Shown here: one piece after another, positions 1 through 64,000 of the stretch
Layout: every line of letters begins with the position of its first letter
Numbering within the stretch: position 1 is the first letter of the stretch
Source of the DNA: Flavobacteriales bacterium
Lineage (GTDB): Bacteria; Bacteroidota; Bacteroidia; Flavobacteriales_E; Vicingaceae
DNA: 64,000 nt
Direction: 5' to 3'
NCBI GenBank assembly: GCA_015075325.1
Contig: JABTUP010000002.1
Coordinates: 124,001 to 188,000, forward strand
The notes under the pieces: model-generated
Databases searched by the model: none
What the model saw: only the letters and a program-made list of their open reading frames with translations
What the model was told of the DNA's origin: nothing
Program-made: the position numbers and the translations under genes

Positions 1-3000
1 TATAGAGTGTTGGGTGATGAATGTTGAGTTTTGGGTTTCTTCATTGTGATTCATCAATCTTGCTGAGCTTAGGTTTATCATTTCAATAGTTTCTAAATCG
101 TTTCTTAAGCCTGCTCTTTTTAATATTGTTTTTGCAAATGATTTTTCGTAAGAATCATCTGTTGCATCAGCAAGTTCGGTAATTTTTTGAAGCAAAGTTG
201 CATTGGTTCTTAATTCTTCATCAAAATTAGCACTTTGCTCTAATGCTAATAAACTGCTGTATAATTTGATAAATGAGCCAAATGTTTTTTTGTTTGCTAC
301 CTTATCAAGCAATTCTTGTGCTTTATCAAATTTTCTAGCAGCAAGGTAAAATCTCATTTTTTTGTGAGGATTTGCCTCTTTTTCAATAATTGGCAGCATC
401 TCTTCAAAACGATTTTCTACATCTTCGCTTAATAAATAATGTTGCAATAAATTATTTTTTGCTTTTTCTTTTTGATTTTTAAAGTAGGCAATGGTTTCTT
501 TTTTCTCTTTAATTGCAGTGGTGTCGTTCGTATTCATTTGAGCTAATTCTTCTTCCAAATCTTCAATTACCACTTGATTGGCTTCCATTTCGCTCATTAA
601 ATTGGTTGAGCTGCCACCAAAACTCATGCTCGAACTTCCTCCGCCTGTATTTATCCTATCAGGACAACTTGTTGATGGGTTAAAATTATAGCTACCACAA
701 ATGGTTGGAAAGGTGTTTACATCGTTATAATGAGTTGCAATAGGGTAGTTTCTTGGGGCTAAATTGTAACCATTTGGTTGACTAAATTGGTAACTTATGT
801 GTTTAGTTAAATCAACATGCCAAAAATCGCCATATTGTGTGGTGTACGAAAACCTATTGTTAGATGGACTTGTCGCATTTAAACAAGTACCATGCGTTTG
901 ATTAATAGAACCACTTGAAATTAAGATATCATGGTCTCTACCATTGATATAGGTATTACATCTAAATTCTAAGCCTTTTGAACCAGAGCCAAACACTCCA
1001 TTTCCATTTACATCTACAGCTTGTGAGCCAATGTAAAACTTGTCAAAAGTATTTCTGTAAATTTCATTGTTTTCAGTTCCTGAGTTGAGCACATAAACTC
1101 CAACATAACCGTTTTGAGTCGTAGTATTGGTGTTGAAAGTGTTGTTTTCAACAGTGTATCCATCACAAGTGTTTAGGTATAATCCATAAGAACTACCCCA
1201 GTAGCTATCTGCTCCAACATTAACATAGTTTTGTATTATTTTTGCTAAATCAACTTCTTCTAAATAAATGCTTCTCCAATTGTTGTAAAAATTGGTATAA
1301 CTAACCTCTGTTGTTTTGGTTGATGTTGCAATCGATTCTATTCCTCTTAATAAGTTTATAAAGTTTCCTTTATCTGGATTTGTACAATTTACAACATTAC
1401 ATTTTTTGGTTACGGTTATTAAACAATTGTTGGCAGAGATACCCATACCTCTGTCAATATAAGGTATTGCAGCATAACTTGCAGTATTTTTAAAATCGCA
1501 ACCGTAAAAATTTACTCCTTGTACATCAAACAAGTGTGCCATAATAACTGTTGGTGTTAAGCTGGGTTTGTTTAATTGAGCACTGGTTTGAAATATACAA
1601 TTGTCAAATTTCGATTCATCGTTTATTGGTAAATTTAATATACTTCGATTCTCAAAACCAAAAAACACAGTTCCTCTATGGTTGTTTTTAAACGTGGTAT
1701 TGGTAGCTTGTATTACTCCCCCTCTTTTAAAAGTGTAATCTTCCCAAAATACGCCCGGTGTGCCGCTTTTTACCGTTGCAAAATTATGTGCTCCTAAATA
1801 CGAGTGTTCAATGGTAGAGCTGTTTGCAATAAACCGACCTGCATCGTACCACTGTTTGTTGGCAGATGGCCCATGAACTTCAATTCCGTTCCACATCGGC
1901 GAGTTTTCGCATTCGGTATTTACAGTAAATGTACAGCTATTAGCGGTAAATCTAGCTCCTTGTTCTATTACCAATTTGGCATCGGGAGCAAATTCAAATC
2001 GTAAGCCTGTAGCAGTTATATTTGCTCCTGTTTTAATAATTAGTTCGTCTTTTACCGTAATGGTATTAGTGTTCCCAAATGGGTTTGAGCTTGTTGTCCA
2101 GCTCTGTGTGCCGCTTTGTTCTTTGGGGTAGGTAGTGGTGCTGTATGTAGTGTTGGCAACACAACATTCGGTTGACACTTCGGTGTAGTATGCTGAATAA
2201 TCCATTCCATCTACTTGGTCGGGTAGAATATAAAGTTTCATATTTTCAGAATTTGTTGGATGACCTAACTGATTAAGATTATACAAAATAGATAATGCCG
2301 AATTATTCCAAATTAAGCCACTTCCGTCAACGCCTGGACTATTACTATTCCCAATAGTTGCTAATGAAGTGGTATTTGCTAAGTACAATTTACCATCTTT
2401 TCCCAATTCTATCTGTGAATTTTTAAATGCAGCTACTTGACTCTGCATGCTTGGATTATTTGTTAATGGTATAAAATTATTCGTTGCCACTTCATAAATT
2501 TTAAAAGGAAGAGGATTAATGTTATTAGGCACGTGTGTGATGTAGATGTAATTTCCATTTGGAGAAAATTCAATTCCCTTTATAGGAGAATCATTATTAA
2601 GATTATCACTAGGAAGACCAATTACATTGTAACTAGTTATATCGCCATTGTTGTCTATTTCGCCTACTAACAATACTATATCTTGGTATGCAGGGGCAGA
2701 AGGATAAGAACAGGCTATACGATAACCTGTTGGTGTTTTTATAAGCTCCATTTCTGAGCGTACTGCTCTATCAGCCGAAAAAGGTGCATTTGGTGTTAAT
2801 AAAACAAATTCATAATTATCATACGTAATACCAGACGAAGTAACTTTAAAACGAGCAATACATTGTTCACCCATTACATATAAAAAACGAGTATTGTCGC
2901 TTCTTAATTCACTTGTTGCCATTGAAATTTTTACTTGTGATTCGCCTTCAGCATTGAAATGAGGGGGAGAAGGAACTGCGTTACTTAAATCAAATACATT

Positions 3001-3588
3001 TGCATCAAATGCTGATTGATCGTATGGGGGTGGTAAGTTTAGGGGATTTAGGCTTATTAATGCTCCTTGGCTTCCAGTTTCAAAACTTTTTACCGACATA
3101 TCGACTATTGCGTATTCAACAATATTAGTCAAATGACCACCTTGACTCCAAATATTTCCAAATCTTGTTCCTATTATGTAATACCTTGTGCAACTGCCAG
3201 GCACAGGAATAATGGAAGTTTCTACATACCCTTGTAATCGATATCCTAAATTTGAATTTTTAGTCATCTCTCCAATAAAATAACCATCATAATCATAAAC
3301 AAAACCATCAACTACAAAAAACAATAAATCGCCATTGGCATCTTGCATCGCATTGTGGTTAAAATTTGAAATCTGCCCATCATACCCATCATAAGGATCA
3401 GTATTTGGGGTTATTGGAACACTAAATGGGTCAACTGTTGGCTTGGGTAGGGGGATGGGTGTTGATGGATTACCTCCAGGCCCTGTAAACTTAATGTAAT
3501 TCGGAGGTAAACTCCATATTGCATTTTGTTGAGCAATTAATGATGTGAAGATGAGTAGATGGGCTAATGTGAAGATAATTTTTTTCAT
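1..3588 (-). CDS. Large secreted surface protein, beta-helix-like (cut by left edge)
   Basis: The frame is open from an ATG at 3588 to the window edge, giving at least 1,196 residues. It begins with a signal peptide (MKKIIFTLAHLLIFTSLIAQ). Residues about 40-480 resemble a WD/YncE-like narrative region (repeated phrases on location, naming and values), followed by Ser/Thr/Asn-rich segments with the 'N-N-T-F', 'I-Y-R-N-T-F' pattern of a right-handed parallel beta-helix (about 500-980). After a Gly/Ser-rich linker (GGGSSSMSFGGSS) comes an alpha-helical, Glu/Lys-rich tail up to the edge. This architecture is usual for T9SS-exported adhesins; a sorting tail would lie outside the window. Substrate unknown. 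No frameshift was found in the lines I translated. Confidence 0.8.
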   Translation of the reverse strand, partial: MKKIIFTLAHLLIFTSLIAQQNAIWSLPPNYIKFTGPGGNPSTPIPLPKPTVDPFSVPITPNTDPYDGYDGQISNFNHNAMQDANGDLLFFVVDGFVYDYDGYFIGEMTKNSNLGYRLQGYVETSIIPVPGSCTRYYIIGTRFGNIWSQGGHLTNIVEYAIVDMSVKSFETGSQGALISLNPLNLPPPYDQSAFDANVFDLSNAVPSPPHFNAEGESQVKISMATSELRSDNTRFLYVMGEQCIARFKVTSSGITYDNYEFVLLTPNAPFSADRAVRSEMELIKTPTGYRIACSYPSAPAYQDIVLLVGEIDNNGDITSYNVIGLPSDNLNNDSPIKGIEFSPNGNYIYITHVPNNINPLPFKIYEVATNNFIPLTNNPSMQSQVAAFKNSQIELGKDGKLYLANTTSLATIGNSNSPGVDGSGLIWNNSALSILYNLNQLGHPTNSENMKLYILPDQVDGMDYSAYYTEVSTECCVANTTYSTTTYPKEQSGTQSWTTSSNPFGNTNTITVKDELIIKTGANITATGLRFEFAPDAKLVIEQGARFTANSCTFTVNTECENSPMWNGIEVHGPSANKQWYDAGRFIANSSTIEHSYLGAHNFATVKSGTPGVFWEDYTFKRGGVIQATNTTFKNNHRGTVFFGFENRSILNLPINDESKFDNCIFQTSAQLNKPSLTPTVIMAHLFDVQGVNFYGCDFKNTASYAAIPYIDRGMGISANNCLITVTKKCNVVNCTNPDKGNFINLLRGIESIATSTKTTEVSYTNFYNNWRSIYLEEVDLAKIIQNYVNVGADSYWGSSYGLYLNTCDGYTVENNTFNTNTTTQNGYVGVYVLNSGTENNEIYRNTFDKFYIGSQAVDVNGNGVFGSGSKGLEFRCNTYINGRDHDILISSGSINQTHGTCLNATSPSNNRFSYTTQYGDFWHVDLTKHISYQFSQPNGYNLAPRNYPIATHYNDVNTFPTICGSYNFNPSTSCPDRINTGGGSSSMSFGGSSTNLMSEMEANQVVIEDLEEELAQMNTNDTTAIKEKKETIAYFKNQKEKAKNNLLQHYLLSEDVENRFEEMLPIIEKEANPHKKMRFYLAARKFDKAQELLDKVANKKTFGSFIKLYSSLLALEQSANFDEELRTNATLLQKITELADATDDSYEKSFAKTILKRAGLRNDLETIEMINLSSARLMNHNEETQNSTFITQHSI

Positions 3589-3705
3589 GATATTGATTTT
3601 AGATGAATAAATTGAAATGCTCGACCAAAATACTTAAAAAAAAAAAAAACATGGGCAAATTTTTATTTTAAAAGTTATGAACAATTTTACAAAAATATTA
3701 TTTTT

Positions 3706-5781
3706 ATGTACTTTTACAAGATGAGTTTTTTTAAGCAAATTAGTGTGTGTGTATGTTTATTACAAGGGTTGTTCTCGTACGCTCAGCAATTGGTTTATTC
3801 TGATATTATTTACGGAGGCGTTACAGGAAATGGATGTAGCACAGCAAACGGTTCAGGAACAATTACATTTCCGATACAAATACCGCCCAACAGCACCATA
3901 AAAAAAGCTTACTTAATTGCTGCATGCGATAGTTTAGCTGATGATATTACCATCACTTTAAATGGAATTAGTTATTCTTTTAGCAACATCAGTATTTTTA
4001 CAAATGGATTTAATGCACTATTTAATCCATCTTACCCTATAAATAGACCTAATTCTAGTATGCATTTGTTGGATATTACTAATGATATGGATTCATCTAT
4101 AAATAATTATTCTTTATACACACCACCGCAGCCCAATGTATTTAAAGGAGCATACACTTTTTTTTATCTTTATATTGTTTACGAAAATTTATCATTACCT
4201 AAAATTAGTTGTAACTTATTTTTAAATACAAAAGATGTTGCTCCTTTAACATCCTATAATTTAAATAATTTATCTCCTTTAGTTACCAATAAACCTGTTG
4301 GGCTGGGAGTTGCTACAACTTATTTCTGCGACACCACACAAGATGGTTCTTATGTAAAAGTAAATTCAAATACCATTGGATTAATTGGGGGTGATGATTT
4401 AAATTCCAATTTATGGACGTGTGTGGGTACATGGGCTAACTTTGCACACTACAACGATAGTTTGTTTGGGTTGGATGATGATACTCCAGATAGCTTGATG
4501 ACAGGAACTGATGCTTTGGCTGATATAAAAAGTTATGTAAACAATGGAGATACTACTGTTAATGTAACTTTTACCTATCAATCGAATTTCAAACCTTTAA
4601 CCAACCCCATCCGAGCAGTTATGCTCTCCTACACCACCCCCTGCGACACCTTTACCACCACCGCCACCACCAATATAGACACCATTTGTGTAGGCGAGAA
4701 CGTACAATTAAACGCCACAGGCGGAGCAACGTATAGTTGGTTTAGTGCGTTTAGCACCTTTAACGATAGTACCTTGGCTAACCCTGTGGCTACGCTCACC
4801 CAAACCACTACGTATATTGTAACTATAAAAAACGATAGCGGTTGTGTAAAAACCGAGCATGTAAAAGTTTGGGTAAACCCTACTCCAAAACCAGATACTA
4901 TCGTGGTTACTCCGCAGCGGTGTGGCAGTGCTAATGGTAGCATTACTGTTGGCAACATACCACAAGGCTCGGCTCCTTTTACTTATGCACTTACCAATTT
5001 ACAAACGCTAGCAACCAGTAACCAGCAACTAGCAACTTTTAATAGCTTGTTAGCAGGAGATTATCTAATCAACATTACTGATTCAAACGGCTGTGTTTGG
5101 CAGAGCGATACGCTTGTTGTAGCAGAAATACACGATATTACAGCAAATTTTAACCTTTATACCTTGCCTTTGGTTTTTCCTACTCCTAACCCTTTGGGTA
5201 CTGCTCCGCTTACGGTTTATACACAAAACTCTAGCGTAAACGCTAATAGTTATGAGTGGACAATCAGTGGGCAGTCATCAATTGGCAGTTCGCAAGATAC
5301 TATTGCACAACATTCAACATTTAACATTTCTCACTCTTTTGAAAATGGTGGAACTTTTGAGGTTTGTTTGTTTGCGTACAACAACATTGTTACTTGTGGC
5401 GATACGGTTTGTAAAACCATTGTTATAGCTCCTGCTCCTGATAGTTTGGTATTAATAGTTCCAAATGTGTTTAGTCCGAATGCCGATGGCAGCAATGATA
5501 ATTTTGTATTGCAAGTGCAAAGTGCTCATTTGTTAGAAAAAATTGAAGTAGAAATTTTTAACCGTTGGGGGCAAACGGTTTCAAGTTCCGAGTTTGATGT
5601 TCAAAGTTTGGCAAGTGCGATGGTTAGCTCCCCTTCGGGGTTGGGGGCTTTCGTTATATGGGATGGCAGAACAACTTCAGGAAAAGAAGTGCCCGAAGGG
5701 ACTTATTTTTATGTGATTAATTACACCAAATTAACTGGCGAAACGGAAAGTTTGAAGGGAAGTGTTAGTTTGTTGAGGTAA
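3706..5781 (+). CDS. T9SS type B cargo protein with SprB-like repeat (gliding motility-associated C-terminal domain)
   Basis: A 691-residue exported protein. A hydrophobic signal segment ends at FSYAQ; translation may instead start at the second Met (3721). A DUF11/adhesin-like N-terminal half is followed by an Ig-like segment beginning about residue 310 (CDTFTTTATTNIDTICVGE), an SprB-type repeat about 400-470 (GSANGSITVGNIPQG... DSNGCVW) and a PKD-like segment. The last 100 residues are a type B sorting domain: PNVFSPNADGSNDNF, EIFNRWGQ, WDGRTTSGKEVPEGTYFYVI and a terminal GSVSLLR. Such proteins cross the outer membrane through T9SS and often need a PorP/SprF partner. Two short dispersed repeats are read in frame inside the gene (listed separately). 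The specific ligand is unknown. Confidence 0.85.
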   Translation: MYFYKMSFFKQISVCVCLLQGLFSYAQQLVYSDIIYGGVTGNGCSTANGSGTITFPIQIPPNSTIKKAYLIAACDSLADDITITLNGISYSFSNISIFTNGFNALFNPSYPINRPNSSMHLLDITNDMDSSINNYSLYTPPQPNVFKGAYTFFYLYIVYENLSLPKISCNLFLNTKDVAPLTSYNLNNLSPLVTNKPVGLGVATTYFCDTTQDGSYVKVNSNTIGLIGGDDLNSNLWTCVGTWANFAHYNDSLFGLDDDTPDSLMTGTDALADIKSYVNNGDTTVNVTFTYQSNFKPLTNPIRAVMLSYTTPCDTFTTTATTNIDTICVGENVQLNATGGATYSWFSAFSTFNDSTLANPVATLTQTTTYIVTIKNDSGCVKTEHVKVWVNPTPKPDTIVVTPQRCGSANGSITVGNIPQGSAPFTYALTNLQTLATSNQQLATFNSLLAGDYLINITDSNGCVWQSDTLVVAEIHDITANFNLYTLPLVFPTPNPLGTAPLTVYTQNSSVNANSYEWTISGQSSIGSSQDTIAQHSTFNISHSFENGGTFEVCLFAYNNIVTCGDTVCKTIVIAPAPDSLVLIVPNVFSPNADGSNDNFVLQVQSAHLLEKIEVEIFNRWGQTVSSSEFDVQSLASAMVSSPSGLGAFVIWDGRTTSGKEVPEGTYFYVINYTKLTGETESLKGSVSLLR
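5008..5037. repeat. Short CTAGCAAC/AGTAACC repeat inside a coding region
   Basis: Thirty bases made of CTAGCAACC, AGTAACC, AGCAACT and AGCAACT units lie in frame in the SprB-like repeat and encode the peptide LATSNQQLAT. The motif looks like a dispersed microsatellite rather than ordinary codon use, since the surrounding codons are not repetitive. The peptide sits at the loop where SprB repeats vary in length. Confidence 0.5.
5626..5649. repeat. Palindromic GC-rich repeat inside the type B sorting domain
   Basis: The run starts AGCTCCCC, has a CCCC-TTC-GGGG hairpin core (5630-5640), and ends TTGGGGGCT. It is much more GC-rich than the region and encodes SSPSGLGA between the NRWGQ motif and the WDGRTTSG motif of the sorting domain. 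It looks like an intergenic-type REP element captured in frame. Confidence 0.55.
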
Positions 5782-5793
5782 TTTAAAAGAAAA

Positions 5794-6462
5794 TCATTCT
5801 GCCTGAATTTCTTTTCCTGTAATAGTTCTTACAATTTCACCAAGATATATTTTTAATTTAACGATATAAACAGGAGAAGTAATTTTTTCCTCAATACCAT
5901 TATTTTTATACAAAACCAAACGATATCCTACTCCAGTTCCAATGCCAAACCAACGAATAATTTTATAATCAATTAGCATAGCTGGTTCATATGAAATTAT
6001 AGCAGAATATCTTGTTCTAACGGCTTTTTGTGTGGTTGGATTGAAATATTGATAATGTGCTCTTCCAATACCAATTTGAGACGACAAGTTAAATTCCCAT
6101 CGTTTTGATGAATGATAAACATACTCAAAATAAGGGGAAAAATAAATGTATTTTAGTTCAGCGTCAAATTTTCTTTCTTCCGATTGAATTACTGATTTTG
6201 CTGGAATAATTAATTGATTATAACCCAAACCCGTTTTAAAATTCCTGTTAAAACTAACTCCAATCTTAAACCCACTAGTTCTTATATCGGTTCCTCTAAT
6301 AAACGAAAATCGAGAATCAAATTTTACATCGAGTTGAGGAGTGGTGTTAAATGATTTTTTAAAATCATCCTCGAATGTTTTTACACTAGATTGTTGAGCA
6401 AATACATGCTGTGAAACTATTGTAGCAAGAATAAAACATCCTTTTCTAAAACAATCAAGCAT
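5794..6462 (-). CDS. Outer-membrane beta-barrel-like hypothetical protein
   Basis: A 222-residue protein with signal peptide MLDCFRKGCFILATIVSQ...VFAQ. The mature part alternates polar and aromatic residues in strands (for example SFNRNFKTGLGYNQL, YIYFSPYFEYVYH, WFGIGTGVGYRLVLY), which suggests an 8-10 strand outer-membrane barrel; it has no recognised catalytic motif. I chose the ATG at 6462 because it overlaps the upstream stop by 8 bases; an upstream start at 6504 would run 50 bases into the previous gene and put 14 odd residues before the signal peptide. It is probably the last gene of the SCO1 group, but may have nothing to do with respiration. Confidence 0.7.
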   Translation of the reverse strand: MLDCFRKGCFILATIVSQHVFAQQSSVKTFEDDFKKSFNTTPQLDVKFDSRFSFIRGTDIRTSGFKIGVSFNRNFKTGLGYNQLIIPAKSVIQSEERKFDAELKYIYFSPYFEYVYHSSKRWEFNLSSQIGIGRAHYQYFNPTTQKAVRTRYSAIISYEPAMLIDYKIIRWFGIGTGVGYRLVLYKNNGIEEKITSPVYIVKLKIYLGEIVRTITGKEIQAE

Positions 6463-6679
6463 TTGATTTGTTCTTCTTGTAGTGATTGTAAACAAGGTAT
6501 CCAATAAAAATTAAAAGCAGGTATGGAATTGCCATGAGGTATAAAATACCATTATTTACACCTTCAGCCATTGCAACATCGTTTTCAACAACAGCTTTAC
6601 ACATTGCACATTGAGAAAACAATTGCGAGGCAGATGAAAGAAATAAAATTAGTATTATAAAGATTTTTATACACTTCAT
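6455..6679 (-). CDS. Small membrane protein with CxxC motif
   Basis: A 74-residue protein: N-terminal signal or membrane segment (residues 1-22), then CAMCKAVVEND with a CxxC pair right after the predicted cleavage point, an Asn/Gly turn, and a second hydrophobic helix (about 45-65, LYLMAIPYLLLIFIGYLVY) with a Lys-rich cytoplasmic end. It lies 29 bases downstream of the SCO1 gene and overlaps the following gene by 8 bases. The exported cysteines beside a copper chaperone suggest a role in metal or thiol handling for the oxidase, which is inference only. Confidence 0.75.
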   Translation of the reverse strand: MKCIKIFIILILFLSSASQLFSQCAMCKAVVENDVAMAEGVNNGILYLMAIPYLLLIFIGYLVYNHYKKNKSNA

Positions 6680-6708
6680 AGTGCAAAGTTAAGCTCGATT
6701 ACTTTAGT

Positions 6709-7416
6709 TTAGTGTCGTTGTTCTATTTTATTTTTAGTTGAACCTTTTAATGGAACAACATCTTCTTTATATAAAATATCAATAGCATCAATGAGTTGTT
6801 CTTTTATTACTTTATGTGTAGTACCATCAAAATAACCTCTTATATGGGCATTTTTATCAACCAATATTAACATTCCCGAATGTAAAAAACCACCAGGAGC
6901 AATCGAATCTGGTTGAGCACTAACAAAAAAACCATTAAATGCGATATCGTAAATTTCTTCCTTTTTTCCTGTAACAAAATCCCAAGAGGTAGTATTTGCA
7001 TGAACTTTTTTAGCATAATCTGCCAAAACCTCTACTGAATCTTGCTCAGGATTAACAGTAATAGATAGAAATCTTAAATTTTTATTGTCTTTAAATTTGT
7101 TTTGGATATACCCCATATTAGTTGTCATTTTAGGGCAAATGGTTGGACATGTTGCAAAAAAGAAATCTGCCACATAAACATGACCTAACAAATCGTCTCG
7201 GGTTACTTTTTTACCATCTTGATTAATAAACTCAAAGTAAGGAATTTGATGATAGTTGGTATCATATTTACCATCACTATTCAACACCGCCTCTCTAGGT
7301 CCAATATACTCTAATTTAGTAAAGTTATGTTTTCCTGTATAAAGGAAAAGATACACTAATGATGGGAGTAATAAAATGCAAGTTAATATTATAATTTTTT
7401 TATATTTCTTATTCAT
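6709..7416 (-). CDS. SCO1/SenC family copper chaperone
   Basis: A 235-residue thioredoxin-fold protein anchored by one N-terminal helix (about 7-27). It carries the copper/thiol motif CPTICPKM (CxxxC) and the conserved histidine in LHSGMLILVD. SCO proteins deliver copper to, or reduce the cysteines of, the CuA site in oxidase subunit II, on the outer face of the cytoplasmic membrane. It follows the cytochrome oxidase genes by 73 bases, with a terminator hairpin in that gap, so it may be partly separately transcribed. Confidence 0.92.
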   Translation of the reverse strand: MNKKYKKIIILTCILLLPSLVYLFLYTGKHNFTKLEYIGPREAVLNSDGKYDTNYHQIPYFEFINQDGKKVTRDDLLGHVYVADFFFATCPTICPKMTTNMGYIQNKFKDNKNLRFLSITVNPEQDSVEVLADYAKKVHANTTSWDFVTGKKEEIYDIAFNGFFVSAQPDSIAPGGFLHSGMLILVDKNAHIRGYFDGTTHKVIKEQLIDAIDILYKEDVVPLKGSTKNKIEQRH

Positions 7417-7423
7417 GGTGTTC

Positions 7424-7462
7424 TAAAAAAATAAAAGACCACAAATTTACTTGTGATCTTTT
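7424..7462 (-). terminator. Terminator after the cytochrome oxidase operon
   Basis: On the minus strand AAAAGATCACAA pairs with TTGTGGTCTTTT (7433-7462; one G-U pair) around a 6-base loop, followed by a T-rich run (7424-7432). It lies between oxidase subunit IV and the SCO1 gene. Confidence 0.8.
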
Positions 7463-7489
7463 ACAAATACTATTAAATAAAATTGATTT

Positions 7490-7876
7490 TTAGTATAACC
7501 ATTTTTCCATCATGTCGGAATAAACTCCTTCAGTTAACACATGATAAGCAAGATAAAGTGCATACACAACAAAAGGTGCAATTATTACATTTTTTAAAAA
7601 AGTTGCTTCATGTTTTAAGTGCATATATTCTGATACTATATAAAAAGCTTTTAAAATAGTAAGAACTATAAATGTCATTTTTATAAAACCCCATGACAAA
7701 CCTAAATCTTTCCAGTAAATTCCAAGCAATACTTCTACAGATGTAATTGCAAGTAATACCCAAAAGATAATCCAAACTCTTTTTCTTATTTTTTTTCCAT
7801 CTTCTTCAGAATGATGAACAGCGTATTCGTATTTTTCTTCTGAGTGACTGTGTGATGTATGTTCTGAATGTCCCAT
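7490..7876 (-). CDS. Cytochrome c oxidase subunit IV family protein
   Basis: A 128-residue protein with three membrane helices (about 32-52, 63-83 and 95-115) in the pattern of the bacterial COX4-like (CtaF/CoxD) family, including HLKHEATFLKNVI between helices. The N-terminus is histidine-rich (MGHSEHTSHSHSEEK), which could bind metal. It is the last subunit gene of the oxidase operon, 21 bases after subunit III. Confidence 0.85.
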   Translation of the reverse strand: MGHSEHTSHSHSEEKYEYAVHHSEEDGKKIRKRVWIIFWVLLAITSVEVLLGIYWKDLGLSWGFIKMTFIVLTILKAFYIVSEYMHLKHEATFLKNVIIAPFVVYALYLAYHVLTEGVYSDMMEKWLY

Positions 7877-7897
7877 AATAATAAGTTTTTTAGTTTT

Positions 7898-8758
7898 TTA
7901 AATTAAATAGAAGAATGTAAATACAAATACCCAAACTAAATCAACAAAATGCCAATATAAACCCACTTTTTCTACCATTTCATAATGACCTCTTTTTTGG
8001 TAAGTGCCCATTATTACATTAAAGAATACGATAATATTTAAAATAACACCACTTAATACGTGAGTACCATGAAAACCAGTGATGAAAAAGAAGAAATCAG
8101 CAAACAATGGATGTCCATATTCATTATGAGTTAAATTTGCTCCTTTAATTTCTTTACCGTTAGCTAACATTTCTGTTAATTGATTTCCAGTTACCTGTAT
8201 ATATTCACCAGCTTCTTTCCAAGGCAACAACAAAGTTTGTTTCGATTCATCTGCCCATCTAGCAATAATTCCTTTCGTCATTTCTACTGAGCCATCAGGA
8301 AGCGTAAAAGAGCCTTTTCCTAACTCAATTGCTCCTAGTTCTGTTCCATGAATAAAATGAGCCCATTCCCAAGCTTGAGAACCCAAGAAAATTGCTCCAC
8401 CAATAATGGTTAAAAGCATCCAAAGTGTAACACCCTTTTTATCCATACGATGTCCGGCTTCAACAGCTAAAACCATTGTTACAGAACTCATGATAAGAAT
8501 GAAGGTCATTAAAGCAACATACAATAATGGGTGATTACCATGCATAAAAGGAAAATGTGTAAAAACATTTTCGGCAGAAGGCCAAATTGCACCATAATAA
8601 TGACGATAAAACCCATAAGAAGCTAAAAACCCTGTAAAAGATAATGCATCTGATACAAGAAAGAACCACATCATTAGTTTTCCGTAGCCTACTGCAAATG
8701 GAGATTTATTATCGCCTGCCCAAGCGGCTTTTTTATCTATTGAAACTGAATTTGACAT
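7898..8758 (-). CDS. Cytochrome c oxidase subunit III
   Basis: A 286-residue heme-copper oxidase subunit III. Membrane helices lie before and after a hydrophilic insert (about residues 130-205). C-terminal family signatures are present: FFFFITGFHGTHVLSG and YWHFVDLVWVFVFTFFYLI. Subunit III stabilises proton uptake by subunit I and binds lipid. It is one of two adjacent subunit III-like genes (the other at 8779-9375); this one is the canonical copy because it keeps the full HGTHV and HFVDLVW motifs. Confidence 0.92.
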   Translation of the reverse strand: MSNSVSIDKKAAWAGDNKSPFAVGYGKLMMWFFLVSDALSFTGFLASYGFYRHYYGAIWPSAENVFTHFPFMHGNHPLLYVALMTFILIMSSVTMVLAVEAGHRMDKKGVTLWMLLTIIGGAIFLGSQAWEWAHFIHGTELGAIELGKGSFTLPDGSVEMTKGIIARWADESKQTLLLPWKEAGEYIQVTGNQLTEMLANGKEIKGANLTHNEYGHPLFADFFFFITGFHGTHVLSGVILNIIVFFNVIMGTYQKRGHYEMVEKVGLYWHFVDLVWVFVFTFFYLI

Positions 8759-8778
8759 AATATATAATTATTAATAAA

Positions 8779-9375
8779 CTAAGCAATATATTTTAAAAAT
8801 AGGAAAAGATAAATCCATAATCCTCCTAAAAAGTGCCAATAAATTACACTTAATTCGACTCCCAATGTATTTTGAGAACTGTATTTTTCTAGAAATGATT
8901 TTGAACCTACAATTATTAAGGAAATAATACCTGCAAGTAAATGCAATACATGAAAAACAGTAATTAAATAAATAAATGAACTTGCACTTGTACTTTTAGA
9001 GCCTGTAGCAAAAACACCATTTTGGTATAATTCTTTCCAACCCAAATACTGACTTAAAACAAATCCTAAACCAAGTAAAAGTGTAATAATAACACTCCAT
9101 TTAAGTTGTGATGTTTTGTTGTTTTTTATCGCTATTAATCCATAGTGAAAACTTAAGCTACTTAGTATTATTATGATTGTGCTAATTGTAAATGAAATAG
9201 GCAAATTAATATTTAACCAATTTGATGATGCTCCTTTACTAACAATAACAGCACTTGTCCAACCACCAAAAAACATAACAATACTCACTATACCAATCCA
9301 TAACAATGGTTTAGCAGTTTTTTTTCTTATTTCATCTTTACTCAAGATGTTGTCTTGTAGAGTAATTGTTGTCAT
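8779..9375 (-). CDS. Second subunit III-like oxidase protein
   Basis: A 198-residue, five-helix membrane protein of the COX3 family. Family features are HVLHLLAGIISL and YWHFLGGLWIYLFLFLKYI, a shorter version of the HGTHV and HFVDLVW motifs. It lacks the hydrophilic insert of its neighbour and lies 10 bases after subunit I and 20 bases before subunit III. Paired III-like genes occur in other Bacteroidota oxidase operons. Confidence 0.88.
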   Translation of the reverse strand: MTTITLQDNILSKDEIRKKTAKPLLWIGIVSIVMFFGGWTSAVIVSKGASSNWLNINLPISFTISTIIIILSSLSFHYGLIAIKNNKTSQLKWSVIITLLLGLGFVLSQYLGWKELYQNGVFATGSKSTSASSFIYLITVFHVLHLLAGIISLIIVGSKSFLEKYSSQNTLGVELSVIYWHFLGGLWIYLFLFLKYIA

Positions 9376-9385
9376 TTAAATTTTA

Positions 9386-11164
9386 TTAATGAGCTTCTTC
9401 AGTTTCATTTTCAAAAAGTGGAGTTGTTTGAGGGATAAAATCTTTACCACCAATGTATTCTCCATTTTTATCCACTTTACTATAATCATAAGGCCATCTG
9501 TGAACTTCAGGGATATCGCCATACCAGTTTCCATGTATGTGTTCAACTGGTGTTGTCCACTCTAAAGAGTTACTTTCCCATGGATTTTGAGGTGCTTTTG
9601 GCCCTCTTAAAGCACTATAAACAAAATTGTATAAAAACAATAATTGACCAAACGCAATTGCTATTGCAAACATACTAATCAACACATTAATATCCATCAA
9701 GTTGTCGAATAATGGAAACTCAGAATTGGTATAATATCTTCTTGGAACACCAGCTAAACCTAAGAAATGCATTGGAAAAAATACACCATAAGCACAAACT
9801 ATAGTAACCCAAAAATGAATACTTCCCAATCTATTATTCATCATTCTACCAAACAATTTTGGAAACCAATGATAAACACCAGCAAACATTCCAAATATTG
9901 CAGATAATCCCATTACAATATGAAAATGTCCTACCACAAAATAAGTGTCATGAACATTAATATCTAATGCTGAATCACCCAAAATTAATCCTGTTAAACC
10001 ACCCGAAATAAAAGTTGATACTAAACCTATACTAAACAACGTTGCTGGTGAAAACTTGATATTTCCTTTCCATAATGTTGTTAGGTAGTTAAATACTTTT
10101 ACTGCTGAAGGAATTGCAATTAAAAGAGTTGTAAAGGTAAATACAGCTCCTAAAAATGGATTCATACCGGTAACAAACATGTGGTGACCCCAAACAATTG
10201 TAGATAAAAATGCAATTGCCAACATTGATCCAATCATTGCTCTGTAACCAAAAATTGGTTTTCTCGACATGGTTGAAATAATTTCAGAAGTAATACCTAA
10301 AGCTGGTAATAATACAATATAAACTTCTGGATGGCCTAAAAACCAAAACAAATGCTCAAATAAAATAGGGCTTCCGCCAGTATGCTCTAACACTTGTCCT
10401 CCAATATAGATGTCAGATAAGTAAAAACTTGTACCAAAACTTCTATCAAATATTAACAATAAAGCTGCTGATAGCAATACAGGGAAAGATACAACACCTA
10501 TGATAGCTGTAAGAAAGAATGCCCAAATAGTTAATGGCATTCTCGTCATGCTCATACCTTTAGTTCTTAAATTTAATATAGTAACAATATAGTTTAAGCT
10601 ACCTAATAATGATGAAACAATAAAAATTGCCATTGAAATTAACCAAAGAGTCATCCCTAAACCTGAACCTGGTATTGCTTGAGGCAAAGCACTTAATGGT
10701 GGATAAATTGTCCAACCAGCAGAAGCCGCCCCACCTTCAACGCCTAATGAAATTAGCATAATTACACTCGACAAAAAGAAAAACCAGTAAGATAGCATAT
10801 TTAAAAATCCTGAAGCCATATCTCTAGCTCCAATTTGAAGTGGAATTAGTAAATTACTAAAAGTACCGCTTAACCCTGCTGTTAATAAGAAAAACACCAT
10901 AATTGTTCCATGCATAGTAACTAAAGCAAGATACTTATCAGGAGCCATTACTCCATTTTCAGCCCATGAGCCAAGTAATTTGTCAATTATCCAAAAACTT
11001 TCGCCTGGCCAACCCAATTGAAGTCTAAAAAGAGTTGACATAATCATGCCTATAAAACCCATAATAAAACCAGTTATCAAAAATTGTTTTGATATCATTT
11101 TATGGTCAGTACTAAAAACGTACTTAAATAAAAAATCTTGGTCGTGGTGATGGTGTGTACTCAT
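9386..11164 (-). CDS. Cytochrome c oxidase subunit I (aa3 type)
   Basis: A 592-residue catalytic subunit with 12 helices. The heme and copper ligands and the proton-path motifs are all present: MHGTIMVFF, the GHPEVYIVLLPALG motif (CuB histidine, cross-linked tyrosine, and the glutamate of A1-type oxidases), WGHHMFVTG and HDTYFVVGHFHIVMG. It reduces oxygen to water and pumps protons. The very N-terminus is MSTHHHHDQD, a run of four histidines before the first helix. No frameshift or truncation. Confidence 0.97.
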   Translation of the reverse strand: MSTHHHHDQDFLFKYVFSTDHKMISKQFLITGFIMGFIGMIMSTLFRLQLGWPGESFWIIDKLLGSWAENGVMAPDKYLALVTMHGTIMVFFLLTAGLSGTFSNLLIPLQIGARDMASGFLNMLSYWFFFLSSVIMLISLGVEGGAASAGWTIYPPLSALPQAIPGSGLGMTLWLISMAIFIVSSLLGSLNYIVTILNLRTKGMSMTRMPLTIWAFFLTAIIGVVSFPVLLSAALLLIFDRSFGTSFYLSDIYIGGQVLEHTGGSPILFEHLFWFLGHPEVYIVLLPALGITSEIISTMSRKPIFGYRAMIGSMLAIAFLSTIVWGHHMFVTGMNPFLGAVFTFTTLLIAIPSAVKVFNYLTTLWKGNIKFSPATLFSIGLVSTFISGGLTGLILGDSALDINVHDTYFVVGHFHIVMGLSAIFGMFAGVYHWFPKLFGRMMNNRLGSIHFWVTIVCAYGVFFPMHFLGLAGVPRRYYTNSEFPLFDNLMDINVLISMFAIAIAFGQLLFLYNFVYSALRGPKAPQNPWESNSLEWTTPVEHIHGNWYGDIPEVHRWPYDYSKVDKNGEYIGGKDFIPQTTPLFENETEEAH

Positions 11165-11192
11165 TATTTATTTTATTAGATAAGTTCAAATA

Positions 11193-12173
11193 TTAAATGT
11201 TTTCTTTAAAAGTCTTTTGTGAAGCGAGCCATTTTTCGTAATCTTCTTTACTTTCCACAACTATATTCATTTGCATGTTGTAGTGAGCAGCTCCACAAAT
11301 TTTATTACATAAAAGGATGTATTCGAAATTTTCATTATTTGTAATTTTTTTCATCTCTTTTGTTGTAATTGTTGGAACAAAATTAAACTGTGTTTTCATA
11401 CCTGGAACACAGTTCATTTGTGCTCTAAAATGTGGCATGTATGCACTATGGATAATATCATTTGAGCGGAAAACAAATTGCACTGGAACATTAACAGGTA
11501 TATGAAACTCTCCTTTTACAACAACATCATCATCAGCATTTTTATCAGATGCATCAATTCCCATAAAATTTGTTCCTTCAATATAGTTAACATGTGCACG
11601 TCCTAATTTTCCATCTTTACCAGCATATCTAGCACCCCAAGAAAACTGTTGACCAACAACTTCTAATAACACATGTTCTTCTTCAGGGTTTACTGGCGTC
11701 ATTATTTTGTTCCAATTATTTAACCCATAAAGTATTAAAACTGTTAATGCTAAAGAAGGAACCAAAGTCCATATTAATTCTAGTTTATTGCTATGAGAAA
11801 AATACTCCGCTTTGTTATTTTTTTTGTAAGCATATTTATAAGCAAACCAAAACAACAGAATATGAGTTATGATAAATACAGGTATAATTAACAACCAAGT
11901 AATATTCATTAATTTATCTATTCCCACACCATGCTCTGAAGCAGATACTGGCAACATCAAATCTCCCCATTTATAATATTGCCAAGCGAAAAAACCAAAG
12001 TAAAACAACAGAAAAACCATCATCAATGTTCCTTGAAGTTTATTTTCTTTATCAGAAATTTCATAAACATTACTGCCTTTAGAAATGGCATTTAATTCTG
12101 CAATTTTCAAGATTTGAGCAACTGAAATCGCTATCAATAAAACAGTTACACCGACTAAGATTACCATCATCAT
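11193..12173 (-). CDS. Cytochrome c oxidase subunit II
   Basis: A 326-residue subunit with three N-terminal helices, one of them before the usual hairpin, and a periplasmic cupredoxin domain. The CuA site is intact: CNKICGAAH followed by NMQM. No CxxCH motif is present, so it is not a caa3 subunit with fused cytochrome c; electrons must come from a separate carrier or directly from ACIII, whose genes are upstream. First oxidase gene after the regulator, with its own candidate promoter. Confidence 0.95.
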   Translation of the reverse strand: MMMVILVGVTVLLIAISVAQILKIAELNAISKGSNVYEISDKENKLQGTLMMVFLLFYFGFFAWQYYKWGDLMLPVSASEHGVGIDKLMNITWLLIIPVFIITHILLFWFAYKYAYKKNNKAEYFSHSNKLELIWTLVPSLALTVLILYGLNNWNKIMTPVNPEEEHVLLEVVGQQFSWGARYAGKDGKLGRAHVNYIEGTNFMGIDASDKNADDDVVVKGEFHIPVNVPVQFVFRSNDIIHSAYMPHFRAQMNCVPGMKTQFNFVPTITTKEMKKITNNENFEYILLCNKICGAAHYNMQMNIVVESKEDYEKWLASQKTFKENI

Positions 12174-12202
12174 ATCAAAATTCTTTATGTTTAATTAGTT
12201 TA

Positions 12203-12218
12203 TATGTTTTACAACATA
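12203..12218. promoter_or_regulatory. Candidate operator in the oxidase leader
   Basis: The perfect inverted repeat TATGTT-TTAC-AACATA lies 30 bases before the subunit II start, just downstream of the predicted promoter. Two 6-base arms with a 4-base spacer have the geometry of Crp/Fnr-family sites, though the arms are not the classical TTGAT. The adjacent Crp/Fnr-type gene makes it a reasonable target. Confidence 0.4.
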
Positions 12219-12228
12219 AAATAAAGTC

Positions 12229-12259
12229 CGAAAGTATATATTTTTCTAAAATAAACCAA
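12229..12259 (-). promoter_or_regulatory. Candidate promoter for the oxidase genes
   Basis: Minus-strand TTG (12257-12259), 20 bases, then TACTTTCG (12229-12236), one base off the Bacteroidota -7 motif TAnnTTTG. It lies 56 bases upstream of subunit II, in the gap after the regulator gene. Confidence 0.5.
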
Positions 12260-12297
12260 ATTTTTTGCTTATCAAAATTTATTTTAAAAGAATTAAT

Positions 12298-12993
12298 TTA
12301 TTCAACTATTTGTTTAAGAGATTGTAAATTTAGTATTTGAATTTTTCGCAACTTCGTTTTTACTATTTTTTGTTTATTAAAAGCTGATAAAATTCGTATT
12401 ACATTAGCTGTATTCATACTTGATAAAGATGCCAATTCTTTTCTTTTTAGTTCTACGGCAATAGTCTTTCCATCAATGTCGTATCCGTAAAAATTAATTA
12501 ATTCTATAAGCGTATAAGCTAATCTCGACTCCATTTTTGTTTGTGTTAAAACCAACATACGTTCATTTTGGTCGATAAGCTTTTGTGAAAGATAGTTAAT
12601 AATTTTCTTACCTAAATCTACATTCTTTTCAATTACGGAAAACAAGTTTTCTTTTTTAATTATACAAATTGAAACATCTTCAATTGCAACTGCTGTATAG
12701 GTGTAAGGTGAGTTCGACATTAAATTATCAAAACCTAAAAAGTCGACGGGTTTATGAAGTGAAACAATAAATTCATCTTCAATTTTACCTTTTTTAATCA
12801 TTTTTACTTTACCGTGATTAAGACAATACAAACCTATGGGCATAGCTCCTTCAAGAAAGATACTATCTCCTTTTTTAAAAAAGAGTTTATTCCTCTCCAT
12901 ATTTAAGGACTCTAATTCTTTTTCTGTAAGATCTGAAAATAACGAATAATTTACTTTTAAGCATCCCACACAATTTCCTAAACAATGTTCCAT
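12298..12993 (-). CDS. Crp/Fnr-family transcriptional regulator
   Basis: A 231-residue regulator with an N-terminal cyclic-nucleotide-binding-like beta-roll (about 25-140) and a C-terminal winged HTH (about 165-215; KRKELASLSSMNTANVIRIL). The N-terminus holds three cysteines in MEHCLGNCVGCLK, and another lies in SICIIKKEN; Fe-S sensing as in Fnr is possible but the spacing is not the E. coli pattern. I start it at 12993 rather than the upstream in-frame ATG at 13017, because that ATG lies inside the terminator of the preceding operon. It sits between ACIII and oxidase genes, so it may tune respiration. Confidence 0.88.
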   Translation of the reverse strand: MEHCLGNCVGCLKVNYSLFSDLTEKELESLNMERNKLFFKKGDSIFLEGAMPIGLYCLNHGKVKMIKKGKIEDEFIVSLHKPVDFLGFDNLMSNSPYTYTAVAIEDVSICIIKKENLFSVIEKNVDLGKKIINYLSQKLIDQNERMLVLTQTKMESRLAYTLIELINFYGYDIDGKTIAVELKRKELASLSSMNTANVIRILSAFNKQKIVKTKLRKIQILNLQSLKQIVE

Positions 12994-13005
12994 ATTTTTA
13001 AAATT

Positions 13006-13032
13006 AAAAAAGCCCATAAAAATTTATGGGCT
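13006..13032 (-). terminator. Terminator after the ACIII operon
   Basis: AGCCCATAAA (13011-13020) pairs with TTTATGGGCT (13023-13032), a perfect inverted repeat followed on the minus strand by a T run (13006-13010). It ends act transcription and also covers the alternative upstream ATG of the regulator. Confidence 0.8.
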
Positions 13033-13055
13033 TCAAAATTATGAATTATTTCATA

Positions 13056-14264
13056 TTAAGTATGAAGATGTTTACTTTCATCTAACATTGGATGATTTTT
13101 TGGCATTAAAGGTGCTTTTGAAAGCGATTTTAAAGTAAATAAGATAAATAATCCTAAGAACACTAAAAACATACCAATTTCAATAGCTCCTAAACCACCA
13201 TGATTGTGCATTGTTCCTGGTAATACCATTACTAAAACATCAATCCAATGGCAGAAAAATAATATAATTGCTACAGGTAATAAGAATACCACATTTTTTT
13301 TGGCATCTCTTGACATCAATACAAAGAAAGGCAATAAGAAATTTACTAAGAATGTGCCGATATACAGCATTTTATAGTCATTGAATCTTTCAATGTAATA
13401 GGTAACTTCTTCAGGAATATTTGAATACCAAATTAACATAAATTGAGAGAACCAAAGGTATGCCCAAAGCATACTAATAGCAAACATCCATTTACCTAAG
13501 TCGTGAATGTGACTATCGTTTACTTCTTTTAATAATCCTAACGATTTTAAGTATAAAACTAATATTAAAACTACTATTATTGAAGAAACCCACATTCCAG
13601 AAAATGCATACCAACCATACATTGTACTAAACCAATGAACATCAATTGACATTAACCAATCCCAAGAAGATGATGAAGATGTGTATGCAAAAAATGCAAT
13701 AAATAATATCCCCATAAAGATGCTTTTTTGGTAAATTGGAGTTGACTCTCCTTTATTTACGGATAGTTTATCTTCTTCTAATGATTTTTTTCTAAACCAA
13801 TTTGCAAAATACATCCAAACTAAAAAATAAGCTATTGTTCTTCCCCAAAAAAATGCTTGATTTAAATACCCAGATTTTCCAGCAATAATTGCATCATAAT
13901 GTTCACTTGAAGGATCAGTAACTCCTTCTGCCATCCAATGGTAAATATGGTTCCAATGCATTGTTCCTCCAATAAACACTAATAATAACGCAACTGCAGA
14001 AACAGGCATAAAGCTCATTGTTGCTTGAAATACACGTTGAGTAGTAACTCCCCAAGCCATTTCAGAAACATATTGTAATGCTATAAAAAACAATGAAGCT
14101 AAAGATATGGTGAAAAAGAAATAACCATTAACTAACAAGTTAGCCCAAAGTCTTTGGCTTGTATGTTCATGACTCGTAAGTAGACCAATAATAAATGAAG
14201 CTAATCCAATTACAATTAACAATATGGTTGTTATATTAGCTTTTTTAGATACTTGATATTCCAT
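13056..14264 (-). CDS. actF: ACIII subunit ActF (quinol:cytochrome c oxidoreductase membrane subunit)
   Basis: A 402-residue integral membrane protein with about 10 helices, related to the NrfD/PsrC family and to ActC. Features include HTSQRLWANLLVNGYFF, EMAWGVTTQRVFQATMSF, GGTMHWNHIYHWMAEG and WLMSIDVHWFSTMYGWYAFSG. ActC and ActF together form the membrane core of alternative complex III, one of them binding menaquinol. It is the last act gene; a terminator follows 24 bases later. Confidence 0.92.
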   Translation of the reverse strand: MEYQVSKKANITTILLIVIGLASFIIGLLTSHEHTSQRLWANLLVNGYFFFTISLASLFFIALQYVSEMAWGVTTQRVFQATMSFMPVSAVALLLVFIGGTMHWNHIYHWMAEGVTDPSSEHYDAIIAGKSGYLNQAFFWGRTIAYFLVWMYFANWFRKKSLEEDKLSVNKGESTPIYQKSIFMGILFIAFFAYTSSSSSWDWLMSIDVHWFSTMYGWYAFSGMWVSSIIVVLILVLYLKSLGLLKEVNDSHIHDLGKWMFAISMLWAYLWFSQFMLIWYSNIPEEVTYYIERFNDYKMLYIGTFLVNFLLPFFVLMSRDAKKNVVFLLPVAIILFFCHWIDVLVMVLPGTMHNHGGLGAIEIGMFLVFLGLFILFTLKSLSKAPLMPKNHPMLDESKHLHT

Positions 14265-14288
14265 TTTAAAATATTTTAATAATCTGTA

Positions 14289-14939
14289 TTATTTTTGAGT
14301 AGCTACTATTTCTTGAGAAGTAGTATCTTGAACCGTTGGTGTTTGACTTTCATTCATGAACTTGGTTCTAATGTATTGAATAATCTTCCATCTTTCCTCT
14401 TTATTTAACTGAGAAGCATGTGAACCCATTAGACCTTTTCCATAAGTAATTGAGTGAAACATTTTTCCTTCTGAAATAGCTAATCCTGGATTAAACTTAA
14501 CTGGTAGCGGAGGAAATTTTTCTCTCTCTACTAAAATACCATCTCCTTGTCCAGTTGCTCCATGACACTGAACACAAAACATACCATATAAAGCTTCGCC
14601 TTCTTTTACAATACTTTCAGAGTAAGCGATAGGATTTTTTAAACTTATTCCAGCTTTTTCATATCCCTCAGCATTGTTTTCGTAAGCATAAGGTGTAAAA
14701 CCTCTTGGAATAGTTCCATTAACAGGAACCCTAGCTGTCATAACATCTTTCATTTCAGGATGTTGTTTATCTCTAACTTCACCATAATCAACATACGGTT
14801 CAATTGAAGGTGAACGATACATGTCTGGCATATATTCTGGAGCCAATCCATTTTTTTCCTTACATGAGAATAAAGTTGCAACAACAACCGTTAGGCTAAG
14901 TTTCGCAAAAATATTTATATACTTATTTTTCATAAACAA
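14289..14939 (-). CDS. actE: ACIII subunit ActE, mono-heme cytochrome c lipoprotein
   Basis: A 216-residue protein with a lipobox (ATLFSC, cleavage before the Cys) and one class I heme site, CVQCH (about residue 124), with a later methionine (GLMGSH) as a likely second axial ligand. ActE is the mono-heme subunit of ACIII that faces the periplasm and passes electrons on. The true start could be the second Met at 14933. It follows actD with a 10-base gap. Confidence 0.92.
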   Translation of the reverse strand: MFMKNKYINIFAKLSLTVVVATLFSCKEKNGLAPEYMPDMYRSPSIEPYVDYGEVRDKQHPEMKDVMTARVPVNGTIPRGFTPYAYENNAEGYEKAGISLKNPIAYSESIVKEGEALYGMFCVQCHGATGQGDGILVEREKFPPLPVKFNPGLAISEGKMFHSITYGKGLMGSHASQLNKEERWKIIQYIRTKFMNESQTPTVQDTTSQEIVATQK

Positions 14940-14949
14940 TTAACTATAA

Positions 14950-15480
14950 TTATGAATGTTTTACATCAATTTCTAAAACACAAGTTTCATTAATTAATGA
15001 TTTTATTTCTTCTTCACTTGCTTCATTGTCGTGGGTATGAATTTCCATAACAAATCTATCATCTGTTGTTCTTGGGTAAGGATTTCGTGCTTTAAATCCA
15101 GGTAATGTCCAATTTCTCAACAAATAAGTAATTGACATACCGTGAGCTGCACATAAAACACCAAATTCAAAAGTAACAGGTATAAATGATGGCAAGTTAT
15201 CTATTATTGTAAAGTTTGGTTTACCACCAATATTTAGTGGCCAATCTTGAATCATAAAATACCACATACCAAACAATGCTAATGCAACACCAATCATTCC
15301 ATAAATAAATGCTGTTATTGCAATTCTAGTTCTTTTTAAACCTATCACAGGATCAATTCCATGAATAGGAAATGGAGAAAACACGTCTCTGATGTAAATT
15401 CCTTTTGCAACAAGATGTTTTGCACTTTCTAAAAGTACATAATCATCATCATAAATTGCGTATATTTTTTTGTCTGACAT
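14950..15480 (-). CDS. actD: ACIII subunit ActD (DUF3341)
   Basis: A 176-residue protein of the DUF3341 family. It starts with a soluble domain (YAIYDDDYVLLESAKHLV ... IRDVFSPFPIHGID), then two membrane helices with PSFIPVTFEFGVLCAAHGM between or within the second. In ACIII, ActD is a small peripheral-plus-membrane subunit. Spaced 42 bases after actC and 10 bases before actE. Confidence 0.92.
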   Translation of the reverse strand: MSDKKIYAIYDDDYVLLESAKHLVAKGIYIRDVFSPFPIHGIDPVIGLKRTRIAITAFIYGMIGVALALFGMWYFMIQDWPLNIGGKPNFTIIDNLPSFIPVTFEFGVLCAAHGMSITYLLRNWTLPGFKARNPYPRTTDDRFVMEIHTHDNEASEEEIKSLINETCVLEIDVKHS

Positions 15481-15522
15481 AATTTTTTAAAATAATCGAT
15501 AACAATTAAATTATTTAGCTTT

Positions 15523-16932
15523 TTATTTTTTTACTGGATGTAATTTTTTGAATTCTTCATCCGACATATTTTTATATTTTTCACCAGAAGATTTAAGTAT
15601 GGTTTTCACTTCATTAAATGCTAAAACTGGGAAATATTTTAAGAATAATAGATAAAATACTGAGAAAATACCAATTGTACCAATATATACACCTAAGTCA
15701 ACCCATGTTGGATAAAACATTGACCAACTTGATGGTAAATAATCTCTATGAACTGAAGTAACAATAATAACAAATCGTTCGAACCACATACCAATGTTAA
15801 CGATAATTGACATAAAGAATGTGAACCCTAAGTTAGTTCTGAGTTTCTTAAACCAAAATAAATGAGGAGAAACAACATTACAAGTCATCATAGTCCAATA
15901 TGCCCAAGCGTAAGGCCCTGAAAAACGATTAATAAATGCATAAGATTCGTATTCAACTCCTGAATAATATGAAATAAACAACTCTGTTAAGTAGGCAACA
16001 CCAACGATTGATCCTGTAACGATAATTACAATATTCATGTATTCAATATGTTTAACTGTAACATAGTGTTCCAATCTCATTGCTTTACGAACAATCAACA
16101 TTAATGTTTGTACCATCGCAAATCCAGAGAAAACAGCTCCAGCAACAAAGTATGGAGGGAAAATAGTTGTATGCCAACCAGGAATTACAGAGGTTGCAAA
16201 GTCCATTGATACAATAGAGTGAACCGAGAATACTAAAGGTGTTGCTAATCCAGCTAATACTAAAGATACTTCTTCAAAACGTTGCCAAGCTTTAGCATTG
16301 CCTGACCATCCAAAACTCAACAATGAATACATCAATTTTGGTACAGGTTTCTTTGCTCTATCTCTTATGGTAGCAAAATCTGGTATTAAACCGATGTACC
16401 AAAACACTAAAGATACAGACATATAGGTACTAATTGCAAAAACGTCCCATAATAAAGGTGAGTTAAAGTTAACCCATAATGAACCAAATTCATTAGGTAA
16501 TGGAAGAACCCAATAAGCCATCCAAATTCTACCCATGTGAATCATTGGAAAGGTTCCTGCCATAAATACTGCAAATATTGTCATTGCCTCAGCTGGTCGG
16601 TTAATAGCCATTCTCCATTTTTGTCTAAATAATAACAATACTGCAGAGATAAGTGTTCCTGCGTGACCAATACCAACCCACCAAACAAAGTTGGTGATGT
16701 CCCATGCCCAACCAACTGTATTATTTAAACCCCAAGTTCCAATACCTGTTCCTAAAAGGTATAAAATAGATCCTACTCCCCATAATGCTATAATGGTGGC
16801 TATAGTCATTAAAATTTTCCACATTTTGGTTGGAGCATTTTCAATAGGATGTAATACGTCATTAGTAATTTTACTATAAGTAACGTCGTGTCCTAAAATT
16901 AATGGTTCTCTAATTGCTGCTTCTTTATGCAT
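15523..16932 (-). CDS. actC: ACIII subunit ActC (NrfD/PsrC-like quinol-binding)
   Basis: A 469-residue polytopic protein of the NrfD/PsrC family with about 10 helices. Recognisable stretches include NFVWWVGIGHAGTLISAVLLL, WRMAINRPAEAMTIFAV, PMIHMGRIWMAYW and SVHSIVSMDFATSVIPGWH. It is thought to bind the quinol in the membrane next to the Fe-S chain of ActB. Lies 26 bases downstream of actB. Confidence 0.95.
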   Translation of the reverse strand: MHKEAAIREPLILGHDVTYSKITNDVLHPIENAPTKMWKILMTIATIIALWGVGSILYLLGTGIGTWGLNNTVGWAWDITNFVWWVGIGHAGTLISAVLLLFRQKWRMAINRPAEAMTIFAVFMAGTFPMIHMGRIWMAYWVLPLPNEFGSLWVNFNSPLLWDVFAISTYMSVSLVFWYIGLIPDFATIRDRAKKPVPKLMYSLLSFGWSGNAKAWQRFEEVSLVLAGLATPLVFSVHSIVSMDFATSVIPGWHTTIFPPYFVAGAVFSGFAMVQTLMLIVRKAMRLEHYVTVKHIEYMNIVIIVTGSIVGVAYLTELFISYYSGVEYESYAFINRFSGPYAWAYWTMMTCNVVSPHLFWFKKLRTNLGFTFFMSIIVNIGMWFERFVIIVTSVHRDYLPSSWSMFYPTWVDLGVYIGTIGIFSVFYLLFLKYFPVLAFNEVKTILKSSGEKYKNMSDEEFKKLHPVKK

Positions 16933-16958
16933 TCTCTTAAATTTTATTAAAACAACTA

Positions 16959-19900
16959 TTAAGCTTCGCTATTTTTTATATTTCTAACTTTTGTTTGATA
17001 GTAGATGTTTGGTTGTTGACCAACTTCCTCTATTACTCTGTATGATCTGTTATGATCTTTTTCTGCTGCAACTTTACTTGATGTATCATTTAAATCTCCA
17101 AAAGTAATAGCATTTGTAGGACAAGCCGTAGAGCAAGCTGTTTGTATTGAACCGTCTTCTACTTTAGTTCCTGCTTTTTTAGCATCTAACTTACCTGCTT
17201 GAATTCTTTGAACACATAAACTACATTTTTCCATTACCCCTCTAGAGCGAACTACTACATCTGGATTTAACACCATTCGTCCTAAATCATCTTGAGCTGG
17301 GTTGAAATCGGTAAACTTATTATATGCTTTATAGTTATACCAGTTAAATCTTCTCACTTTGTACGCACAGTTATTTGCACAGTATCTAGTTCCAATACAA
17401 CGGTTATATGCCATCATGTTTAAACCTTCGTTACTATGTGTTGTTGCTGCAACAGGACAAACTGTTTCGCAACCAGCGTGATTACAGTGCTGGCACATCA
17501 TTGGTTGGTGAACAACATGAGGATTATCGGCAGCTCTTTCCATTTTAGTGTAAGCAGCTATACCACCTACATTTTCAGCAGCTTTTGTTTTTTCGTGTGT
17601 ATCACCTATTTTTCCAACTTCTTGGTAATCACTAGAATAATACCTGTCAATTCTCATCCAATGCATTATTCTTCCTCTTCTTACTTCATCTTTACCAATA
17701 ACAGCAATGTTATTTTCTGATACACAAGAAGTAACACAAGCACTACAACCAATACAAGTATTTAAGTCAATCGACATTCCCCATCTATGACCAATATTTT
17801 CAACTGGTTGAGCTCCCCACAAATCAATTTCTTTTACATTTTTCTTAATTGCTTCACCGTTTTCATGAACAAGTAATGCGTGAGTTGGGTTGTAATCTTC
17901 TTTATTTCCTTTTTTGTAGATATCAAAAACTGTTTCTCTGATAATAGAATCTCTACCCATTATCGTTTGCTGAGTTTGAGTTGCAGCTAAATGATATTCC
18001 ATAGAAACATCCGCTAAAGTAGCTACACCATAATAATTCAAACCATTATCAGTTAAAGAGACCAATGGATAAGCATTTTTACCAGTAGGCTCAGACATGT
18101 TACCTACTTTTTTACCATAACCAAGAGCAACACCAATTGTCCCTTTTGCTTGGCCTGGCTGAGCAACTACAGGAAGATTTTCAACTGTTTTTCCATTAAC
18201 AGTTACGCTAACAACATTTGCTAACTCTTCTTGACCTAAATTAATATTATAACCTCTATCAAGCATTTCTGCAGGATTCATGGTTACATAGTTATCCCAA
18301 GTAACTTTAGTTAGTGGGTCTGGCATTTCTTGCAACCAAGGATTATCCGCTCCAGCTCCATCTCCAACACCCATGTTTTGGGTTAATTCTATTTCTAAAT
18401 CACCACCTTTTATTGCTTTTACTGAAGAATATGCTGCAGCTAAATCTGCATTAAATGCTAAAGTTTCAGAAGAAGTAATAGAAATTTCAACTACACCATC
18501 GTGTAATGCTTTATTCCAAAAGTCAGTAAAGAATAATTGAGAGGTTTGTTTAGTAAAAATGTTTGCTTCCCAATATGCTTTAATATAATCGTAATAAGAT
18601 GTTTTGTTTCCTTTCCAAATCAAGAAACTTTCTTGTGCCTGACGAGTGTCAAACAATTTAGAAATAGTTGGTTGAGCTAGAGAAAAATGTCCTTCAACAG
18701 GATTTGCATCATTCCATGATTCTAATGCATGATTATCAGGACAAACATATTTACAAGCAGCAGCAGTATCGTTTAATTTTGTAGCAAATGAAACGGTTGT
18801 TTTAACTTTAGCTAAAGCAGCTTTAAAATCATCTCCTAAAGTAGAAACTGGATCAACACCATAGATGAACAATGCATCTACCAGTCCTTCGTTCATTTCT
18901 TTTATTAAATTCAATAATTCTGCATCATTTCCTGCTTTGGTATTTGAATGACGAACTAAATCTATTGTTTTACCGTAGTTTCCAAGTAAATTGTTGATGC
19001 CATTAACTAAAACTTGTACATTTTTATCGTTAGAACCACAAATTACTATTGATTCGCCGGCAGTTGCTTTTAAATCTTTAACAACAGCATCAACGTATGT
19101 ATCATATTTTGTTGCTGCAGCAGAAATACCACCACCTAATTTATTTAAAATTTGAGCAACAACAGCTCCATATTCAGATGGTTTAACTGGAACTCTAACA
19201 TCTGCATTTGTTCCAGACAATGACATGTTTGCTTCAAACTGATAATGTTTAGACATCCAATCATTATCTGGTTTTCTTGTTTGAGCATAATCGTTAACAT
19301 ACATTAAAGTATCCAACCAGTTACCCATAAAGTCAGCACCAATACTTACAATTGTTTTTGCTTTCTTAAAATCATATGTAGGTACAGCAGCTTTACCAAA
19401 TGTATCTTTGTTTGCATTAATAATTCCTGAATAAGAAATTGGGTTGTATTGAATCCAATTTGTTGAAGTTTCAGTTTTAGCAAAGTCAGCTAAAATTATT
19501 TTTGATGAAGGACTAATTATGCTATTCGATAAAATTCTTACATTTTTAGCAGTAGCTAATTCATTTTGAATAGCAGTATCAACAGTTTTCCAATCAGCAT
19601 CTTTTCCATTCACCAACGGATTTTTTAATCTATTGTTGTCATACAACGATAACACTGAAGAGTTTACTCTAGCATTAACAGCACCTTTTGTTAAAGTAGA
19701 TAAATTATTTCCACTAATAAATATTGGACGACCTTCTCTAGTTTTAACTAAAATTGGAGCATAATCATTACCATCAAAATAAGTTGATGCGTAATAGTTT
19801 GCAACACCTGGGTTTACTTCTTCTGGTTTATTTAAGTAAGGAATAGCTTTAGTTACAGGCGTTTCACAAGCTGCTAAAGAAGCTGCTGCAACACCAAAAC

Positions 19901-20075
19901 CTAAGAATTTAAGGAAATCTCTTCTTGAAGTAGATGAACTTTCTAATGTTTCTTTATCTCCTAGAAATTCATTTACAGGTAAATGTTCAGGAAATTCATT
20001 TTTTGTAGATTCTAAAAATTTAGCATCTTCATTTAATTGCTCTAATCCTTTCCAGTATTTTTTTGTATTAGCCAT
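16959..20075 (-). CDS. actB: ACIII subunit ActB (molybdopterin-like and Fe-S domains)
   Basis: A 1,038-residue fusion. The N-terminus has a twin-arginine signal (SSTSRRDFLKFLGFG) ending in LAAC, which suggests a Tat-exported lipoprotein. Residues about 100-720 resemble a molybdopterin oxidoreductase domain, which in this family has lost its cofactor. The C-terminal third holds the Fe-S ligands: CIGCSACVTSCVSEN, CQHCNHAGCETVC, CIGTRYCANNC and CSLCVQRI with CSTACP. These clusters connect quinol oxidation to the hemes of ActA and ActE. No frameshift. Confidence 0.95.
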   Translation of the reverse strand: MANTKKYWKGLEQLNEDAKFLESTKNEFPEHLPVNEFLGDKETLESSSTSRRDFLKFLGFGVAAASLAACETPVTKAIPYLNKPEEVNPGVANYYASTYFDGNDYAPILVKTREGRPIFISGNNLSTLTKGAVNARVNSSVLSLYDNNRLKNPLVNGKDADWKTVDTAIQNELATAKNVRILSNSIISPSSKIILADFAKTETSTNWIQYNPISYSGIINANKDTFGKAAVPTYDFKKAKTIVSIGADFMGNWLDTLMYVNDYAQTRKPDNDWMSKHYQFEANMSLSGTNADVRVPVKPSEYGAVVAQILNKLGGGISAAATKYDTYVDAVVKDLKATAGESIVICGSNDKNVQVLVNGINNLLGNYGKTIDLVRHSNTKAGNDAELLNLIKEMNEGLVDALFIYGVDPVSTLGDDFKAALAKVKTTVSFATKLNDTAAACKYVCPDNHALESWNDANPVEGHFSLAQPTISKLFDTRQAQESFLIWKGNKTSYYDYIKAYWEANIFTKQTSQLFFTDFWNKALHDGVVEISITSSETLAFNADLAAAYSSVKAIKGGDLEIELTQNMGVGDGAGADNPWLQEMPDPLTKVTWDNYVTMNPAEMLDRGYNINLGQEELANVVSVTVNGKTVENLPVVAQPGQAKGTIGVALGYGKKVGNMSEPTGKNAYPLVSLTDNGLNYYGVATLADVSMEYHLAATQTQQTIMGRDSIIRETVFDIYKKGNKEDYNPTHALLVHENGEAIKKNVKEIDLWGAQPVENIGHRWGMSIDLNTCIGCSACVTSCVSENNIAVIGKDEVRRGRIMHWMRIDRYYSSDYQEVGKIGDTHEKTKAAENVGGIAAYTKMERAADNPHVVHQPMMCQHCNHAGCETVCPVAATTHSNEGLNMMAYNRCIGTRYCANNCAYKVRRFNWYNYKAYNKFTDFNPAQDDLGRMVLNPDVVVRSRGVMEKCSLCVQRIQAGKLDAKKAGTKVEDGSIQTACSTACPTNAITFGDLNDTSSKVAAEKDHNRSYRVIEEVGQQPNIYYQTKVRNIKNSEA

Positions 20076-20102
20076 AATCTATTAAAGCTTAAAATTCTAT
20101 TA

Positions 20103-21722
20103 TTAATAATGACATTTAGCACATTCCCAACCACCCATTTCTTCAACAGTTAGTTTTCCATCGCCTAACCATTTTTCTTTGTATTGTTCAGTCATTCTTG
20201 CGTGCATTTCATCGTAATATCCATTACCTTCCGACATTACGCCAGTTGTATTATGACATTCAATACACCATTTCATAGTTAATGGAGAGAATTGTTCTAC
20301 AACATCCATTTCTTCAACTGGTCCATGACAAGTTTGACATTTTTGACCACCAACAGTTACGTGTTGAGAGTGGTTAAAATAAGCGTGATCTGGTAGATTG
20401 TGAACTTTAATCCATTTTACAGGGGTTGGGTTATTTCCATAAGCTTGAGATTCTGGGTTATAATCTAAAGCTGCATATATTTTCTTAATTTCATCAGTCA
20501 TTGAATACTCTTCACCGTTATAGGTAAATGTTTTTCCATTAGATCCATCAACATATTTATGACAATTCATACAAACGTTCAACGAAGGAATTCCTGATGT
20601 TTTACTATGACGAGCACTTGAGTGACAATAGTTACAGTCAATTTTATTATCTCCAGCATGAACTTTATGAGAGAATTTAATTGGTTGTTCTGGTTTGTAG
20701 CCAGTGTGAACCCCAATTGTATTTGCATTGTTCATTAACTTAACCAATCCAGCAAAAAATAAAACAATTACAACCAAAGCAACTAAACCACTATTTTTAC
20801 TAATTGTTTGTTTACACGCTTCAGCAAATGTAACTGGACCAGAATATTCAACACCTTGTTTTTCAGCAGCAGCTTTTGCAATTGTAACTCTTGCTTTATT
20901 AAGGAAAAGAATTAATCCTGCAAGTATTACAATTATTACAACTAATATTATAATAGTTGATTTTGAATCAGATTTTGTTTCTCCTGCATCGGCAACTTCA
21001 GTTGAAGCTTCCTCTTTTTTAGCCGATGGCGGGTTTTTAATATAAGCTAAGATTGCTTTTATTTCATCATCGGTAACATTTTGTGGTGGCATTGGAACTT
21101 TATTGAACTCCTCAAAAATTGCTTTTGCATCGGCATCTCCACTAGCGATAAGTTCTGGTGAATTTTTAATCCATTTTACTAACCATTCAAAACTTCTTTT
21201 TTCATTTATTCCTTTTAAACCAGGACCAACCAATTTATTATCGCCAACACTATGACAAGCAGCACAATTCGCTTTATAAAGCTTTTCACCAAGCAACACT
21301 TCTTCGCTTACGCCCTCTGATGCTGCAGCAGCTTCTTTTGGTGCTGCAGTTTCTGCATTTGGATTTGCTAAATAATCAAAAATTTCATTTAATTGCTCAT
21401 CAGACAATGCTTGAGCAGGCATAGGAATTTTACTGTATTCCTCAAAAATGGCAATCGCATCTTTATCTCCAGAAGCAATAAGTTCTCCTGAGTTTTTTGT
21501 CCATTTAATTAACCATTCTCTATTTCTTTTGTCATTAATACCTTCCAAACCTGGTCCAACCAGTTTGTTTTTACCAACACTATGACATGCCGCACAATTG
21601 GTTTTAAATAAATCTTTACCTCCTTGAGCATATAAAGATGTTTGTGCAAATAATGATATAACAACCAAAATTGATAGTTTGTATCCTATTGCTTTTTTTA
21701 CTTTATTTATTATCTTATTCAT
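20103..21722 (-). CDS. actA: ACIII subunit ActA with two extra cytochrome c domains
   Basis: A 539-residue multiheme cytochrome. After a signal peptide (to SLYAQ) come two near-identical cytochrome c domains of about 110 residues, each with CAACHSVG and a methionine in KIPMP or KVPMP. Two membrane helices follow (STIIILVVIIVILAGLILFL and VALVVIVLFFAGLV). The C-terminal part has the five CxxCH sites expected of ActA: CNYCH, CMNCH, CQTCH, CIECH and CAKCH. Seven heme sites in total. The structurally known Flavobacterium johnsoniae ActA is described as pentaheme, so the tandem N-terminal domains are an addition. First gene of the act operon. Confidence 0.95.
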   Translation of the reverse strand: MNKIINKVKKAIGYKLSILVVISLFAQTSLYAQGGKDLFKTNCAACHSVGKNKLVGPGLEGINDKRNREWLIKWTKNSGELIASGDKDAIAIFEEYSKIPMPAQALSDEQLNEIFDYLANPNAETAAPKEAAAASEGVSEEVLLGEKLYKANCAACHSVGDNKLVGPGLKGINEKRSFEWLVKWIKNSPELIASGDADAKAIFEEFNKVPMPPQNVTDDEIKAILAYIKNPPSAKKEEASTEVADAGETKSDSKSTIIILVVIIVILAGLILFLNKARVTIAKAAAEKQGVEYSGPVTFAEACKQTISKNSGLVALVVIVLFFAGLVKLMNNANTIGVHTGYKPEQPIKFSHKVHAGDNKIDCNYCHSSARHSKTSGIPSLNVCMNCHKYVDGSNGKTFTYNGEEYSMTDEIKKIYAALDYNPESQAYGNNPTPVKWIKVHNLPDHAYFNHSQHVTVGGQKCQTCHGPVEEMDVVEQFSPLTMKWCIECHNTTGVMSEGNGYYDEMHARMTEQYKEKWLGDGKLTVEEMGGWECAKCHY

Positions 21723-21770
21723 AATAAAATAGTTACGATAATTTTAAGAATTCTGTTATTTCAACGCCGA

Positions 21771-21778
21771 CAAATTTA
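21771..21778 (-). promoter_or_regulatory. Candidate -7 element of the act operon
   Basis: TAAATTTG on the minus strand matches TAnnTTTG exactly and lies 49 bases before the actA start. No clear TTG is seen at the -33 spacing. Confidence 0.5.
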
Positions 21779-21834
21779 TAAGAAAGCTTCTTTTTTTGCT
21801 ATGATTTTTGAAAAATTGTTTGATTAAACTGTAA

Positions 21835-21851
21835 TTTAGAATGATTCTAAA
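21835..21851. promoter_or_regulatory. Palindrome in the act/SPOR intergenic region
   Basis: TTTAGAAT-G-ATTCTAAA is a perfect 8-base inverted repeat, and a half copy (ATTCTAA) recurs at 21894-21900 in the same 218-base divergent intergenic region. It may be a regulator site for one or both genes. Confidence 0.4.
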
Positions 21852-21914
21852 TAATAATTTTGACTTGGATCTATTTTTGATTGATTACAAATCATTCTAA
21901 TTGAATATTTAAAG

Positions 21915-21922
21915 TAATTTTG
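21915..21922 (+). promoter_or_regulatory. Candidate -7 element for the SPOR gene
   Basis: TAATTTTG matches TAnnTTTG exactly, 18 bases before the chosen ATG at 21941. Confidence 0.5.
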
Positions 21923-21940
21923 GGTAAATTTTTAAAAAAA

Positions 21941-22360
21941 ATGAATTATACTATTAACATATTCTTATTATTTTTTCTTTGTTCGGCTAGTGTTTTGGCA
22001 CAAAATAACTTGCCCGATGATTCTTTATCGAGAAAAAACAATGTTTCTGTAACAAAAGATAGTAGGATTGACAACTTACTTGAGACTTACAAATCTTCAT
22101 TTGTCGTTCAAGGCTATCGAATTCAGATTTATTCTGACAACAAAAAACAACCTGCAAGAGATGAAAAAGCAAAATTTTTGTCGCTTTATAGCAATGTAAA
22201 AGCTCATGAGATTTACCAACAACCTTATTTTAAAATTAGAGTTGGTGATTTTAGAACGAAACTAGAGGCTTATAAATTTCAGAAAGAAATAGTTTCAAAC
22301 TTCCCAAACAGTTTTATAGTAAAAGACGAAATTGAGGTAGATCAATTACTTGATAAATAA
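21941..22360 (+). CDS. Exported SPOR-domain protein
   Basis: A 139-residue protein with signal peptide MNYTINIFLLFFLCSASVLAQ. The C-terminal half fits a SPOR domain (YRIQIYSDNKK, YFKIRVGDFRTKLEAYKFQ, FPNSFIVKDEIEV), which binds peptidoglycan stripped of stem peptides, typical of division-site proteins. I use the ATG at 21941; a TTG seven codons upstream lies within the promoter motif. It ends directly in a strong terminator. Confidence 0.85.
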   Translation: MNYTINIFLLFFLCSASVLAQNNLPDDSLSRKNNVSVTKDSRIDNLLETYKSSFVVQGYRIQIYSDNKKQPARDEKAKFLSLYSNVKAHEIYQQPYFKIRVGDFRTKLEAYKFQKEIVSNFPNSFIVKDEIEVDQLLDK

Positions 22361-22386
22361 AAAACCCCGCAATTGCGGGGTTTTTT
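22361..22386. terminator. Bidirectional terminator
   Basis: AAAACCCCGCAA and its perfect complement TTGCGGGGTTTT form a 12-base stem with no unpaired loop on paper, with A and T runs on both sides. It separates two convergent genes. Confidence 0.95.
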
Positions 22387-22404
22387 ATTTAAACAAAGTT
22401 GTTT

Positions 22405-23223
22405 TTATGCTTCATCATCAATATCTACAGCTCTTGTTCTTGCTAATCTTCTTTTTGGTTTTTCTTCTTCCGATATTTCTTTGTAGTTTGGATCGAAAGC
22501 AGAATCAACTAATATTCTACCACAATGCTCACAAACTAAAACTTTTTTGTGCATTTTAATATCTAACTGACGTTGAGGAGGAATAGAATTAAAACAGCCT
22601 CCACATGAATCTCTTTGAATAGTAACAACTGCTAAACCATTTCTAGCATTAGATCTAATTCTATGGTAAGCATTTAATAATCGTTCTTCAATAACCTTAG
22701 CTGCAGCTTCTGATTTTTTAACTAAATTTTCTTCTTCAGATTTAGTCTCAGCAGTTATTTCTTCTAATTCGTTTTTCTTGTTTTGTAAATCGATTTTTCT
22801 TCCCTCTAAATATTCTATAGCCTCATCAATTTTTTCTTGTTTAGTTGCTAATAAAAATCCACCTTCTTTAATTTTCTTTTCGGCTAATTCGATTTCTAAT
22901 TTTTGAAATTCAATTTCTTTCGTAATTGCATCAAATTCTCTGTTATTTCTAACTTTATTTTGTTGCTCTTCGTATTTTTTAATTAAATTGTTTGAATCAG
23001 TAATTGAATTTTTTTTGTTTGATAATTCAATTTTTAAATTATCAATTTCGGTAGTTAAATTTTCAAGTCTTTTTTGAAGACCTTCAACTTCATCCTCTAA
23101 ATCTTGAACTTCCAATGGAAGCTCTCCTCTTATTGTTCTTATTTTATCAATTGTAGAATCAATAACTTGTAGTTCGTACAAGGCTCTTAATTTTTCTTCT
23201 ACTGATACTTCTTTTTTAGCCAT
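22405..23223 (-). CDS. Zinc-ribbon coiled-coil protein (COG1579-like)
   Basis: A 272-residue protein. Residues about 15-185 are a long Glu/Lys-rich coiled coil. A C4 zinc ribbon follows (CGGCFNSIPPQ ... CEHCGRI), then a basic tail (KPKRRLARTRAVD). The family is widespread and often encoded beside Nif3, as here, with a one-base gap. Molecular role not established; RNA or protein binding is likely. Confidence 0.88.
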   Translation of the reverse strand: MAKKEVSVEEKLRALYELQVIDSTIDKIRTIRGELPLEVQDLEDEVEGLQKRLENLTTEIDNLKIELSNKKNSITDSNNLIKKYEEQQNKVRNNREFDAITKEIEFQKLEIELAEKKIKEGGFLLATKQEKIDEAIEYLEGRKIDLQNKKNELEEITAETKSEEENLVKKSEAAAKVIEERLLNAYHRIRSNARNGLAVVTIQRDSCGGCFNSIPPQRQLDIKMHKKVLVCEHCGRILVDSAFDPNYKEISEEEKPKRRLARTRAVDIDDEA

Positions 23224-23224
23224 A

Positions 23225-24316
23225 TTAAAGGTAATTAATTGGGTTTGTATTTATTTCTGACAAATGAACGGCGAAATTAGGAATTTTTTTTGTAAGTAAT
23301 TCATAAAATATTTCTTTAGTAAATTGTTCGCTTTCATAATGCCCAATATCTGCAATTATAATTTTGTCTTCTGCATCAAAAAATTGATGGTATTTAAAGT
23401 CGGATGAAACAAAAATATCTGCACCAGAAAATACAGCATCATTAAGTAAAAAACTTCCTGAACCACCGCAAATTGCAACTCTTTTAATGGGTTTGTTTTT
23501 TAACGCAGTATAACGAATACCTTTTGCAAAAAACACTTTTTTTAATTGATTTAGAAACGAAACTTCATCAAGATTTGTTTCTAAATCGCCCACAACCCCA
23601 CTTCCTATTTGATGGGTGTTTTGCATTTCAAAAACATCATAAGCCACTTCCTCATATGGGTGAACTTTTAACATATTTTCGACTACTTGTTTAGTTAAAA
23701 ACGATTCTACAACTACTTCAATTTTTACTTCGTCTTCTAAATGTAATTTATCTTGTTCGCCAACAAAAGGCTTAGCTTGCTCGTTTGCTTTAAAAGTTCC
23801 TTGTCCTATTGAATTAAAACTACACTCGCTATAATTTCCGATTGAACCTGCCCCACTTTTAAATAGTTCTTCTCTAACTTGGTTGGCATGGCTTAAAGGA
23901 CAAAACACAACCAATTTATTAAGCAATTGCTTTTTCTTTGAAAGGATTTGAACATTTTTTAAGCCTAACTTTTCAGCTATTTTAAAGTTTACTCCACCAA
24001 ACACATTATCTAAATTGGTATGAGCAGCATAAATAGCTATATCATGTTTAATGGCTTTTATTATAGTTCGTTCGATGTATGTTTTACCCGTAATTTTTTT
24101 TAATCCACTAAAAACAATGGGATGATGAGCGATAACTAAGTTGCATTTTTTATTAATAGCTTCCTGAATTATTTCTTCGGTACTATCCAAACAAATTAAC
24201 ACTCCAGAAACAATATTGCCTCTATCGCCAACTATCAACCCAGCATTGTCGTAATTTTCTTGGTACGATAATGGAGCAAAATCTTCAATGATTTTAATAA
24301 TATCAGCTATTCGCAT
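23225..24316 (-). CDS. Nif3-like dinuclear metal centre protein
   Basis: A 363-residue Nif3 (YbgI-related) protein. The metal-binding residues are in VIAHHPIVFSG, AAHTNLDNV and ADIGHYESE. As in the long form of the family, a PII/CutA-like domain is inserted in the middle (about residues 130-235; VHPYEEVAYDVFEM). It forms a hexameric toroid in solved members; the biological substrate is uncertain. Nearly overlaps the zinc-ribbon gene. Confidence 0.93.
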   Translation of the reverse strand: MRIADIIKIIEDFAPLSYQENYDNAGLIVGDRGNIVSGVLICLDSTEEIIQEAINKKCNLVIAHHPIVFSGLKKITGKTYIERTIIKAIKHDIAIYAAHTNLDNVFGGVNFKIAEKLGLKNVQILSKKKQLLNKLVVFCPLSHANQVREELFKSGAGSIGNYSECSFNSIGQGTFKANEQAKPFVGEQDKLHLEDEVKIEVVVESFLTKQVVENMLKVHPYEEVAYDVFEMQNTHQIGSGVVGDLETNLDEVSFLNQLKKVFFAKGIRYTALKNKPIKRVAICGGSGSFLLNDAVFSGADIFVSSDFKYHQFFDAEDKIIIADIGHYESEQFTKEIFYELLTKKIPNFAVHLSEINTNPINYL

Positions 24317-24328
24317 ATAAATTATTGA

Positions 24329-25702
24329 TTACCCAATTGCCTTAATCATATCTTGTTGTGTAATGATATGGTGTTTGTTTCCATCATAATTTACTAAAAC
24401 TGCTTTTACACCATTTTGAAAATGTTTTGATACATTTTCGAATGTAGTGTCCGCATTAACAATTGGAAAGGATTCTTGCATTACATTTCTAACAGGTAAT
24501 TCTTTTAACTCAGGTGTTTCTATCAATTTTTTAAACAAATAATTATCGTTTAATGAACCAACAAATGCATTATTGTCCATCACAGGGATTTGAGAAATGT
24601 TGTATTGATTCATTAATAATATTGCTTGAGACACAGGTGTATCAGAGCTCACAGAAACCAGGTGTTTCCCCATGTGATCTTTTATTAAATCTAAAGCTGT
24701 TTTCTTTTCTTCTTCTAAAAAGCCTCTATCACGCATCCAATCGTCGTTAAACATTTTACCTAAGTAACGTGTTCCGTGATCGTGGAAAATAACAACTACA
24801 ACATCACCAGCTTTAAACATATCTTTCATTTGAAGTAATCCAGCCATTGCACTTCCTGCACTGTTTCCAACAAAAATACCTTCTTCGCGAGGAATTCTTC
24901 TGGTCATAATTGCTGCATCTTTATCAGTAACTTTCTCAAAATGGTCAATCAAACTAAAGTCAACATTTTGAGGAAGAAAATCTTCACCTATACCTTCCGT
25001 GATGTAAGGGTATATTTCATGATCATCAAATATGCCTGTTTCTTTGTATTTTTTAAACACCGAACCATAGGTATCGATACCTAATACTTTAATGTTTGGA
25101 TTTTTTTCTTTTAAATATTTTGCTGTTCCGCTAATCGTTCCTCCAGTACCAACACCAACCACCAAATGGGTTATTTTTCCGTCCGTTTGTTCCCAAATTT
25201 CGGGACCTGTAGATTCGTAATGTGCCTGAGCATTGCTTGGGTTGTCGTATTGGTTCGGTTTCCACGAGTTAGGAACTTCATTTACTAAACGGCTAGAAAC
25301 TGAATAGTAAGAAGCAGGGTCTTCTGGTGCAACATTGGTTGGACAAACAAAAACTTCGGCACCAAAAGCTCGTAAAGCATCAAATTTTTCTTTCGATTGT
25401 TTGTCGGTTGATGTAAAAATACATTTATATCCTTTTATAACGGCAGCAATAGCTAGTCCCATTCCAGTGTTTCCACTTGTTCCTTCAATAATTGTTCCGC
25501 CTGGTTTTAATCTACCATCTTTTTCAGCATCCTCAATCATTTTTAAAGCCATACGGTCTTTAATACTATTTCCTGGGTTTACTGTTTCTACTTTTGCTAA
25601 AACTAAAGCAGGAATTTCTTTTGTAATACTGTTGATTTTAACTAGCGGGGTGTTTCCAATGGTTTCTAAGATGTTGTTGTAATACTTCATATTTGTATTC
25701 AA
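24329..25702 (-). CDS. PLP-dependent beta-synthase with CBS domains (cystathionine beta-synthase-like)
   Basis: A 457-residue enzyme. The fold-type II PLP core (about 5-325) has the Lys in NSIKDRMALK, the EGTSGNTGMG phosphate/substrate loop and GTGGTISGTAKYL. The C-terminal 115 residues are a tandem CBS domain (VSSDTPVSQAILLM ... NADTTFENVSKHF). This is the architecture of cystathionine beta-synthase without the human heme domain; cysteine synthase activity is an alternative. A second in-frame Met lies at codon 5. Confidence 0.88.
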   Translation of the reverse strand: MNTNMKYYNNILETIGNTPLVKINSITKEIPALVLAKVETVNPGNSIKDRMALKMIEDAEKDGRLKPGGTIIEGTSGNTGMGLAIAAVIKGYKCIFTSTDKQSKEKFDALRAFGAEVFVCPTNVAPEDPASYYSVSSRLVNEVPNSWKPNQYDNPSNAQAHYESTGPEIWEQTDGKITHLVVGVGTGGTISGTAKYLKEKNPNIKVLGIDTYGSVFKKYKETGIFDDHEIYPYITEGIGEDFLPQNVDFSLIDHFEKVTDKDAAIMTRRIPREEGIFVGNSAGSAMAGLLQMKDMFKAGDVVVVIFHDHGTRYLGKMFNDDWMRDRGFLEEEKKTALDLIKDHMGKHLVSVSSDTPVSQAILLMNQYNISQIPVMDNNAFVGSLNDNYLFKKLIETPELKELPVRNVMQESFPIVNADTTFENVSKHFQNGVKAVLVNYDGNKHHIITQQDMIKAIG

Positions 25703-25739
25703 TTTTTTAATTTATGTAAAAGTAGTAAATAGGTTTTTA

Positions 25740-26969
25740 TTAATCGAATCTTATGGCTTTTACAGGAGAAATTTTTGTAATAACATAAGAAGGTAAAATC
25801 AACATCATAAAACAAACCAATAATGTTCCAATGTTTAACATCAAAATAGACATCCAATTCAATTCAATAGGTACTTCTGAAACATAATATGATTCTTCAG
25901 GTAGTTTAATAAAACCAAATTTTAGCTGAAGTAAACACAATCCTATTCCAATAATATTTCCGATAATTAATCCTTTTATGATTAAGTGAATGGCATTGTA
26001 CAAGAATATTTTACGAACATTCCAATTAGGCAGGCCTAATGCTTTTAAAATACCAATCATGGTAGTTCGTTCTAAAATAAGAATAAGTAATGCCGAAATT
26101 ATATTAATTACAGCAACCAACACCATTAATAAAATGATAATTATTACATTAATATCTTGTAATTCGAGCCAATTAAAAATATCAGGGTTTCTGTCAATAA
26201 TGGTGGTTGAATGAAGGTCGTACCCAATGTTATCGTAAATAAATTGGTCTAATTTATTTAAATCATTATAGTTATCAATAATTACTTCAAAACCTCCCAC
26301 CAAATTTTCGCTCCAATTATTTCTTTTCTGAATATGAGTAATATCAGCAATAACAAAAAGGTTGTCGAACTGCTCTAATCCTGATTGATAAATTCCTTTA
26401 ACAATAAAGTCTTTGGGTCGAAGTTGTCCATCGGATTGAATAAAGTAAAGGAACATTTTATCGCCCAATTTAATGCTCATTTTATTTGCAATGGTTTGCG
26501 AAATAATAATGTCGTTGGTTGGATTTTTATCATCAATCTTTAAAGGGTTTCCTTCTTTAAGTTTATCATTAAAAAAAGTCCAATCGAAATCACTTCCAAT
26601 TCCTTTAACAATAACGCCATAAATATCTTGATTGGTTTTAATTATACCTGGTTTTGTTGCATAAATCTGAATGTGTTTAATGCCTTTTACTGTATCTAAA
26701 CTAGGATAAAACGGTTGGTTTTTATCTATTGGAGTTGCTTCATACGTATTTTGCGAATCGTATTTTGTTATTTGAATATGCCCACCAAAACCAATTACCT
26801 TGTTTCTAATTTCTCGTTGAAAACCCGAAACTATACTTACGGCAACAATCATTACAATTAAACCCAATGCAATTGCTGCAATTGAAATCTTTATAATAGG
26901 TTGAGTAAATTTTTTAGATTTACTATCACCTATCATAATGTTTTTAGCTATGAAATATTCGAGGTTCAA
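25740..26969 (-). CDS. LolE/FtsX-type ABC transporter permease
   Basis: A 409-residue permease with one N-terminal helix (about 28-50, IAAIALGLIVMIVAVSIVSG), a large periplasmic MacB-like domain, and three C-terminal helices with the FtsX-type LERTTMIGILKALG segment. It fits the lipoprotein-release or MacB class; the ATPase is not in the window. The start codon appears to be TTG (26967-26969, protein starts MNLEYFIAKN); no ATG precedes it in frame before the intergenic region. Confidence 0.85.
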   Translation of the reverse strand: MNLEYFIAKNIMIGDSKSKKFTQPIIKISIAAIALGLIVMIVAVSIVSGFQREIRNKVIGFGGHIQITKYDSQNTYEATPIDKNQPFYPSLDTVKGIKHIQIYATKPGIIKTNQDIYGVIVKGIGSDFDWTFFNDKLKEGNPLKIDDKNPTNDIIISQTIANKMSIKLGDKMFLYFIQSDGQLRPKDFIVKGIYQSGLEQFDNLFVIADITHIQKRNNWSENLVGGFEVIIDNYNDLNKLDQFIYDNIGYDLHSTTIIDRNPDIFNWLELQDINVIIIILLMVLVAVINIISALLILILERTTMIGILKALGLPNWNVRKIFLYNAIHLIIKGLIIGNIIGIGLCLLQLKFGFIKLPEESYYVSEVPIELNWMSILMLNIGTLLVCFMMLILPSYVITKISPVKAIRFD

Positions 26970-26975
26970 AATAGT

Positions 26976-26983
26976 TATCTTTG
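26976..26983 (+). promoter_or_regulatory. Candidate -7 element for the NamZ-type gene
   Basis: TATCTTTG matches TAnnTTTG, 41 bases before the ATG at 27025. A minus-strand match (TATTTTTG, 27003-27010) serves the divergent permease. Confidence 0.5.
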
Positions 26984-27024
26984 CGAAGTATCCAATTCAT
27001 AACAAAAATAGCAATTTGTAACAG

Positions 27025-28242
27025 ATGACGTTTAAACAGCTTCTTATAATTCTTTTAACAACCAGTTTAGTGTACAGTTGCTCGTTATGGAAGAAAAAAC
27101 CTACTGTAGATAAACATAAAGAAGAAGAAACAGCGGTTGTAATTGAAGCTGAAGATTCATTGTTACATTTAGGAGCAGAACAAATAGAAGAATATCTTCC
27201 AAAATTTAAGCACAAAAAAGTAGGTGTAGTGGCAAATCATACCTCCATGATTAATCAAACCCATTTAGTAGATTCACTTTTAGAATTAAAGGTACATATT
27301 AAAAAAGTGTTTAGTCCAGAGCATGGTTTTAGAGGCAAAGCAGATGCTGGCGAAGCTGTTAATTCTGATGTGGATGCTAAAACCGATTTGCCAATAGTAT
27401 CGCTTTATGGCAGTAATAAAAAACCAACCAAAGAACAACTAAGAGGATTGGATGTTATTTTGTTTGACATACAAGATGTTGGAGCTCGTTTTTATACTTA
27501 CATATCTACCATGCACTATGTAATGGAGGCTTGTGCTGAAAATGATATTGAATTTATTGTTTTAGATAGACCAAATCCGAATGGAGATTATATTGATGGT
27601 CCAATTTTGGAGGATGGATTTAAATCGTTTGTTGGCATGCACAAGGTACCAATAGTTCATGGACTAACTGTTGGTGAATATGCTCAAATGATAAATGGAG
27701 AATGTTGGTTAGCTCAAGAAAAAACATGTGATTTAACCGTAATTAAAATGAAAAATTACACCCACAAAACCAACTATGAATTGCCTATAAAACCTTCTCC
27801 CAATTTACCAAACATGCAATCCATTTATTTGTATCCTTCAATTTGTTTGTTTGAAGGGACGCCAATAAGTTTGGGTAGAGGAACTGATAAACCTTTTCAA
27901 GTTTTAGGACATCCGTCAATAAAATCTGACTTCTTTTTTGTACCTCAACCAACCGAAGGAGCGAAAGAACCATTATTAAAAGGCGATACTTGTTATGGAA
28001 TTGATTTGTCGGAAGTAAAAGTTAAAAAGGAATTAGACTTATCTTATTTATTAAAATTTTATAACGAGTTTCCTGCTAAAGACCAATTTTTCAAAAAGTT
28101 TTTTAACACACTGGCTGGCAATTCCATTCTTCAAGAACAAATTAAAGCTGGAAAAACCATTCAAGAAATTAAAGAAACTTGGCAAGAAGGTATAAATGAT
28201 TTTAAAGCCTATCATTATGGAACTTGTTGTGAAGGATTTTGA
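27025..28242 (+). CDS. DUF1343/NamZ family exo-muramidase, lipoprotein
   Basis: A 405-residue protein with a lipobox (LLTTSLVYSC). The DUF1343 fold is clear: VGVVANHTSMINQTHLVD, KVFSPEHGFRGKADAGE, DLPIVSLYGSNKKPT, ILFDIQDVGARFYTYISTM, VLDRPNPNGDYIDGP and SPNLPNMQSIYLYPS. Family members (NamZ) release terminal N-acetylmuramic acid from peptidoglycan fragments, so a cell-wall recycling role is likely. The last 80 bases recur, with one change, at 30492-30571. No terminator follows this copy; one follows the second partial copy. Confidence 0.9.
   Translation: MTFKQLLIILLTTSLVYSCSLWKKKPTVDKHKEEETAVVIEAEDSLLHLGAEQIEEYLPKFKHKKVGVVANHTSMINQTHLVDSLLELKVHIKKVFSPEHGFRGKADAGEAVNSDVDAKTDLPIVSLYGSNKKPTKEQLRGLDVILFDIQDVGARFYTYISTMHYVMEACAENDIEFIVLDRPNPNGDYIDGPILEDGFKSFVGMHKVPIVHGLTVGEYAQMINGECWLAQEKTCDLTVIKMKNYTHKTNYELPIKPSPNLPNMQSIYLYPSICLFEGTPISLGRGTDKPFQVLGHPSIKSDFFFVPQPTEGAKEPLLKGDTCYGIDLSEVKVKKELDLSYLLKFYNEFPAKDQFFKKFFNTLAGNSILQEQIKAGKTIQEIKETWQEGINDFKAYHYGTCCEGF
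28111..28190 (+). repeat. Left copy of the NamZ 3'-end direct repeat
   Basis: Eighty bases (from CTGGCTGGCA) match 30492-30571 with one substitution (AAAGCTGG versus AAAGTTGG). After that the two copies remain recognisably related for about 55 more bases but with many differences. Confidence 0.9.
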
Positions 28243-28720
28243 GAGTGAAATTTCCTGATAATCTAATAACGATAGGTTTAAAAATAATTAGAGCTTTTTT
28301 TTACAAATTTCAAACTCAAACCAGAAATTCGATAGCGTGTAAAAATTGCCATTTTATGTAAAGTTTAGTGCTGTTGATTAATGTCTAATTTTGTTTTCAA
28401 ATCACTAAACGGCAATATTGATTGTTCAGATATTCCAGAATTTTATGAACGATTCAACAATAAAATTATTTATACTAATAATTGTAATTGTTTTATTAGT
28501 TTTTTCTTTTTGTTTCGTTGATAAAATCATAATTTTAATTCTGATTATATTAAACTCCCTCAAAAACCTAATGATATCAATAGAAGTTTTGAACTTGAAA
28601 CCTTTAATGTTTTTTACTTCTGACCTTGTAAATTGAAATTATTTCAAATATAACTGGATTATAATTAACCCTTCTACAATTAAAAAATTTGTTGATGGAT
28701 TTATCATATAGGAGAATTTG
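28243..28720. other. AT-rich stretch with no clear gene
   Basis: A reading frame from an ATG at 28381 (MSNFVFKSLNGNIDCSDI) runs about 45 codons and breaks; further coding-looking pieces appear in other frames up to about 28640. This could be a gene broken by the errors that affect this block, but I cannot name it. Confidence 0.3.
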
Positions 28721-29506
28721 CTAGAACTTTTTTTGTAAATAATACTTGACAATGTTTTTTAAATTACAAATGCAACAACATTCAGCACCATTAACATTAC
28801 TAAATAATTTCTATAATATTGGATTATCATAATCTTTTTATTATATCTGTAATTAAATGAAGTCATTTATACGGAGTTGATGCCAAAAATACTAATAAAA
28901 GATTTCCAAGATTATTATAATCACCACCCATGATTCTATATTCCATTTGGTAAGGATTTGAATTATCAATAACTTTCTAATTTGAAGGAAAATCAAAATT
29001 TCCTGGTATGTCCTGTAACAAATTAAAATTTTACCCAATGAGTAGTTGAAGATAGTAATTTTGCTATTTTTTACTCCACCGTAAAGTTTTTTTATCATAA
29101 TTATAACCATTTACATATAAATAATTTTGAAGAATTGTCCAATCGTAAACTTGCTATATGCCAAGGGTAGGACAAAGTTCTGATTTGTGTTTGAACAATT
29201 TCGCCAATTATATAATCTTTGCAATGTTTCTTTTTGAAGATGTAAATTGTCATAATTACAATATTCCTGTTGATCTTTGAATTAGCATTCATGTACTATT
29301 ATCAAGTTAACATTCAGATTGTTAACTGGCTATATTTCATGGTTTTTAAATTTTCTTTCAGATCCAAAAAATTTATATTGTACCTATTGTTAATGGCTGT
29401 AAACAATTTCCATCAGCATCACAATGGTTTCTATCACTTTTTATCAGCTGATTGAAATAGTATTTGCGGATAAAACTAATAAAATAATTGTAAGTAATTT
29501 TTCCAT
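28721..29506 (-). pseudogene. FISUMP-domain secreted protein, broken by frameshifts
   Basis: Joining frames gives a signal peptide (MEKLLTIILLVLSANTISIS, start 29506) and then the order of a Fibrobacter-succinogenes-major-paralogue domain: DADGNC...PLTIGT, EYCNYDNLHL-like, RLYNW, NLCPTLG, DWTILQNYLYVNGYNYD, KIAKLLSSTTHW, then PNGIRNHGW / RIMGGDYNNLG and a Cys-containing end. Every 20-40 residues the frame changes, so no intact product can be read. The end position is an estimate from the last matching frame. Function unknown; this domain is common in secreted Bacteroidota proteins. Confidence 0.55.
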
Positions 29507-29646
29507 ATTTTTTATTGAAATGGTTAATTTATTATTTAGTTTTTCATATTCAAATATAAAAAATAAAACAATATATCATAATTAATTATGACAATTTTTA
29601 TAATTTGTAAAAGAACTTTTGTGTCATATAAATTTATGACGTTCAG

Positions 29647-29871
29647 GTGCTAACAAAAAAGGAGCTTTCAGAAAAAATTGGCTTGAGAATTAAGCAACTA
29701 CGAGTTGCCAAAGGAATTTCTCAAGCAGAATTAGGAAGGCTTTGCATGAAAGATAGACAGCATATAGAGTTGATTGAAAATAATAAAGTGTCTGCTAATA
29801 TTTATACCCTTTATATTCTATCTATTGCATTAAATGTGGATATAAAAGAATTATTTGCTTTTGACGAATAA
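29647..29871 (+). CDS. XRE-family HTH regulator
   Basis: A 74-residue protein with one helix-turn-helix domain of the Cro/C1 type (IGLRIKQLRVAKGISQAELGR ... IELIENNKVSANIYTLYILSIAL). It starts at a GTG (29647); no in-frame ATG precedes it. It is one of the few intact frames in this block. It is convergent with the toxin-antitoxin remnant, and could be an islet regulator. It lies only 34 bases from the toxin gene end. Confidence 0.8.
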   Translation: MLTKKELSEKIGLRIKQLRVAKGISQAELGRLCMKDRQHIELIENNKVSANIYTLYILSIALNVDIKELFAFDE

Positions 29872-29904
29872 TTCATTTATACTGAATCGATTTACAAAAC
29901 AAGT

Positions 29905-30224
29905 TTACAACAATTCTTTTAACAGTTCTTTTAAAACCCTTTGTCAACCAGCGAATCTTTATCAGATTTATCGTAAATAGTAAGTAAATAAACCGTATCG
30001 TGATTAATAATAAAATTAGTAATTAGTCTTGCTCCACCACTTTTCCCTTTACCTTTTGAAGCAATCGCTAAACGTATTTTATAACAATCTTTACCTAATG
30101 GATTACCTTGTTGTGGTTTTGTTTTGAGCGAGTTTACTAGTTATTACTAAATTCTACTTTTAGTGAAGGATACTTTTTACAAGTTTTTAATTAGAATTTG
30201 CAAACTTTGGAATGTATTTTACAT
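29905..30224 (-). pseudogene. RelE/ParE-type toxin gene, frameshifted
   Basis: Two frames join into a RelE-like toxin: an N-terminal piece (VKYIPKFANSN, KKYPSLKVEFSNN) and a C-terminal piece containing PQQGNPLGKDCYKIRLAIAS, GKSGGARLITNFII, and VYLLTIYDKSDKDSL, ending in LKELLKELL. The central motif is typical of mRNA-cleaving RelE-family toxins of Bacteroidota. At least two frame breaks (near 30200 and 30130) prevent translation as printed. The start overlaps the antitoxin stop. Confidence 0.75.
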
Positions 30225-30420
30225 TATAATTCATTGATTAAATCATCAGCACTTTTGGCATCAAGTTTTCCTTCTTTAACTAATTCTAATTCATTCAAAG
30301 CTGCATCTTTTATTTCATTAATAAAATTGGCTTTTGAGCTCGATATAGGAGTTACTTGTTTAATAAAGTAAAGTTTTTAAGCATCTCTAAAAAATGCAAC
30401 ATTTATTGTCTTTTATGTCT
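30224..30420 (-). pseudogene. Antitoxin partner of the RelE-type toxin, frameshifted
   Basis: Upstream of the toxin a frame reads FIKQVTPISSSKANFINEIK, then DAALNELELVKEGKLDAKSA-DDLINEL with stop at 30224-30226, overlapping the toxin start. Its N-terminal end (NVAFFRDA-like, about 30400) is out of frame. Order antitoxin then toxin and the overlap fit a type II module. The start is not defined. Confidence 0.6.
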
Positions 30421-30491
30421 AGGATAATTTTCATGAGTAAAACGAATGGTTTATGAAACAAAGTTATTAAAAATAATAATAATGTTTTTTG

Positions 30492-30630
30492 CTGGCTGGC
30501 AATTCCATTCTTCAAGAACAAATTAAAGTTGGAAAAACCATTCAAGAAATTAAAGAAACTTGGCAAGAAGGTTTAGAACTTTAAACCTATCGAAAAATTA
30601 CCTGTTGTACGAGGATTTTGAGTGAAATAA
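30492..30630 (+). repeat. Right, partial copy of the NamZ 3' end
   Basis: Matches 28111-28190 almost exactly to about 30571, then continues as a diverged copy of the stop region (GAGGATTTTGAGTGAAA at about 30610) and runs straight into the terminator that fits a NamZ gene. No upstream part of the gene is present. Confidence 0.85.
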
Positions 30631-30642
30631 TCCTTTAAAAAA

Positions 30643-30673
30643 AATCCTCGCTAAAATTTTAGTGAGGATTTTT
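30643..30673. terminator. Bidirectional terminator before acn
   Basis: AATCCTCGCTAAAATTTTAGTGAGGATT (one G-T pair) spans 30643-30670 with A and T runs on both sides. It sits between the partial NamZ end and the converging aconitase. Confidence 0.9.
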
Positions 30674-30684
30674 TTGTTTTAAAT

Positions 30685-32956
30685 TTATTGATTTTGTAGC
30701 TTAATTAAATTAAGTGCCGAACCAACTTTTAAACCATTTCAATTTGTTGGTCGTTATAGGTATGATTAAATTTAATAGTTTCTTTCGTTCCATCAGCATG
30801 AGCTAACTCTAAAGTAAGTTGTTTGCCTGGAGCAAAACTTTCTAAATCAATAAAATTAAGCGTATCGTCTTCTTTAATTTTATCATAATCAGCCTCATTG
30901 CAAAATGTTAACCCTAACATACCTTGTTTTTTAAGGTTAGTTTCGTGAATACGAGCAAACGATTTTACTATTACAGCACAAACGCCTAAATGACGTGGCT
31001 CCATAGCGGCATGTTCTCTAAGAACCCTCACCATAGTTATGATCTCCCACAACAACCGAAGGAATTCCTGCTGCTTTATATGCTCTTGCTGTAGCTGGAA
31101 CTTCTCCTTTTGCACCTGTTAACTGATTTACCACACTATTGGTTGCTCCACCAAAAGCATTTACAGCACCAATTAACATGTTATTAGAAATGTTATCCAA
31201 ATGTCCTCTGTATTTTAACCAAGGATTCGCCATAGAAATATGGTCGGTTGTACATTTTCCTTTTGCTTTAATCAACAATTTAGCTCCCATAATATTTTTT
31301 ACCATTCAAGCTGGGAATGAATCTAATAATTGAAGTCTGTCTGATGTTGGGCTAACAATTACTTCTACTTTACTTCCATCTTCTGCAGGAGCTTGATAGC
31401 CATTATCCTCAACAGCAAAACCTTTTGTTGGTAATTCATCACCTTTTGGCTCAGCTAATTTAACTTGCTCTCCTCTTTCATTTGTAATGGTATCGGTAAT
31501 CGGATTAAAATCTAAACGACCAGTTATTGCTATTGCAGCTACCATTTCTGGAGAAGCAACAAAAGCATGTGTGTTTGGTTTCCATTCAGCACGTTTAGCA
31601 AAGTTTCTGTTAAAAGAGTGAACGATAGAGTTTTTCATCTGTTTATCAGCACCTTCTGCATCCCATTGTCCGATACATATCAAGCATTGGTAAATATTTT
31701 AGCTGATTCAAATTTATTGAACGTAGCAATCAAACCATCTCTTTCGGCATGTATCTTACTTGCTCCGAACCTGGGTTAATTCCTAAAATAGCTTTTGGTT
31801 TTACCCCTTTGCTTACAGCGTCTTCTACAATTGAAGCTGCTCTACTTAAATCTTCGTAAGATGAGTTGGTACAAGAACCAATCAAAAAAATCAATATCTA
31901 ATGGTAAACCATTTGCTGTAGCTTTTGCTTTCATTTCAGCAACAGGAGTAGCTAAATCTGGTGTAAAAGATGAAATTTAAATCGGAGTTTTAAAGTTATT
32001 TTAGTATTAATTTTCAATTACTTGGATCATAAAAACTTTTCAGGATTTGCAAAAACCTCAGCATCACCTGTTAAATGTTCAGCAACTTGGTCAGCTAATG
32101 CAACAACATCTTCTAAAGAATGTTGCTTTTTAGGTATCTTCTCATCATTCATCATAACCAAAAGTTGAAGTTGTTTATTGCAATTTCAGCTCCATGTTAC
32201 AAATGGTTCCTTTAGAAATACACGATAGTGATGTATTCCTTCGCCAAATATTCAATTTGATAGCACCAGTACCACCTTCAACAGTTAAAATACCTGCTAC
32301 TTTTAAAATAACATCTTTGTTAAATGTCCAACCATTTAGTTTTCCAGTTAATTTAAAAATTTATTAATTAAAAGGAAATTTAACTCCTAAGCCATACCAG
32401 CCATTACATCAACAGCATCGGCACCACCAGTTGTACCAACTGCAACCATTTGCTAAAACCAGCATTTACAAAAATTGCGAATCAAACAATCATCATCCCA
32501 CCAGGAAAAGCATAGTTTTCTAATACTACTTGATGTTTTAATTTAGCTCTGGTTTCCATTTCCAATACCATATTTATTACAGATAGAACTTAAGAAATTA
32601 AAAACTTCATTGTTTTGTTAATACCATCTTGTAAATCTTTATCGGCTCCTAATTTTGCCTGAATTATGGATGGTCGGCATGTGCTGTAGAAGGTACTGCA
32701 ACTTTCTTCTTTCCTGCTTGCATAAACTGAAGTAATGCCATTTTAAGCAGTTGCATCTTGCATAACAACTCTATCAGTGGCAAAATCGACATACGACTTT
32801 CCTCTTTCATACGCAGTTGTTTTCTCCTTCCCACAAGTGAGTATAAATTATTTTTTCTGATAAAGTAAGCGGACGACCAACTACTTTACGTGCTGCTGCA
32901 ACTCTATCTAGGAAATATTGCATAAACATTTTAATCATTTCAATGTCAAATGCCAT
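30685..32956 (-). pseudogene. acn: Aconitate hydratase, split by many frameshifts
   Basis: Aconitase of the TCA cycle. Pieces in order on the minus strand: [44 protein letters not shown], then CIGQWDAEGADKQ, NSIVHSFNRNFAKRA (near 31640), [85 protein letters not shown] and [19 protein letters not shown], ending GSALNLIKLQNQ. At least ten frame changes, mostly single bases, break a gene of about 755 codons. The active-site Cys/Fe-S region CIGQ is partly readable. Best read as sequencing error; see findings. Confidence 0.85.
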
Positions 32957-33099
32957 AACTTAATTTTTTTTTATTATTTATTAAATGAAAACAACTGAAA
33001 TAAAAAGCAATTGCTTTTTATTAAAAAAAGTGGGATAAATACTTTGCCAACGCCCTCTTTTTAATCCGAATGGATAATCCAACAACCTGTTTTGTGGTG

Positions 33100-33128
33100 C
33101 AAATTTAAGTATTTTTAATATTTTGCAA
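33100..33128 (-). promoter_or_regulatory. Promoter of acn
   Basis: On the minus strand TTG (33126-33128), an 18-base spacer and TAAATTTG (33100-33107), an exact match to the Bacteroidota consensus. It lies 144 bases before the acn ATG. Confidence 0.75.
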
Positions 33129-33241
33129 TAAATAAAAGAAAACTTTTTAATGTTTACATTTATACGTGATTATTGGTTTTTCAATTAAAATTCGATGAAC
33201 ACGGAGTCTCACGAATACAAACAAATAAAATATAATTATAA

Positions 33242-34190
33242 ATGAGTAAAAAATCACTTTTATATTTTTTTCTATTTCTTTCGATAAATTCAGTTTGGTC
33301 AAACCTATTATCTTTTTCCCGATAGTGTGGGAGTTTGGAAACAAACATCATCATTTATGAAGGAAGTGACATCCATTATGCTCTTTTTATGAACGGAACA
33401 CTATAATCAACAGTATTATTATTTGTATAATAAGTTATATTTATTCAGACACTCCCAATAATATAGATACTGTTAATTCAAATTACTACGGAGCGATTCG
33501 AGAAAATAATAAAAAAAATCTTTTTTTAGATAGTATCTATAATATTTATTATCCAGAATACTTTTTTGTTTTACTTCTTATATTTATCCCTATCCTAGTT
33601 TTACTGAAGAAATTTTATTATATGATTTTAATGTAAATGTTGGTGATATTGAACATTAAAATCATTTGGATAGAACATATATAATCATAACATGATAGAT
33701 AGTTTGTATTCAAAAAGAATATAGAAAACAATACAATTTATTCATATTCTTATAAGCCGATGTCTTCTTGCCAACCAATTGGAAAAGCAATTTTAAATTA
33801 TGTTGAAAACCACTTTGGTGATTTAACATGGGCTTATTTAGTATTTTTATATGGTAAAAACTGAAAATTCTGAATCGCTCAATTGTTTTGAAGATGATGA
33901 AGTATTTTATTCTAATGTTTCAAATTGTATGATTGTTGGAAATGAGGAAAACAAAACAAAAGAATCATTTAAAATCTAAAAATCCAAATCCTACCTCAGA
34001 AGTTTTATTCATTGAATTAGACAACCAGTATAAAAATCTTATTTATATTTTAGATATTACTGGCAAAGAAGTTTACTCAACCAAAACGATACAAAAAACA
34101 ACATCAATTGATGTTTCTTCTTTTAAAATCGGATTATAAATAGTAAAAATTGGATTTCAATCAAGGCAATATCACATCAAAACTGATTAG
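33242..34190 (+). pseudogene. T9SS type A cargo protein, frameshifted
   Basis: The gene opens with MSKKSLLYFFLFLSINSVWS, a signal peptide, and pieces such as DSVGVWKQTSSF, VKTENSESLNCFEDDEVFYS and SNVSNCMIVGNEENKTKES follow in changing frames. The last 75 residues are a type A sorting domain: NPNPTSEVLFIELDN, IYILDITGKEVYSTKTI, IDVSSFKIGLYIVKIG, ending KTD near 34190. The domain holds the protein at the cell surface or releases it. No catalytic domain can be named. Confidence 0.65.
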
Positions 34191-34267
34191 TATAAATTAG
34201 TTCCTTTTTTCTATTTCTGTACAACACATCTTTTTTATTACTTTTACCGCTCTAAAAATAAATTACC

Positions 34268-36027
34268 ATGTACAGATCGCATACCAACGGAGAATTAAGA
34301 ATTAAAGCAACGTAAATCAAGTTATTACCCTATGTGGATGGGTTCAGAAACCCGCGAAATGGGAGCCTGACCTTTGTCGATTTACGCGACCGTTACGGTA
34401 TTACCCAATTGGTTTTGGCGAAGAGCATACTAAAACTGCTAAAACACTAAGGACGATAAGATGTTATTCAAATTACTGGAAAAGTAATTGAGCGTGAAAG
34501 CAAAAACAAAAATATCCCAAATAGGAGAAATTGAAATAAGCGTTACTCAACTTACTGTTTTAAATAAAAGTAAAACACCTCCTTTTACCATCGAAGATAA
34601 TTCGGATGGTGGAGAAGAGTTGCGTATGCAATACCGTTATTTAGATTTGAGAAGAACTCCGTTGAGAAAAAAATTAGAACTTCGTCATCGTTTATCTATA
34701 GAATTTTGCTAGCGATTAGACTGTTAAATTTCTTGAATTGAAACACCTTATGTGATTAAATCAACGCCAGAAGGTGCATCGTGATTTTGTTGTTCCAAGT
34801 AGAATGAACCCTGGTCAAAAATATGCTTTGCCACAATCGCCACAAACCTTTAAAGATGATTATTGATTTGAGCGGTTACGACCGTTATTATCAAATAGTT
34901 TCGTTGCTTTAGAGATGAAGATTTACGTGCCGACCGTCAGCCAGAGTTTAAACACAAATTGACTGCGAAATGGCTTTTGTAGAACAAGAAGACATTTTAA
35001 TGACTTTGAGGCTCTAATGGTTCACTTATTCCAGGTTAATAAAGGAATTGAATTTGATTCATTTCCACGGATGAGCTATGCTGATGCGATGTTAAACTAT
35101 GGTTGCGACAAACCTGACATTCGTTTTGGAATATTACTTTCAATTACCTAACTGATTTAGTAAAAGGAAAAGGTTTTGCCATTTTTGATGACGCCGAAAC
35201 AGTAATTGCTATAAATGCTGAAAACTGTGCTTCGTTTACTAGAAAACAATTGACGAATTAACCGATTACGTTAAACGACCATAAGTTGGCAAAAGGGTTG
35301 ATTTATTTACGTTGTAATGAAGATGGAACATTTAAGTCGTCTGTAGATAAATTTTACAACGAAGAAGACTTGAAAAGATGGGCAACGCAATGTAATGCAA
35401 AAGCTATGATTTAATTTTAGTGCTTTCGGAGAAACCTCAACTACTCAAAACTCAATTGAGTGCATTGCGTTTACATTTAGGAAATCAATTGGGGTTAAGA
35501 AATCCTGATATTTATGCTCCACTTTGGGTGTACGATTTTCCTATGTTTGAAAATTTAAAACCCCTGAAGGAATAATACAGTGGCATTCTATTCATCATCC
35601 TTTTACAAGTCCATCGGAGAAATTTAAAATCTAACTAAAGAAGAAATTTTACAAATTAAAGATTTGAATACATTTACAACTCAAGTTATGATTTAGTTAT
35701 AAATGGAACAGAGATTGGTGGAGGATCTAAAATTCATGATAAGAAGACACAATCAATAATGTTTGAATTACTTGGATTTAGTGAAGAAGAAGCTTTAGAT
35801 ACAATTTGGATTTTTAATGAACGCTTTTGAAAAAAGAGCATGGGGCTCCTCATGGTGGTATAGCACTAGGTTTTGATAGATTGTGTGCATTATTTGGCGG
35901 ACAAGAAACCATTCGTGATTTTATTGCGTTCCCAAAAAACAACAGCGGACGCGATGTAATGATTGATGCTCCTGCAACAATCGACAAAAAACAATTGGAC
36001 GAGTTGAGTTTAAAAGTGACTATATAG
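34268..36027 (+). pseudogene. aspS: Aspartyl-tRNA synthetase, split by frameshifts
   Basis: Class II aspartyl-tRNA synthetase. From MYRSHTNGELRIKA the pieces follow the family in order: [44 protein letters not shown] (one clean stretch of 225 bases), [54 protein letters not shown], then ALRLHLGNQLGLRNPDIYA, and finally [18 protein letters not shown] (motif 3) with [16 protein letters not shown]. About 585 codons are expected, and the span fits. The breaks are single bases, for instance GCAACGT where GCAAACGT would give ANVNQV. An essential enzyme cannot be decayed, so error is likely. Confidence 0.88.
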
Positions 36028-36156
36028 TTAAATCACCCCATTCTACCCTCCCTCAAGGGAGGAAACCACAACGGAGGCAATTCTCCCCTCGAAGATTTGA
36101 GATTAATTACTTAGAAAATCTGCAGTGCAGATTTGGGTTTAATAGGGGTGATTTAA
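36028..36156. repeat. MITE/REP-like element with terminal inverted repeats
   Basis: Begins TTAAATCACCCC (36028-36039) and ends GGGGTGATTTAA (36145-36156), exact inverted repeats around about 105 bases. Inside lie a CCCTCC...GGGAGG hairpin (36046-36063) and AATCTGCA-G-TGCAGATT (36117-36133). No coding frame. It sits directly after the aspS stop. Confidence 0.7.
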
Positions 36157-36200
36157 ATATTCTTATATCGATTCACGTTAAAGCAACTTTATAATAAAAG

Positions 36201-36225
36201 AGTCACGAAATTTCGTGACTTTTTG
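36201..36225. terminator. Terminator between aspS and cargo gene 1
   Basis: AGTCACGAAA and its perfect complement TTTCGTGACT (36201-36220) followed by a T run; A-rich on the other side. Serves convergent genes. Confidence 0.9.
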
Positions 36226-37314
36226 TTAATATTGTTTAACCACCTTCTCCCTAAAAAGCTGATTCCCTTCTTTATCTTTTATTACCAAGAAATACATTCC
36301 ATTGGTATAATTTCCAATATTAATTTGATTGGTAAAATCTTGTATAAGTAATTTTCCATCAATTGAATAAACTTCAACAAATTGTTTTGGCTACCAAAAT
36401 TTACTATTCCTGTTGTTGGGTTGGGGTAAATAATTCTATTTGTTTATCCAACTCAGCAACAGTTGTTAAGCCACAAAAGTAATTGTTGTATCAATATTAA
36501 TGTAAAATTCCAGTCAATTAAAAGGATAAGTTGAGGGAGGTGTTAGGTCACATAAATCAAATGAACCTCTCATCTCACCATAATTTACAGATGAATCTTG
36601 AATTATGAATTGACCAGTAGACAATCCATACACACTAATAAAATTATAGAAGCTACCTCCTATTTCGACTAATCCATGGTTAATAAAAGTTGCCCATTCA
36701 CCAATATCACCAACTCCATTATATAGATTATCTGATATAGATACAACACCTAAAAGTATCATTACTAATAAGAGCTTTATTTGTAACAAGCTCTCCATTC
36801 AAAACTCCTTTATTTACAAAATGACCATTTGAAACAAGCAGCTGATTAAATGCTAACATATCATTATTTAAGAAAGTAGCTCTTGACTCAAAATGATAAA
36901 ACTCTAATTCTGAATTATTTACAAAACTATTGTTGGTTAAACAACGATTTGCTATAATTCGCCCTCCTACATCATTTAACATGATGCTTCAGTTAAAAAT
37001 ACTATCAACATCTATTATTCCATAATTTGTAAATAAAATGAAGTATTGTCAATTGAGACAAACCTATTCAATGTATCTTGAATTAAACTTCCGCCAGTAT
37101 TAATGGTTAATGAACCTGATGTAGCTAATAAAACTAACATCTAAAATTATGTGATGATTTATGACAATACTATCACCAGAAACAGGAACTCCTTAAGGCG
37201 TCCAAGTTGATGGAGATGTCCAATTACCATCCGTCTGAGAAGTATAATTGATTGAATACACAGTAAGAAGTAAGTATATAAATGCAAAAAAGTAACGAGT
37301 TAAGCTTTTATCAT
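36226..37314 (-). pseudogene. T9SS type A cargo gene 1, frameshifted
   Basis: Read across frames, the protein starts near MIK-SLTRYFFAFIYLLLTV and continues QTDGNWTSPSTWTP, GVPVSGDSIVINHHIILD, then a Asn-rich body (NDVGGRIIANRCLTNNSFVNN, LVSNGHFVNKGVLNGELV) that looks like beta-helix repeats. The C-terminus is a type A sorting tail: KLLIQDFTNQINIGNYTNGMY and KEGNQLFREKVVKQY, stop at 36226-36228. It is closely related to the next gene, cargo gene 2, especially over the last 80 residues. Several single-base frame breaks. Confidence 0.7.
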
Positions 37315-37410
37315 CAAATGGATTTTCAAATACAACGTGTTGAATTTTGTAAAATTGCATAACCCTACTAGTTTTTGATTCTATATGTAATACAGATAAT
37401 CTATTTTACA

Positions 37411-38729
37411 TTATTCCTTGATTATCTTCTCTTTATAAAGCTGATTTCCTTCTTGGTCTTTTATTATCAAAAAATACATCCCACTTTGATAGTTTCCGAT
37501 ATTAATTTGATTGGTAAAATCTTGTAAAAGTAACTTTCCGTCAATTGAATAAACTTCAACAAATTGTTGTTGGCTTCCAATATTTACTATTCCTTTTGTT
37601 GGATTAGGATATACCGAAAAGTTGATTTATCCAATTCAGCAACAGTTGTTAATCCACAAAAGGTGATTGTTGCATCTATAGTTTCAAGATTCCAATCAAT
37701 TTTTGGGTTGATGGTGGAGGTGTTGCATCACAAAAGTCAAAACGACCCTGTCATTGTTCCTGAGTTATAAGAGGTATCCACAATACATCAAACTGCCCAG
37801 TGCTTGAGCCGTTATGGAATTAAAATTGTAGAAACTATCGCCAATGTCTTGTTTTTGTTCGTTATTAAAACTTGCAGTTAACTTTGAAACCGAATCAATT
37901 TAAAAAGCTATTTCCTAAAGTTATTTGCCCCACGCTAGTGTTATTAAAAATTTCGTTGTTCCACATGCTGTTTGAACCATTCATCATCCATTGTTAGTGA
38001 AATTTCCAAAATTGGTCATTAACATCAAAACTCAACGAATTGTTATTGGTAAATGTTCCATTGGTAAAATTGGTAAACTGAAAATATTCAATAGTTCCAC
38101 TATTTACAAATGTTCCATTATTGGTTGCACTATCCGCTTAAGTATTGCTTCCATTGTAATTGGTAAAAGTTCCTTGATTCCACATGCTATCTACAACAGT
38201 TGTTAACCCTTTGATAATACCATAATTATCCCAAATATTGTTGTTGTAAAAAGTCATTACATTTATAGTTCCATTGTTATTTATTGTCCCTGTGTTGTTG
38301 TAAATACTATCTACACCATTCATGTTTCCACTATTGTATAGATTTACATTGTTTAAAACAGATTTAACATTAAAGTTCCTGTATTCATGAAATTTCCTTG
38401 GTTGAGGTATAAAAAATCTGATAGTTGTTGTGCCATAATTATAAAAAAGAAGCATTTACTCCATTTAACATAATGTCCCTAACAGGAGAATTTTGAATTA
38501 AACTTCCACTTGCATTTACTGTTATTGAACCAACTGAATAAGCAAAACTGGTATCTAAAACTACTGCGTGGTTTATAATCACTATGTCGCCAGGAATTGG
38601 AACCCCAAAAGGAGACCAAGTCATAAAATTCATCCAATTACCATTTGAAGCTGACGTGATAAGTGGTTGAATGAGCATTGAAAGTGAATAAAATTGTTGT
38701 TAAAATGGTTAAAAAGTATGTTTTTTCAT
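37411..38729 (-). pseudogene. T9SS type A cargo gene 2, frameshifted
   Basis: Paralogue of cargo gene 1, 96 bases upstream of it. It starts MKKHTF, then SLMLIQPLITSASNGNW-like, WSPFGVPIPGDIVIINHAVV, LDTSFAYSVGSITVNASGSL, and Asn/Trp-rich repeat units (about ten) that resemble adhesin or beta-helix turns. The end is a type A sorting tail: VYPNPTKGIVNIGSQQQF, LLLQDFTNQINIGNYQSGMY, and KEKIIKE. The repeats are read in several frames. Ligand unknown. Confidence 0.7.
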
Positions 38730-38776
38730 AATACAATTATTTAATAACTAAATCTTAAAGTTAGAACAGTTATCTT

Positions 38777-39212
38777 TTAAATTAAAGTATAACCATTTGG
38801 ACTAACTATATTTTTTATATCCATTTTATTGTTCCCTTATCATCTCTAAAAGTAACATCTGCATTATACACTTGAGAAGAATTGCTCATTTTGCCAAAAG
38901 TAAATTTATAATCAACACCTGTTTTAAGGCTTAAATTCACACCTAAACCACACCCTGCAATTGGGGTAACTCAACAGGAACTACAAAACTATTTGAATAG
39001 TTATATGATATGGAGTAAATGAAATCAGTTTGACAACTAGTGTATATAACTTTGGTAAAGCTAATTTGGGGATTTCCCACAGTTGGATTATCACCAACTG
39101 CAACTGTTGAGTAGATTCTTTTTCTTTTTTTGAACATTGAGTAATTAAAACGAATAAGAAACTCAATAATATGAATAGCTTGATTTTTGAATTATTATAA
39201 ATAATTCTTCAT
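38777..39212 (-). pseudogene. Small lipoprotein, frameshifted
   Basis: Across frames, a signal with lipobox (KLFILLSFLFVLITQCSKK) leads a short protein with SFTKVIYTSCQTDFIYSISY and NYSNSFVVPVELP. The final part reads MDIKNIVSPNGYTLI. It lies 47 bases upstream of cargo gene 2 and may be transcribed with the two cargo genes. No family recognised. The frame shifts at least twice. Confidence 0.5.
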
Positions 39213-39324
39213 ACAATAATAAAAAAATTAATTAAATAATATTCATTTAAACATAACTAATCACTCCATTTAGATTCAATCTAAATAATAAACTTTCATT
39301 AACCAACCAAAAATAAAACGTTAA

Positions 39325-39332
39325 TAACTTCG
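39325..39332 (+). promoter_or_regulatory. Candidate -7 element for the U32 gene
   Basis: TAACTTCG, one base off TAnnTTTG, 20 bases before the ATG at 39353. Confidence 0.35.
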
Positions 39333-39352
39333 CAGTTCATATTTAACACAAC

Positions 39353-40596
39353 ATGAACAAACAAATTGAAATAATGGCTCAGCTGGTTCTTTTGAATCGT
39401 TAATGGCAGCCATACAAGGTAGGACAGATTCTATTTATTTTGGCATTGAGCAATTAAACATGCGAGCCAAAGCTGCCAACAATTTTACTTTTGATGACTT
39501 AGAAACCATTGCAAAATTTGCAAAGAAAAAAATGTACGCTCATACCTAACTTTAAATACTATTATTTACGATCATGATTTATCGTTAATGAAACGTATCG
39601 TGGATAAATCGAAAAGCTGCTGGAATAATAAAGCAGTTATTGCCTCCGACCAAGCAAAATTAATTATGCCTCTTCTGTTGGATTTGAAGTACATATTTCC
39701 AATGAAAAACCAATGTTACTAATTTAGAAACCATTAAGTTTTTGCACACTTTGCTGATGTAATGGTTTTAAATAAAATGAGAGCTCAGTTTAAAACAAGT
39801 AAAAGACATTACTGATGGCATTAAAAAGATAATGTTAGAGGCTACTTCAGGAAATTTAAATAGAAATAGAAATATTTGCTCATGGAGCTCTGTGTATGGC
39901 TGTTTCAGGCAAATGTTATTTGAGTTTACACACCAACAATTCATCAGCAAATAGAGGTGCTTGTGTTCAAAACTGCCGTAGAACATACGAAGTAAAAAGA
40001 TGAGGAAGGAAACGAATTATTGATTGACAACGAATACATCATGTCTCCTAAAGACCTTTGTACCATTGATTTATTGATGATATTATTAATGCTGGAGTTA
40101 AAGTATTAAAAATTGAAGGAAGAGGGCGAATCTCAGAATACGTAAAAACAGTAACTGAATGTTATCATGAAGCAGCTGATGCATTTTTGGAAGGCACTTA
40201 CACTAAAGAAAAAAATTGAAGAGTGGAATAAAAAATTGGCAACCGTTTATAATAGGGGTTTTGGGATGGTTATTACCTATTATCAAGAATTAGGCGAATG
40301 GTCTGAAGGATACGGTTTCGCAAGCTACAACGCGAAAAAAATTCTTGGGACAAGGTGTAAAATATTTTCCAAAAATAAATGTAATGAATTTAAAATGGAA
40401 ACACATTCATTAAGTGTTGGTGATAAAGTATTAATTACATTTACCTACAACAACTGGTGTAATTGAAATGGAGATAAAAGAATTGAGGGTTGACAATATA
40501 TCTGTTGAAAAAGTTGAAAAAGGAATAAATTTCTCAACACCAATCGACCAAATTATTCGTCCTTCTGACAAACTTTACAAAGTAATTGAAGCCTAA
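39353..40596 (+). pseudogene. Peptidase U32-family protein, frameshifted
   Basis: Pieces: MNKQIEIMA, then SLMAAIQGRTDSIYFGIEQL, NMRAKAANNFTFDDLETIAK, VIASDQAVINYAS-like, GFEVHISNEKP, CTIDLLM, AGVKVLKIEGR-like, KLATVYNRGFGM and GDKVLITFTYN. This is the YegQ/TrhP-type U32 family, whose studied members hydroxylate uridine 34 of certain tRNAs. A ferredoxin-like gene follows one base after the stop. About eight frame breaks. Confidence 0.75.
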
Positions 40597-40597
40597 A

Positions 40598-40837
40598 ATG
40601 ATTAGAATAATTCATCAACGTGACAAATGTATTGGTTGTAAAGCCTATTGTGTTGAAATAGCTTACGACCGTTGGCGAATGTCGAAAAAAAGATGGAAAA
40701 TGTGTAATTGATAATTGACGGTAAAAATAAAAAAAGGTTTTATACCGCTGTGGTTGGCGACGATGAATTTGATGCAAATGTTAATGCAGCAAAAGCTTTG
40801 TCCTGTTAAAATAATAAAAGTAGAGAAAGTAAAATAG
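40598..40837 (+). pseudogene. Ferredoxin, frameshifted
   Basis: A 79-residue ferredoxin in intact form: MIRIIHQRDKCIGCKA, VEIAYDRWRMSKKDGKC, then DEFDANVNAAKACPVKIIKV. Cys in CIGCKA, VEIA and KACPVK give a single 4Fe-4S pattern (Cys-x2-Cys ... Cys). Frames change near 40640 and 40700-40720. Placement directly after the U32 gene suggests a redox partner; that is inference. Confidence 0.7.
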
Positions 40838-40943
40838 GTAGTTAATCTATCTTTAATACACTTTCGGCTAAAAGCAAAACTAAAATTTAAACATTTAATA
40901 AAGTTTTTTTCGAACTTTTATAAAAAACTTTATTAATTACATT

Positions 40944-41904
40944 ATGTCTAAATCTATTCTAGTTATTGGTTCATCAGGACAAATCGGAACCGAGTTAGTT
41001 GAAAATTCAACTTCGTAAGATTTATCAAATTCTCACGTTATTGCTTCTGATATTAAAAAACCTCAAGTTGAACAAACTGGAATGCATTCGAAGAATTAGA
41101 CATCTTAAACAAAGAGCAGCTCCATGCAATCATAAAAAGCACAAATGTTAAAGAAGTATATCTTTTAGCTGCCCTTTTATCTGCCACAGCCGAAAAAAAT
41201 CCAGCATTTGCATGGGATCTAAACATGAATAGCCTTTTTAATGTGCTAGAATTAGCAAAAGAAAAAGTTATAGATAAAATATTTTGGCCAAGTTCAATAG
41301 CCGTTTTTGGTCCAACCACACCAAGACAAAACACACCACAATTTACTGTAATGGAGCCTACAACTGTTTACGGAATTAGCAAACAAGCAGGCGAAAGATG
41401 GTGTGAATATTACCACAATAAATATGGCGTTGATGTTAGAAGTATTCGTTATCCAGGGCTAATTGGCTATAAATCACTTCCTGGTGGTGGCAAACCGATT
41501 ATGCCGTTGATATTTTTCATCAAGCAATAAAAACAAATTCGTATGAGTGCTTTTATCAGAAAATACAGCACTTCCAATGATGTATATGAGCGATGCAATT
41601 AAAGCAACCATTCAAATTATGCAATCACCAAAAGAAAACATCAAAATTTTGTATCAAAAGGAAACCTATCAGGAATAAGTTTTACTCCAAAAGAAATTGC
41701 TGTTGAAATAAAAAACAAATTATCCAAATTTTAACATTACTTACAAACCTACATTTCAGGCAACAAATTGCCGACAGTTGGTATCAAAGCATTGATGATT
41801 CTAGAGCAAAAGAAGATTGAACTGGAAAGCAAATTATACTTTAGAAAAAATGACAAATGAAATGTTAAAAAAATTTGGAACAATTATTGAAACAAAAAAT
41901 ATAA
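40944..41904 (+). pseudogene. NAD-dependent L-threonine dehydrogenase-like epimerase, frameshifted
   Basis: An SDR-fold protein: ILVIGSSGQIGTELV at the NAD site, then IKSTNVKEVYLLAALLSATA-like, AWDLNMNSLFNVLELAK, YGISKQAGERWCEYY (catalytic Tyr-x3-Lys in YGISK), VRSIRYPGLIGY, and ALPMMYMSDAIKATIQIMQS. This matches the short-chain-type L-threonine 3-dehydrogenase of Bacteroidota. At least six frame breaks; the end (LEQLLKQKI) is in the original frame again. Product 2-amino-3-ketobutyrate would be cleaved to glycine. Confidence 0.75.
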
Positions 41905-42024
41905 AATAAACGTAACAACACTTAGCTCAGTTTATCGATAAAAAATTTTTAATTCAAACTAAATTTTTCGACATTAGATAGTTTAATTTATATTTTATTT
42001 TGCAAACTGATTATTCCTAAGGCT

Positions 42025-42914
42025 ATGAAAAAGATTCTATATATTTTAATCCCCATATTTATCTGCAGCATTAGTTCTGCTCAATCTTTTACAATTGATA
42101 AAAAGTGATACAATCAATGTTATAGATGCCAACAATCTGTAACAAGGATTTTTTATTGAATATTTGGTAAAATGAAAAAATTACCTGAATATCAACCCGA
42201 CCAAGTTGTTGAAGAAGGAAATTATGAAAACAGCAGAAAGCAAGGCATTTGGAAAAACTTTTTCCCTAATAGAAAAATAAAAAGTGATATTGCGTACGTA
42301 AACAGTAGACCAAACGGAACATATAGAACTTACTTCGAAAACGGACAAGTGGAAGAAGAAGGAAGTTGGGAAAACAACAGAAAAACAGGTGGCTTTAAAC
42401 GATTCCACGAAAACGGTCAAACATTCAACAATTTGTTTTTTCTTACGAATCAGGAAAAAGAGATGGAAAACAAGTTTACTTAAGTACGAAAATGGTCAAA
42501 TAATGATTGAAGACATTGTTGCTGGTAAAGAAAATTTGTAAAAGAATTTTACGAAGATGGTTCTGTTAAGGCTGAAAAATACTTTAACGATGGTGAAATT
42601 GATGTAACTAAAACTAAAGTTTACGAACCAAAAACTCCAATTAAAGATAAAGAAGAAAAAGAATTGGCAAGTTCACCAGTTAAAATTGTTAAAGCCGATA
42701 AAATGACGTGGTTAACTCTGGCAAATTCTTAAACGGAAATGGTCAGCACACCATGTACAATAAAGACAAACAACTTTCAAAAGTTGGTTTCTTTGAAAAC
42801 TATAGATTAATGGATGGTTATTATACAAATATGATGCTAACGGAATTTTAATAGTTATCGAAAAATATAAAGCAGGTAGATACATTGGTGATGCACCTCT
42901 TCCGAAAGAATAAT
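42025..42914 (+). pseudogene. YwqK/MORN-repeat exported protein, frameshifted
   Basis: A signal peptide (MKKILYILIPIFICSISSAQ) precedes MORN_2-type repeats with the alternating pattern EEGNYENSRKQGIWKNFFPN, RPNGTYRTYFENGQVEEEGSW and TGGFKRFHENGQ. The C-terminal part (FYEDGSVKAEKYFNDGE, then YKAGRYIGDAPLPKE) is intact. One clean run covers 42172-42460. The repeats bind membranes or proteins in other systems; function here unknown. Confidence 0.65.
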
Positions 42915-42929
42915 TAAGAAACAATTTAA

Positions 42930-42961
42930 AAACCCAGCAAATTATTCTTGCTGGGTTTTTT
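42930..42961. terminator. Terminator before cysS
   Basis: AAAACCCAGCAA and its perfect complement TTGCTGGGTTTT form a 12-base stem around a 7-base loop, ending in a T run. Confidence 0.95.
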
Positions 42962-43008
42962 ATTTATTGAATCCACTAAAAAATTTACTTTTACACAAAA
43001 TTGAAAGA

Positions 43009-44488
43009 ATGTCAAGCGGTCAATTATCTATTTACAATAGCCTATCAGGAAAAAGAAATATTCGAACCTATAAATGCTGGAATTTGTTGGTCTTTACGTA
43101 TGCAATTATCAACGGTTTAGACAATGAAGCACATTTAGGAAACATTAGAACATTCTTAAACTTTGATGATCTTTTATCGTTATTTAACACATCTTAAACG
43201 ATTAAGTAAGATATGTTAGAAACATTACCGATGTAGGTCATTTGGTTGATGATGTAGATTTGGAGAAGATAAAATTGAAAAACGTGCTCGTTTAGAAAAA
43301 TTGAGCCGATGGAAATTGTTCAGAAATACACCAACAGTTTCCACATACTTACACAATTATTCAATTTACTAAACCCTAATATAGAACCTGCTGCGACAGG
43401 GCATATTATTGAACAAATTGAAATGATTCAGAAAATTTTTGCAATAATGGATATGCATACGAGGTAAATGGATCGGTATATTTTGATGTAAAAAAATATG
43501 CCGAAAAATATAATTACGGCGAATTATCAGGAAGAAAGTTAGATGAACTTTTAGAACAAACAAGAGAAAATTTTTGAGGGTGGCGAAGAAAAACGATTTT
43601 GCTGATTTTGCTATATGGAAAAAAGCCTCTCCTGAAACCATCATGAAATGGAATTCCATGGGGCATTGGCGTTCCTGGCTGGCATTTAGAATGTTCATGC
43701 TATGAGTACCAAATACCTTGGGCAAAATTTGATATACACGGTGGTGGCATGGATTTAAAATTTCCACACCACGAATGTGAAATTGCTCAATCGGTTGGTT
43801 CTGAAGGAATCTCTCCCGTAAAATATTGGCATGGCAATATGCTTACCGTAAATTTTTTCAAAAATGAGTAAATCATTAGGCAATTCATTCTTGCCAATGG
43901 AATTAATTACTGGAAATCATCCTTTATTAGATAAAAATATTCTCCAATAACAGTAAGATTTTTCTTTCTGCAAGCACAATACTGAAGCACTTTGATTTTT
44001 CTAATGAAGCTTTAAAATCAGAAAAAGGATTGAAAAGATTGCTTTCGAGCATTAAACTATTTGATGAAATAAAACCTAGTGACAAGAGTTCATTTATTGT
44101 CAAAGAAATTATTGAAAATGCGAAAAGTTTTTTATGAACGATATCTTTATAATACCCCCATTACAATTGCACACTTATTTGATGGAATTAAATTCATTAA
44201 TCTGTTAAAAGAAGAAAAAGAGACACTTGTACATCTGAAGATTTATCGATATTAAAAAAATCATTATAAAACTTATGTTTTGATATACTTGGTTTATTAG
44301 CCGATGAGAAGATGATGCAAATCCAGAAATTTGTGTCTGATGTTAAACGGAATCGTTATTTCACTTAGAAAAATGTCGAAAGAAAACAAGGATTATGCAA
44401 CATCAGACTTTATTAGAGATGAATTAAACAAAGTAAAATCACATTAAAAGACACAAAAGATGGCACAACTTGGGAAGTGGAAAAGTAA
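43009..44488 (+). pseudogene. cysS: Cysteinyl-tRNA synthetase, split by frameshifts
   Basis: Class I cysteinyl-tRNA synthetase read across frames: SSGQLSIYNSLSGK, then HLGNIRTF, VRYVRNITDVGHLVDDVD (several frames), [30 protein letters not shown], then [49 protein letters not shown] and [10 protein letters not shown] (KMSKS loop), and a helical C-terminus to GTTWEVEK. I take the ATG at 43009 because SSGQLSIYNSL fits the family start. A dozen single-base breaks; essential, so the sequence is probably wrong. Confidence 0.85.
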
Positions 44489-45500
44489 CTTACTTTTATT
44501 AACAATTATGTTTGTTTTGTTTTCTTGCGAAAACGAGAATTCACAGAAAGAAAATAAAAAAACATTACTCAAAAAATCAATTGTTAAAGTAAATATTCAA
44601 CGTCCAGATTTTTGAATGCTGATTTCGGCTTATCATTTTATTCAGCAACAAGTAGATTTTGGTCCTCGTTTCCAAAAATAATGAATTTTGGAAAATGCCG
44701 ATTTTTAAAAACAAATTAAGTTCGTATGGTTTTACAATCCAACATTAAATTATTGGTTGGTAAAGCTAAAACATTTAACAATAAAGATATAAATTTTATA
44801 AAAATATTCTTGGCGAATATAATCCTGAGGCAAAAAAAAGAATTCTACTTTTGCTCATTTAACGATTCAAGACCATTTGCCGACCAAGATACCAAAGACA
44901 CTGACTAAACCAATTCTTGGAGCAAATGATGGTGCAAGTGGAGTTGGTGTATTGTTAGAAGTTGCTCGTCAATTGAATATTCTTAAACCAGCCATTGGTA
45001 TAGATATTATATTTTTTGATGCAGAAGACTACGGACAACCTTCATCAGCAATGTCTTTAATGGATTCCGACAGTTGGTGCTTAGGTTCTCAATATTGGGC
45101 TAAAAAATCTACACAAACCTAACTACAAAGCAGATTTTGGTATTTTATTAGATATGGTGGGTTGAAAAAAATGCAGTTTTGGTCTTCGAGAGAAATTATT
45201 TCAATGCGATATGCTCCACATATTGTTGATAAAGTTTGGAATGTTGCCGCAAAACTAGGTTACAGCAATCATTTTACAAATGAGTTAACTTATTTTGTTG
45301 GAACCGACGACCATAAGTATGTAAATGAAATTGCAAAATTCCGAGCATAGATATTATTCATTACGAAAGAAGTTCTGGCAATTTTCATCACAGTTGGCAT
45401 ACCCATAACGACAATATGAGTATAATTAGCAAACCTACTTTATCATTGTAGGAGAAACACTTATTGCTGTAATTTTTGAAGAAAACAAAATAAAATTTGG
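44460..45500 (+). pseudogene. M28-family peptidase, frameshifted
   Basis: A lipoprotein signal (LLLLTIMFVLFSC) leads a peptidase of the M28/glutaminyl-peptide cyclotransferase-like family: SAYHFIQQQVDFGPR, RILLFAHF, then GANDGASGVGVLLEVARQL, DIIFFDAEDYGQP and WCLGSQYWA, then VVPHIVDKVWNVAAKLGYS-like, TDDHKYVNEIAKFRAID. The metal-binding Asp and Glu are visible. The start overlaps the cysS end by 29 bases and the end is estimated. Four or more breaks. Confidence 0.7.
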
Positions 45501-45532
45501 CTTAAAGTTTAATATTTATGGTATATTATACA

Positions 45533-45540
45533 TACATTTG
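45533..45540 (+). promoter_or_regulatory. Candidate -7 element for the small lipoprotein
   Basis: TACATTTG, an exact match to TAnnTTTG, 43 bases before the ATG at 45584. A second exact match (TATTTTTG, 45546-45553) follows. Confidence 0.45.
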
Positions 45541-45583
45541 TCCTTTATTTTTGTAATCAATAACCAAATAATAACTAATTAAA

Positions 45584-45810
45584 ATGAAAAATTACTTACA
45601 ATGATTATGGTTGCGTCTATGTTTAGCTTAGTTGCTTGCACCATCAGAAGAAGAAAAGCTGCTGCTGAAGCTGAAGCTGAAGCTGTTGTTAATGAATTAA
45701 TGAAAACTTGATGAAGTGAAGAAGCTACAAAGAAAACTTCTCAAGCCAATTTGAAGCTACAACTGAAGAAGCTGCTACTGAAGAAGCTACAACTGAAGAA
45801 GCTGCTAAAT
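45584..45810 (+). pseudogene. Small Ala/Glu/Thr-repeat lipoprotein, frameshifted
   Basis: About 70 residues in several frames: MKNYL then MIMVASMFSLVACT (lipobox-like), SEEEK with AAEAEAEAVVNELM, and a tail of ATEEAATEEATTEEAAK repeats. Acidic, low-complexity, with a strong terminator after it. Similar tiny exported proteins are abundant in Bacteroidota; no function known. Frame breaks at about 45605, 45645 and 45745. Confidence 0.5.
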
Positions 45811-45812
45811 AA

Positions 45813-45867
45813 TTAAGGGAATGCGTTCCGGATTAAAAAGGAATTCTTTAATCATTCCCTTTTTTTA
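45813..45867. terminator. Terminator after the small lipoprotein
   Basis: AAGGGAATG (45813-45821) pairs with CATTCCCTT (45853-45861), with a further inner pairing possible, and a T run to 45867. The facing gene on the minus strand ends at 45884. Confidence 0.8.
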
Positions 45868-45883
45868 TTCAAAATTAGTTCTT

Positions 45884-47448
45884 TTACAAATCAAATTTAA
45901 TTCCTTGAGCTTTAAGGCAAACTATCAGAATAGTTTATCGGTATTGGTTTGTCTTCTCATGTAGATTTTCCAAAAGTCAGAACCCGACTCACGACCACCA
46001 CCTGTTTCTTTTTCACCACCAAAGGCACCGCCTATTTTATTAGCTGATCCTCTATGTTTACATTTGCAATAATCGTTCAGAACCTGCAAACGACAAGAAT
46101 TTTTCTGCTTCTTTCATTTCGTTAGTCATAATTGCAGAAGATAATCCTTGAGCAACACCATTCTGCAATTCAATTGCATTTTCTACATCCCCCTTATATT
46201 TCATTAAGTATAAGATTGGAGCAAATGTTTCGTGTTGTACAATTTCAAATGATTTTGAGCTTCAATAATACATGGTTTTACATAACAACCACTTTCATAA
46301 CCTTCTCCCTCTTAACAACACCACCTTCAACCAACACATTTCCACCCTCAGCTTTTGCTTTTTCTATAGCGTTTAGATACATCTTAACAGCATCTTTATC
46401 GATTAACGGACCAACATGTTTGGTTTCATCTAGCGGATTTCCAATTTTAATTTGTTTGTAAGCTACCAACAATTGCATCTCTTACCTTATCATAAACCGA
46501 TTCATGAATAATTAATCTTCGTGTTTTTGAAGTACAACGTTGACCGTAAGTACCAACAGCTCCAAATACAGCACCAGGAACTTTTACTTTTAAATCAGCT
46601 AATGGAGTTATTATAATGGCATTATTTCCTCCTAATTCTAATAATGCTCTGCCAAAACGCTCTGCAACAGTAACTCCAACAATTTTTCCCATTCGAGTTG
46701 AACCTGTAGCAGAAACTAATGGGATTCTTTTATCTGTGGTCATCATTTCACCCACTTTATAATCTCCATTAATAATACAAGAAATACCTTCTGGCAAGTT
46801 ATTTTCTCTTAATACTTCTGCAATAATATTTTGACAAGCTACCGAACATAAAGGAGCTTTTTCTGATGCTTTCCATACACAGACATCTCCACAAACCCAA
46901 GCTAAAGCAGTATTCCAACTCCAAACAGCAACTGGAAAGTTAAATGCTGAGATAATTCCAACAACTCCTAATGGGTGATATTGTTCTCTCATCACGTGAC
47001 CTGGACGCTCAGAAGGAATGGTTAAACCATGTAATTGACGTGATAAACCTACAGCAAAATCACAAATATCAATCATTTCCTGAACCTCACCATAACCCTC
47101 TTGTAATGATTTTCCCATTTCGTAAGAAACCAACTTTCCAAGCGGTTCTTTCAAGTCTCTTAGCTTATTACCAAACTGACGAACAATTTCTCCTCTTTTT
47201 GGAGCAGGTATTGCTCTAAACGATTTAAAAGCTTCGGTGGCAGCCTGCATTACTCTTTCATAATCTTCTTTGGTTGTGGTGGTTATTTTACCAATTAATT
47301 TGCCGTCTGTTGGAGAATAAGAAGAAATAGTTTCTCCACTCCCAAAAAATTTAGAACCTGTTGAAGTTCCATCATTAATTTCTTTTAATCCTAGAGCTTT
47401 TAAAGCAGTTTCAATTCCAAATGTGTTTGCTGTTAATGTTTCTGACAT
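45884..47448 (-). pseudogene. Aldehyde dehydrogenase (ALDH7, aminoadipate-semialdehyde type), broken near the 3' end
   Basis: The first 333 residues (46447-47448) are intact: PTDGKLIGKITTTTKEDYE, SEMGKSLQEGYGEVQEMID-like, PLGVVGIISAFNFPVAVWSW, VWKASEKAPL, GSTRMGKIVGVTVAERFGR and ELGGNNAIIITP. The nucleophile is in GTYGQRCTS. After that, frames change: YKQIKIGNPLDETKHVGPLI, VEGGVV, then GCYVKPCII-like, [18 protein letters not shown]-like and the end LKAQGIKFDL at 45884. ALDH7 enzymes oxidise aminoadipate semialdehyde in lysine breakdown. Divergent from DUF2480 across 65 bases. Confidence 0.85.
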
Positions 47449-47498
47449 ATTCGATGATTTATGTTAAATATTGAGCAAAATTACAAATTAAAACTGAG

Positions 47499-47506
47499 TA
47501 AATTTG
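47499..47506 (+). promoter_or_regulatory. -7 element very close to the DUF2480 start
   Basis: TAAATTTG ends 7 bases before the ATG at 47514, so the transcript may begin at or next to the start codon. The divergent gene has its own match (minus-strand TAATTTTG, 47476-47483). Confidence 0.5.
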
Positions 47507-47513
47507 TACCATC

Positions 47514-48022
47514 ATGGAAAACGACATTGTAAATAGAGTAGAAAAAAGTGGTTTGATACAGGTTAGTTTAGACGACTTTTATCCAGTCAAGGAGAACGTG
47601 TAGTTTTTGATATTAAAAACTTGCTACACGAAGGTTTTGTTTTAATCGAAAAAGATTTACGTGCTTTTGTTAAAGAAAACGACTGGAGTTTGTTTCAAGA
47701 TAAATATATTGCAGTTACATGTTCTACCGACGCTATTGTTCCCCTATGGGCATATATGTTAATTGCTTCTAATTTAAAACCGTTTGCCAAGAAGGTAGTT
47801 TTAGGCAACAAAATTGATTTAGAAAAATCGATTTTTGCAGACATCTTAAACCAACCATGATTTTAGCATTTATAAAGATGCTGCTGTAATTGTAAAAGGT
47901 TGTGGAAAATAATTTCTGTCCCAGAAAGTGTAGTTTTAGATTTTGCTTTTCGCTTACAAAATGTTGCTAAATCAATTATGTTTGGAGAAGCATGTTCAGC
48001 AGTTCCTTTATATAAAAGGTAA
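47514..48022 (+). pseudogene. DUF2480 family protein, frameshifted
   Basis: About 168 residues: MENDIVNRVEKSGLIQVSLD, then FDIKNLLHEGFVLIEKDLRA, VKENDWSLFQDKYIAVTCST, DAIVPLWAYMLIASNLKPF and VPESVVLDFAFRLQNVAKSI, ending MFGEACSAVPLYKR. Two breaks (near 47590 and 47855) and one near 47910. DUF2480 is a conserved Bacteroidota family of unknown function. Convergent with mtgA. Confidence 0.8.
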
Positions 48023-48028
48023 TTATTT

Positions 48029-48748
48029 TTATTTTTTATTTTCATTCTTTTCCTCATTATCATAATCTAATTTTCCACCCCAATATCGCATTTGCTTCAT
48101 CGTCCAGTTTATTCTGCGATTAAGATAATTAGTTGGTCTTTTTGCATTATAATTCAGTGGGCTAGGTAAAACTACGACCAAAGTTGCCGCCTGTTCCTTG
48201 CTTATTTTGATTGCCGATTTTTTAAAAAATTCCTGAGAAGCAGCCTCAGCACCATAAACACCATTTCCTAATTCAACTATATTCAGATAAACCTCCATAA
48301 TGCGTTGTTTACTCCAAAAGGTTTCAATTAAGTAATATATAGACTCAAACCCTTTTCTTACCCAACTTCTGCCTTCCCACAAAAAAACATTTTTAGCTGT
48401 TTGTTGGCTAATAGTACTAGCCCCACGTTTTTTCTTACTTTTCTCGTTATGCTTCATGGCTTTTTCAATGGCTGCAAAATCAAATCCATGATGTTTTAAA
48501 AAATTCTGATCTTCCGAACACACCACTGCCAATTGCAAATCAGGAGAAATCTCTTCAAGTGGTTTCCATTTCTTGGATAGTTTCATTTCCTTTCCATCCA
48601 TTTTCTGCTCCACCATTCTTATCACCATTAATGGCGTAACATAAACAGGAATCCATCTAAATAATATAACTAAAACTATACTTACAGCTAAAAACCAAAG
48701 GAAAAACTTAAGGCAGATTTTCCAAATTCGAGAAAGGATTTTTTTCAT
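48029..48748 (-). CDS. mtgA: Monofunctional peptidoglycan transglycosylase
   Basis: A 239-residue GT51 enzyme with one N-terminal membrane helix (about 12-33). Family motifs: VVCSEDQNFLKHHGFD (catalytic Glu), GASTISQQTAKNVFLW and RIMEVYLNIVELGNGVYGAE. It polymerises lipid II into glycan strands outside the cytoplasmic membrane. It is intact although both neighbours are broken. It ends 7 bases after the convergent DUF2480 stop. Confidence 0.93.
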   Translation of the reverse strand: MKKILSRIWKICLKFFLWFLAVSIVLVILFRWIPVYVTPLMVIRMVEQKMDGKEMKLSKKWKPLEEISPDLQLAVVCSEDQNFLKHHGFDFAAIEKAMKHNEKSKKKRGASTISQQTAKNVFLWEGRSWVRKGFESIYYLIETFWSKQRIMEVYLNIVELGNGVYGAEAASQEFFKKSAIKISKEQAATLVVVLPSPLNYNAKRPTNYLNRRINWTMKQMRYWGGKLDYDNEEKNENKK

Positions 48749-48846
48749 CTTTTTTAGCCCACTTGAGTCAAATGACTTGAATGCAAATGTAAATTAAATC
48801 CTTAAAAAATCAATACCTTTACCGTTGTCTAAATTTATTTATAAAA

Positions 48847-50287
48847 ATGCTTAAAATTAAAAATTACATCAACGGAGAATTAATTGCTCCTCTTAGTGGA
48901 AATTACTTAGATAATATTAATCCTGCTATCGGAAAAGTATATTCTTATATTCCTGATTCTGATGCAAAAGATGTAGAATTGGCTACACAGGCAGCACTAG
49001 CAGCTTTCCCTTCTTGGAGTAAACACCGAAAGAAAACGTGCTCGAATTATTCAAAAAATAGCTTTTCTGATTGAAGAAAACTTAGATAAACTTGCCGAAG
49101 CTGAATCAATCGATAATGGAAAACCATTAAAACTGGCTAAAACAGTAGATATCCCACGTGCTGCAAGTAACTTTAATTTTTATGCTACCGGTATTTTACA
49201 TTATGCTTCCGAATCACACAGCATGGAAGACACAGCAATTAATTATACATTGAGAGAACCTATTGGAGTTTGTGGTTGTATTTCGCCATGGAACTTACCA
49301 CTTTATTTATTTAGCTGGAAAATTGCTCCTGCTTTAGCTGCTGGTAATACTGTAGTTGCAAAACCTTCTGAGGTAACTCCAATGACTGCATACTTGCTTT
49401 CAGAAATATGCATACAAGCTGGATTACCAAAAGGGGTATTAAACATTGTACATGGACTTGGGCAAAAAGTGGGTGCAGCTATAACCGAACATCCACAAAT
49501 ACCTGTTATCTCCTTTACTGGAGGAACTGTTACTGGAAAACAAATCGTATCAACAGCTGGTCCAATGTTTAAAAAACTATCGTTAGAATTGGGTGGGAAA
49601 AATCCAAATATAATTTTCGACGATTGCAATTTTGAAGACGCACTAAAAACAACCGTTCATTCATCATTTGCAAACCAAGGACAAATCTGTTTATGTGGCT
49701 CTAGAATATTTGTTCAACGTGGTATTTACACTAAATTTAGAGATACTTTTGTAGAAAAAGTAAAAAACTTAACCGTAGGAAACCCATTTAGCGAAAACAC
49801 AAATATTGGAGCTGTTGTTTCGGAACCTCACATGAATAAAATACTTTCTTACATTGAATTAGCTAAAGAAGAAGGAGGAACAGTATTGTGTGGCGGAAAA
49901 AGAATTGTTATTGAAGGTGAAAATAAAGATGGTTATTTTTTAATGCCTACAATAATTGAAGGATTAGATTTTAACTGTAGAACCAATCAGGAAGAAATTT
50001 TTGGACCAGTAGTAACCATTACACCTTTTGATACAGAAGAAGAGGTGTTGATGATGGCTAACAGCACTAAATACGGATTAGCATCGAGCGTTTGGACCGA
50101 AAATTTGAAAAAAGCTCACCGAGTTGCTGCAAATTTACACGTAGGAATAGTTTGGGTAAATACGTGGCTGTTGAGAGATTTAAGAACACCTTTTGGAGGA
50201 GTTAAACAATCGGGAGTCGGTAGAGAAGGAGGTTTTGAAGCCCTTCACTTTTTTACCGAACCAAAAAATGTATGTATAAAACTATAA
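48847..50287 (+). pseudogene. Aldehyde dehydrogenase, one frame break near the start
   Basis: Codons 1-60 read MLKIKNYINGELIAP ... AALAAFPSWSK, then the frame is lost at 49022-49041 (AAACACC and GAAAACGTG appear to lack one base each), and the rest is clean to 50287. Motifs: GVCGCISPWNLPLYLFSWK, KPSEVTPMTAYLL, SFTGGTVTGKQI, LELGGKNPNIIF and the nucleophile NQGQICLCGSR. Similar to hydroxymuconic- or betaine-aldehyde dehydrogenases. The break is the last one of the error-rich block. Confidence 0.9.
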
Positions 50288-50332
50288 AAAACCGTTCATC
50301 ATTTTTAAAATCCATTTTCAATAAGAATAGAG

Positions 50333-50340
50333 TACGTTTG
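50333..50340 (+). promoter_or_regulatory. Candidate -7 element for the M42 peptidase
   Basis: TACGTTTG, exact match to TAnnTTTG, 27 bases before the ATG at 50368. Confidence 0.5.
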
Positions 50341-50367
50341 TATCATCAATAATCTAAAAATTATATT

Positions 50368-51420
50368 ATGCCAATTAATGTTCCTTTATTAAAAGAAATC
50401 GCTGAAGTAGCTGGAGCTCCAGGTCACGAACAACGTATAAGAGAAGTTGTATTAAGAGAAATTAAACCATTGGTTGACGAAGTTTCCATTGATAACATGG
50501 GAAACGTTTATGCCATAAAAAAAGGTAAAGAAAGTAAACGAGTAATGATTGGTGCCCATATGGACGAGATTGGCTTTATGGTAACACACATCGACGATAA
50601 AGGTTTTGTTCGTTTTCACACACTTGGAGGTTTCGACCCGAAAACACTTACAGCTCAACGAGTTATTATTCACGGAAAAAAAGACATTATTGGCGTGATG
50701 GGTTCAAAACCGATTCACGTAATGAGCCCTGAAGAAAGAACCAAACTGCCAAAAACTACCGACTTTTTTATTGACTTAGGAATGAATAAAGAAGAAGTAG
50801 AGAAAATAGTAAGCGTTGGCGACCCTATCACCAGAGAACGTGGTTTAATAGAAATGGGAAATTGTGTAAACTGCAAATCATTAGACAACCGTTTGGCAGT
50901 TTTTATTTTAATAGAAACATTAAAAAATTTAAAAGGAAAAGAAGTTCCTTATGATATTTATGGTGTATTTACCGTTCAAGAAGAGGTTGGTATTAGAGGA
51001 GCAAACGTAGCTGCACTAGAAATAAAACCCGATTTTGGATTTGGATTAGACACTACCATCGCTTTTGATGTACCAGGTGCAAAACCAGAAGAAATTATTA
51101 CTTCACTTGGCGATGGAACAGCCATTAAAATAATGGATAGCTCAACCATTTGCGACTACCGAATGATTAGATACATGGAAGGCGTTGCTAAAAAACACAA
51201 CATCAAATATCAAAAAGAAATATTAACCGCAGGAGGAACCGATACCGCTGGAATTCAACGAATGAACCCAGGTGGTGCAATTGCCGGAGCAATTTCTATA
51301 CCTACTCGTCACATTCATCAAGTAATTGAAATGGCTGATAAAGACGATATTAAAGGAAGTGTTGATTTATTAACACAATGCTTATTAGAAATTAACCAAT
51401 TCGATTGGAGCTTTAAATAG
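50368..51420 (+). CDS. M42 family metallopeptidase
   Basis: A 350-residue cytosolic aminopeptidase of family M42. The two-metal site and catalytic residues: GAHMDEIGFMV, KSLDNRLAVFI, TVQEEVGIRGA, GLDTT and the C-terminal PTRHIHQVIEM; TAGGTDTAG lies before it. M42 enzymes trim peptides from the proteasome-like step. Clean frame, ATG at 50368 close after a consensus -7. Confidence 0.93.
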   Translation: MPINVPLLKEIAEVAGAPGHEQRIREVVLREIKPLVDEVSIDNMGNVYAIKKGKESKRVMIGAHMDEIGFMVTHIDDKGFVRFHTLGGFDPKTLTAQRVIIHGKKDIIGVMGSKPIHVMSPEERTKLPKTTDFFIDLGMNKEEVEKIVSVGDPITRERGLIEMGNCVNCKSLDNRLAVFILIETLKNLKGKEVPYDIYGVFTVQEEVGIRGANVAALEIKPDFGFGLDTTIAFDVPGAKPEEIITSLGDGTAIKIMDSSTICDYRMIRYMEGVAKKHNIKYQKEILTAGGTDTAGIQRMNPGGAIAGAISIPTRHIHQVIEMADKDDIKGSVDLLTQCLLEINQFDWSFK

Positions 51421-51459
51421 TGCCAATAAAGCAAAGAAAATTGTTTTAACACAGATTTT

Positions 51460-51488
51460 TTGTAATGTTAATTATTTTATTAACTTTG
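51460..51488 (+). promoter_or_regulatory. Promoter of the DUF177-rpmF-fab cluster
   Basis: TTG (51460-51462), 18 bases, TAACTTTG (51481-51488): an exact Bacteroidota promoter, 24 bases before the TTG start of DUF177. Confidence 0.75.
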
Positions 51489-51512
51489 CCAACTTTCTTT
51501 TCAAATTTGTAA

Positions 51513-52022
51513 TTGAAAGCATTAAACGATTATACGATACAGTTTGTTAGTTTAGCACAAGGCACTCATCATTTTGAGTACGAGATAAACAACACGTTCT
51601 TTGAAGAATTAGATTGCAATGATTTTATAAACGCATCATTTCATGTGGATATAGAATTTATAAAGCAATCAACCATGATGCTACTTAATTTTAGTTTCAC
51701 TGGTAAAATAGTTGTCCCGTGCGACAGGTGTTTAGAAGATGTATCCATTCCAGTTGCAGGATTAGAAAAACTAATTGTAAAATTTGGAAATAACACACTA
51801 AACGATAACGACGACATACTCATTTTACACGAAGGTGAATACGAACTTAACGTAGCTCATTATATTTATGAATTTATTGAACTGCATATTCCTCACCGAA
51901 AAACACACAAAGAAGGTGATTGCGATGCAGAAACAATAAAAAAATTAAACGAATTAAAAATAAATAAATCATCAGAAGATATTGATCCACGTTGGTCAGC
52001 ACTTAAAAATTTTAACAATTAG
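51513..52022 (+). CDS. DUF177 (YceD-like) protein
   Basis: A 169-residue DUF177 protein: an Asp/Asn-rich N-terminal part (YTIQFVSLAQGTHHFEYEI), CDRCLEDVSIPV with CxxC, and DPRWSALKNFNN at the end, as in the family. It precedes rpmF here, as in many bacteria, and the family is linked with 23S rRNA or fatty acid control. The start is TTG (51513); the codon before it in frame is a stop, and no ATG is near. Confidence 0.85.
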   Translation: MKALNDYTIQFVSLAQGTHHFEYEINNTFFEELDCNDFINASFHVDIEFIKQSTMMLLNFSFTGKIVVPCDRCLEDVSIPVAGLEKLIVKFGNNTLNDNDDILILHEGEYELNVAHYIYEFIELHIPHRKTHKEGDCDAETIKKLNELKINKSSEDIDPRWSALKNFNN

Positions 52023-52036
52023 TAAAACAAAATAAA

Positions 52037-52222
52037 ATGGCACATCCTAAGCGAAAAACATCAAAAACTAGAAGAGACAAAGGTAGAACTCATTACAAAG
52101 CAGTTGCACCTACAACTTCATCATGCTCAAACTGTGGAGCTCCAACATTATACCACAGAGTATGTGGCGAATGTGGTTACTACAGAGGCAAACAAGCCGT
52201 AGAAAAACAAGTTGCCCTTTAA
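52037..52222 (+). CDS. rpmF: Ribosomal protein bL32
   Basis: A 61-residue bL32: MAHPKRKTSKTRRDKGRTHY at the start and a zinc ribbon CSNCGAPTLYHRVCGECG. Starts 14 bases after DUF177. Confidence 0.97.
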   Translation: MAHPKRKTSKTRRDKGRTHYKAVAPTTSSCSNCGAPTLYHRVCGECGYYRGKQAVEKQVAL

Positions 52223-52251
52223 TAGCAAACTATTATTTAATAAACAAACTG

Positions 52252-52283
52252 AACTTACTGTAATTTCTACGGTAAGTTTTTTT
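52252..52283 (+). terminator. Terminator after rpmF
   Basis: AACTTACTGTA (52252-52262) pairs with TACGGTAAGTT (52268-52278; one G-U) around a short loop, followed by seven T. It lies between rpmF and fabH, so fabH may be partly separate. Confidence 0.7.
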
Positions 52284-52358
52284 GTTTTATTACACTAATC
52301 TTTCTTAACATAAGATATATTTTTTACCTTCGTCGTTCATTTCTAGAAAAATAAGAAT

Positions 52359-53360
52359 ATGAGTAAAATTACTGCAGCAATTACAGCCGTTCAAGGATAC
52401 GTACCCGATTATGTTTTAACAAATAAAGAATTAGAAACAATGGTTGATACCACCGATGAGTGGATTGTTTCAAGAACAGGAATAAATGAAAGAAGAATTT
52501 TAAAAGGCGAAGGAAAAGGTGCTTCCGATATGGCTGTTCCAGCAGTTTTAGGTCTTTGTAAAAAAAGAGGTATCGACCCAATGGAAATCGATTTATTAAT
52601 TTGTTGCACAGTTACTGCCGATCATATTTTTCCTGCAACAGCAAACATTATAACCGATAAAGTTGGAGCAAAAAACGCTTTTGGATTTGATATCAATGCA
52701 GCCTGCTCTGGTTTTATTTATGGATTAGTAACAGGCTCAAAATTTGTTGAATCGGGTACTCACAAAAAAGTGGTAGTTGTTGGCGTTGATAAAATGTCGG
52801 CGTTAGTTGATTATGAAGACAGACAAACTTGTATCATTTTCGGAGATGGTTGTGGGGCAGTACTTTTAGAGCCAAACACCGAAGGTTTCGGAATTAAAGA
52901 TTCTATTTTACGAAGCGATGGTTCAGGATTTCAGCACTTACACCAAAAAGCAGGAGGCTCAGCATATCCTCCATCAATAGAAACCGTTACAAATAAAGAA
53001 CATCACATACATCAAGAAGGACAAGCAGTATTTAAATTTGCTGTAACCAACATGGCAGATGTGTCTGCCGAGATTATGGAAAAAAATAATTTATCGGCTG
53101 ATGATGTAGCATGGTTAGTTCCTCACCAAGCAAACAAACGAATTATAGACGCAACAGCTCGCCGAATGGGCTTGAGCGACGATAAAGTAATGCTAAATAT
53201 TCAAAAATATGGCAATACCACATCAGGCACCATTCCTTTGTGTTTGTGGGAATGGGAAAATCAATTAAAAAAAGGCGATAACATTATTTTATCAGCTTTT
53301 GGTGGTGGATTTACTTGGGGTGCTATTTGGATAAAATGGGCTTACGATTCAAAAAAATAA
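52359..53360 (+). CDS. fabH: Beta-ketoacyl-ACP synthase III
   Basis: A 333-residue FabH: the active Cys in [12 protein letters not shown], His in PHQANKRI and Asn in [11 protein letters not shown], plus [11 protein letters not shown] and [11 protein letters not shown]. It condenses acetyl-CoA with malonyl-ACP to start fatty acid synthesis. Followed by accB and accC, which provide malonyl-CoA. Confidence 0.97.
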
Positions 53361-53463
53361 ATTACTTTTGTCGAGTTAAAAACTTAAAAAAAGTGAAAAA
53401 TCATTAAAAAATCAATGGAAATTGACCATTTTAATGTTAAAACTTACATAAAACAGGGAAAAT

Positions 53464-53952
53464 ATGAAAAACACAGAAATTCAAGATTTAATCAAATTTG
53501 TAGCTAAATCAGGCGTAAGCGAAGTTGAAATCCAAGATAAAGATTTTAAAATAATTATTAAAACTGCCTCAAGTAAAAAAGAAACACAAACCATTATACA
53601 AACAGCTCCTGCACCAGTTGCAGTTCAACAAGCAGCTCCTGCTGTTCAAGTAGCCGCTCCTGTTGCTGCCGAACCTGCAAAACCTACTCCAGCTGCTAAC
53701 GATGATGCAAAATATGTAACTGTTAAATCTCCAATGATTGGAACATTTTATAGAAAAGCTTCTCCAGACAAACCAAACTTTGTAAATGTTGGCGACGAGG
53801 TAAACAGCAAATCGGTGGTTTGTATTATTGAAGCCATGAAATTATTCAACGAAATTGAAGCTGAAGTTACTGGTAAAATTGTAAAAGTTTTGGTTGATGA
53901 TGGTTCTCCTGTTGAATACGACCAGCCTTTATTTTTAGTTGATCCAGCTTAA
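53464..53952 (+). CDS. accB: Acetyl-CoA carboxylase biotin carboxyl carrier protein
   Basis: A 162-residue BCCP: N-terminal domain, Ala/Pro-rich linker (APAPVAVQQAAPAVQVAAPV), and a biotinyl domain with EAMKLFNEIEAEV, where Lys carries biotin. Works with AccC downstream. ATG at 53464, 103 bases after fabH. Confidence 0.97.
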   Translation: MKNTEIQDLIKFVAKSGVSEVEIQDKDFKIIIKTASSKKETQTIIQTAPAPVAVQQAAPAVQVAAPVAAEPAKPTPAANDDAKYVTVKSPMIGTFYRKASPDKPNFVNVGDEVNSKSVVCIIEAMKLFNEIEAEVTGKIVKVLVDDGSPVEYDQPLFLVDPA

Positions 53953-53958
53953 TTTCAT

Positions 53959-54056
53959 AATTTGAAAATGTGCTAATTTGAAAATGAGTTCAATACTCTT
54001 TTTTTCTTTAACACCACAGATTTTCAAATCTTCAAATTGTTTAATTTTCAAATTTA
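53959..54056. repeat. Repeated AATTTGAAAATG blocks in the accB-accC spacer
   Basis: AATTTGAAAATG occurs twice (53959-53970 and 53975-53986), and complementary blocks (GATTTTCAAAT, TTCAAATT, AATTTTCAAATTT) fill 54019-54055, so the spacer could form a long hairpin. A T-rich run lies between. The last block abuts the accC start, with little room for a ribosome-binding site. Confidence 0.6.
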
Positions 54057-54060
54057 ACTT

Positions 54061-55401
54061 ATGTTTAAAAAAATATTAATAGCTAATAGAGGAGAAATTG
54101 CACTTCGTGTTATCAGAACTTGCAAAGAAATGGGTATTAGCACCGTAGCGGTTTACTCAACTGCCGACAAAGACAGTTTACACGTTCGTTTTGCCGATGA
54201 AGCAGTTTGTATCGGACCTCCAAAAAGTTCAGAATCATACTTAAATATTCCAAGAATTATTGCAGCGGCTGAGATTACCAATGCCGACGCTATTCATCCT
54301 GGATATGGATTTTTATCAGAAAACGCTAAGTTTTCTAAAATATGCCAAGAAAACAACATTAAGTTTATTGGAGCATCACCAGAAATGATTGATGCTATGG
54401 GAGATAAAGCCTCAGCAAAAGAAACCATGATAAAAGCTGGTGTACCTGTTGTTCCTGGTTCACCAGGCTTATTAAAAGATTTGGCTGACGCAAAAGCTGT
54501 AGCTAAAAAAATTAAATACCCAGTAATGATGAAAGCTACTGCTGGTGGTGGTGGTAAAGGTATGCGTGTGATTTGGAAAGAAGAAGAACTTGAAGCTGCT
54601 TGGGAATCGGCACGACAAGAAGCTGCGGCTGCATTTGGCAACGACGGCATGTACATGGAAAAATTTATTGAAGAGCCACGTCATATCGAAATACAAATTG
54701 CTGGAGACGGAAAAAATGCTTGTCACCTTTCTGAAAGAGATTGCTCTATTCAACGTCGTCACCAAAAATTGGTTGAAGAAACTCCCTCTCCATTTATGAC
54801 TCCTGAACTTAGAAAAAAAATGGGTGAAGCGGCTATAAAAGCGGCAAAAGCAGTAAACTACGAAGGCGTTGGAACTATTGAGTTTTTAGTGGACAAAAAC
54901 CGTGATTTCTATTTCATGGAAATGAACACACGTATTCAGGTTGAGCATACCATTACTGAAGAAGTAATTAACTACGATTTAATAAAAGAACAAATTAAAT
55001 TAGCTTGGGGCGATAAAATTAGTGGCAGAAACTACGAGCCAACCATGCACGCCATACAGTGTAGAATAAACGCTGAAGACCCATTTAACGATTTTAGACC
55101 GAGCCCTGGTAAAATTGAAACGTATCACGAACCAGGTGGACATGGTATTAGAATAGACACGCACGTTTATGCAAGCTATGTTATTCCTCCATATTACGAT
55201 TCGATGATTGCAAAACTAATTACAGTAGCTCAAACCCGTGAAGAAGCAATAACTAAAATGGAAAGAGCCTTGAGTGAATACATTATTGAAGGAGTAAAAT
55301 CTACCATACCTTTTCATCAACAATTAATGAAAGACAAAGATTTTAGAAGCGGTAATTTCACTACAAAATTTATGGAAACTTTTAAATTAAAAGAAATTTA
55401 A
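54061..55401 (+). CDS. accC: Acetyl-CoA carboxylase biotin carboxylase
   Basis: A 446-residue biotin carboxylase with ATP-grasp fold: [44 protein letters not shown] (glycine-rich loop), [16 protein letters not shown] and [15 protein letters not shown]. It carboxylates the biotin of AccB. ATG at 54061. Confidence 0.97.
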
Positions 55402-55435
55402 TAGCGGTTTAATGATTTAACATTAATCCGTTTTA

Positions 55436-55443
55436 TATCTTTG
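55436..55443 (+). promoter_or_regulatory. Candidate -7 element for the stress protein
   Basis: TATCTTTG, exact match to TAnnTTTG, 68 bases before the ATG at 55512. Confidence 0.5.
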
Positions 55444-55511
55444 CAAAAAATTAATTGTATATTTAGTGCTCTTTAAATCAATAATATAGATATCAACCAA
55501 TAAACTCAACT

Positions 55512-56348
55512 ATGGATAAACAAACATTTAAAGTTCTAGTTCCTCACGATTTCAGCTCAGTTGCTGAATGTGCTGTTAATCATGCTTCAAAAATTGCTGC
55601 CTCTTTTAAAGGAGAAGTGCATTTACTACACGTTGTTTCAAAACAAAAAGAAGTTGACGATATAAGAGTAAAACTTAGCAAAATTGCTGAGGACGCAGAA
55701 AAAAGAAATGGTGTTCCTTTTCATGTAATTGTGCGTATTGGAAATATTTTTGAAGACATAGGTGATGTAGCTACCGAAATTAACGCTGGCTTTATTGTTA
55801 TGGGAACCCACGGAGCAAGGGGTATGCAAAAAATTATGGGTAGCCATGCTTTAAGAGTAATTTCTAACTCTAAAGTACCTTTTGTAATTGTACAAAACAA
55901 AAACCCAAAAGCAGATTCAACTTACGATGATATTGTTGTGCCGGTAGACTACTCTGAGGTTACTAAACAAAAACTTTCGGTTGCATCAAACATTGCTGCT
56001 CATTTTAACAGCAAAGTTCACTTGTTTTTTGATGAGGAATCGGACGAATTTTTAAGAAAAAAATTAGACCGTGAAATAGCTTTTGCTAAAAACTATTTTA
56101 TGGAACGAAACATTTCATATACCCTAAACCAATCGGAAGAATCGGGTAACTTTAAAAAGCAGTTGATAAAATTTGCTGCTCGTATTGATGCCGACTTAAT
56201 TGCTGTTGTAAATACTCAAGAAGGTGCTTTATTACCCGACTTTTTTGGTAGCGAAGAGCAAGAAGTTATTGCTAACGATGCCGAAATACCAGTATTAATG
56301 ACTAACCCAACACAACAAGTGGTTGCTGGTGGTGTTTTAGGAACTTAA
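55512..56348 (+). CDS. Tandem universal stress protein
   Basis: A 278-residue protein of two UspA domains. The first holds the ATP-type loop FIVMGTHGARGMQKIMGSHA; the second (about 140-278) has a degraded version of it (DLIAVVNTQEGALLPDFFGS). Role in stress or energy sensing is inferred. Ends in a terminator. Confidence 0.88.
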   Translation: MDKQTFKVLVPHDFSSVAECAVNHASKIAASFKGEVHLLHVVSKQKEVDDIRVKLSKIAEDAEKRNGVPFHVIVRIGNIFEDIGDVATEINAGFIVMGTHGARGMQKIMGSHALRVISNSKVPFVIVQNKNPKADSTYDDIVVPVDYSEVTKQKLSVASNIAAHFNSKVHLFFDEESDEFLRKKLDREIAFAKNYFMERNISYTLNQSEESGNFKKQLIKFAARIDADLIAVVNTQEGALLPDFFGSEEQEVIANDAEIPVLMTNPTQQVVAGGVLGT

Positions 56349-56371
56349 AAATAAGTTAATAAGCTTTATAT

Positions 56372-56405
56372 AAATCCTCATGTTTGTAGCGTGAGGATTT
56401 TTTTT
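56372..56405 (+). terminator. Terminator after the stress protein
   Basis: AAATCCTCA (56372-56380) and its perfect complement TGAGGATTT (56392-56400), then a T run. Confidence 0.9.
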
Positions 56406-56422
56406 GCCATAACTTTTTTCGT

Positions 56423-56430
56423 TACATTTG
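56423..56430 (+). promoter_or_regulatory. Candidate -7 element for the HNH islet
   Basis: TACATTTG, exact match to TAnnTTTG, with a TTG (56404-56406) 16 bases upstream. The leader to the HNH gene would be about 120 bases. Confidence 0.4.
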
Positions 56431-56554
56431 AAATGAGTATTGGTGAAAATGATGCATCTATATCATTTCTATTTGTTGACTAAAAGCATATATAGAGGAA
56501 AACACAATGGACAAATACATTTAGGAAAATTAATTACAGTTTAATTAAACAACT

Positions 56555-57331
56555 ATGGCAAAAAATCTCTGGACTCGTGAAGAATTAATACTTGTTTTCA
56601 ACTTGTATTTAAAATTACCTTTTGGCAGAATGCATACTCGAACACCAGAAATTATTGAAATGGCTAATCTTACAGGGAGAACAGTTAATTCTATAGCAAT
56701 TCGACTTGTAAATTTTGCTGCTTGCGACCCTTATCATAAAGATAGAGGAGTAAAAGGAATGGTTGGAGGAATAAAACAATGCCAACCGATTTGGGATGAA
56801 TTTTCTGAAAATAAAGAATTGTTGATTTTTGAAAGTGAAAATATTTTGGCAGAAAAAGAAAACCAAACAATTGAAAATAAGTTTAATGAATTACTTTTTG
56901 ACTTGAAAGAATTGAAAGGAGAAAGTAAAATCAGGGAAGTTAAAACTAGAATAAACCAAAATGTTTTTAGACAAATAGTAGTCGCAAATTATTCAAGTAA
57001 ATGTGCTATAACTGGTATTGATTTACCAGAATTACTTTTTGCAAGTCATATTGTTCCTTGGGCTAAAAATGAAAAAGAAAGGTTAAATCCAGAAAATGGG
57101 ATTTGTCTTTCAGCACTTTACGATAAAGCTTTCGATAAAGGATTAATTGCAATAAATGAGAATTATAAAATTTTACTTTCCGATAAATTGAAAAAGAAAA
57201 AAGAAACTGATTTTTATGGGAAATATTTTGGACCAATTGAAGCTCAAACGCTTATTTCTCCACAAAGATATTTTCCAAAGAAGGAATTTATACAATATCA
57301 CCTTGATGAAATTTTCAATAAAATAAATTGA
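56555..57331 (+). CDS. HNH endonuclease (HNH_2-type)
   Basis: A 258-residue protein. The N-terminal 85 residues (WTREELILVFNLYLKLPFGR ... TGRTVNSIAIRLVNFAACDP) look like a DNA-binding domain common on such nucleases. The C-terminal HNH_2 domain has CAITGIDLPELLFASHIVPW and NPENGICLSALYDKAFDKGL, with His, Asn and a second His-like position. Such genes are restriction or defence nucleases in mobile regions. Position between housekeeping genes suggests an accessory insertion. Confidence 0.8.
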   Translation: MAKNLWTREELILVFNLYLKLPFGRMHTRTPEIIEMANLTGRTVNSIAIRLVNFAACDPYHKDRGVKGMVGGIKQCQPIWDEFSENKELLIFESENILAEKENQTIENKFNELLFDLKELKGESKIREVKTRINQNVFRQIVVANYSSKCAITGIDLPELLFASHIVPWAKNEKERLNPENGICLSALYDKAFDKGLIAINENYKILLSDKLKKKKETDFYGKYFGPIEAQTLISPQRYFPKKEFIQYHLDEIFNKIN

Positions 57332-57467
57332 TAAGCAAATGAACTTTTGGTCTTATCTAATGAAAAAATAACCGAATTGGCAGAACGTGTTGTTTAAAAA
57401 ATTAATAATTGCCAAACAGAAAATGATGTTTTAGATTTGATAATTGTTGAAATGTAAAGATAAACCA

Positions 57468-58463
57468 ATGGAAAACTCAGATTTTATCCTATTCAAAACC
57501 GAAGACGAAAAAATATCGGTTGATGTTCGTATGAACGATGAAACCGTTTGGCTTACGCAAGACCAAATGGCGATGTTGTTTGACAAAGGCAGAAGCACTA
57601 TTGCTGAACACATTTTAAATGTTTTTAAAGAAGGAGAATTAGACGAAAAAGCAACTTGTCGGAAATTCCGACAAGTTCGCACAGAGGGCAGCCGAACAGT
57701 AGAGCGTGATGTTGAACATTACAACCTCGATGTTATTATTTCCGTAGGTTATCGAGTTAAATCTTTGCGTGGCACACAATTTCGCCAATGGGCAACCAAA
57801 CGCCTTAACGAATACATTCGAAAAGGATTTACAATGGACGATGAACGCCTGAAAAACCTCGGTGGTGGCGGTTATTGGAAAGAATTATTGCAACGCATAC
57901 GGGATATTCGTGCTTCAGAAAAAGTTTTTTATCGTCAAGTATTGGATATTTATGCCACAAGTATGGATTACGACCCAAAAGCAGATGTTTCCATTGCATT
58001 TTTTAAAAAGGTTCAAAACAAAATTCATTTTGCTGTTCACGGACAAACAGCAGCAGAAGTAATTTTTAATCGTGCCGATGCCGAAAAAGAATTTATGGGT
58101 TTGATGACTTTCCCAGGCGAACGCCCTTATTTAAAGGATGTAACTATTGCCAAAAACTATTTAGATGAAAAAGAATTGAGAGCTTTAGGGCAAATTGTTT
58201 CGGGATATTTAGACTTTGCCGAACGTCAAGCCGAACGAGAACAAGCCATGACCATGAAAGATTGGGCAGAACATTTAGACCGTATTTTAACTATGAGTGG
58301 TGAAAAATTATTACAAGGAGCAGGAACAATTAGTCACGAAAAAGCAGTTGAAAAAGCAAGTACTGAGTATAAAAAATATCAGCAAAAAACGCTTAGCGAG
58401 GCTGAGAAAAATTATTTAGAAAGCTTGAAAACATTAGAAAAGAAAACCAAGAAAAAGAAATAA
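57468..58463 (+). CDS. RhuM-family virulence/DNA-associated protein
   Basis: A 331-residue RhuM-family protein: TVWLTQDQMAMLFDKGRSTI (a KilA-N/antirepressor-like start), then NVFKEGELDEKATCRKFRQV, VISVGYRVKSLRGTQFRQWA, DIYATSMDYDPKADVSIAFF and a Lys-rich tail. Named for Salmonella RhuM; the biochemical role is unknown, but it is frequent beside defence genes. I start at the ATG 57468; an upstream TTG at 57444 would add nine odd codons. It follows the HNH gene by 136 bases that may hold a short remnant frame. Confidence 0.85.
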   Translation: MENSDFILFKTEDEKISVDVRMNDETVWLTQDQMAMLFDKGRSTIAEHILNVFKEGELDEKATCRKFRQVRTEGSRTVERDVEHYNLDVIISVGYRVKSLRGTQFRQWATKRLNEYIRKGFTMDDERLKNLGGGGYWKELLQRIRDIRASEKVFYRQVLDIYATSMDYDPKADVSIAFFKKVQNKIHFAVHGQTAAEVIFNRADAEKEFMGLMTFPGERPYLKDVTIAKNYLDEKELRALGQIVSGYLDFAERQAEREQAMTMKDWAEHLDRILTMSGEKLLQGAGTISHEKAVEKASTEYKKYQQKTLSEAEKNYLESLKTLEKKTKKKK

Positions 58464-58529
58464 AGTAAAAAACATTAATTGAACAAAAAATATAAATCTG
58501 GCAACGCGGGAAATTAATTTGGTAAAAAA

Positions 58530-58832
58530 GTGTTAGCATATATTCAGTCAAACCCACAACTCATTGATGAAGTAAAAGGGTTGTCAAAGCTTGAAGAAAC
58601 TGAAATTGTCGAATTAAAATTCATCTATGATAAACTTCAATTGGTTTCAAAAGACGAATGGAAAAAAATTATTGACTTAGAAAGTCAAACAAAAGTATTT
58701 GACAATCTTGAATTATCAAATGTTAAAACTGTTCAAATCGCTTTAGCAAAAAAAGAAAAGATAAAAGAGCAAGCATTAATTAAAGCTTACGAATCCTTGA
58801 AAAAATTAAGGAAATATGGAATAAAAGTTTAA
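58530..58832 (+). CDS. Unknown 100-residue protein
   Basis: Starts at a GTG (58530), as a stop precedes it in frame. Helical, with Glu/Lys-rich stretches (LSKLEETEIVELKFIYDKLQ, ALAKKEKIKEQALIKAYESL). No signal peptide or known domain seen. It is the third gene of the HNH-RhuM islet. Confidence 0.55.
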   Translation: MLAYIQSNPQLIDEVKGLSKLEETEIVELKFIYDKLQLVSKDEWKKIIDLESQTKVFDNLELSNVKTVQIALAKKEKIKEQALIKAYESLKKLRKYGIKV

Positions 58833-59075
58833 ATTATCAAAATACTTTTTATTTTGATGATTTAATAAAATTAAATATTTTATTCTATTGTATTTGTAAA
58901 TTATAATTTATTATACTGATTTTACAATTTTTACCACACAAATGAAACTTTGGTTTTTAAAAACAAGTAAAAGAACCCAAAGCAACTCCAAAAAAATAGT
59001 TTAATTAAAAAAAGCAAAAAAAATGCCTTTTAGAGGTGCGGGAAAAACTTTGTCTAACAACTAAAACTTAAAGCC

Positions 59076-59813
59076 ATGAAAACATTACTTACATACCTAG
59101 CAGTAGCATTGCTGATTGCATCAAATGTATCAGTAAATGCTTTCAATCCAAACCTTCCAAAAGGAATTGTTTACCAACTTTCGTTAAACAGCAACGATTT
59201 ACAAAAATCGCAAGCCGTTATACAAGAGTACTCGTACCTAACCAGAATAATAAAAGACAACTCGTCGATTTATATTTTTGGTAATTACCCTTCGTTTGCA
59301 GCCATCGATTCAGTAAGAACGTTGCTTGAAAAAGAAGGCTGCACCAAATTAGAAGTGATAGCTTACCGAGACCAAATTGAAATTTCGGTAGCAGAAGCCA
59401 TTTCTATTCAATACAAAGCCGATATGCTTACCGACGAAGCAACCGAAGAACGTACCAGCATTAAAAAAATATCTACTCGTGAGGTAAACTACTTGTTGGA
59501 TGTTCAACGCTCAGGTTTAAAACACTATTATGCCTTGGCTATACCAGTAAAATCGCACGAAACAGTGGATAAATTATTGGAGCAAATAGACAACGAACAA
59601 GTAATTGAAATTAGCACCGATAACGACACCTACTCTATTGGAAAATTTGAAAAATTTGAAGATGTATTAAAAGCTCGTCAAAAATTTATAAGTAGCGACA
59701 TTAAAGATGTGTTTATTATGGCACAAATAACCGATGAAAAAATTGATATTGATGATGCACAAAACTTTGCAATAACCATTCAAGCCATGGTAAACGACTT
59801 AGCCGACTATTAA
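59076..59813 (+). CDS. Secreted protein with two SPOR-like repeats
   Basis: A 245-residue protein with a signal peptide (to VNAFNP). The segments YIFGNYPSFAAIDSVRTLLE ... KLEVIAYRDQIEISVAEAI and TYSIGKFEKFEDVLKARQKF ... DVFIMAQITDEKIDIDDAQ follow the same order of strand, helix, strand and 'I-x-I-x-x-A' end, which resembles a duplicated SPOR-type fold. I found no residue that proves peptidoglycan binding. A terminator follows. Confidence 0.6.
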   Translation: MKTLLTYLAVALLIASNVSVNAFNPNLPKGIVYQLSLNSNDLQKSQAVIQEYSYLTRIIKDNSSIYIFGNYPSFAAIDSVRTLLEKEGCTKLEVIAYRDQIEISVAEAISIQYKADMLTDEATEERTSIKKISTREVNYLLDVQRSGLKHYYALAIPVKSHETVDKLLEQIDNEQVIEISTDNDTYSIGKFEKFEDVLKARQKFISSDIKDVFIMAQITDEKIDIDDAQNFAITIQAMVNDLADY

Positions 59814-59859
59814 ACCTAATTATCCTACAAACCCTAATATTCCCAATATCCATAAAGAG

Positions 59860-59892
59860 CCGAAGTTATCGAAAATCTAACTTCGGTTTTTT
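59860..59892 (+). terminator. Terminator after the SPOR-like gene
   Basis: CCGAAGTTA (59860-59868) and its perfect complement TAACTTCGG (59878-59886), followed by a T run (59887-59892). Confidence 0.9.
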
Positions 59893-59918
59893 AATTAGAA
59901 ACTACTCCGTTTTATACT

Positions 59919-59926
59919 TAACTTTG
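59919..59926 (+). promoter_or_regulatory. -7 element next to the radical SAM start
   Basis: TAACTTTG ends four bases before the ATG at 59931. If used, the transcript would be leaderless or nearly so. Confidence 0.45.
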
Positions 59927-59930
59927 CACA

Positions 59931-61850
59931 ATGCAACAAAAACCACAGCTAACCAATTGGTTGCCAACAACAAAAAAAGAAGTTGAGCTTCGCGGATGGG
60001 ATAATTTAGATGTTATACTCATTAGTGGCGATGCTTATGTTGATCATCCTGCCTTTGGTGCAGCCGTAATTGGACGAATAATTGAAAACATGGGTTTAAA
60101 AGTTGCCATTGTGCCACAACCCAATTGTAAAGACGACTTACGCGATTTTAAAAAACTAGGAACACCTAACTTATTTTTTGGCGTAACTGGTGGTTGTATG
60201 GACCCCATGATTAACCACTATACCGCCAACAAACGACTACGATCTGAAGATGCTTACACTCCAGGTGGTCAAATAGGTTTTAGACCCGATTACGCTACTA
60301 CTGTTTATACCAAAATTTTAAAAAATTTGTTTCCCGATGTCCCTGTAGTAATTGGCGGAATTGAAGCCTCATTGCGACGAGTTACTCATTACGACTACTG
60401 GAGCGACCAACTAAAACCAACCATTTTAGAAGATTCGAAAGCCGATTTATTGGTTTATGGAATGGGAGAACAAGCCTTAAGAGAAATTATTACTTTATTA
60501 AAAAAAGGCGTTCCGTTTAAATCGTTAACTGCTGTAAAACAAACCGCCTTTTTACTCGATAAAGACGAGCCTCTTCCTAAAAACAAAAACTGGAAAGACA
60601 AAGAACTTCAATCTCATGAAGCTTGTTTGAAAGATAAAAAAACATATGCATCAAATTTTAAGTATGTAGAACAAGAATCGAACAAACTTTACGCCGATAG
60701 ATTATTACAAAAAATAGGTTCGAAAATGCTGGTTATCAACCCACCATTTCCAACCATGACTGAAAAAGAAATTGATGCATCGTTTGATTTACCATACACC
60801 AGATTGCCTCACCCTAAATATGAGAAACGAGGAGTAATACCTGCCTTTGAAATGATAAAATTCTCGATTAATTTACACCGAGGTTGTTTTGGGGGTTGTA
60901 GTTTTTGTACCATTTCTGCACATCAAGGTAAGTTTATTGCAAGTCGTTCAAAAGAATCTATTTTAAAGGAAGTAGATAAAGTTACTCAAATGCCCGATTT
61001 TAAAGGGTATATCAGTGATTTGGGAGGTCCTTCTGCAAACATGTATAGAATGAAAGGAAAAGTTCAGGAGATTTGCGATAGATGTATTAGTCCTTCGTGT
61101 ATAAACCCTGTTATTTGCCACAATTTAGATACCACACACAAACCCCTTACCGAAATTTATAAAGCTGCCGATGCTCATCCAAAAGTAAAAAAAGCATTTA
61201 TAGGTAGCGGTATTCGTTATGATATGTTGGTTCCAGAATTTAACAAAAATGCCGACAAAAAAGATTTGGAAGAATATGCCGAACAAGTTATAACAAAGCA
61301 TGTTTCGGGAAGATTGAAAGTTGCTCCAGAACACACTTCTGATGCAGTATTAAAAATAATGCGAAAGCCTTCTTTTAAAAACTTTCATTTGTTTAAAAAC
61401 ATGTTCGACCGAATAAACAAAAAACATAATTTAAACCAAAAGCTAATACCTTACTTTATTTCGAGCCACCCTGCTTGCCAAGTAGAAGACATGGCAAATT
61501 TAGCTGCCGAAACTAAAGACATGGGTTTTCAGCTAGAACAAGTACAAGATTTTACACCAACACCAATGACTGTTGCTACAGAAATATACTACTCAGGCTT
61601 TCACCCTTATACTTTGCAACCTGTTTATACTCCAAAAACAAAAGAAGAAAAACTTAATCAACATCGTTTTTTCTTTTGGTATAAAAAAGAAAATTACAAC
61701 TGGATTAAAAACACGCTATTAAAGGTTGGAAAACCCGAATTACTAAAAAAATTATTGCCTTTTAACTCTGCAAAAGCGGAAACTCCATCTTCAAATCCTA
61801 AATTTGTACCCCATCACAAAAAGAGAAAAAAAATAAATGGAAAAAATTAA
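59931..61850 (+). CDS. YgiQ-family radical SAM protein
   Basis: A 639-residue protein. The N-terminal part matches the YgiQ family (TTKKEVELRGWDNLDVILIS, GVTGGCMDPMINHYTANKR, GGIEASLRRVTHYDYW). The radical SAM motif is in HRGCFGGCSFCTISAHQG (CxxxCxxC), and the rest of the fold is SDLGGPSANMYRM, APEHTSDAVLKIMRK and SSHPACQVEDM. It presumably uses SAM and a 4Fe-4S cluster on an unknown substrate. Intact. Confidence 0.93.
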   Translation: MQQKPQLTNWLPTTKKEVELRGWDNLDVILISGDAYVDHPAFGAAVIGRIIENMGLKVAIVPQPNCKDDLRDFKKLGTPNLFFGVTGGCMDPMINHYTANKRLRSEDAYTPGGQIGFRPDYATTVYTKILKNLFPDVPVVIGGIEASLRRVTHYDYWSDQLKPTILEDSKADLLVYGMGEQALREIITLLKKGVPFKSLTAVKQTAFLLDKDEPLPKNKNWKDKELQSHEACLKDKKTYASNFKYVEQESNKLYADRLLQKIGSKMLVINPPFPTMTEKEIDASFDLPYTRLPHPKYEKRGVIPAFEMIKFSINLHRGCFGGCSFCTISAHQGKFIASRSKESILKEVDKVTQMPDFKGYISDLGGPSANMYRMKGKVQEICDRCISPSCINPVICHNLDTTHKPLTEIYKAADAHPKVKKAFIGSGIRYDMLVPEFNKNADKKDLEEYAEQVITKHVSGRLKVAPEHTSDAVLKIMRKPSFKNFHLFKNMFDRINKKHNLNQKLIPYFISSHPACQVEDMANLAAETKDMGFQLEQVQDFTPTPMTVATEIYYSGFHPYTLQPVYTPKTKEEKLNQHRFFFWYKKENYNWIKNTLLKVGKPELLKKLLPFNSAKAETPSSNPKFVPHHKKRKKINGKN

Positions 61851-62007
61851 AACTTGGATAAAACTTGGCGATTTGTTTATCGACGAAGACAATATTCGTT
61901 CCATAAGAAAGGCTGGAAAACTTACTGTTATTGAAAAAATTCAAGGAGAAAATTTTACGGTAGAAATACCTTACGATAAGGTGAAAAAACTGGTAAAAAC
62001 GCTTTAA
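61837..62007 (+). CDS. Small 56-residue protein overlapping the radical SAM gene
   Basis: ATG at 61837 lies inside the last 14 bases of the previous gene and the frame runs to TAA at 62007. The product MEKIKTWIKLGDLFIDEDNI ... IPYDKVKKLVKTL is charged and has no signal peptide or known domain. The sequence has ordinary codon use and looks translated. It ends 4 bases into the convergent PorP gene's stop region. Confidence 0.6.
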   Translation: MEKIKTWIKLGDLFIDEDNIRSIRKAGKLTVIEKIQGENFTVEIPYDKVKKLVKTL

Positions 62008-62939
62008 TTATAAGCCGGACAAGCGTGTTGCTTATTGCTTCCACCATCGCCAATACCACCACCACCGCATTTACTAAAGCTAATCATAAATTCATGGGTA
62101 TAATTTCCATAAATTTTATTTAAAGGAAAATCAAATGCATAACCAATTGCAATTGATTCAAAAATTCTAAGTTTTAGTTGTGCAATTACAGCTTCACCTA
62201 CCCTATATCCTAATCCAAAACCAATATTGTTTTGGTAGTCAAAATTCATATTTAAATCAAGTGCAGGAGGACCCATTACATTGGCTTTTAATAAAAATGA
62301 TTTAAAAAAAGTCCAATTTCCTAAAGGAGATTTGTGTCCCCAACCAAAATAATATTGATTAATTTGTTTGTTTTCAGGACCTCCAACACCAATATTTTTA
62401 AAATAAAGTTGATTAACAGCAAAGCTATAGTACACTTTATTGCTATAAATTAAAATACCTGGCATAATATCAGGGTATTTAAGAGCCGAACCCGAAGCAC
62501 TTGCTAAAACTGGATCTGGGTCGTTTGGCGAAAATGCTGTATTAATTGCATATTGCTGAATTCCAGCATAAACACCAACACCTCCAGTAAATTTACTTGA
62601 TAATTTTTTATGGTAAGCATAACCCAATTTAACATAAGTTCTGGTTGTTATGTGAATTTCGTCTTGTTCAACATAAAGTCCAATAGCGTGTTTTCCGTTT
62701 TGATGAAAGTTTCTGGCCTTGAACGTGTGTTGTAAACTTGCAAAAGAAGTTCGAGGAGCACCTCTAAATCCCATCCATTGTAAGCGAGTACCTGCTTTAA
62801 ATTCTAAACACTTGGTTGTTCCAATAAAAGCTGGATTATACCACATGTTGTTAAAAGAATATTGCGAGTATTGCTCGGATTGCTGGGCAACCAAAACTCC
62901 AGAAAAAAAGAAAAATAATATGACAAAAATCTTTCTCAT
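62004..62939 (-). CDS. PorP/SprF family outer-membrane protein
   Basis: A 311-residue outer-membrane beta-barrel with signal peptide (to VLVAQ). PorP/SprF features: QYSQYSFNNMWYNPAFIGTT, TRLQWMGFRGAPRTSF, then Gly-rich barrel strands, and a Cys-containing end. PorP/SprF proteins help cargo with a type B tail reach the surface through T9SS. It overlaps the upstream type B cargo gene by 4 bases (ATGA), so they are made together. Confidence 0.9.
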   Translation of the reverse strand: MRKIFVILFFFFSGVLVAQQSEQYSQYSFNNMWYNPAFIGTTKCLEFKAGTRLQWMGFRGAPRTSFASLQHTFKARNFHQNGKHAIGLYVEQDEIHITTRTYVKLGYAYHKKLSSKFTGGVGVYAGIQQYAINTAFSPNDPDPVLASASGSALKYPDIMPGILIYSNKVYYSFAVNQLYFKNIGVGGPENKQINQYYFGWGHKSPLGNWTFFKSFLLKANVMGPPALDLNMNFDYQNNIGFGLGYRVGEAVIAQLKLRIFESIAIGYAFDFPLNKIYGNYTHEFMISFSKCGGGGIGDGGSNKQHACPAYN

Positions 62940-63775
62940 CTTAATATGGATACAGGTCCTTTTACCACTATTTTATCTTGTTTTTCAAACTCCAATTCTA
63001 TCACATAATAATAAGTTGATACTGGCATATTGGTTCCTGTGTATTTAGCATCCCAACCGTCAACATTATCATATTTTTCTTTATAAAAAACACGTTGTCC
63101 CCACCTGTCAAAGATATAAACCTTGTTGTTGGGATAAAATTCAATGTTGTTTATTCTCCACTTATCATTAAAACCATCTTCGTTTGGTGTAAAAACTTCT
63201 TGCGGAATAATGGGAGGGCAATCAATAGCTGTAACATCAATCCATGAAGTATCCACACAATTTTCGCTATCAGTTATTACTAATGGATAGCTACTAATAG
63301 GTAAATCTTCAATAAAATCAGTTCCAGAAATTTGTCCTCCATCAGTAACTAAATAGTAAGAATATGGTTCTGTTCCACCTTGTACATTGGTTATTTGCAC
63401 ATCTGCAACTGGTTGATTACACTCTTCAATTATTACTTGATAGGTAGCTTGTAGAGTTATTGAATTGATATATGATGAGGCATAAGCTGTGTCTTGCGTA
63501 CAACCAGAATTACCTATTAAATAAAGCTCTACATGTGCTCCATTAACTGCTGATGAAAAATTAGGAGTATTATTTAAAACCGTATCGCCATTTAAAACCC
63601 AAATATAAGTTGGATTAACCCCTGCATTTGTTGGTGTTGCATTAAAATTAACCACTGTGTTTTTGCATAATGAACCAGTTGGAGTATCTGTAATAGCAAC
63701 GCTTACAGGGCATTGTGCAAAATAATTATTTACTGCACAAAACAAGAATAATAAAATACCTGCTTTTTTATTCAT
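62936..63775 (-). CDS. T9SS type B cargo protein
   Basis: A 279-residue exported protein with signal peptide (to NYFAQ), two Ig-like segments, and a type B sorting domain: EVFTPNEDGFNDKW, VYIFDRWGQRVF, WDAKYTGTNMPVSTYYYVIE and GPVSILR. It overlaps PorP/SprF, a pairing known from the SprB-SprF system. Ligand unknown. Confidence 0.9.
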   Translation of the reverse strand: MNKKAGILLFLFCAVNNYFAQCPVSVAITDTPTGSLCKNTVVNFNATPTNAGVNPTYIWVLNGDTVLNNTPNFSSAVNGAHVELYLIGNSGCTQDTAYASSYINSITLQATYQVIIEECNQPVADVQITNVQGGTEPYSYYLVTDGGQISGTDFIEDLPISSYPLVITDSENCVDTSWIDVTAIDCPPIIPQEVFTPNEDGFNDKWRINNIEFYPNNKVYIFDRWGQRVFYKEKYDNVDGWDAKYTGTNMPVSTYYYVIELEFEKQDKIVVKGPVSILR

Positions 63776-63848
63776 TCGGCTAATTTACCATTAAATTCTA
63801 AACACAAATCATTTTTTTTGTAACCCGAAAATTAGCAATAAATATATT

Positions 63849-63879
63849 TTGGCAAATAATCTGAAATTAATTATCTTGG
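63849..63879 (+). promoter_or_regulatory. Candidate promoter of the right-edge gene
   Basis: TTG (63849-63851), 20 bases, TATCTTGG (63872-63879), one base off the consensus, just before an ATG at 63891. Confidence 0.45.
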
Positions 63880-63890
63880 CTACAAAATTA

Positions 63891-64000
63891 ATGGCATTGG
63901 CTATGAACATAAAAAACACCTTTTTACCCCTACTATTTTCAGTAATTATTAACTCCGTTTTTGCTAATAATGTTGAAGTAGAAAATAGAATTTTAAAATC
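63891..64000 (+). CDS. Exported protein, cut by right edge
   Basis: Starts at ATG 63891, or 63903 in the same frame. A hydrophobic signal (NIKNTFLPLLFSVIINSVFA) is followed by NNVEVENRILK at the edge. Too short to name. Confidence 0.7.
   Translation, partial: MALAMNIKNTFLPLLFSVIINSVFANNVEVENRILK

Follow-up and report, generated by a model that had tools for sequence, protein, structure and literature searches.

ActA of the alternative complex III (ACIII) of Flavobacterium johnsoniae has been described with six c hemes, the sixth of which lies in a mobile N-terminal domain that has been proposed to act as a mobile carrier between ActE/ActA and the aa3 oxidase (PMC8552683). Functionally, this domain would take the place of the cytochrome c that caa3 oxidases carry on subunit II, as does the caa3 partner of the Rhodothermus marinus complex (PMC5928083). 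The exit route of electrons from ACIII toward aa3 is unsettled: the cryo-EM map of the F. johnsoniae complex does not resolve the N-terminal domain of ActA, and ActE is dispensable in that organism (PMC8552683). The original prediction for the locus described here took the known ActA to be pentaheme, a count that fits the Rhodothermus and Roseiflexus proteins, whereas that of F. johnsoniae is hexaheme.

An ActA with two tandem cytochrome c domains

The window, a 64,000-nucleotide stretch of a Flavobacteriales genome, contains actA as an exact open reading frame at 20103..21722 on the minus strand, on which all act and cox features given below also lie. The frame starts with ATG and encodes 539 amino acids with seven CxxCH sites, at residues 43, 153, 363, 384, 462, 486, and 534, and its best sequence match in the PDB is F. 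johnsoniae ActA (6btm_A; E 9e-104, full-length). From the N-terminus, the protein contains a signal peptide-like segment, seen as a hydrophobic stretch (residues 1-33; 21624..21722), a distal cytochrome c domain, D1, located by Pfam, sequence, and AlphaFold2 (residues 35-120, CAACH at 43; 21363..21620), and a membrane-proximal cytochrome c domain, D2, which clusters with the lone domain found in relatives (residues 145-230, CAACH at 153; 21033..21290). These are followed by two transmembrane helix cores, placed by sequence and AlphaFold2 (residues 256-274, 20901..20957, and residues 312-330, 20733..20789), and by a pentaheme module assigned from the CxxCH sites and homology to solved ActA (residues 363-539; 20106..20636).

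Both D1 and D2 have CAACHSVG as the heme motif, and the two are 62% identical over 99 amino acids (BLASTP, E 3e-45). Pfam detects Cytochrom_C (PF00034) in two stretches of the protein (E 2e-20) and multiheme families in its C-terminal part. When ActA was modelled with AlphaFold2 from a 42-sequence alignment, the cores of both domains reached a pLDDT of ~90-95, with linkers of lower confidence between the confident folds (~121-139 and ~236-252). The model also shows a pair of long helices, at 253-289 and 311-335; it contains no hemes, and its pentaheme module is, as expected, poorly folded. Foldseek placed F. johnsoniae ActA as the top PDB match of this model, followed by cytochromes c (2l4d, 3cp5). 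Each of the two domains has the CxxCH motif, distal Met ligand, and fold of a class I cytochrome c, while the pentaheme core, the actABCDEF operon, and a membrane anchor before the pentaheme module identify the protein as an ACIII ActA.

Two other genomes of the same genus encode ActA with the same architecture from end to end, at 82% and 79% identity. Together with the confident folds of both domains, this places the doubling far beyond chance, and confirms that the window's ActA is an ACIII subunit with two tandem cytochrome c domains. In this respect the original prediction of a seven-site ActA with two closely alike N-terminal domains was right. An assembly artefact at actA was considered and ruled out, because the architecture recurs in these other genomes and sequence quality in the window drops only from ~29.4 kb onward, where a low-quality stretch starts.

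That stretch (29408-47455) is an indel-rich copy, at 93.8% identity, of contig C28 from the same assembly, and differs from it by 295 indels, 200 of them single-base and 17 of them multiples of three. The aconitase and aspartyl-tRNA synthetase genes are broken in the window's copy and intact in C28. The stretch looks like an unpolished or duplicate piece of assembly, in which broken open reading frames are not readable as biology without the raw reads. Within it, a repeat with ~80% identity occurs at 36244-36573 and 37426-37754, and in the clean copy, C28, both units fall in neighbouring genes for similar surface-type proteins.

The operon and its aa3 oxidase

actA is the first gene of an intact actABCDEF operon, which is followed by an FNR-like gene and then by the aa3 oxidase genes. 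ORF and homology identify actB (16959..20075), and ORF together with comparison of operons identifies actC (15523..16932), actD (14950..15480), and actF (13056..14264). The monoheme actE, with the heme motif CVQCH, was found by CxxCH scan and Pfam (14289..14939). Beyond these lie coxB (11193..12173), which encodes aa3 subunit II, and coxA (9386..11164), which encodes subunit I. Subunit II bears a CuA motif and, as had been predicted, lacks cytochrome c; no CxxCH was found in coxB of the window or of 29 further members of the family. Throughout the family operons compared, a heme-bearing actE and a heme-free coxB accompany both the one-domain and the two-domain forms of ActA, and no loss of ActE was seen in the two-domain forms. 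As regards a physical supercomplex with aa3, a feature of the F. johnsoniae type, the window has its act and cox genes side by side, and the related genus g6 has them on separate contigs.

The gene between actF and coxB (12298-13017) encodes a Crp/Fnr-family regulator. No regulator of this family was found at the corresponding position in the other operons examined, including that of the congener G001.

Modules related to the ActA N-terminal domains were also seen elsewhere. Two genomes of the same family (G008 and G009; loci L195, L196, and L206) have a stand-alone module of this kind directly upstream of coxB, comprising ~180-195 amino acids with a signal peptide, a cytochrome c domain ~60% identical to D1, and a membrane helix. 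Unlike the arrangement in the window, the module is a separate small protein of the cox operon, not fused to ActA, and ActA in these genomes has one domain. The position of this related module beside the CuA subunit fits, but does not prove, a role near CuA. In the window's genome, narGHJI-like genes are preceded by a gene for a diheme membrane cytochrome that contains an ActA-like domain (L203:8968-9843 on G000:C4), and relatives encode proteins similar to it.

Distribution and history of the second domain

The original prediction was staked on whether all close relatives carry the pair as a routine form, and the answer is divided. The window's family (f1) comprises 46 genomes, of which 43 have a readable ActA N-terminus, a few being scored by frame length alone, and 11 of the 43 have the two-domain form. 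The pair is found in three of the four genomes of the window's genus, g1 (G000, G002, and G003), and in all six of the sister genus g6, but in only two genomes of another, g9 (G020 and G022), where all other readable genomes have one domain. The remaining member of the window's genus, G001, has one domain, and the single domain of congener and sister-genus ActA is equivalent to D2; the single N-terminal domain of 6btm_A also aligns with D2. The two-domain form is therefore neither unique to the window nor universal, and is common to three genera of the family.

To place these counts in the class, we sampled 247 genomes, with ~150 matches listed. Outside f1, two-domain ActA was present among the matches listed in G273 (family f58), G102 (f49), and G071 (f27), each of which was read directly. 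The doubling in f58 is limited to genus g146 (2 genomes), and G071 is the only doubled case among four genomes of its genus. At least two of 200 Flavobacteriaceae-type genomes (G495 and G366) are doubled among the matches listed, and three further genomes have split matches. In genomes of the phylum outside the class, the matches found in the survey cover the pentaheme core; the one exception is weak and confined to the N-terminus. The routine form in the class Bacteroidia is one N-terminal domain and six hemes, and the window's ActA has one domain more than this norm, not two as had been claimed when both members of the pair were called extra.

A scan of named organisms, which favours two-domain matches and yields no frequency, showed that the named relatives nearest to the window are Vicingaceae/Flavobacteriales MAGs. 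It also found that Lutibacter oceani, Lutibacter litoralis, Aureibaculum flavum, and related MAGs have seven CxxCH sites and tandem N-terminal domains, as in the window. Their domains group with Flavobacteriaceae domains and not with those of the window, and the Lutibacter/Aureibaculum pair most likely represents a separate doubling. For a heptaheme ActA, the part of the literature covered yielded a single paper, which concerns a Gram-positive thermophile.

On a core tree of 157 proteins, from which the D domains were left out, the one- or two-domain state needs at least 11 changes, 9 of them forced by well-supported branches. A tree of 110 domain rows rejected a single clade of all D1, the arrangement expected if every two-domain ActA had inherited one old pair (AU p 0.0002). 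On that tree, the D1 domains of f1 form one group (support 86), and the D2 domains of f1 form another with the single domains of their nearest relatives (SH-aLRT 95), from which it follows that the one-domain proteins of f1 have a D2-type domain. A second domain tree put two nar-type domains inside the D1 group and gave p 0.37 for D1 as one clade. The D1 domains of f27 and f58 were nearer to their own D2 than to the D1 of any other lineage in 300 of 300 bootstraps, which leave f49 (L126) without assignment, and pairwise AU tests, weak because they draw on only ~91 columns, gave p 0.28 for f1 with f27 and p 0.24 for f1 with f58. Overall, the trees and bootstraps support separate doublings in at least four lineages, the window's among them, over an older pair kept alike by gene conversion, which would still be compatible with the pairwise tests.

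For f1 itself, our reading of the sequences is that one doubling preceded the split of g1, g6, and g9 and was followed by repeated loss of D1; in G001, G025, and G028, a longer acidic stretch occupies the position where D1 would sit. The duplication in the window is old. It had been called recent, but the trees give an old split, and among 53 codon pairs for the same residue in D1 and D2, 34 are identical against 31.4 expected from codon usage alone. With silent sites saturated and the pair common to three genera, a recent origin does not hold.

Putative role of D1 and comparison with known ACIII

We consider it rather likely that the window's ActA is a two-shuttle form of an otherwise ordinary Bacteroidia ACIII, in which D2 is the tethered carrier that reaches CuA and D1 an accessory carrier further out. 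Menaquinol electrons would pass by way of ActB and the pentaheme wire, perhaps also ActE, to D2. A flexible linker joins this domain to the membrane helix and would let it swing to the CuA of the heme-free aa3 subunit II, in the way suggested for the F. johnsoniae sixth heme. D1, a tandem copy of D2 on a second flexible linker at a greater distance, would serve this route as an optional extra shuttle that lengthens the reach, raises the collision rate, or stores one electron; it would not be an obligatory relay step. We infer both this route and the contribution of D1. That D1 is optional is indicated by relatives that have the same operon, heme-bearing ActE, and heme-free coxB and do without it, and by a cbb3 distribution that does not track D1. 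Its absence from G001, G025, and most of g9 suggests that the benefit is small, since loss of D1 appears to have been frequent.

The original prediction described the added domains as a built-in wire to aa3. The idea of a built-in carrier stands, and has been published for the single domain of F. johnsoniae (PMC8552683, PMC5928083), but the one-domain congener speaks against a wire that is obligatory. A strictly serial path, running from ActE through D2 and D1 to CuA or in the reverse order, with both domains needed to cross a longer gap, would exploit the reach of two domains and two linkers; it is very improbable, because in G001 a single domain suffices alongside the same operon and a heme-free coxB, and a gap bridged by one carrier there would hardly require two in a congener. 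We also find it quite unlikely that the two domains divide the work, with aa3 left to D2 and D1 acting as a branch point to another acceptor (a nitrate reductase, a peroxidase, or a cbb3 oxidase). D1 is the more acidic domain in the family (mean charge -4.9, vs. -1.0 for D2, in f1), which could reflect a different partner, and the nar-linked diheme cytochrome of the same genome carries a related domain. However, the two-domain genomes G003 and G020 are without a cbb3 (FixO) match, many one-domain genomes have one, and no link between FixO and the domain pair was seen across the genomes compared.

A near-neutral repeat, in which a small domain is easily doubled and lost and D1 holds heme while adding little or nothing, would account for doublings in separate lineages, for repeated apparent loss, and for the unchanged actE and coxB. 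Nevertheless, CxxCH and the axial Met are kept in 30 of 30 D1 (and in 30 of 30 D2), where the Met is an independent observation, the domains having been found by CxxCH. Furthermore, for D1 and D2 alike, dN is low between close relatives within f1 although dS is high (D1 dN ~0.02-0.14), and the pair has been retained across three genera, which together make this explanation unlikely.

Beyond the accessory-shuttle reading of the window's protein, Bacteroidia might repeatedly and independently have lengthened the tethered cytochrome of ACIII from one bead to two, the added copy being distal and optional, and the advantage would be that a second shuttle alters electron delivery by branching to a second acceptor or by buffering. 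This broader proposal is doubtful, but if it were true, genera that contain both one- and two-domain forms would offer natural experiments on how tethered carriers work. Variants with zero, one, and two shuttles, some within one genus, and the form split off beside coxB offer comparisons for the mobile-domain model.

For the window, the main gain is a corrected baseline, with one extra shuttle rather than two. Since nearby genera share the pair and at least three other bacterial lineages show the same doubling, the second domain is a modest variation on a known machine. The pentaheme core is common to the window's ActA and those of R. marinus (6f0k_A) and R. castenholzii (6lod_A), which, unlike it, are without an N-terminal cytochrome c domain. 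The closest counterpart, F. johnsoniae ACIII (6btm_A), shares with the window the ActA subunit, the operon, the pentaheme core, the mobile N-terminal domain, and an aa3 partner with CuA but without cytochrome c on its subunit II; it differs in that its ActA has exactly one N-terminal cytochrome c domain, whereas the window's ActA has two.

Follow-up and report, generated by a model that had tools for sequence, protein, structure and literature searches.

An acn-aspS-cysS stretch full of frameshifts in a Flavobacteriales genome: very probably a long-read gap fill with an accurate counterpart on a separate contig

The window analyzed here is the whole stretch of 64,000 nucleotides, i.e., bases 124001-188000 of contig C12 (261,078 bp), from a genome of 62 contigs (3.32 Mb) that is presumably a metagenome bin. 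Its main features are listed in Table 1, and all positions given below refer to the window unless a contig is named. To the left, a PALP/CBS enzyme, an FtsX-type permease, and NamZ, all assigned by Pfam, occupy 24329-28242 between the NIF3 gene and the aconitase block, which lies in a patch where acn, aspS, and cysS exist only in fragments. A short piece at 29934-30140, judged by eye, may represent a fragment of a RelE-like toxin. To the right of the patch, the small gene at 47514-48022, which we take to be DUF2480, has open counterparts of 167-168 aa in three relatives of the same genus, while the 480- and 527-aa proteins of relatives match the second aldehyde dehydrogenase (ALDH) gene in frame 1 up to about 49035 and in frame 2 beyond it (tblastn).

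Table 1. Features in and around the damaged part of the window
Feature	Position in window	Strand	Evidence and remarks
NIF3 gene	23.2-24.3 kb		Left flank of patch
NamZ (DUF1343) exo-muramidase gene	27025..28242	+	Pfam NamZ_N 4e-86, NamZ_C 6.6e-26; clean to 28213, last codons noisy
Noisy patch, no frame of at least 200 aa	28214..46449	.	ORF scan; 29408-47455 is 93.9% to C28
Variable segment within patch	28300..29407	.	No good alignment to C28 72-1714
Small open XRE-type helix-turn-helix gene	29632..29868	+	Pfam HTH_3 2.2e-12; alignment to C28
Aconitase (acn), fragmented	30732..32820	-	TIGR01340 pieces at C12:154732-156820; intact at C28 3003-5270, 1120 bits, no stop
aspS, fragmented	34280..36018	+	TIGR00459 pieces at C12:158280-160018; intact at C28 6568-8328, 697 bits
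cysS, fragmented	43200..44438	+	TIGR00435, 17 internal stops, C12:167200-168438; C28 436 bits, no stop
Aldehyde dehydrogenase, open 333-aa part	46450..47448	-	Remaining part of gene, about 45.9-46.45 kb, broken
Small gene with frame changes	47514..48022	+	Relatives' proteins need two frames (tblastn)
Open transglycosylase gene	48029..48748	-	Pfam Transgly 4.9e-48
Second aldehyde dehydrogenase	48847..50287	+	One net frame change near 49.03 kb, the rightmost break

In a six-frame list of open reading frames (ORFs of at least 100 aa, with ATG, GTG, or TTG starts), the longest ORF lying entirely within 28243-46446 was 132 aa, while those of the flanks reached 1196 aa, and the 18.2 kb from 28240 to 46449 contained no frame of at least 200 aa, with normal coding density around it. 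The fraction of bases in frames of at least 200 aa, calculated over the whole of C12, was 0.0 in 28243-46446, 0.85 in 1-28242 and 47464-64000 taken together, and 0.84 outside the window, and every one of the 206 C12 slices of 18.2 kb that do not touch the patch had a fraction of at least 0.65. The second-longest stretch of C12 devoid of such a frame is 2.1 kb, which leaves the patch as the sole long one; in eight other contigs (383,847 bases sampled) the mean fraction was 0.83 and the longest frameless stretch 1.94 kb. A previous sequence-only reading of this DNA had described about 20 kb of frameshifted genes, essential and nonessential alike, and both the ORF list and the C12-wide fractions bear out that description. 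The limits it had set, 28243-49045, need adjustment because the noise begins at 28214 and the damage is heavy only to about 46450, with a few breaks going on to 49.03 kb.

The same reading had proposed that intact aspS, cysS, and acn be sought in the rest of the genome. All three were found on C28, a 19,716-bp contig of the same assembly, of which 1715-19715 aligns in one piece to 29408-47455 (93.9% identity; 657 mismatches, 343 gap openings). The genes open on C28 are those for aconitase, aspS, peptidase U32, NAD-dependent epimerase, a MORN-repeat protein, cysS, peptidase M28, and aldehyde dehydrogenase, in addition to a DUF4421 gene and a gene with no Pfam match at its left end. For each of aspS, cysS, and acn, the copy on C28 is the only match above the family cut-off in the genome, and C12 gives pieces; weak matches below the cut-off lie on C18 and C20 for aspS and on C1 and C61 for cysS. 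In a DNA search with 28900-48800, in which 40 of 256 candidates were scored, no other part of the genome except C28 gave a long match. Among named records, the aspS protein came closest to those of a "Vicingaceae bacterium" (JARGOE010000019.1, 77%) and a "Flavobacteriales bacterium" (74%), in a comparison from which records of the genome itself were possibly excluded. Loss of the essential genes with no backup could be dropped as an explanation in view of the intact copies on C28. Comparison with C28 also shows that the damage is far denser than the "about ten" breaks per gene counted earlier: 51 indel events were found in acn, 29 in aspS, and 33 in cysS, and 50, 28, and 31 of them, respectively, shift the frame. 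The start of aspS is disturbed, as had been noticed, but the 13-base "family" reading offered for it is absent from the plus strands of both the window and C28.

The nature of the differences was analyzed in 30000-45800 aligned to C28, where 385 substitutions and 308 indel events were counted. The 322 substitutions within genes are spread evenly over codon positions 1, 2, and 3 (110, 98, and 114; p 0.52), and 240 of the 250 indel events in coding sequence are not multiples of three. Dense frame-shifting indels are thus found with no overall codon-position bias and in coding and non-coding parts alike, although the rate of difference events is somewhat lower in the former (0.029 versus 0.037 of columns; p 0.046). 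The differences are also clustered, given that 179 of 475 spacings are 10 columns or fewer, compared with a mean of 124 and a maximum of 150 in 1000 random placements. In bacterial pseudogenes, indels are usually much rarer than substitutions; this is what a decaying duplicate would be expected to show, but here the two are nearly equal in number. One-base deletions are concentrated in long runs, because 39 of 117 fall in runs of at least five, which hold only 5.5% of the bases. The earlier idea of loss inside short homopolymers covers only a part of the pattern: one-base insertions are equally many (117), and 51 of them stand next to no like base. A small group of differences behaves otherwise. 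Among 54 isolated substitutions, C>T and G>A changes account for 31, and the 43 within genes show a third-position excess (10, 10, and 23; p 0.02); these look less error-like, suggesting that a minority of the differences probably reflects true strain variation.

Three relatives of the genus, designated G001, G002, and G003, were compared at the 385 sites. G003 agrees with C28 at 220 sites, with the window at 42, and with neither at 34 (89 not covered); the corresponding counts are 248, 43, and 41 for G001 (53 not covered) and 140, 32, and 19 for G002 (194 not covered). For every relative, the count in favor of C28 is 4.4-5.8 times that in favor of the window. At the isolated substitutions the preference is smaller, i.e., 19 to 10, 21 to 9, and 11 to 8, and over the XRE segment none of 20 sites was covered by any of the three. 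Taken together, the even codon positions, the similar numbers of indels and substitutions, the frame shifts, and the siding of the relatives with C28 indicate that the patch arose from read error. The relatives also help to locate the block. Each has one aspS above the cut-off, and in G003 and G001 NIF3 is followed directly, on one contig each, by acn and aspS; therefore, the acn-aspS block belongs near the left flank of the patch. G002 has NIF3 on one contig and the block on another. The three genes that separate NIF3 from the patch in the window (24.3-28.2 kb) do not do so in G001 and G003, where the PALP/CBS, FtsX-type permease, and NamZ genes are located elsewhere, so that the arrangement at 24329-28242 would be either a rearrangement or a second join. 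The junction between the block and ALDH, common to the window and C28, did not appear in any of the three.

At the left border, the change from clean to noisy sequence is sharp to the base pair (28213/28214) and falls in the last codons of NamZ. Bases 1-23 of C28 are identical to 28191-28213, and beyond them C28 continues into a normal-looking NamZ end where the window is noisy. This 23-bp overlap is suggestive as a placement of C28, but it sits in a repeat present twice on C28 and is no proof by itself. The 3' end of NamZ is directly repeated both in the window (28111-28213 and 30492-30591) and on C28 (1-71 and 2805-2945), and the repeats flank a variable segment that carries the XRE regulator and the possible RelE-like fragment. 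The repeat and the segment together look like a small insertion at the end of the gene that left a direct repeat behind. When 28.1-29.7 kb was compared with C28 1-2030, only the last ~300 bases aligned well, and a tblastn search of 28.3-29.4 kb for the two left-end genes of C28 gave a single match of 22 aa (E 0.015); this part of the window is a variable segment, possibly of another haplotype. On the right, the heavy errors cease near 46.45 kb, and the last 42 aligned bases of C28 (19674-19715) are identical to 47414-47455, 1 kb farther right. Apart from a single final base, C28 holds nothing past these two border matches. The ORFs at 46450-47448, where a single in-frame 3-base difference from C28 exists, and at 48029-48748 are open, while frame changes persist in the small gene (47.51-48.02 kb) and in the start of the second ALDH gene near 49.03 kb. 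These changes, at 47514-49035, are probably residual errors of the same origin as the patch. No second copy of the region with breaks, 47.5-49.03 kb, was found in the DNA search mentioned above, whose query ended at 48800 (40 of 256 candidates scored).

The open part of the first ALDH gene differs from C28 in another manner. Over 974 columns, 46480-47455 is 86.3% identical to the ALDH gene of C28, and the 130 differing sites are distributed as 17, 15, and 98 over the codon positions. The relatives are divided there: agreement with C28, the window, and neither was 55, 48, and 27 sites for G003, 37, 57, and 36 for G001, and 70, 38, and 22 for G002. In the broken part (45900-46440, 73 sites), C28 and the window were supported by 28 to 30, 39 to 22, and 47 to 19 sites. 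The window part thus looks like a true second allele. Two ALDH alleles (46450-47448 of the window and 18149-19708 of C28) exist although the neighboring block lacks such divergence. The allele of C28 is 85.9% identical to that of G002, i.e., about as close as it is to the allele of the window. Given the clean second allele and the lack of a C28 counterpart for 28.3-29.4 kb, the assembly probably mixes two haplotypes, perhaps those of two strains, or else holds a local misjoin.

The explanation that we favor, with a probability of roughly 95% on the strength of these comparisons, is that the patch is an assembly artifact in which a gap was filled by uncorrected long reads, and that C28 would be the accurate contig of the same locus. 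The suggestion of uncorrected long reads was already made in the sequence-only reading and gains support from the near-equal indels and substitutions, the lack of an overall codon-position bias, and the deletions in long runs. That reading had also warned that its view would have to change if another intact copy or a mixture in the assembly came to light; C28 exists and a mixture is probable, but both fit an artifact. C28 is compatible with it because this contig is unattached, reaches from the left border to a point 1 kb to the right of the heavy damage, and lacks flanks that would put it at another place. The accurate assembly might have broken at two tangles, one being the direct repeat of ~100-140 bp at the 3' end of NamZ and the other the ALDH gene with two alleles, and the accurate contig between them, C28, would have stayed free and unplaced. 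Haplotype mixture probably contributed in this way, as a cause of the gap. Noisy long reads would then have joined the contigs on the two sides, with a consensus that filled 28214 to ~46450 but received no effective correction. If the accurate reads were drawn to C28 and not to its noisy twin, correction would be confined to places that C28 lacks or where the window departs from it, as might be the case with the XRE gene, the open part of ALDH, and most of 47.5-49.05 kb, although this account leaves the noisy 28.3-29.4 kb, which has no twin, unexplained. Less in keeping with the artifact are also the isolated substitutions, the breaks at 47.5-49.03 kb, the three genes between NIF3 and the patch, the block-ALDH junction not seen in the relatives, and the slightly lower rate of difference events in coding columns.

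Two other explanations have to be weighed. The patch might be DNA of a diverged relative joined into C12, a strain chimera that involves no read error. The third-position bias of the open ALDH part at 86.3% identity, the differing content of 28.3-29.4 kb, and the third-position excess of the isolated substitutions would agree with such a join, but divergence alone is insufficient because the differences in 30-45.8 kb have no overall codon bias, the frames are broken throughout, and the relatives disagree with the window, all of which makes the chimera very unlikely. A real 18-kb duplication of acn-aspS-cysS and the genes around them, with C28 as the working copy elsewhere and the C12 copy decayed by a burst of indels, can be virtually dismissed, even though one assembly holds two copies, the isolated substitutions lean toward C>T and G>A, and the lack of an overall codon-position bias is pseudogene-like, since the ratio of indels to substitutions is far above that usual in bacterial pseudogenes, the left border is sharp to a base pair, C28 has no flanking sequence of its own apart from a single base, the block sits close to NIF3, as it does in G001 and G003, and the clean, selected ALDH part is found inside the same alignment.

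The broken stretch is almost certainly not a biological feature and tells nothing new about biology, and its value is only that of a warning. The quality scores of the genome (completeness 100, contamination 1.13) hide the problem: they are blind to the patch because intact genes are presumably supplied by the free contig C28. An automatic annotation of this region would probably contain false pseudogenes and genes entered twice, and it would be unsafe to conclude from the present genome that tRNA synthetases were lost or duplicated. A published study on small genomes reports that errors in long-read assemblies create false frameshifts and stops that pseudogenize genes and are exposed by comparison with references (PMC12007338). 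The present case resembles it in that gene-fragmenting errors, presumably of long reads, are revealed by comparison, whereas whole draft assemblies are concerned there and a single stretch of an otherwise clean contig here. In another study, metagenomes were assembled in hybrid form from short and long reads, and the analyses were run without the long-read polishing of OPERA-MS (PMC10928208). With the pipeline and the read type of the present genome only guessed at, the likeness would lie in the mixture of read types and in long-read polishing that may be omitted.
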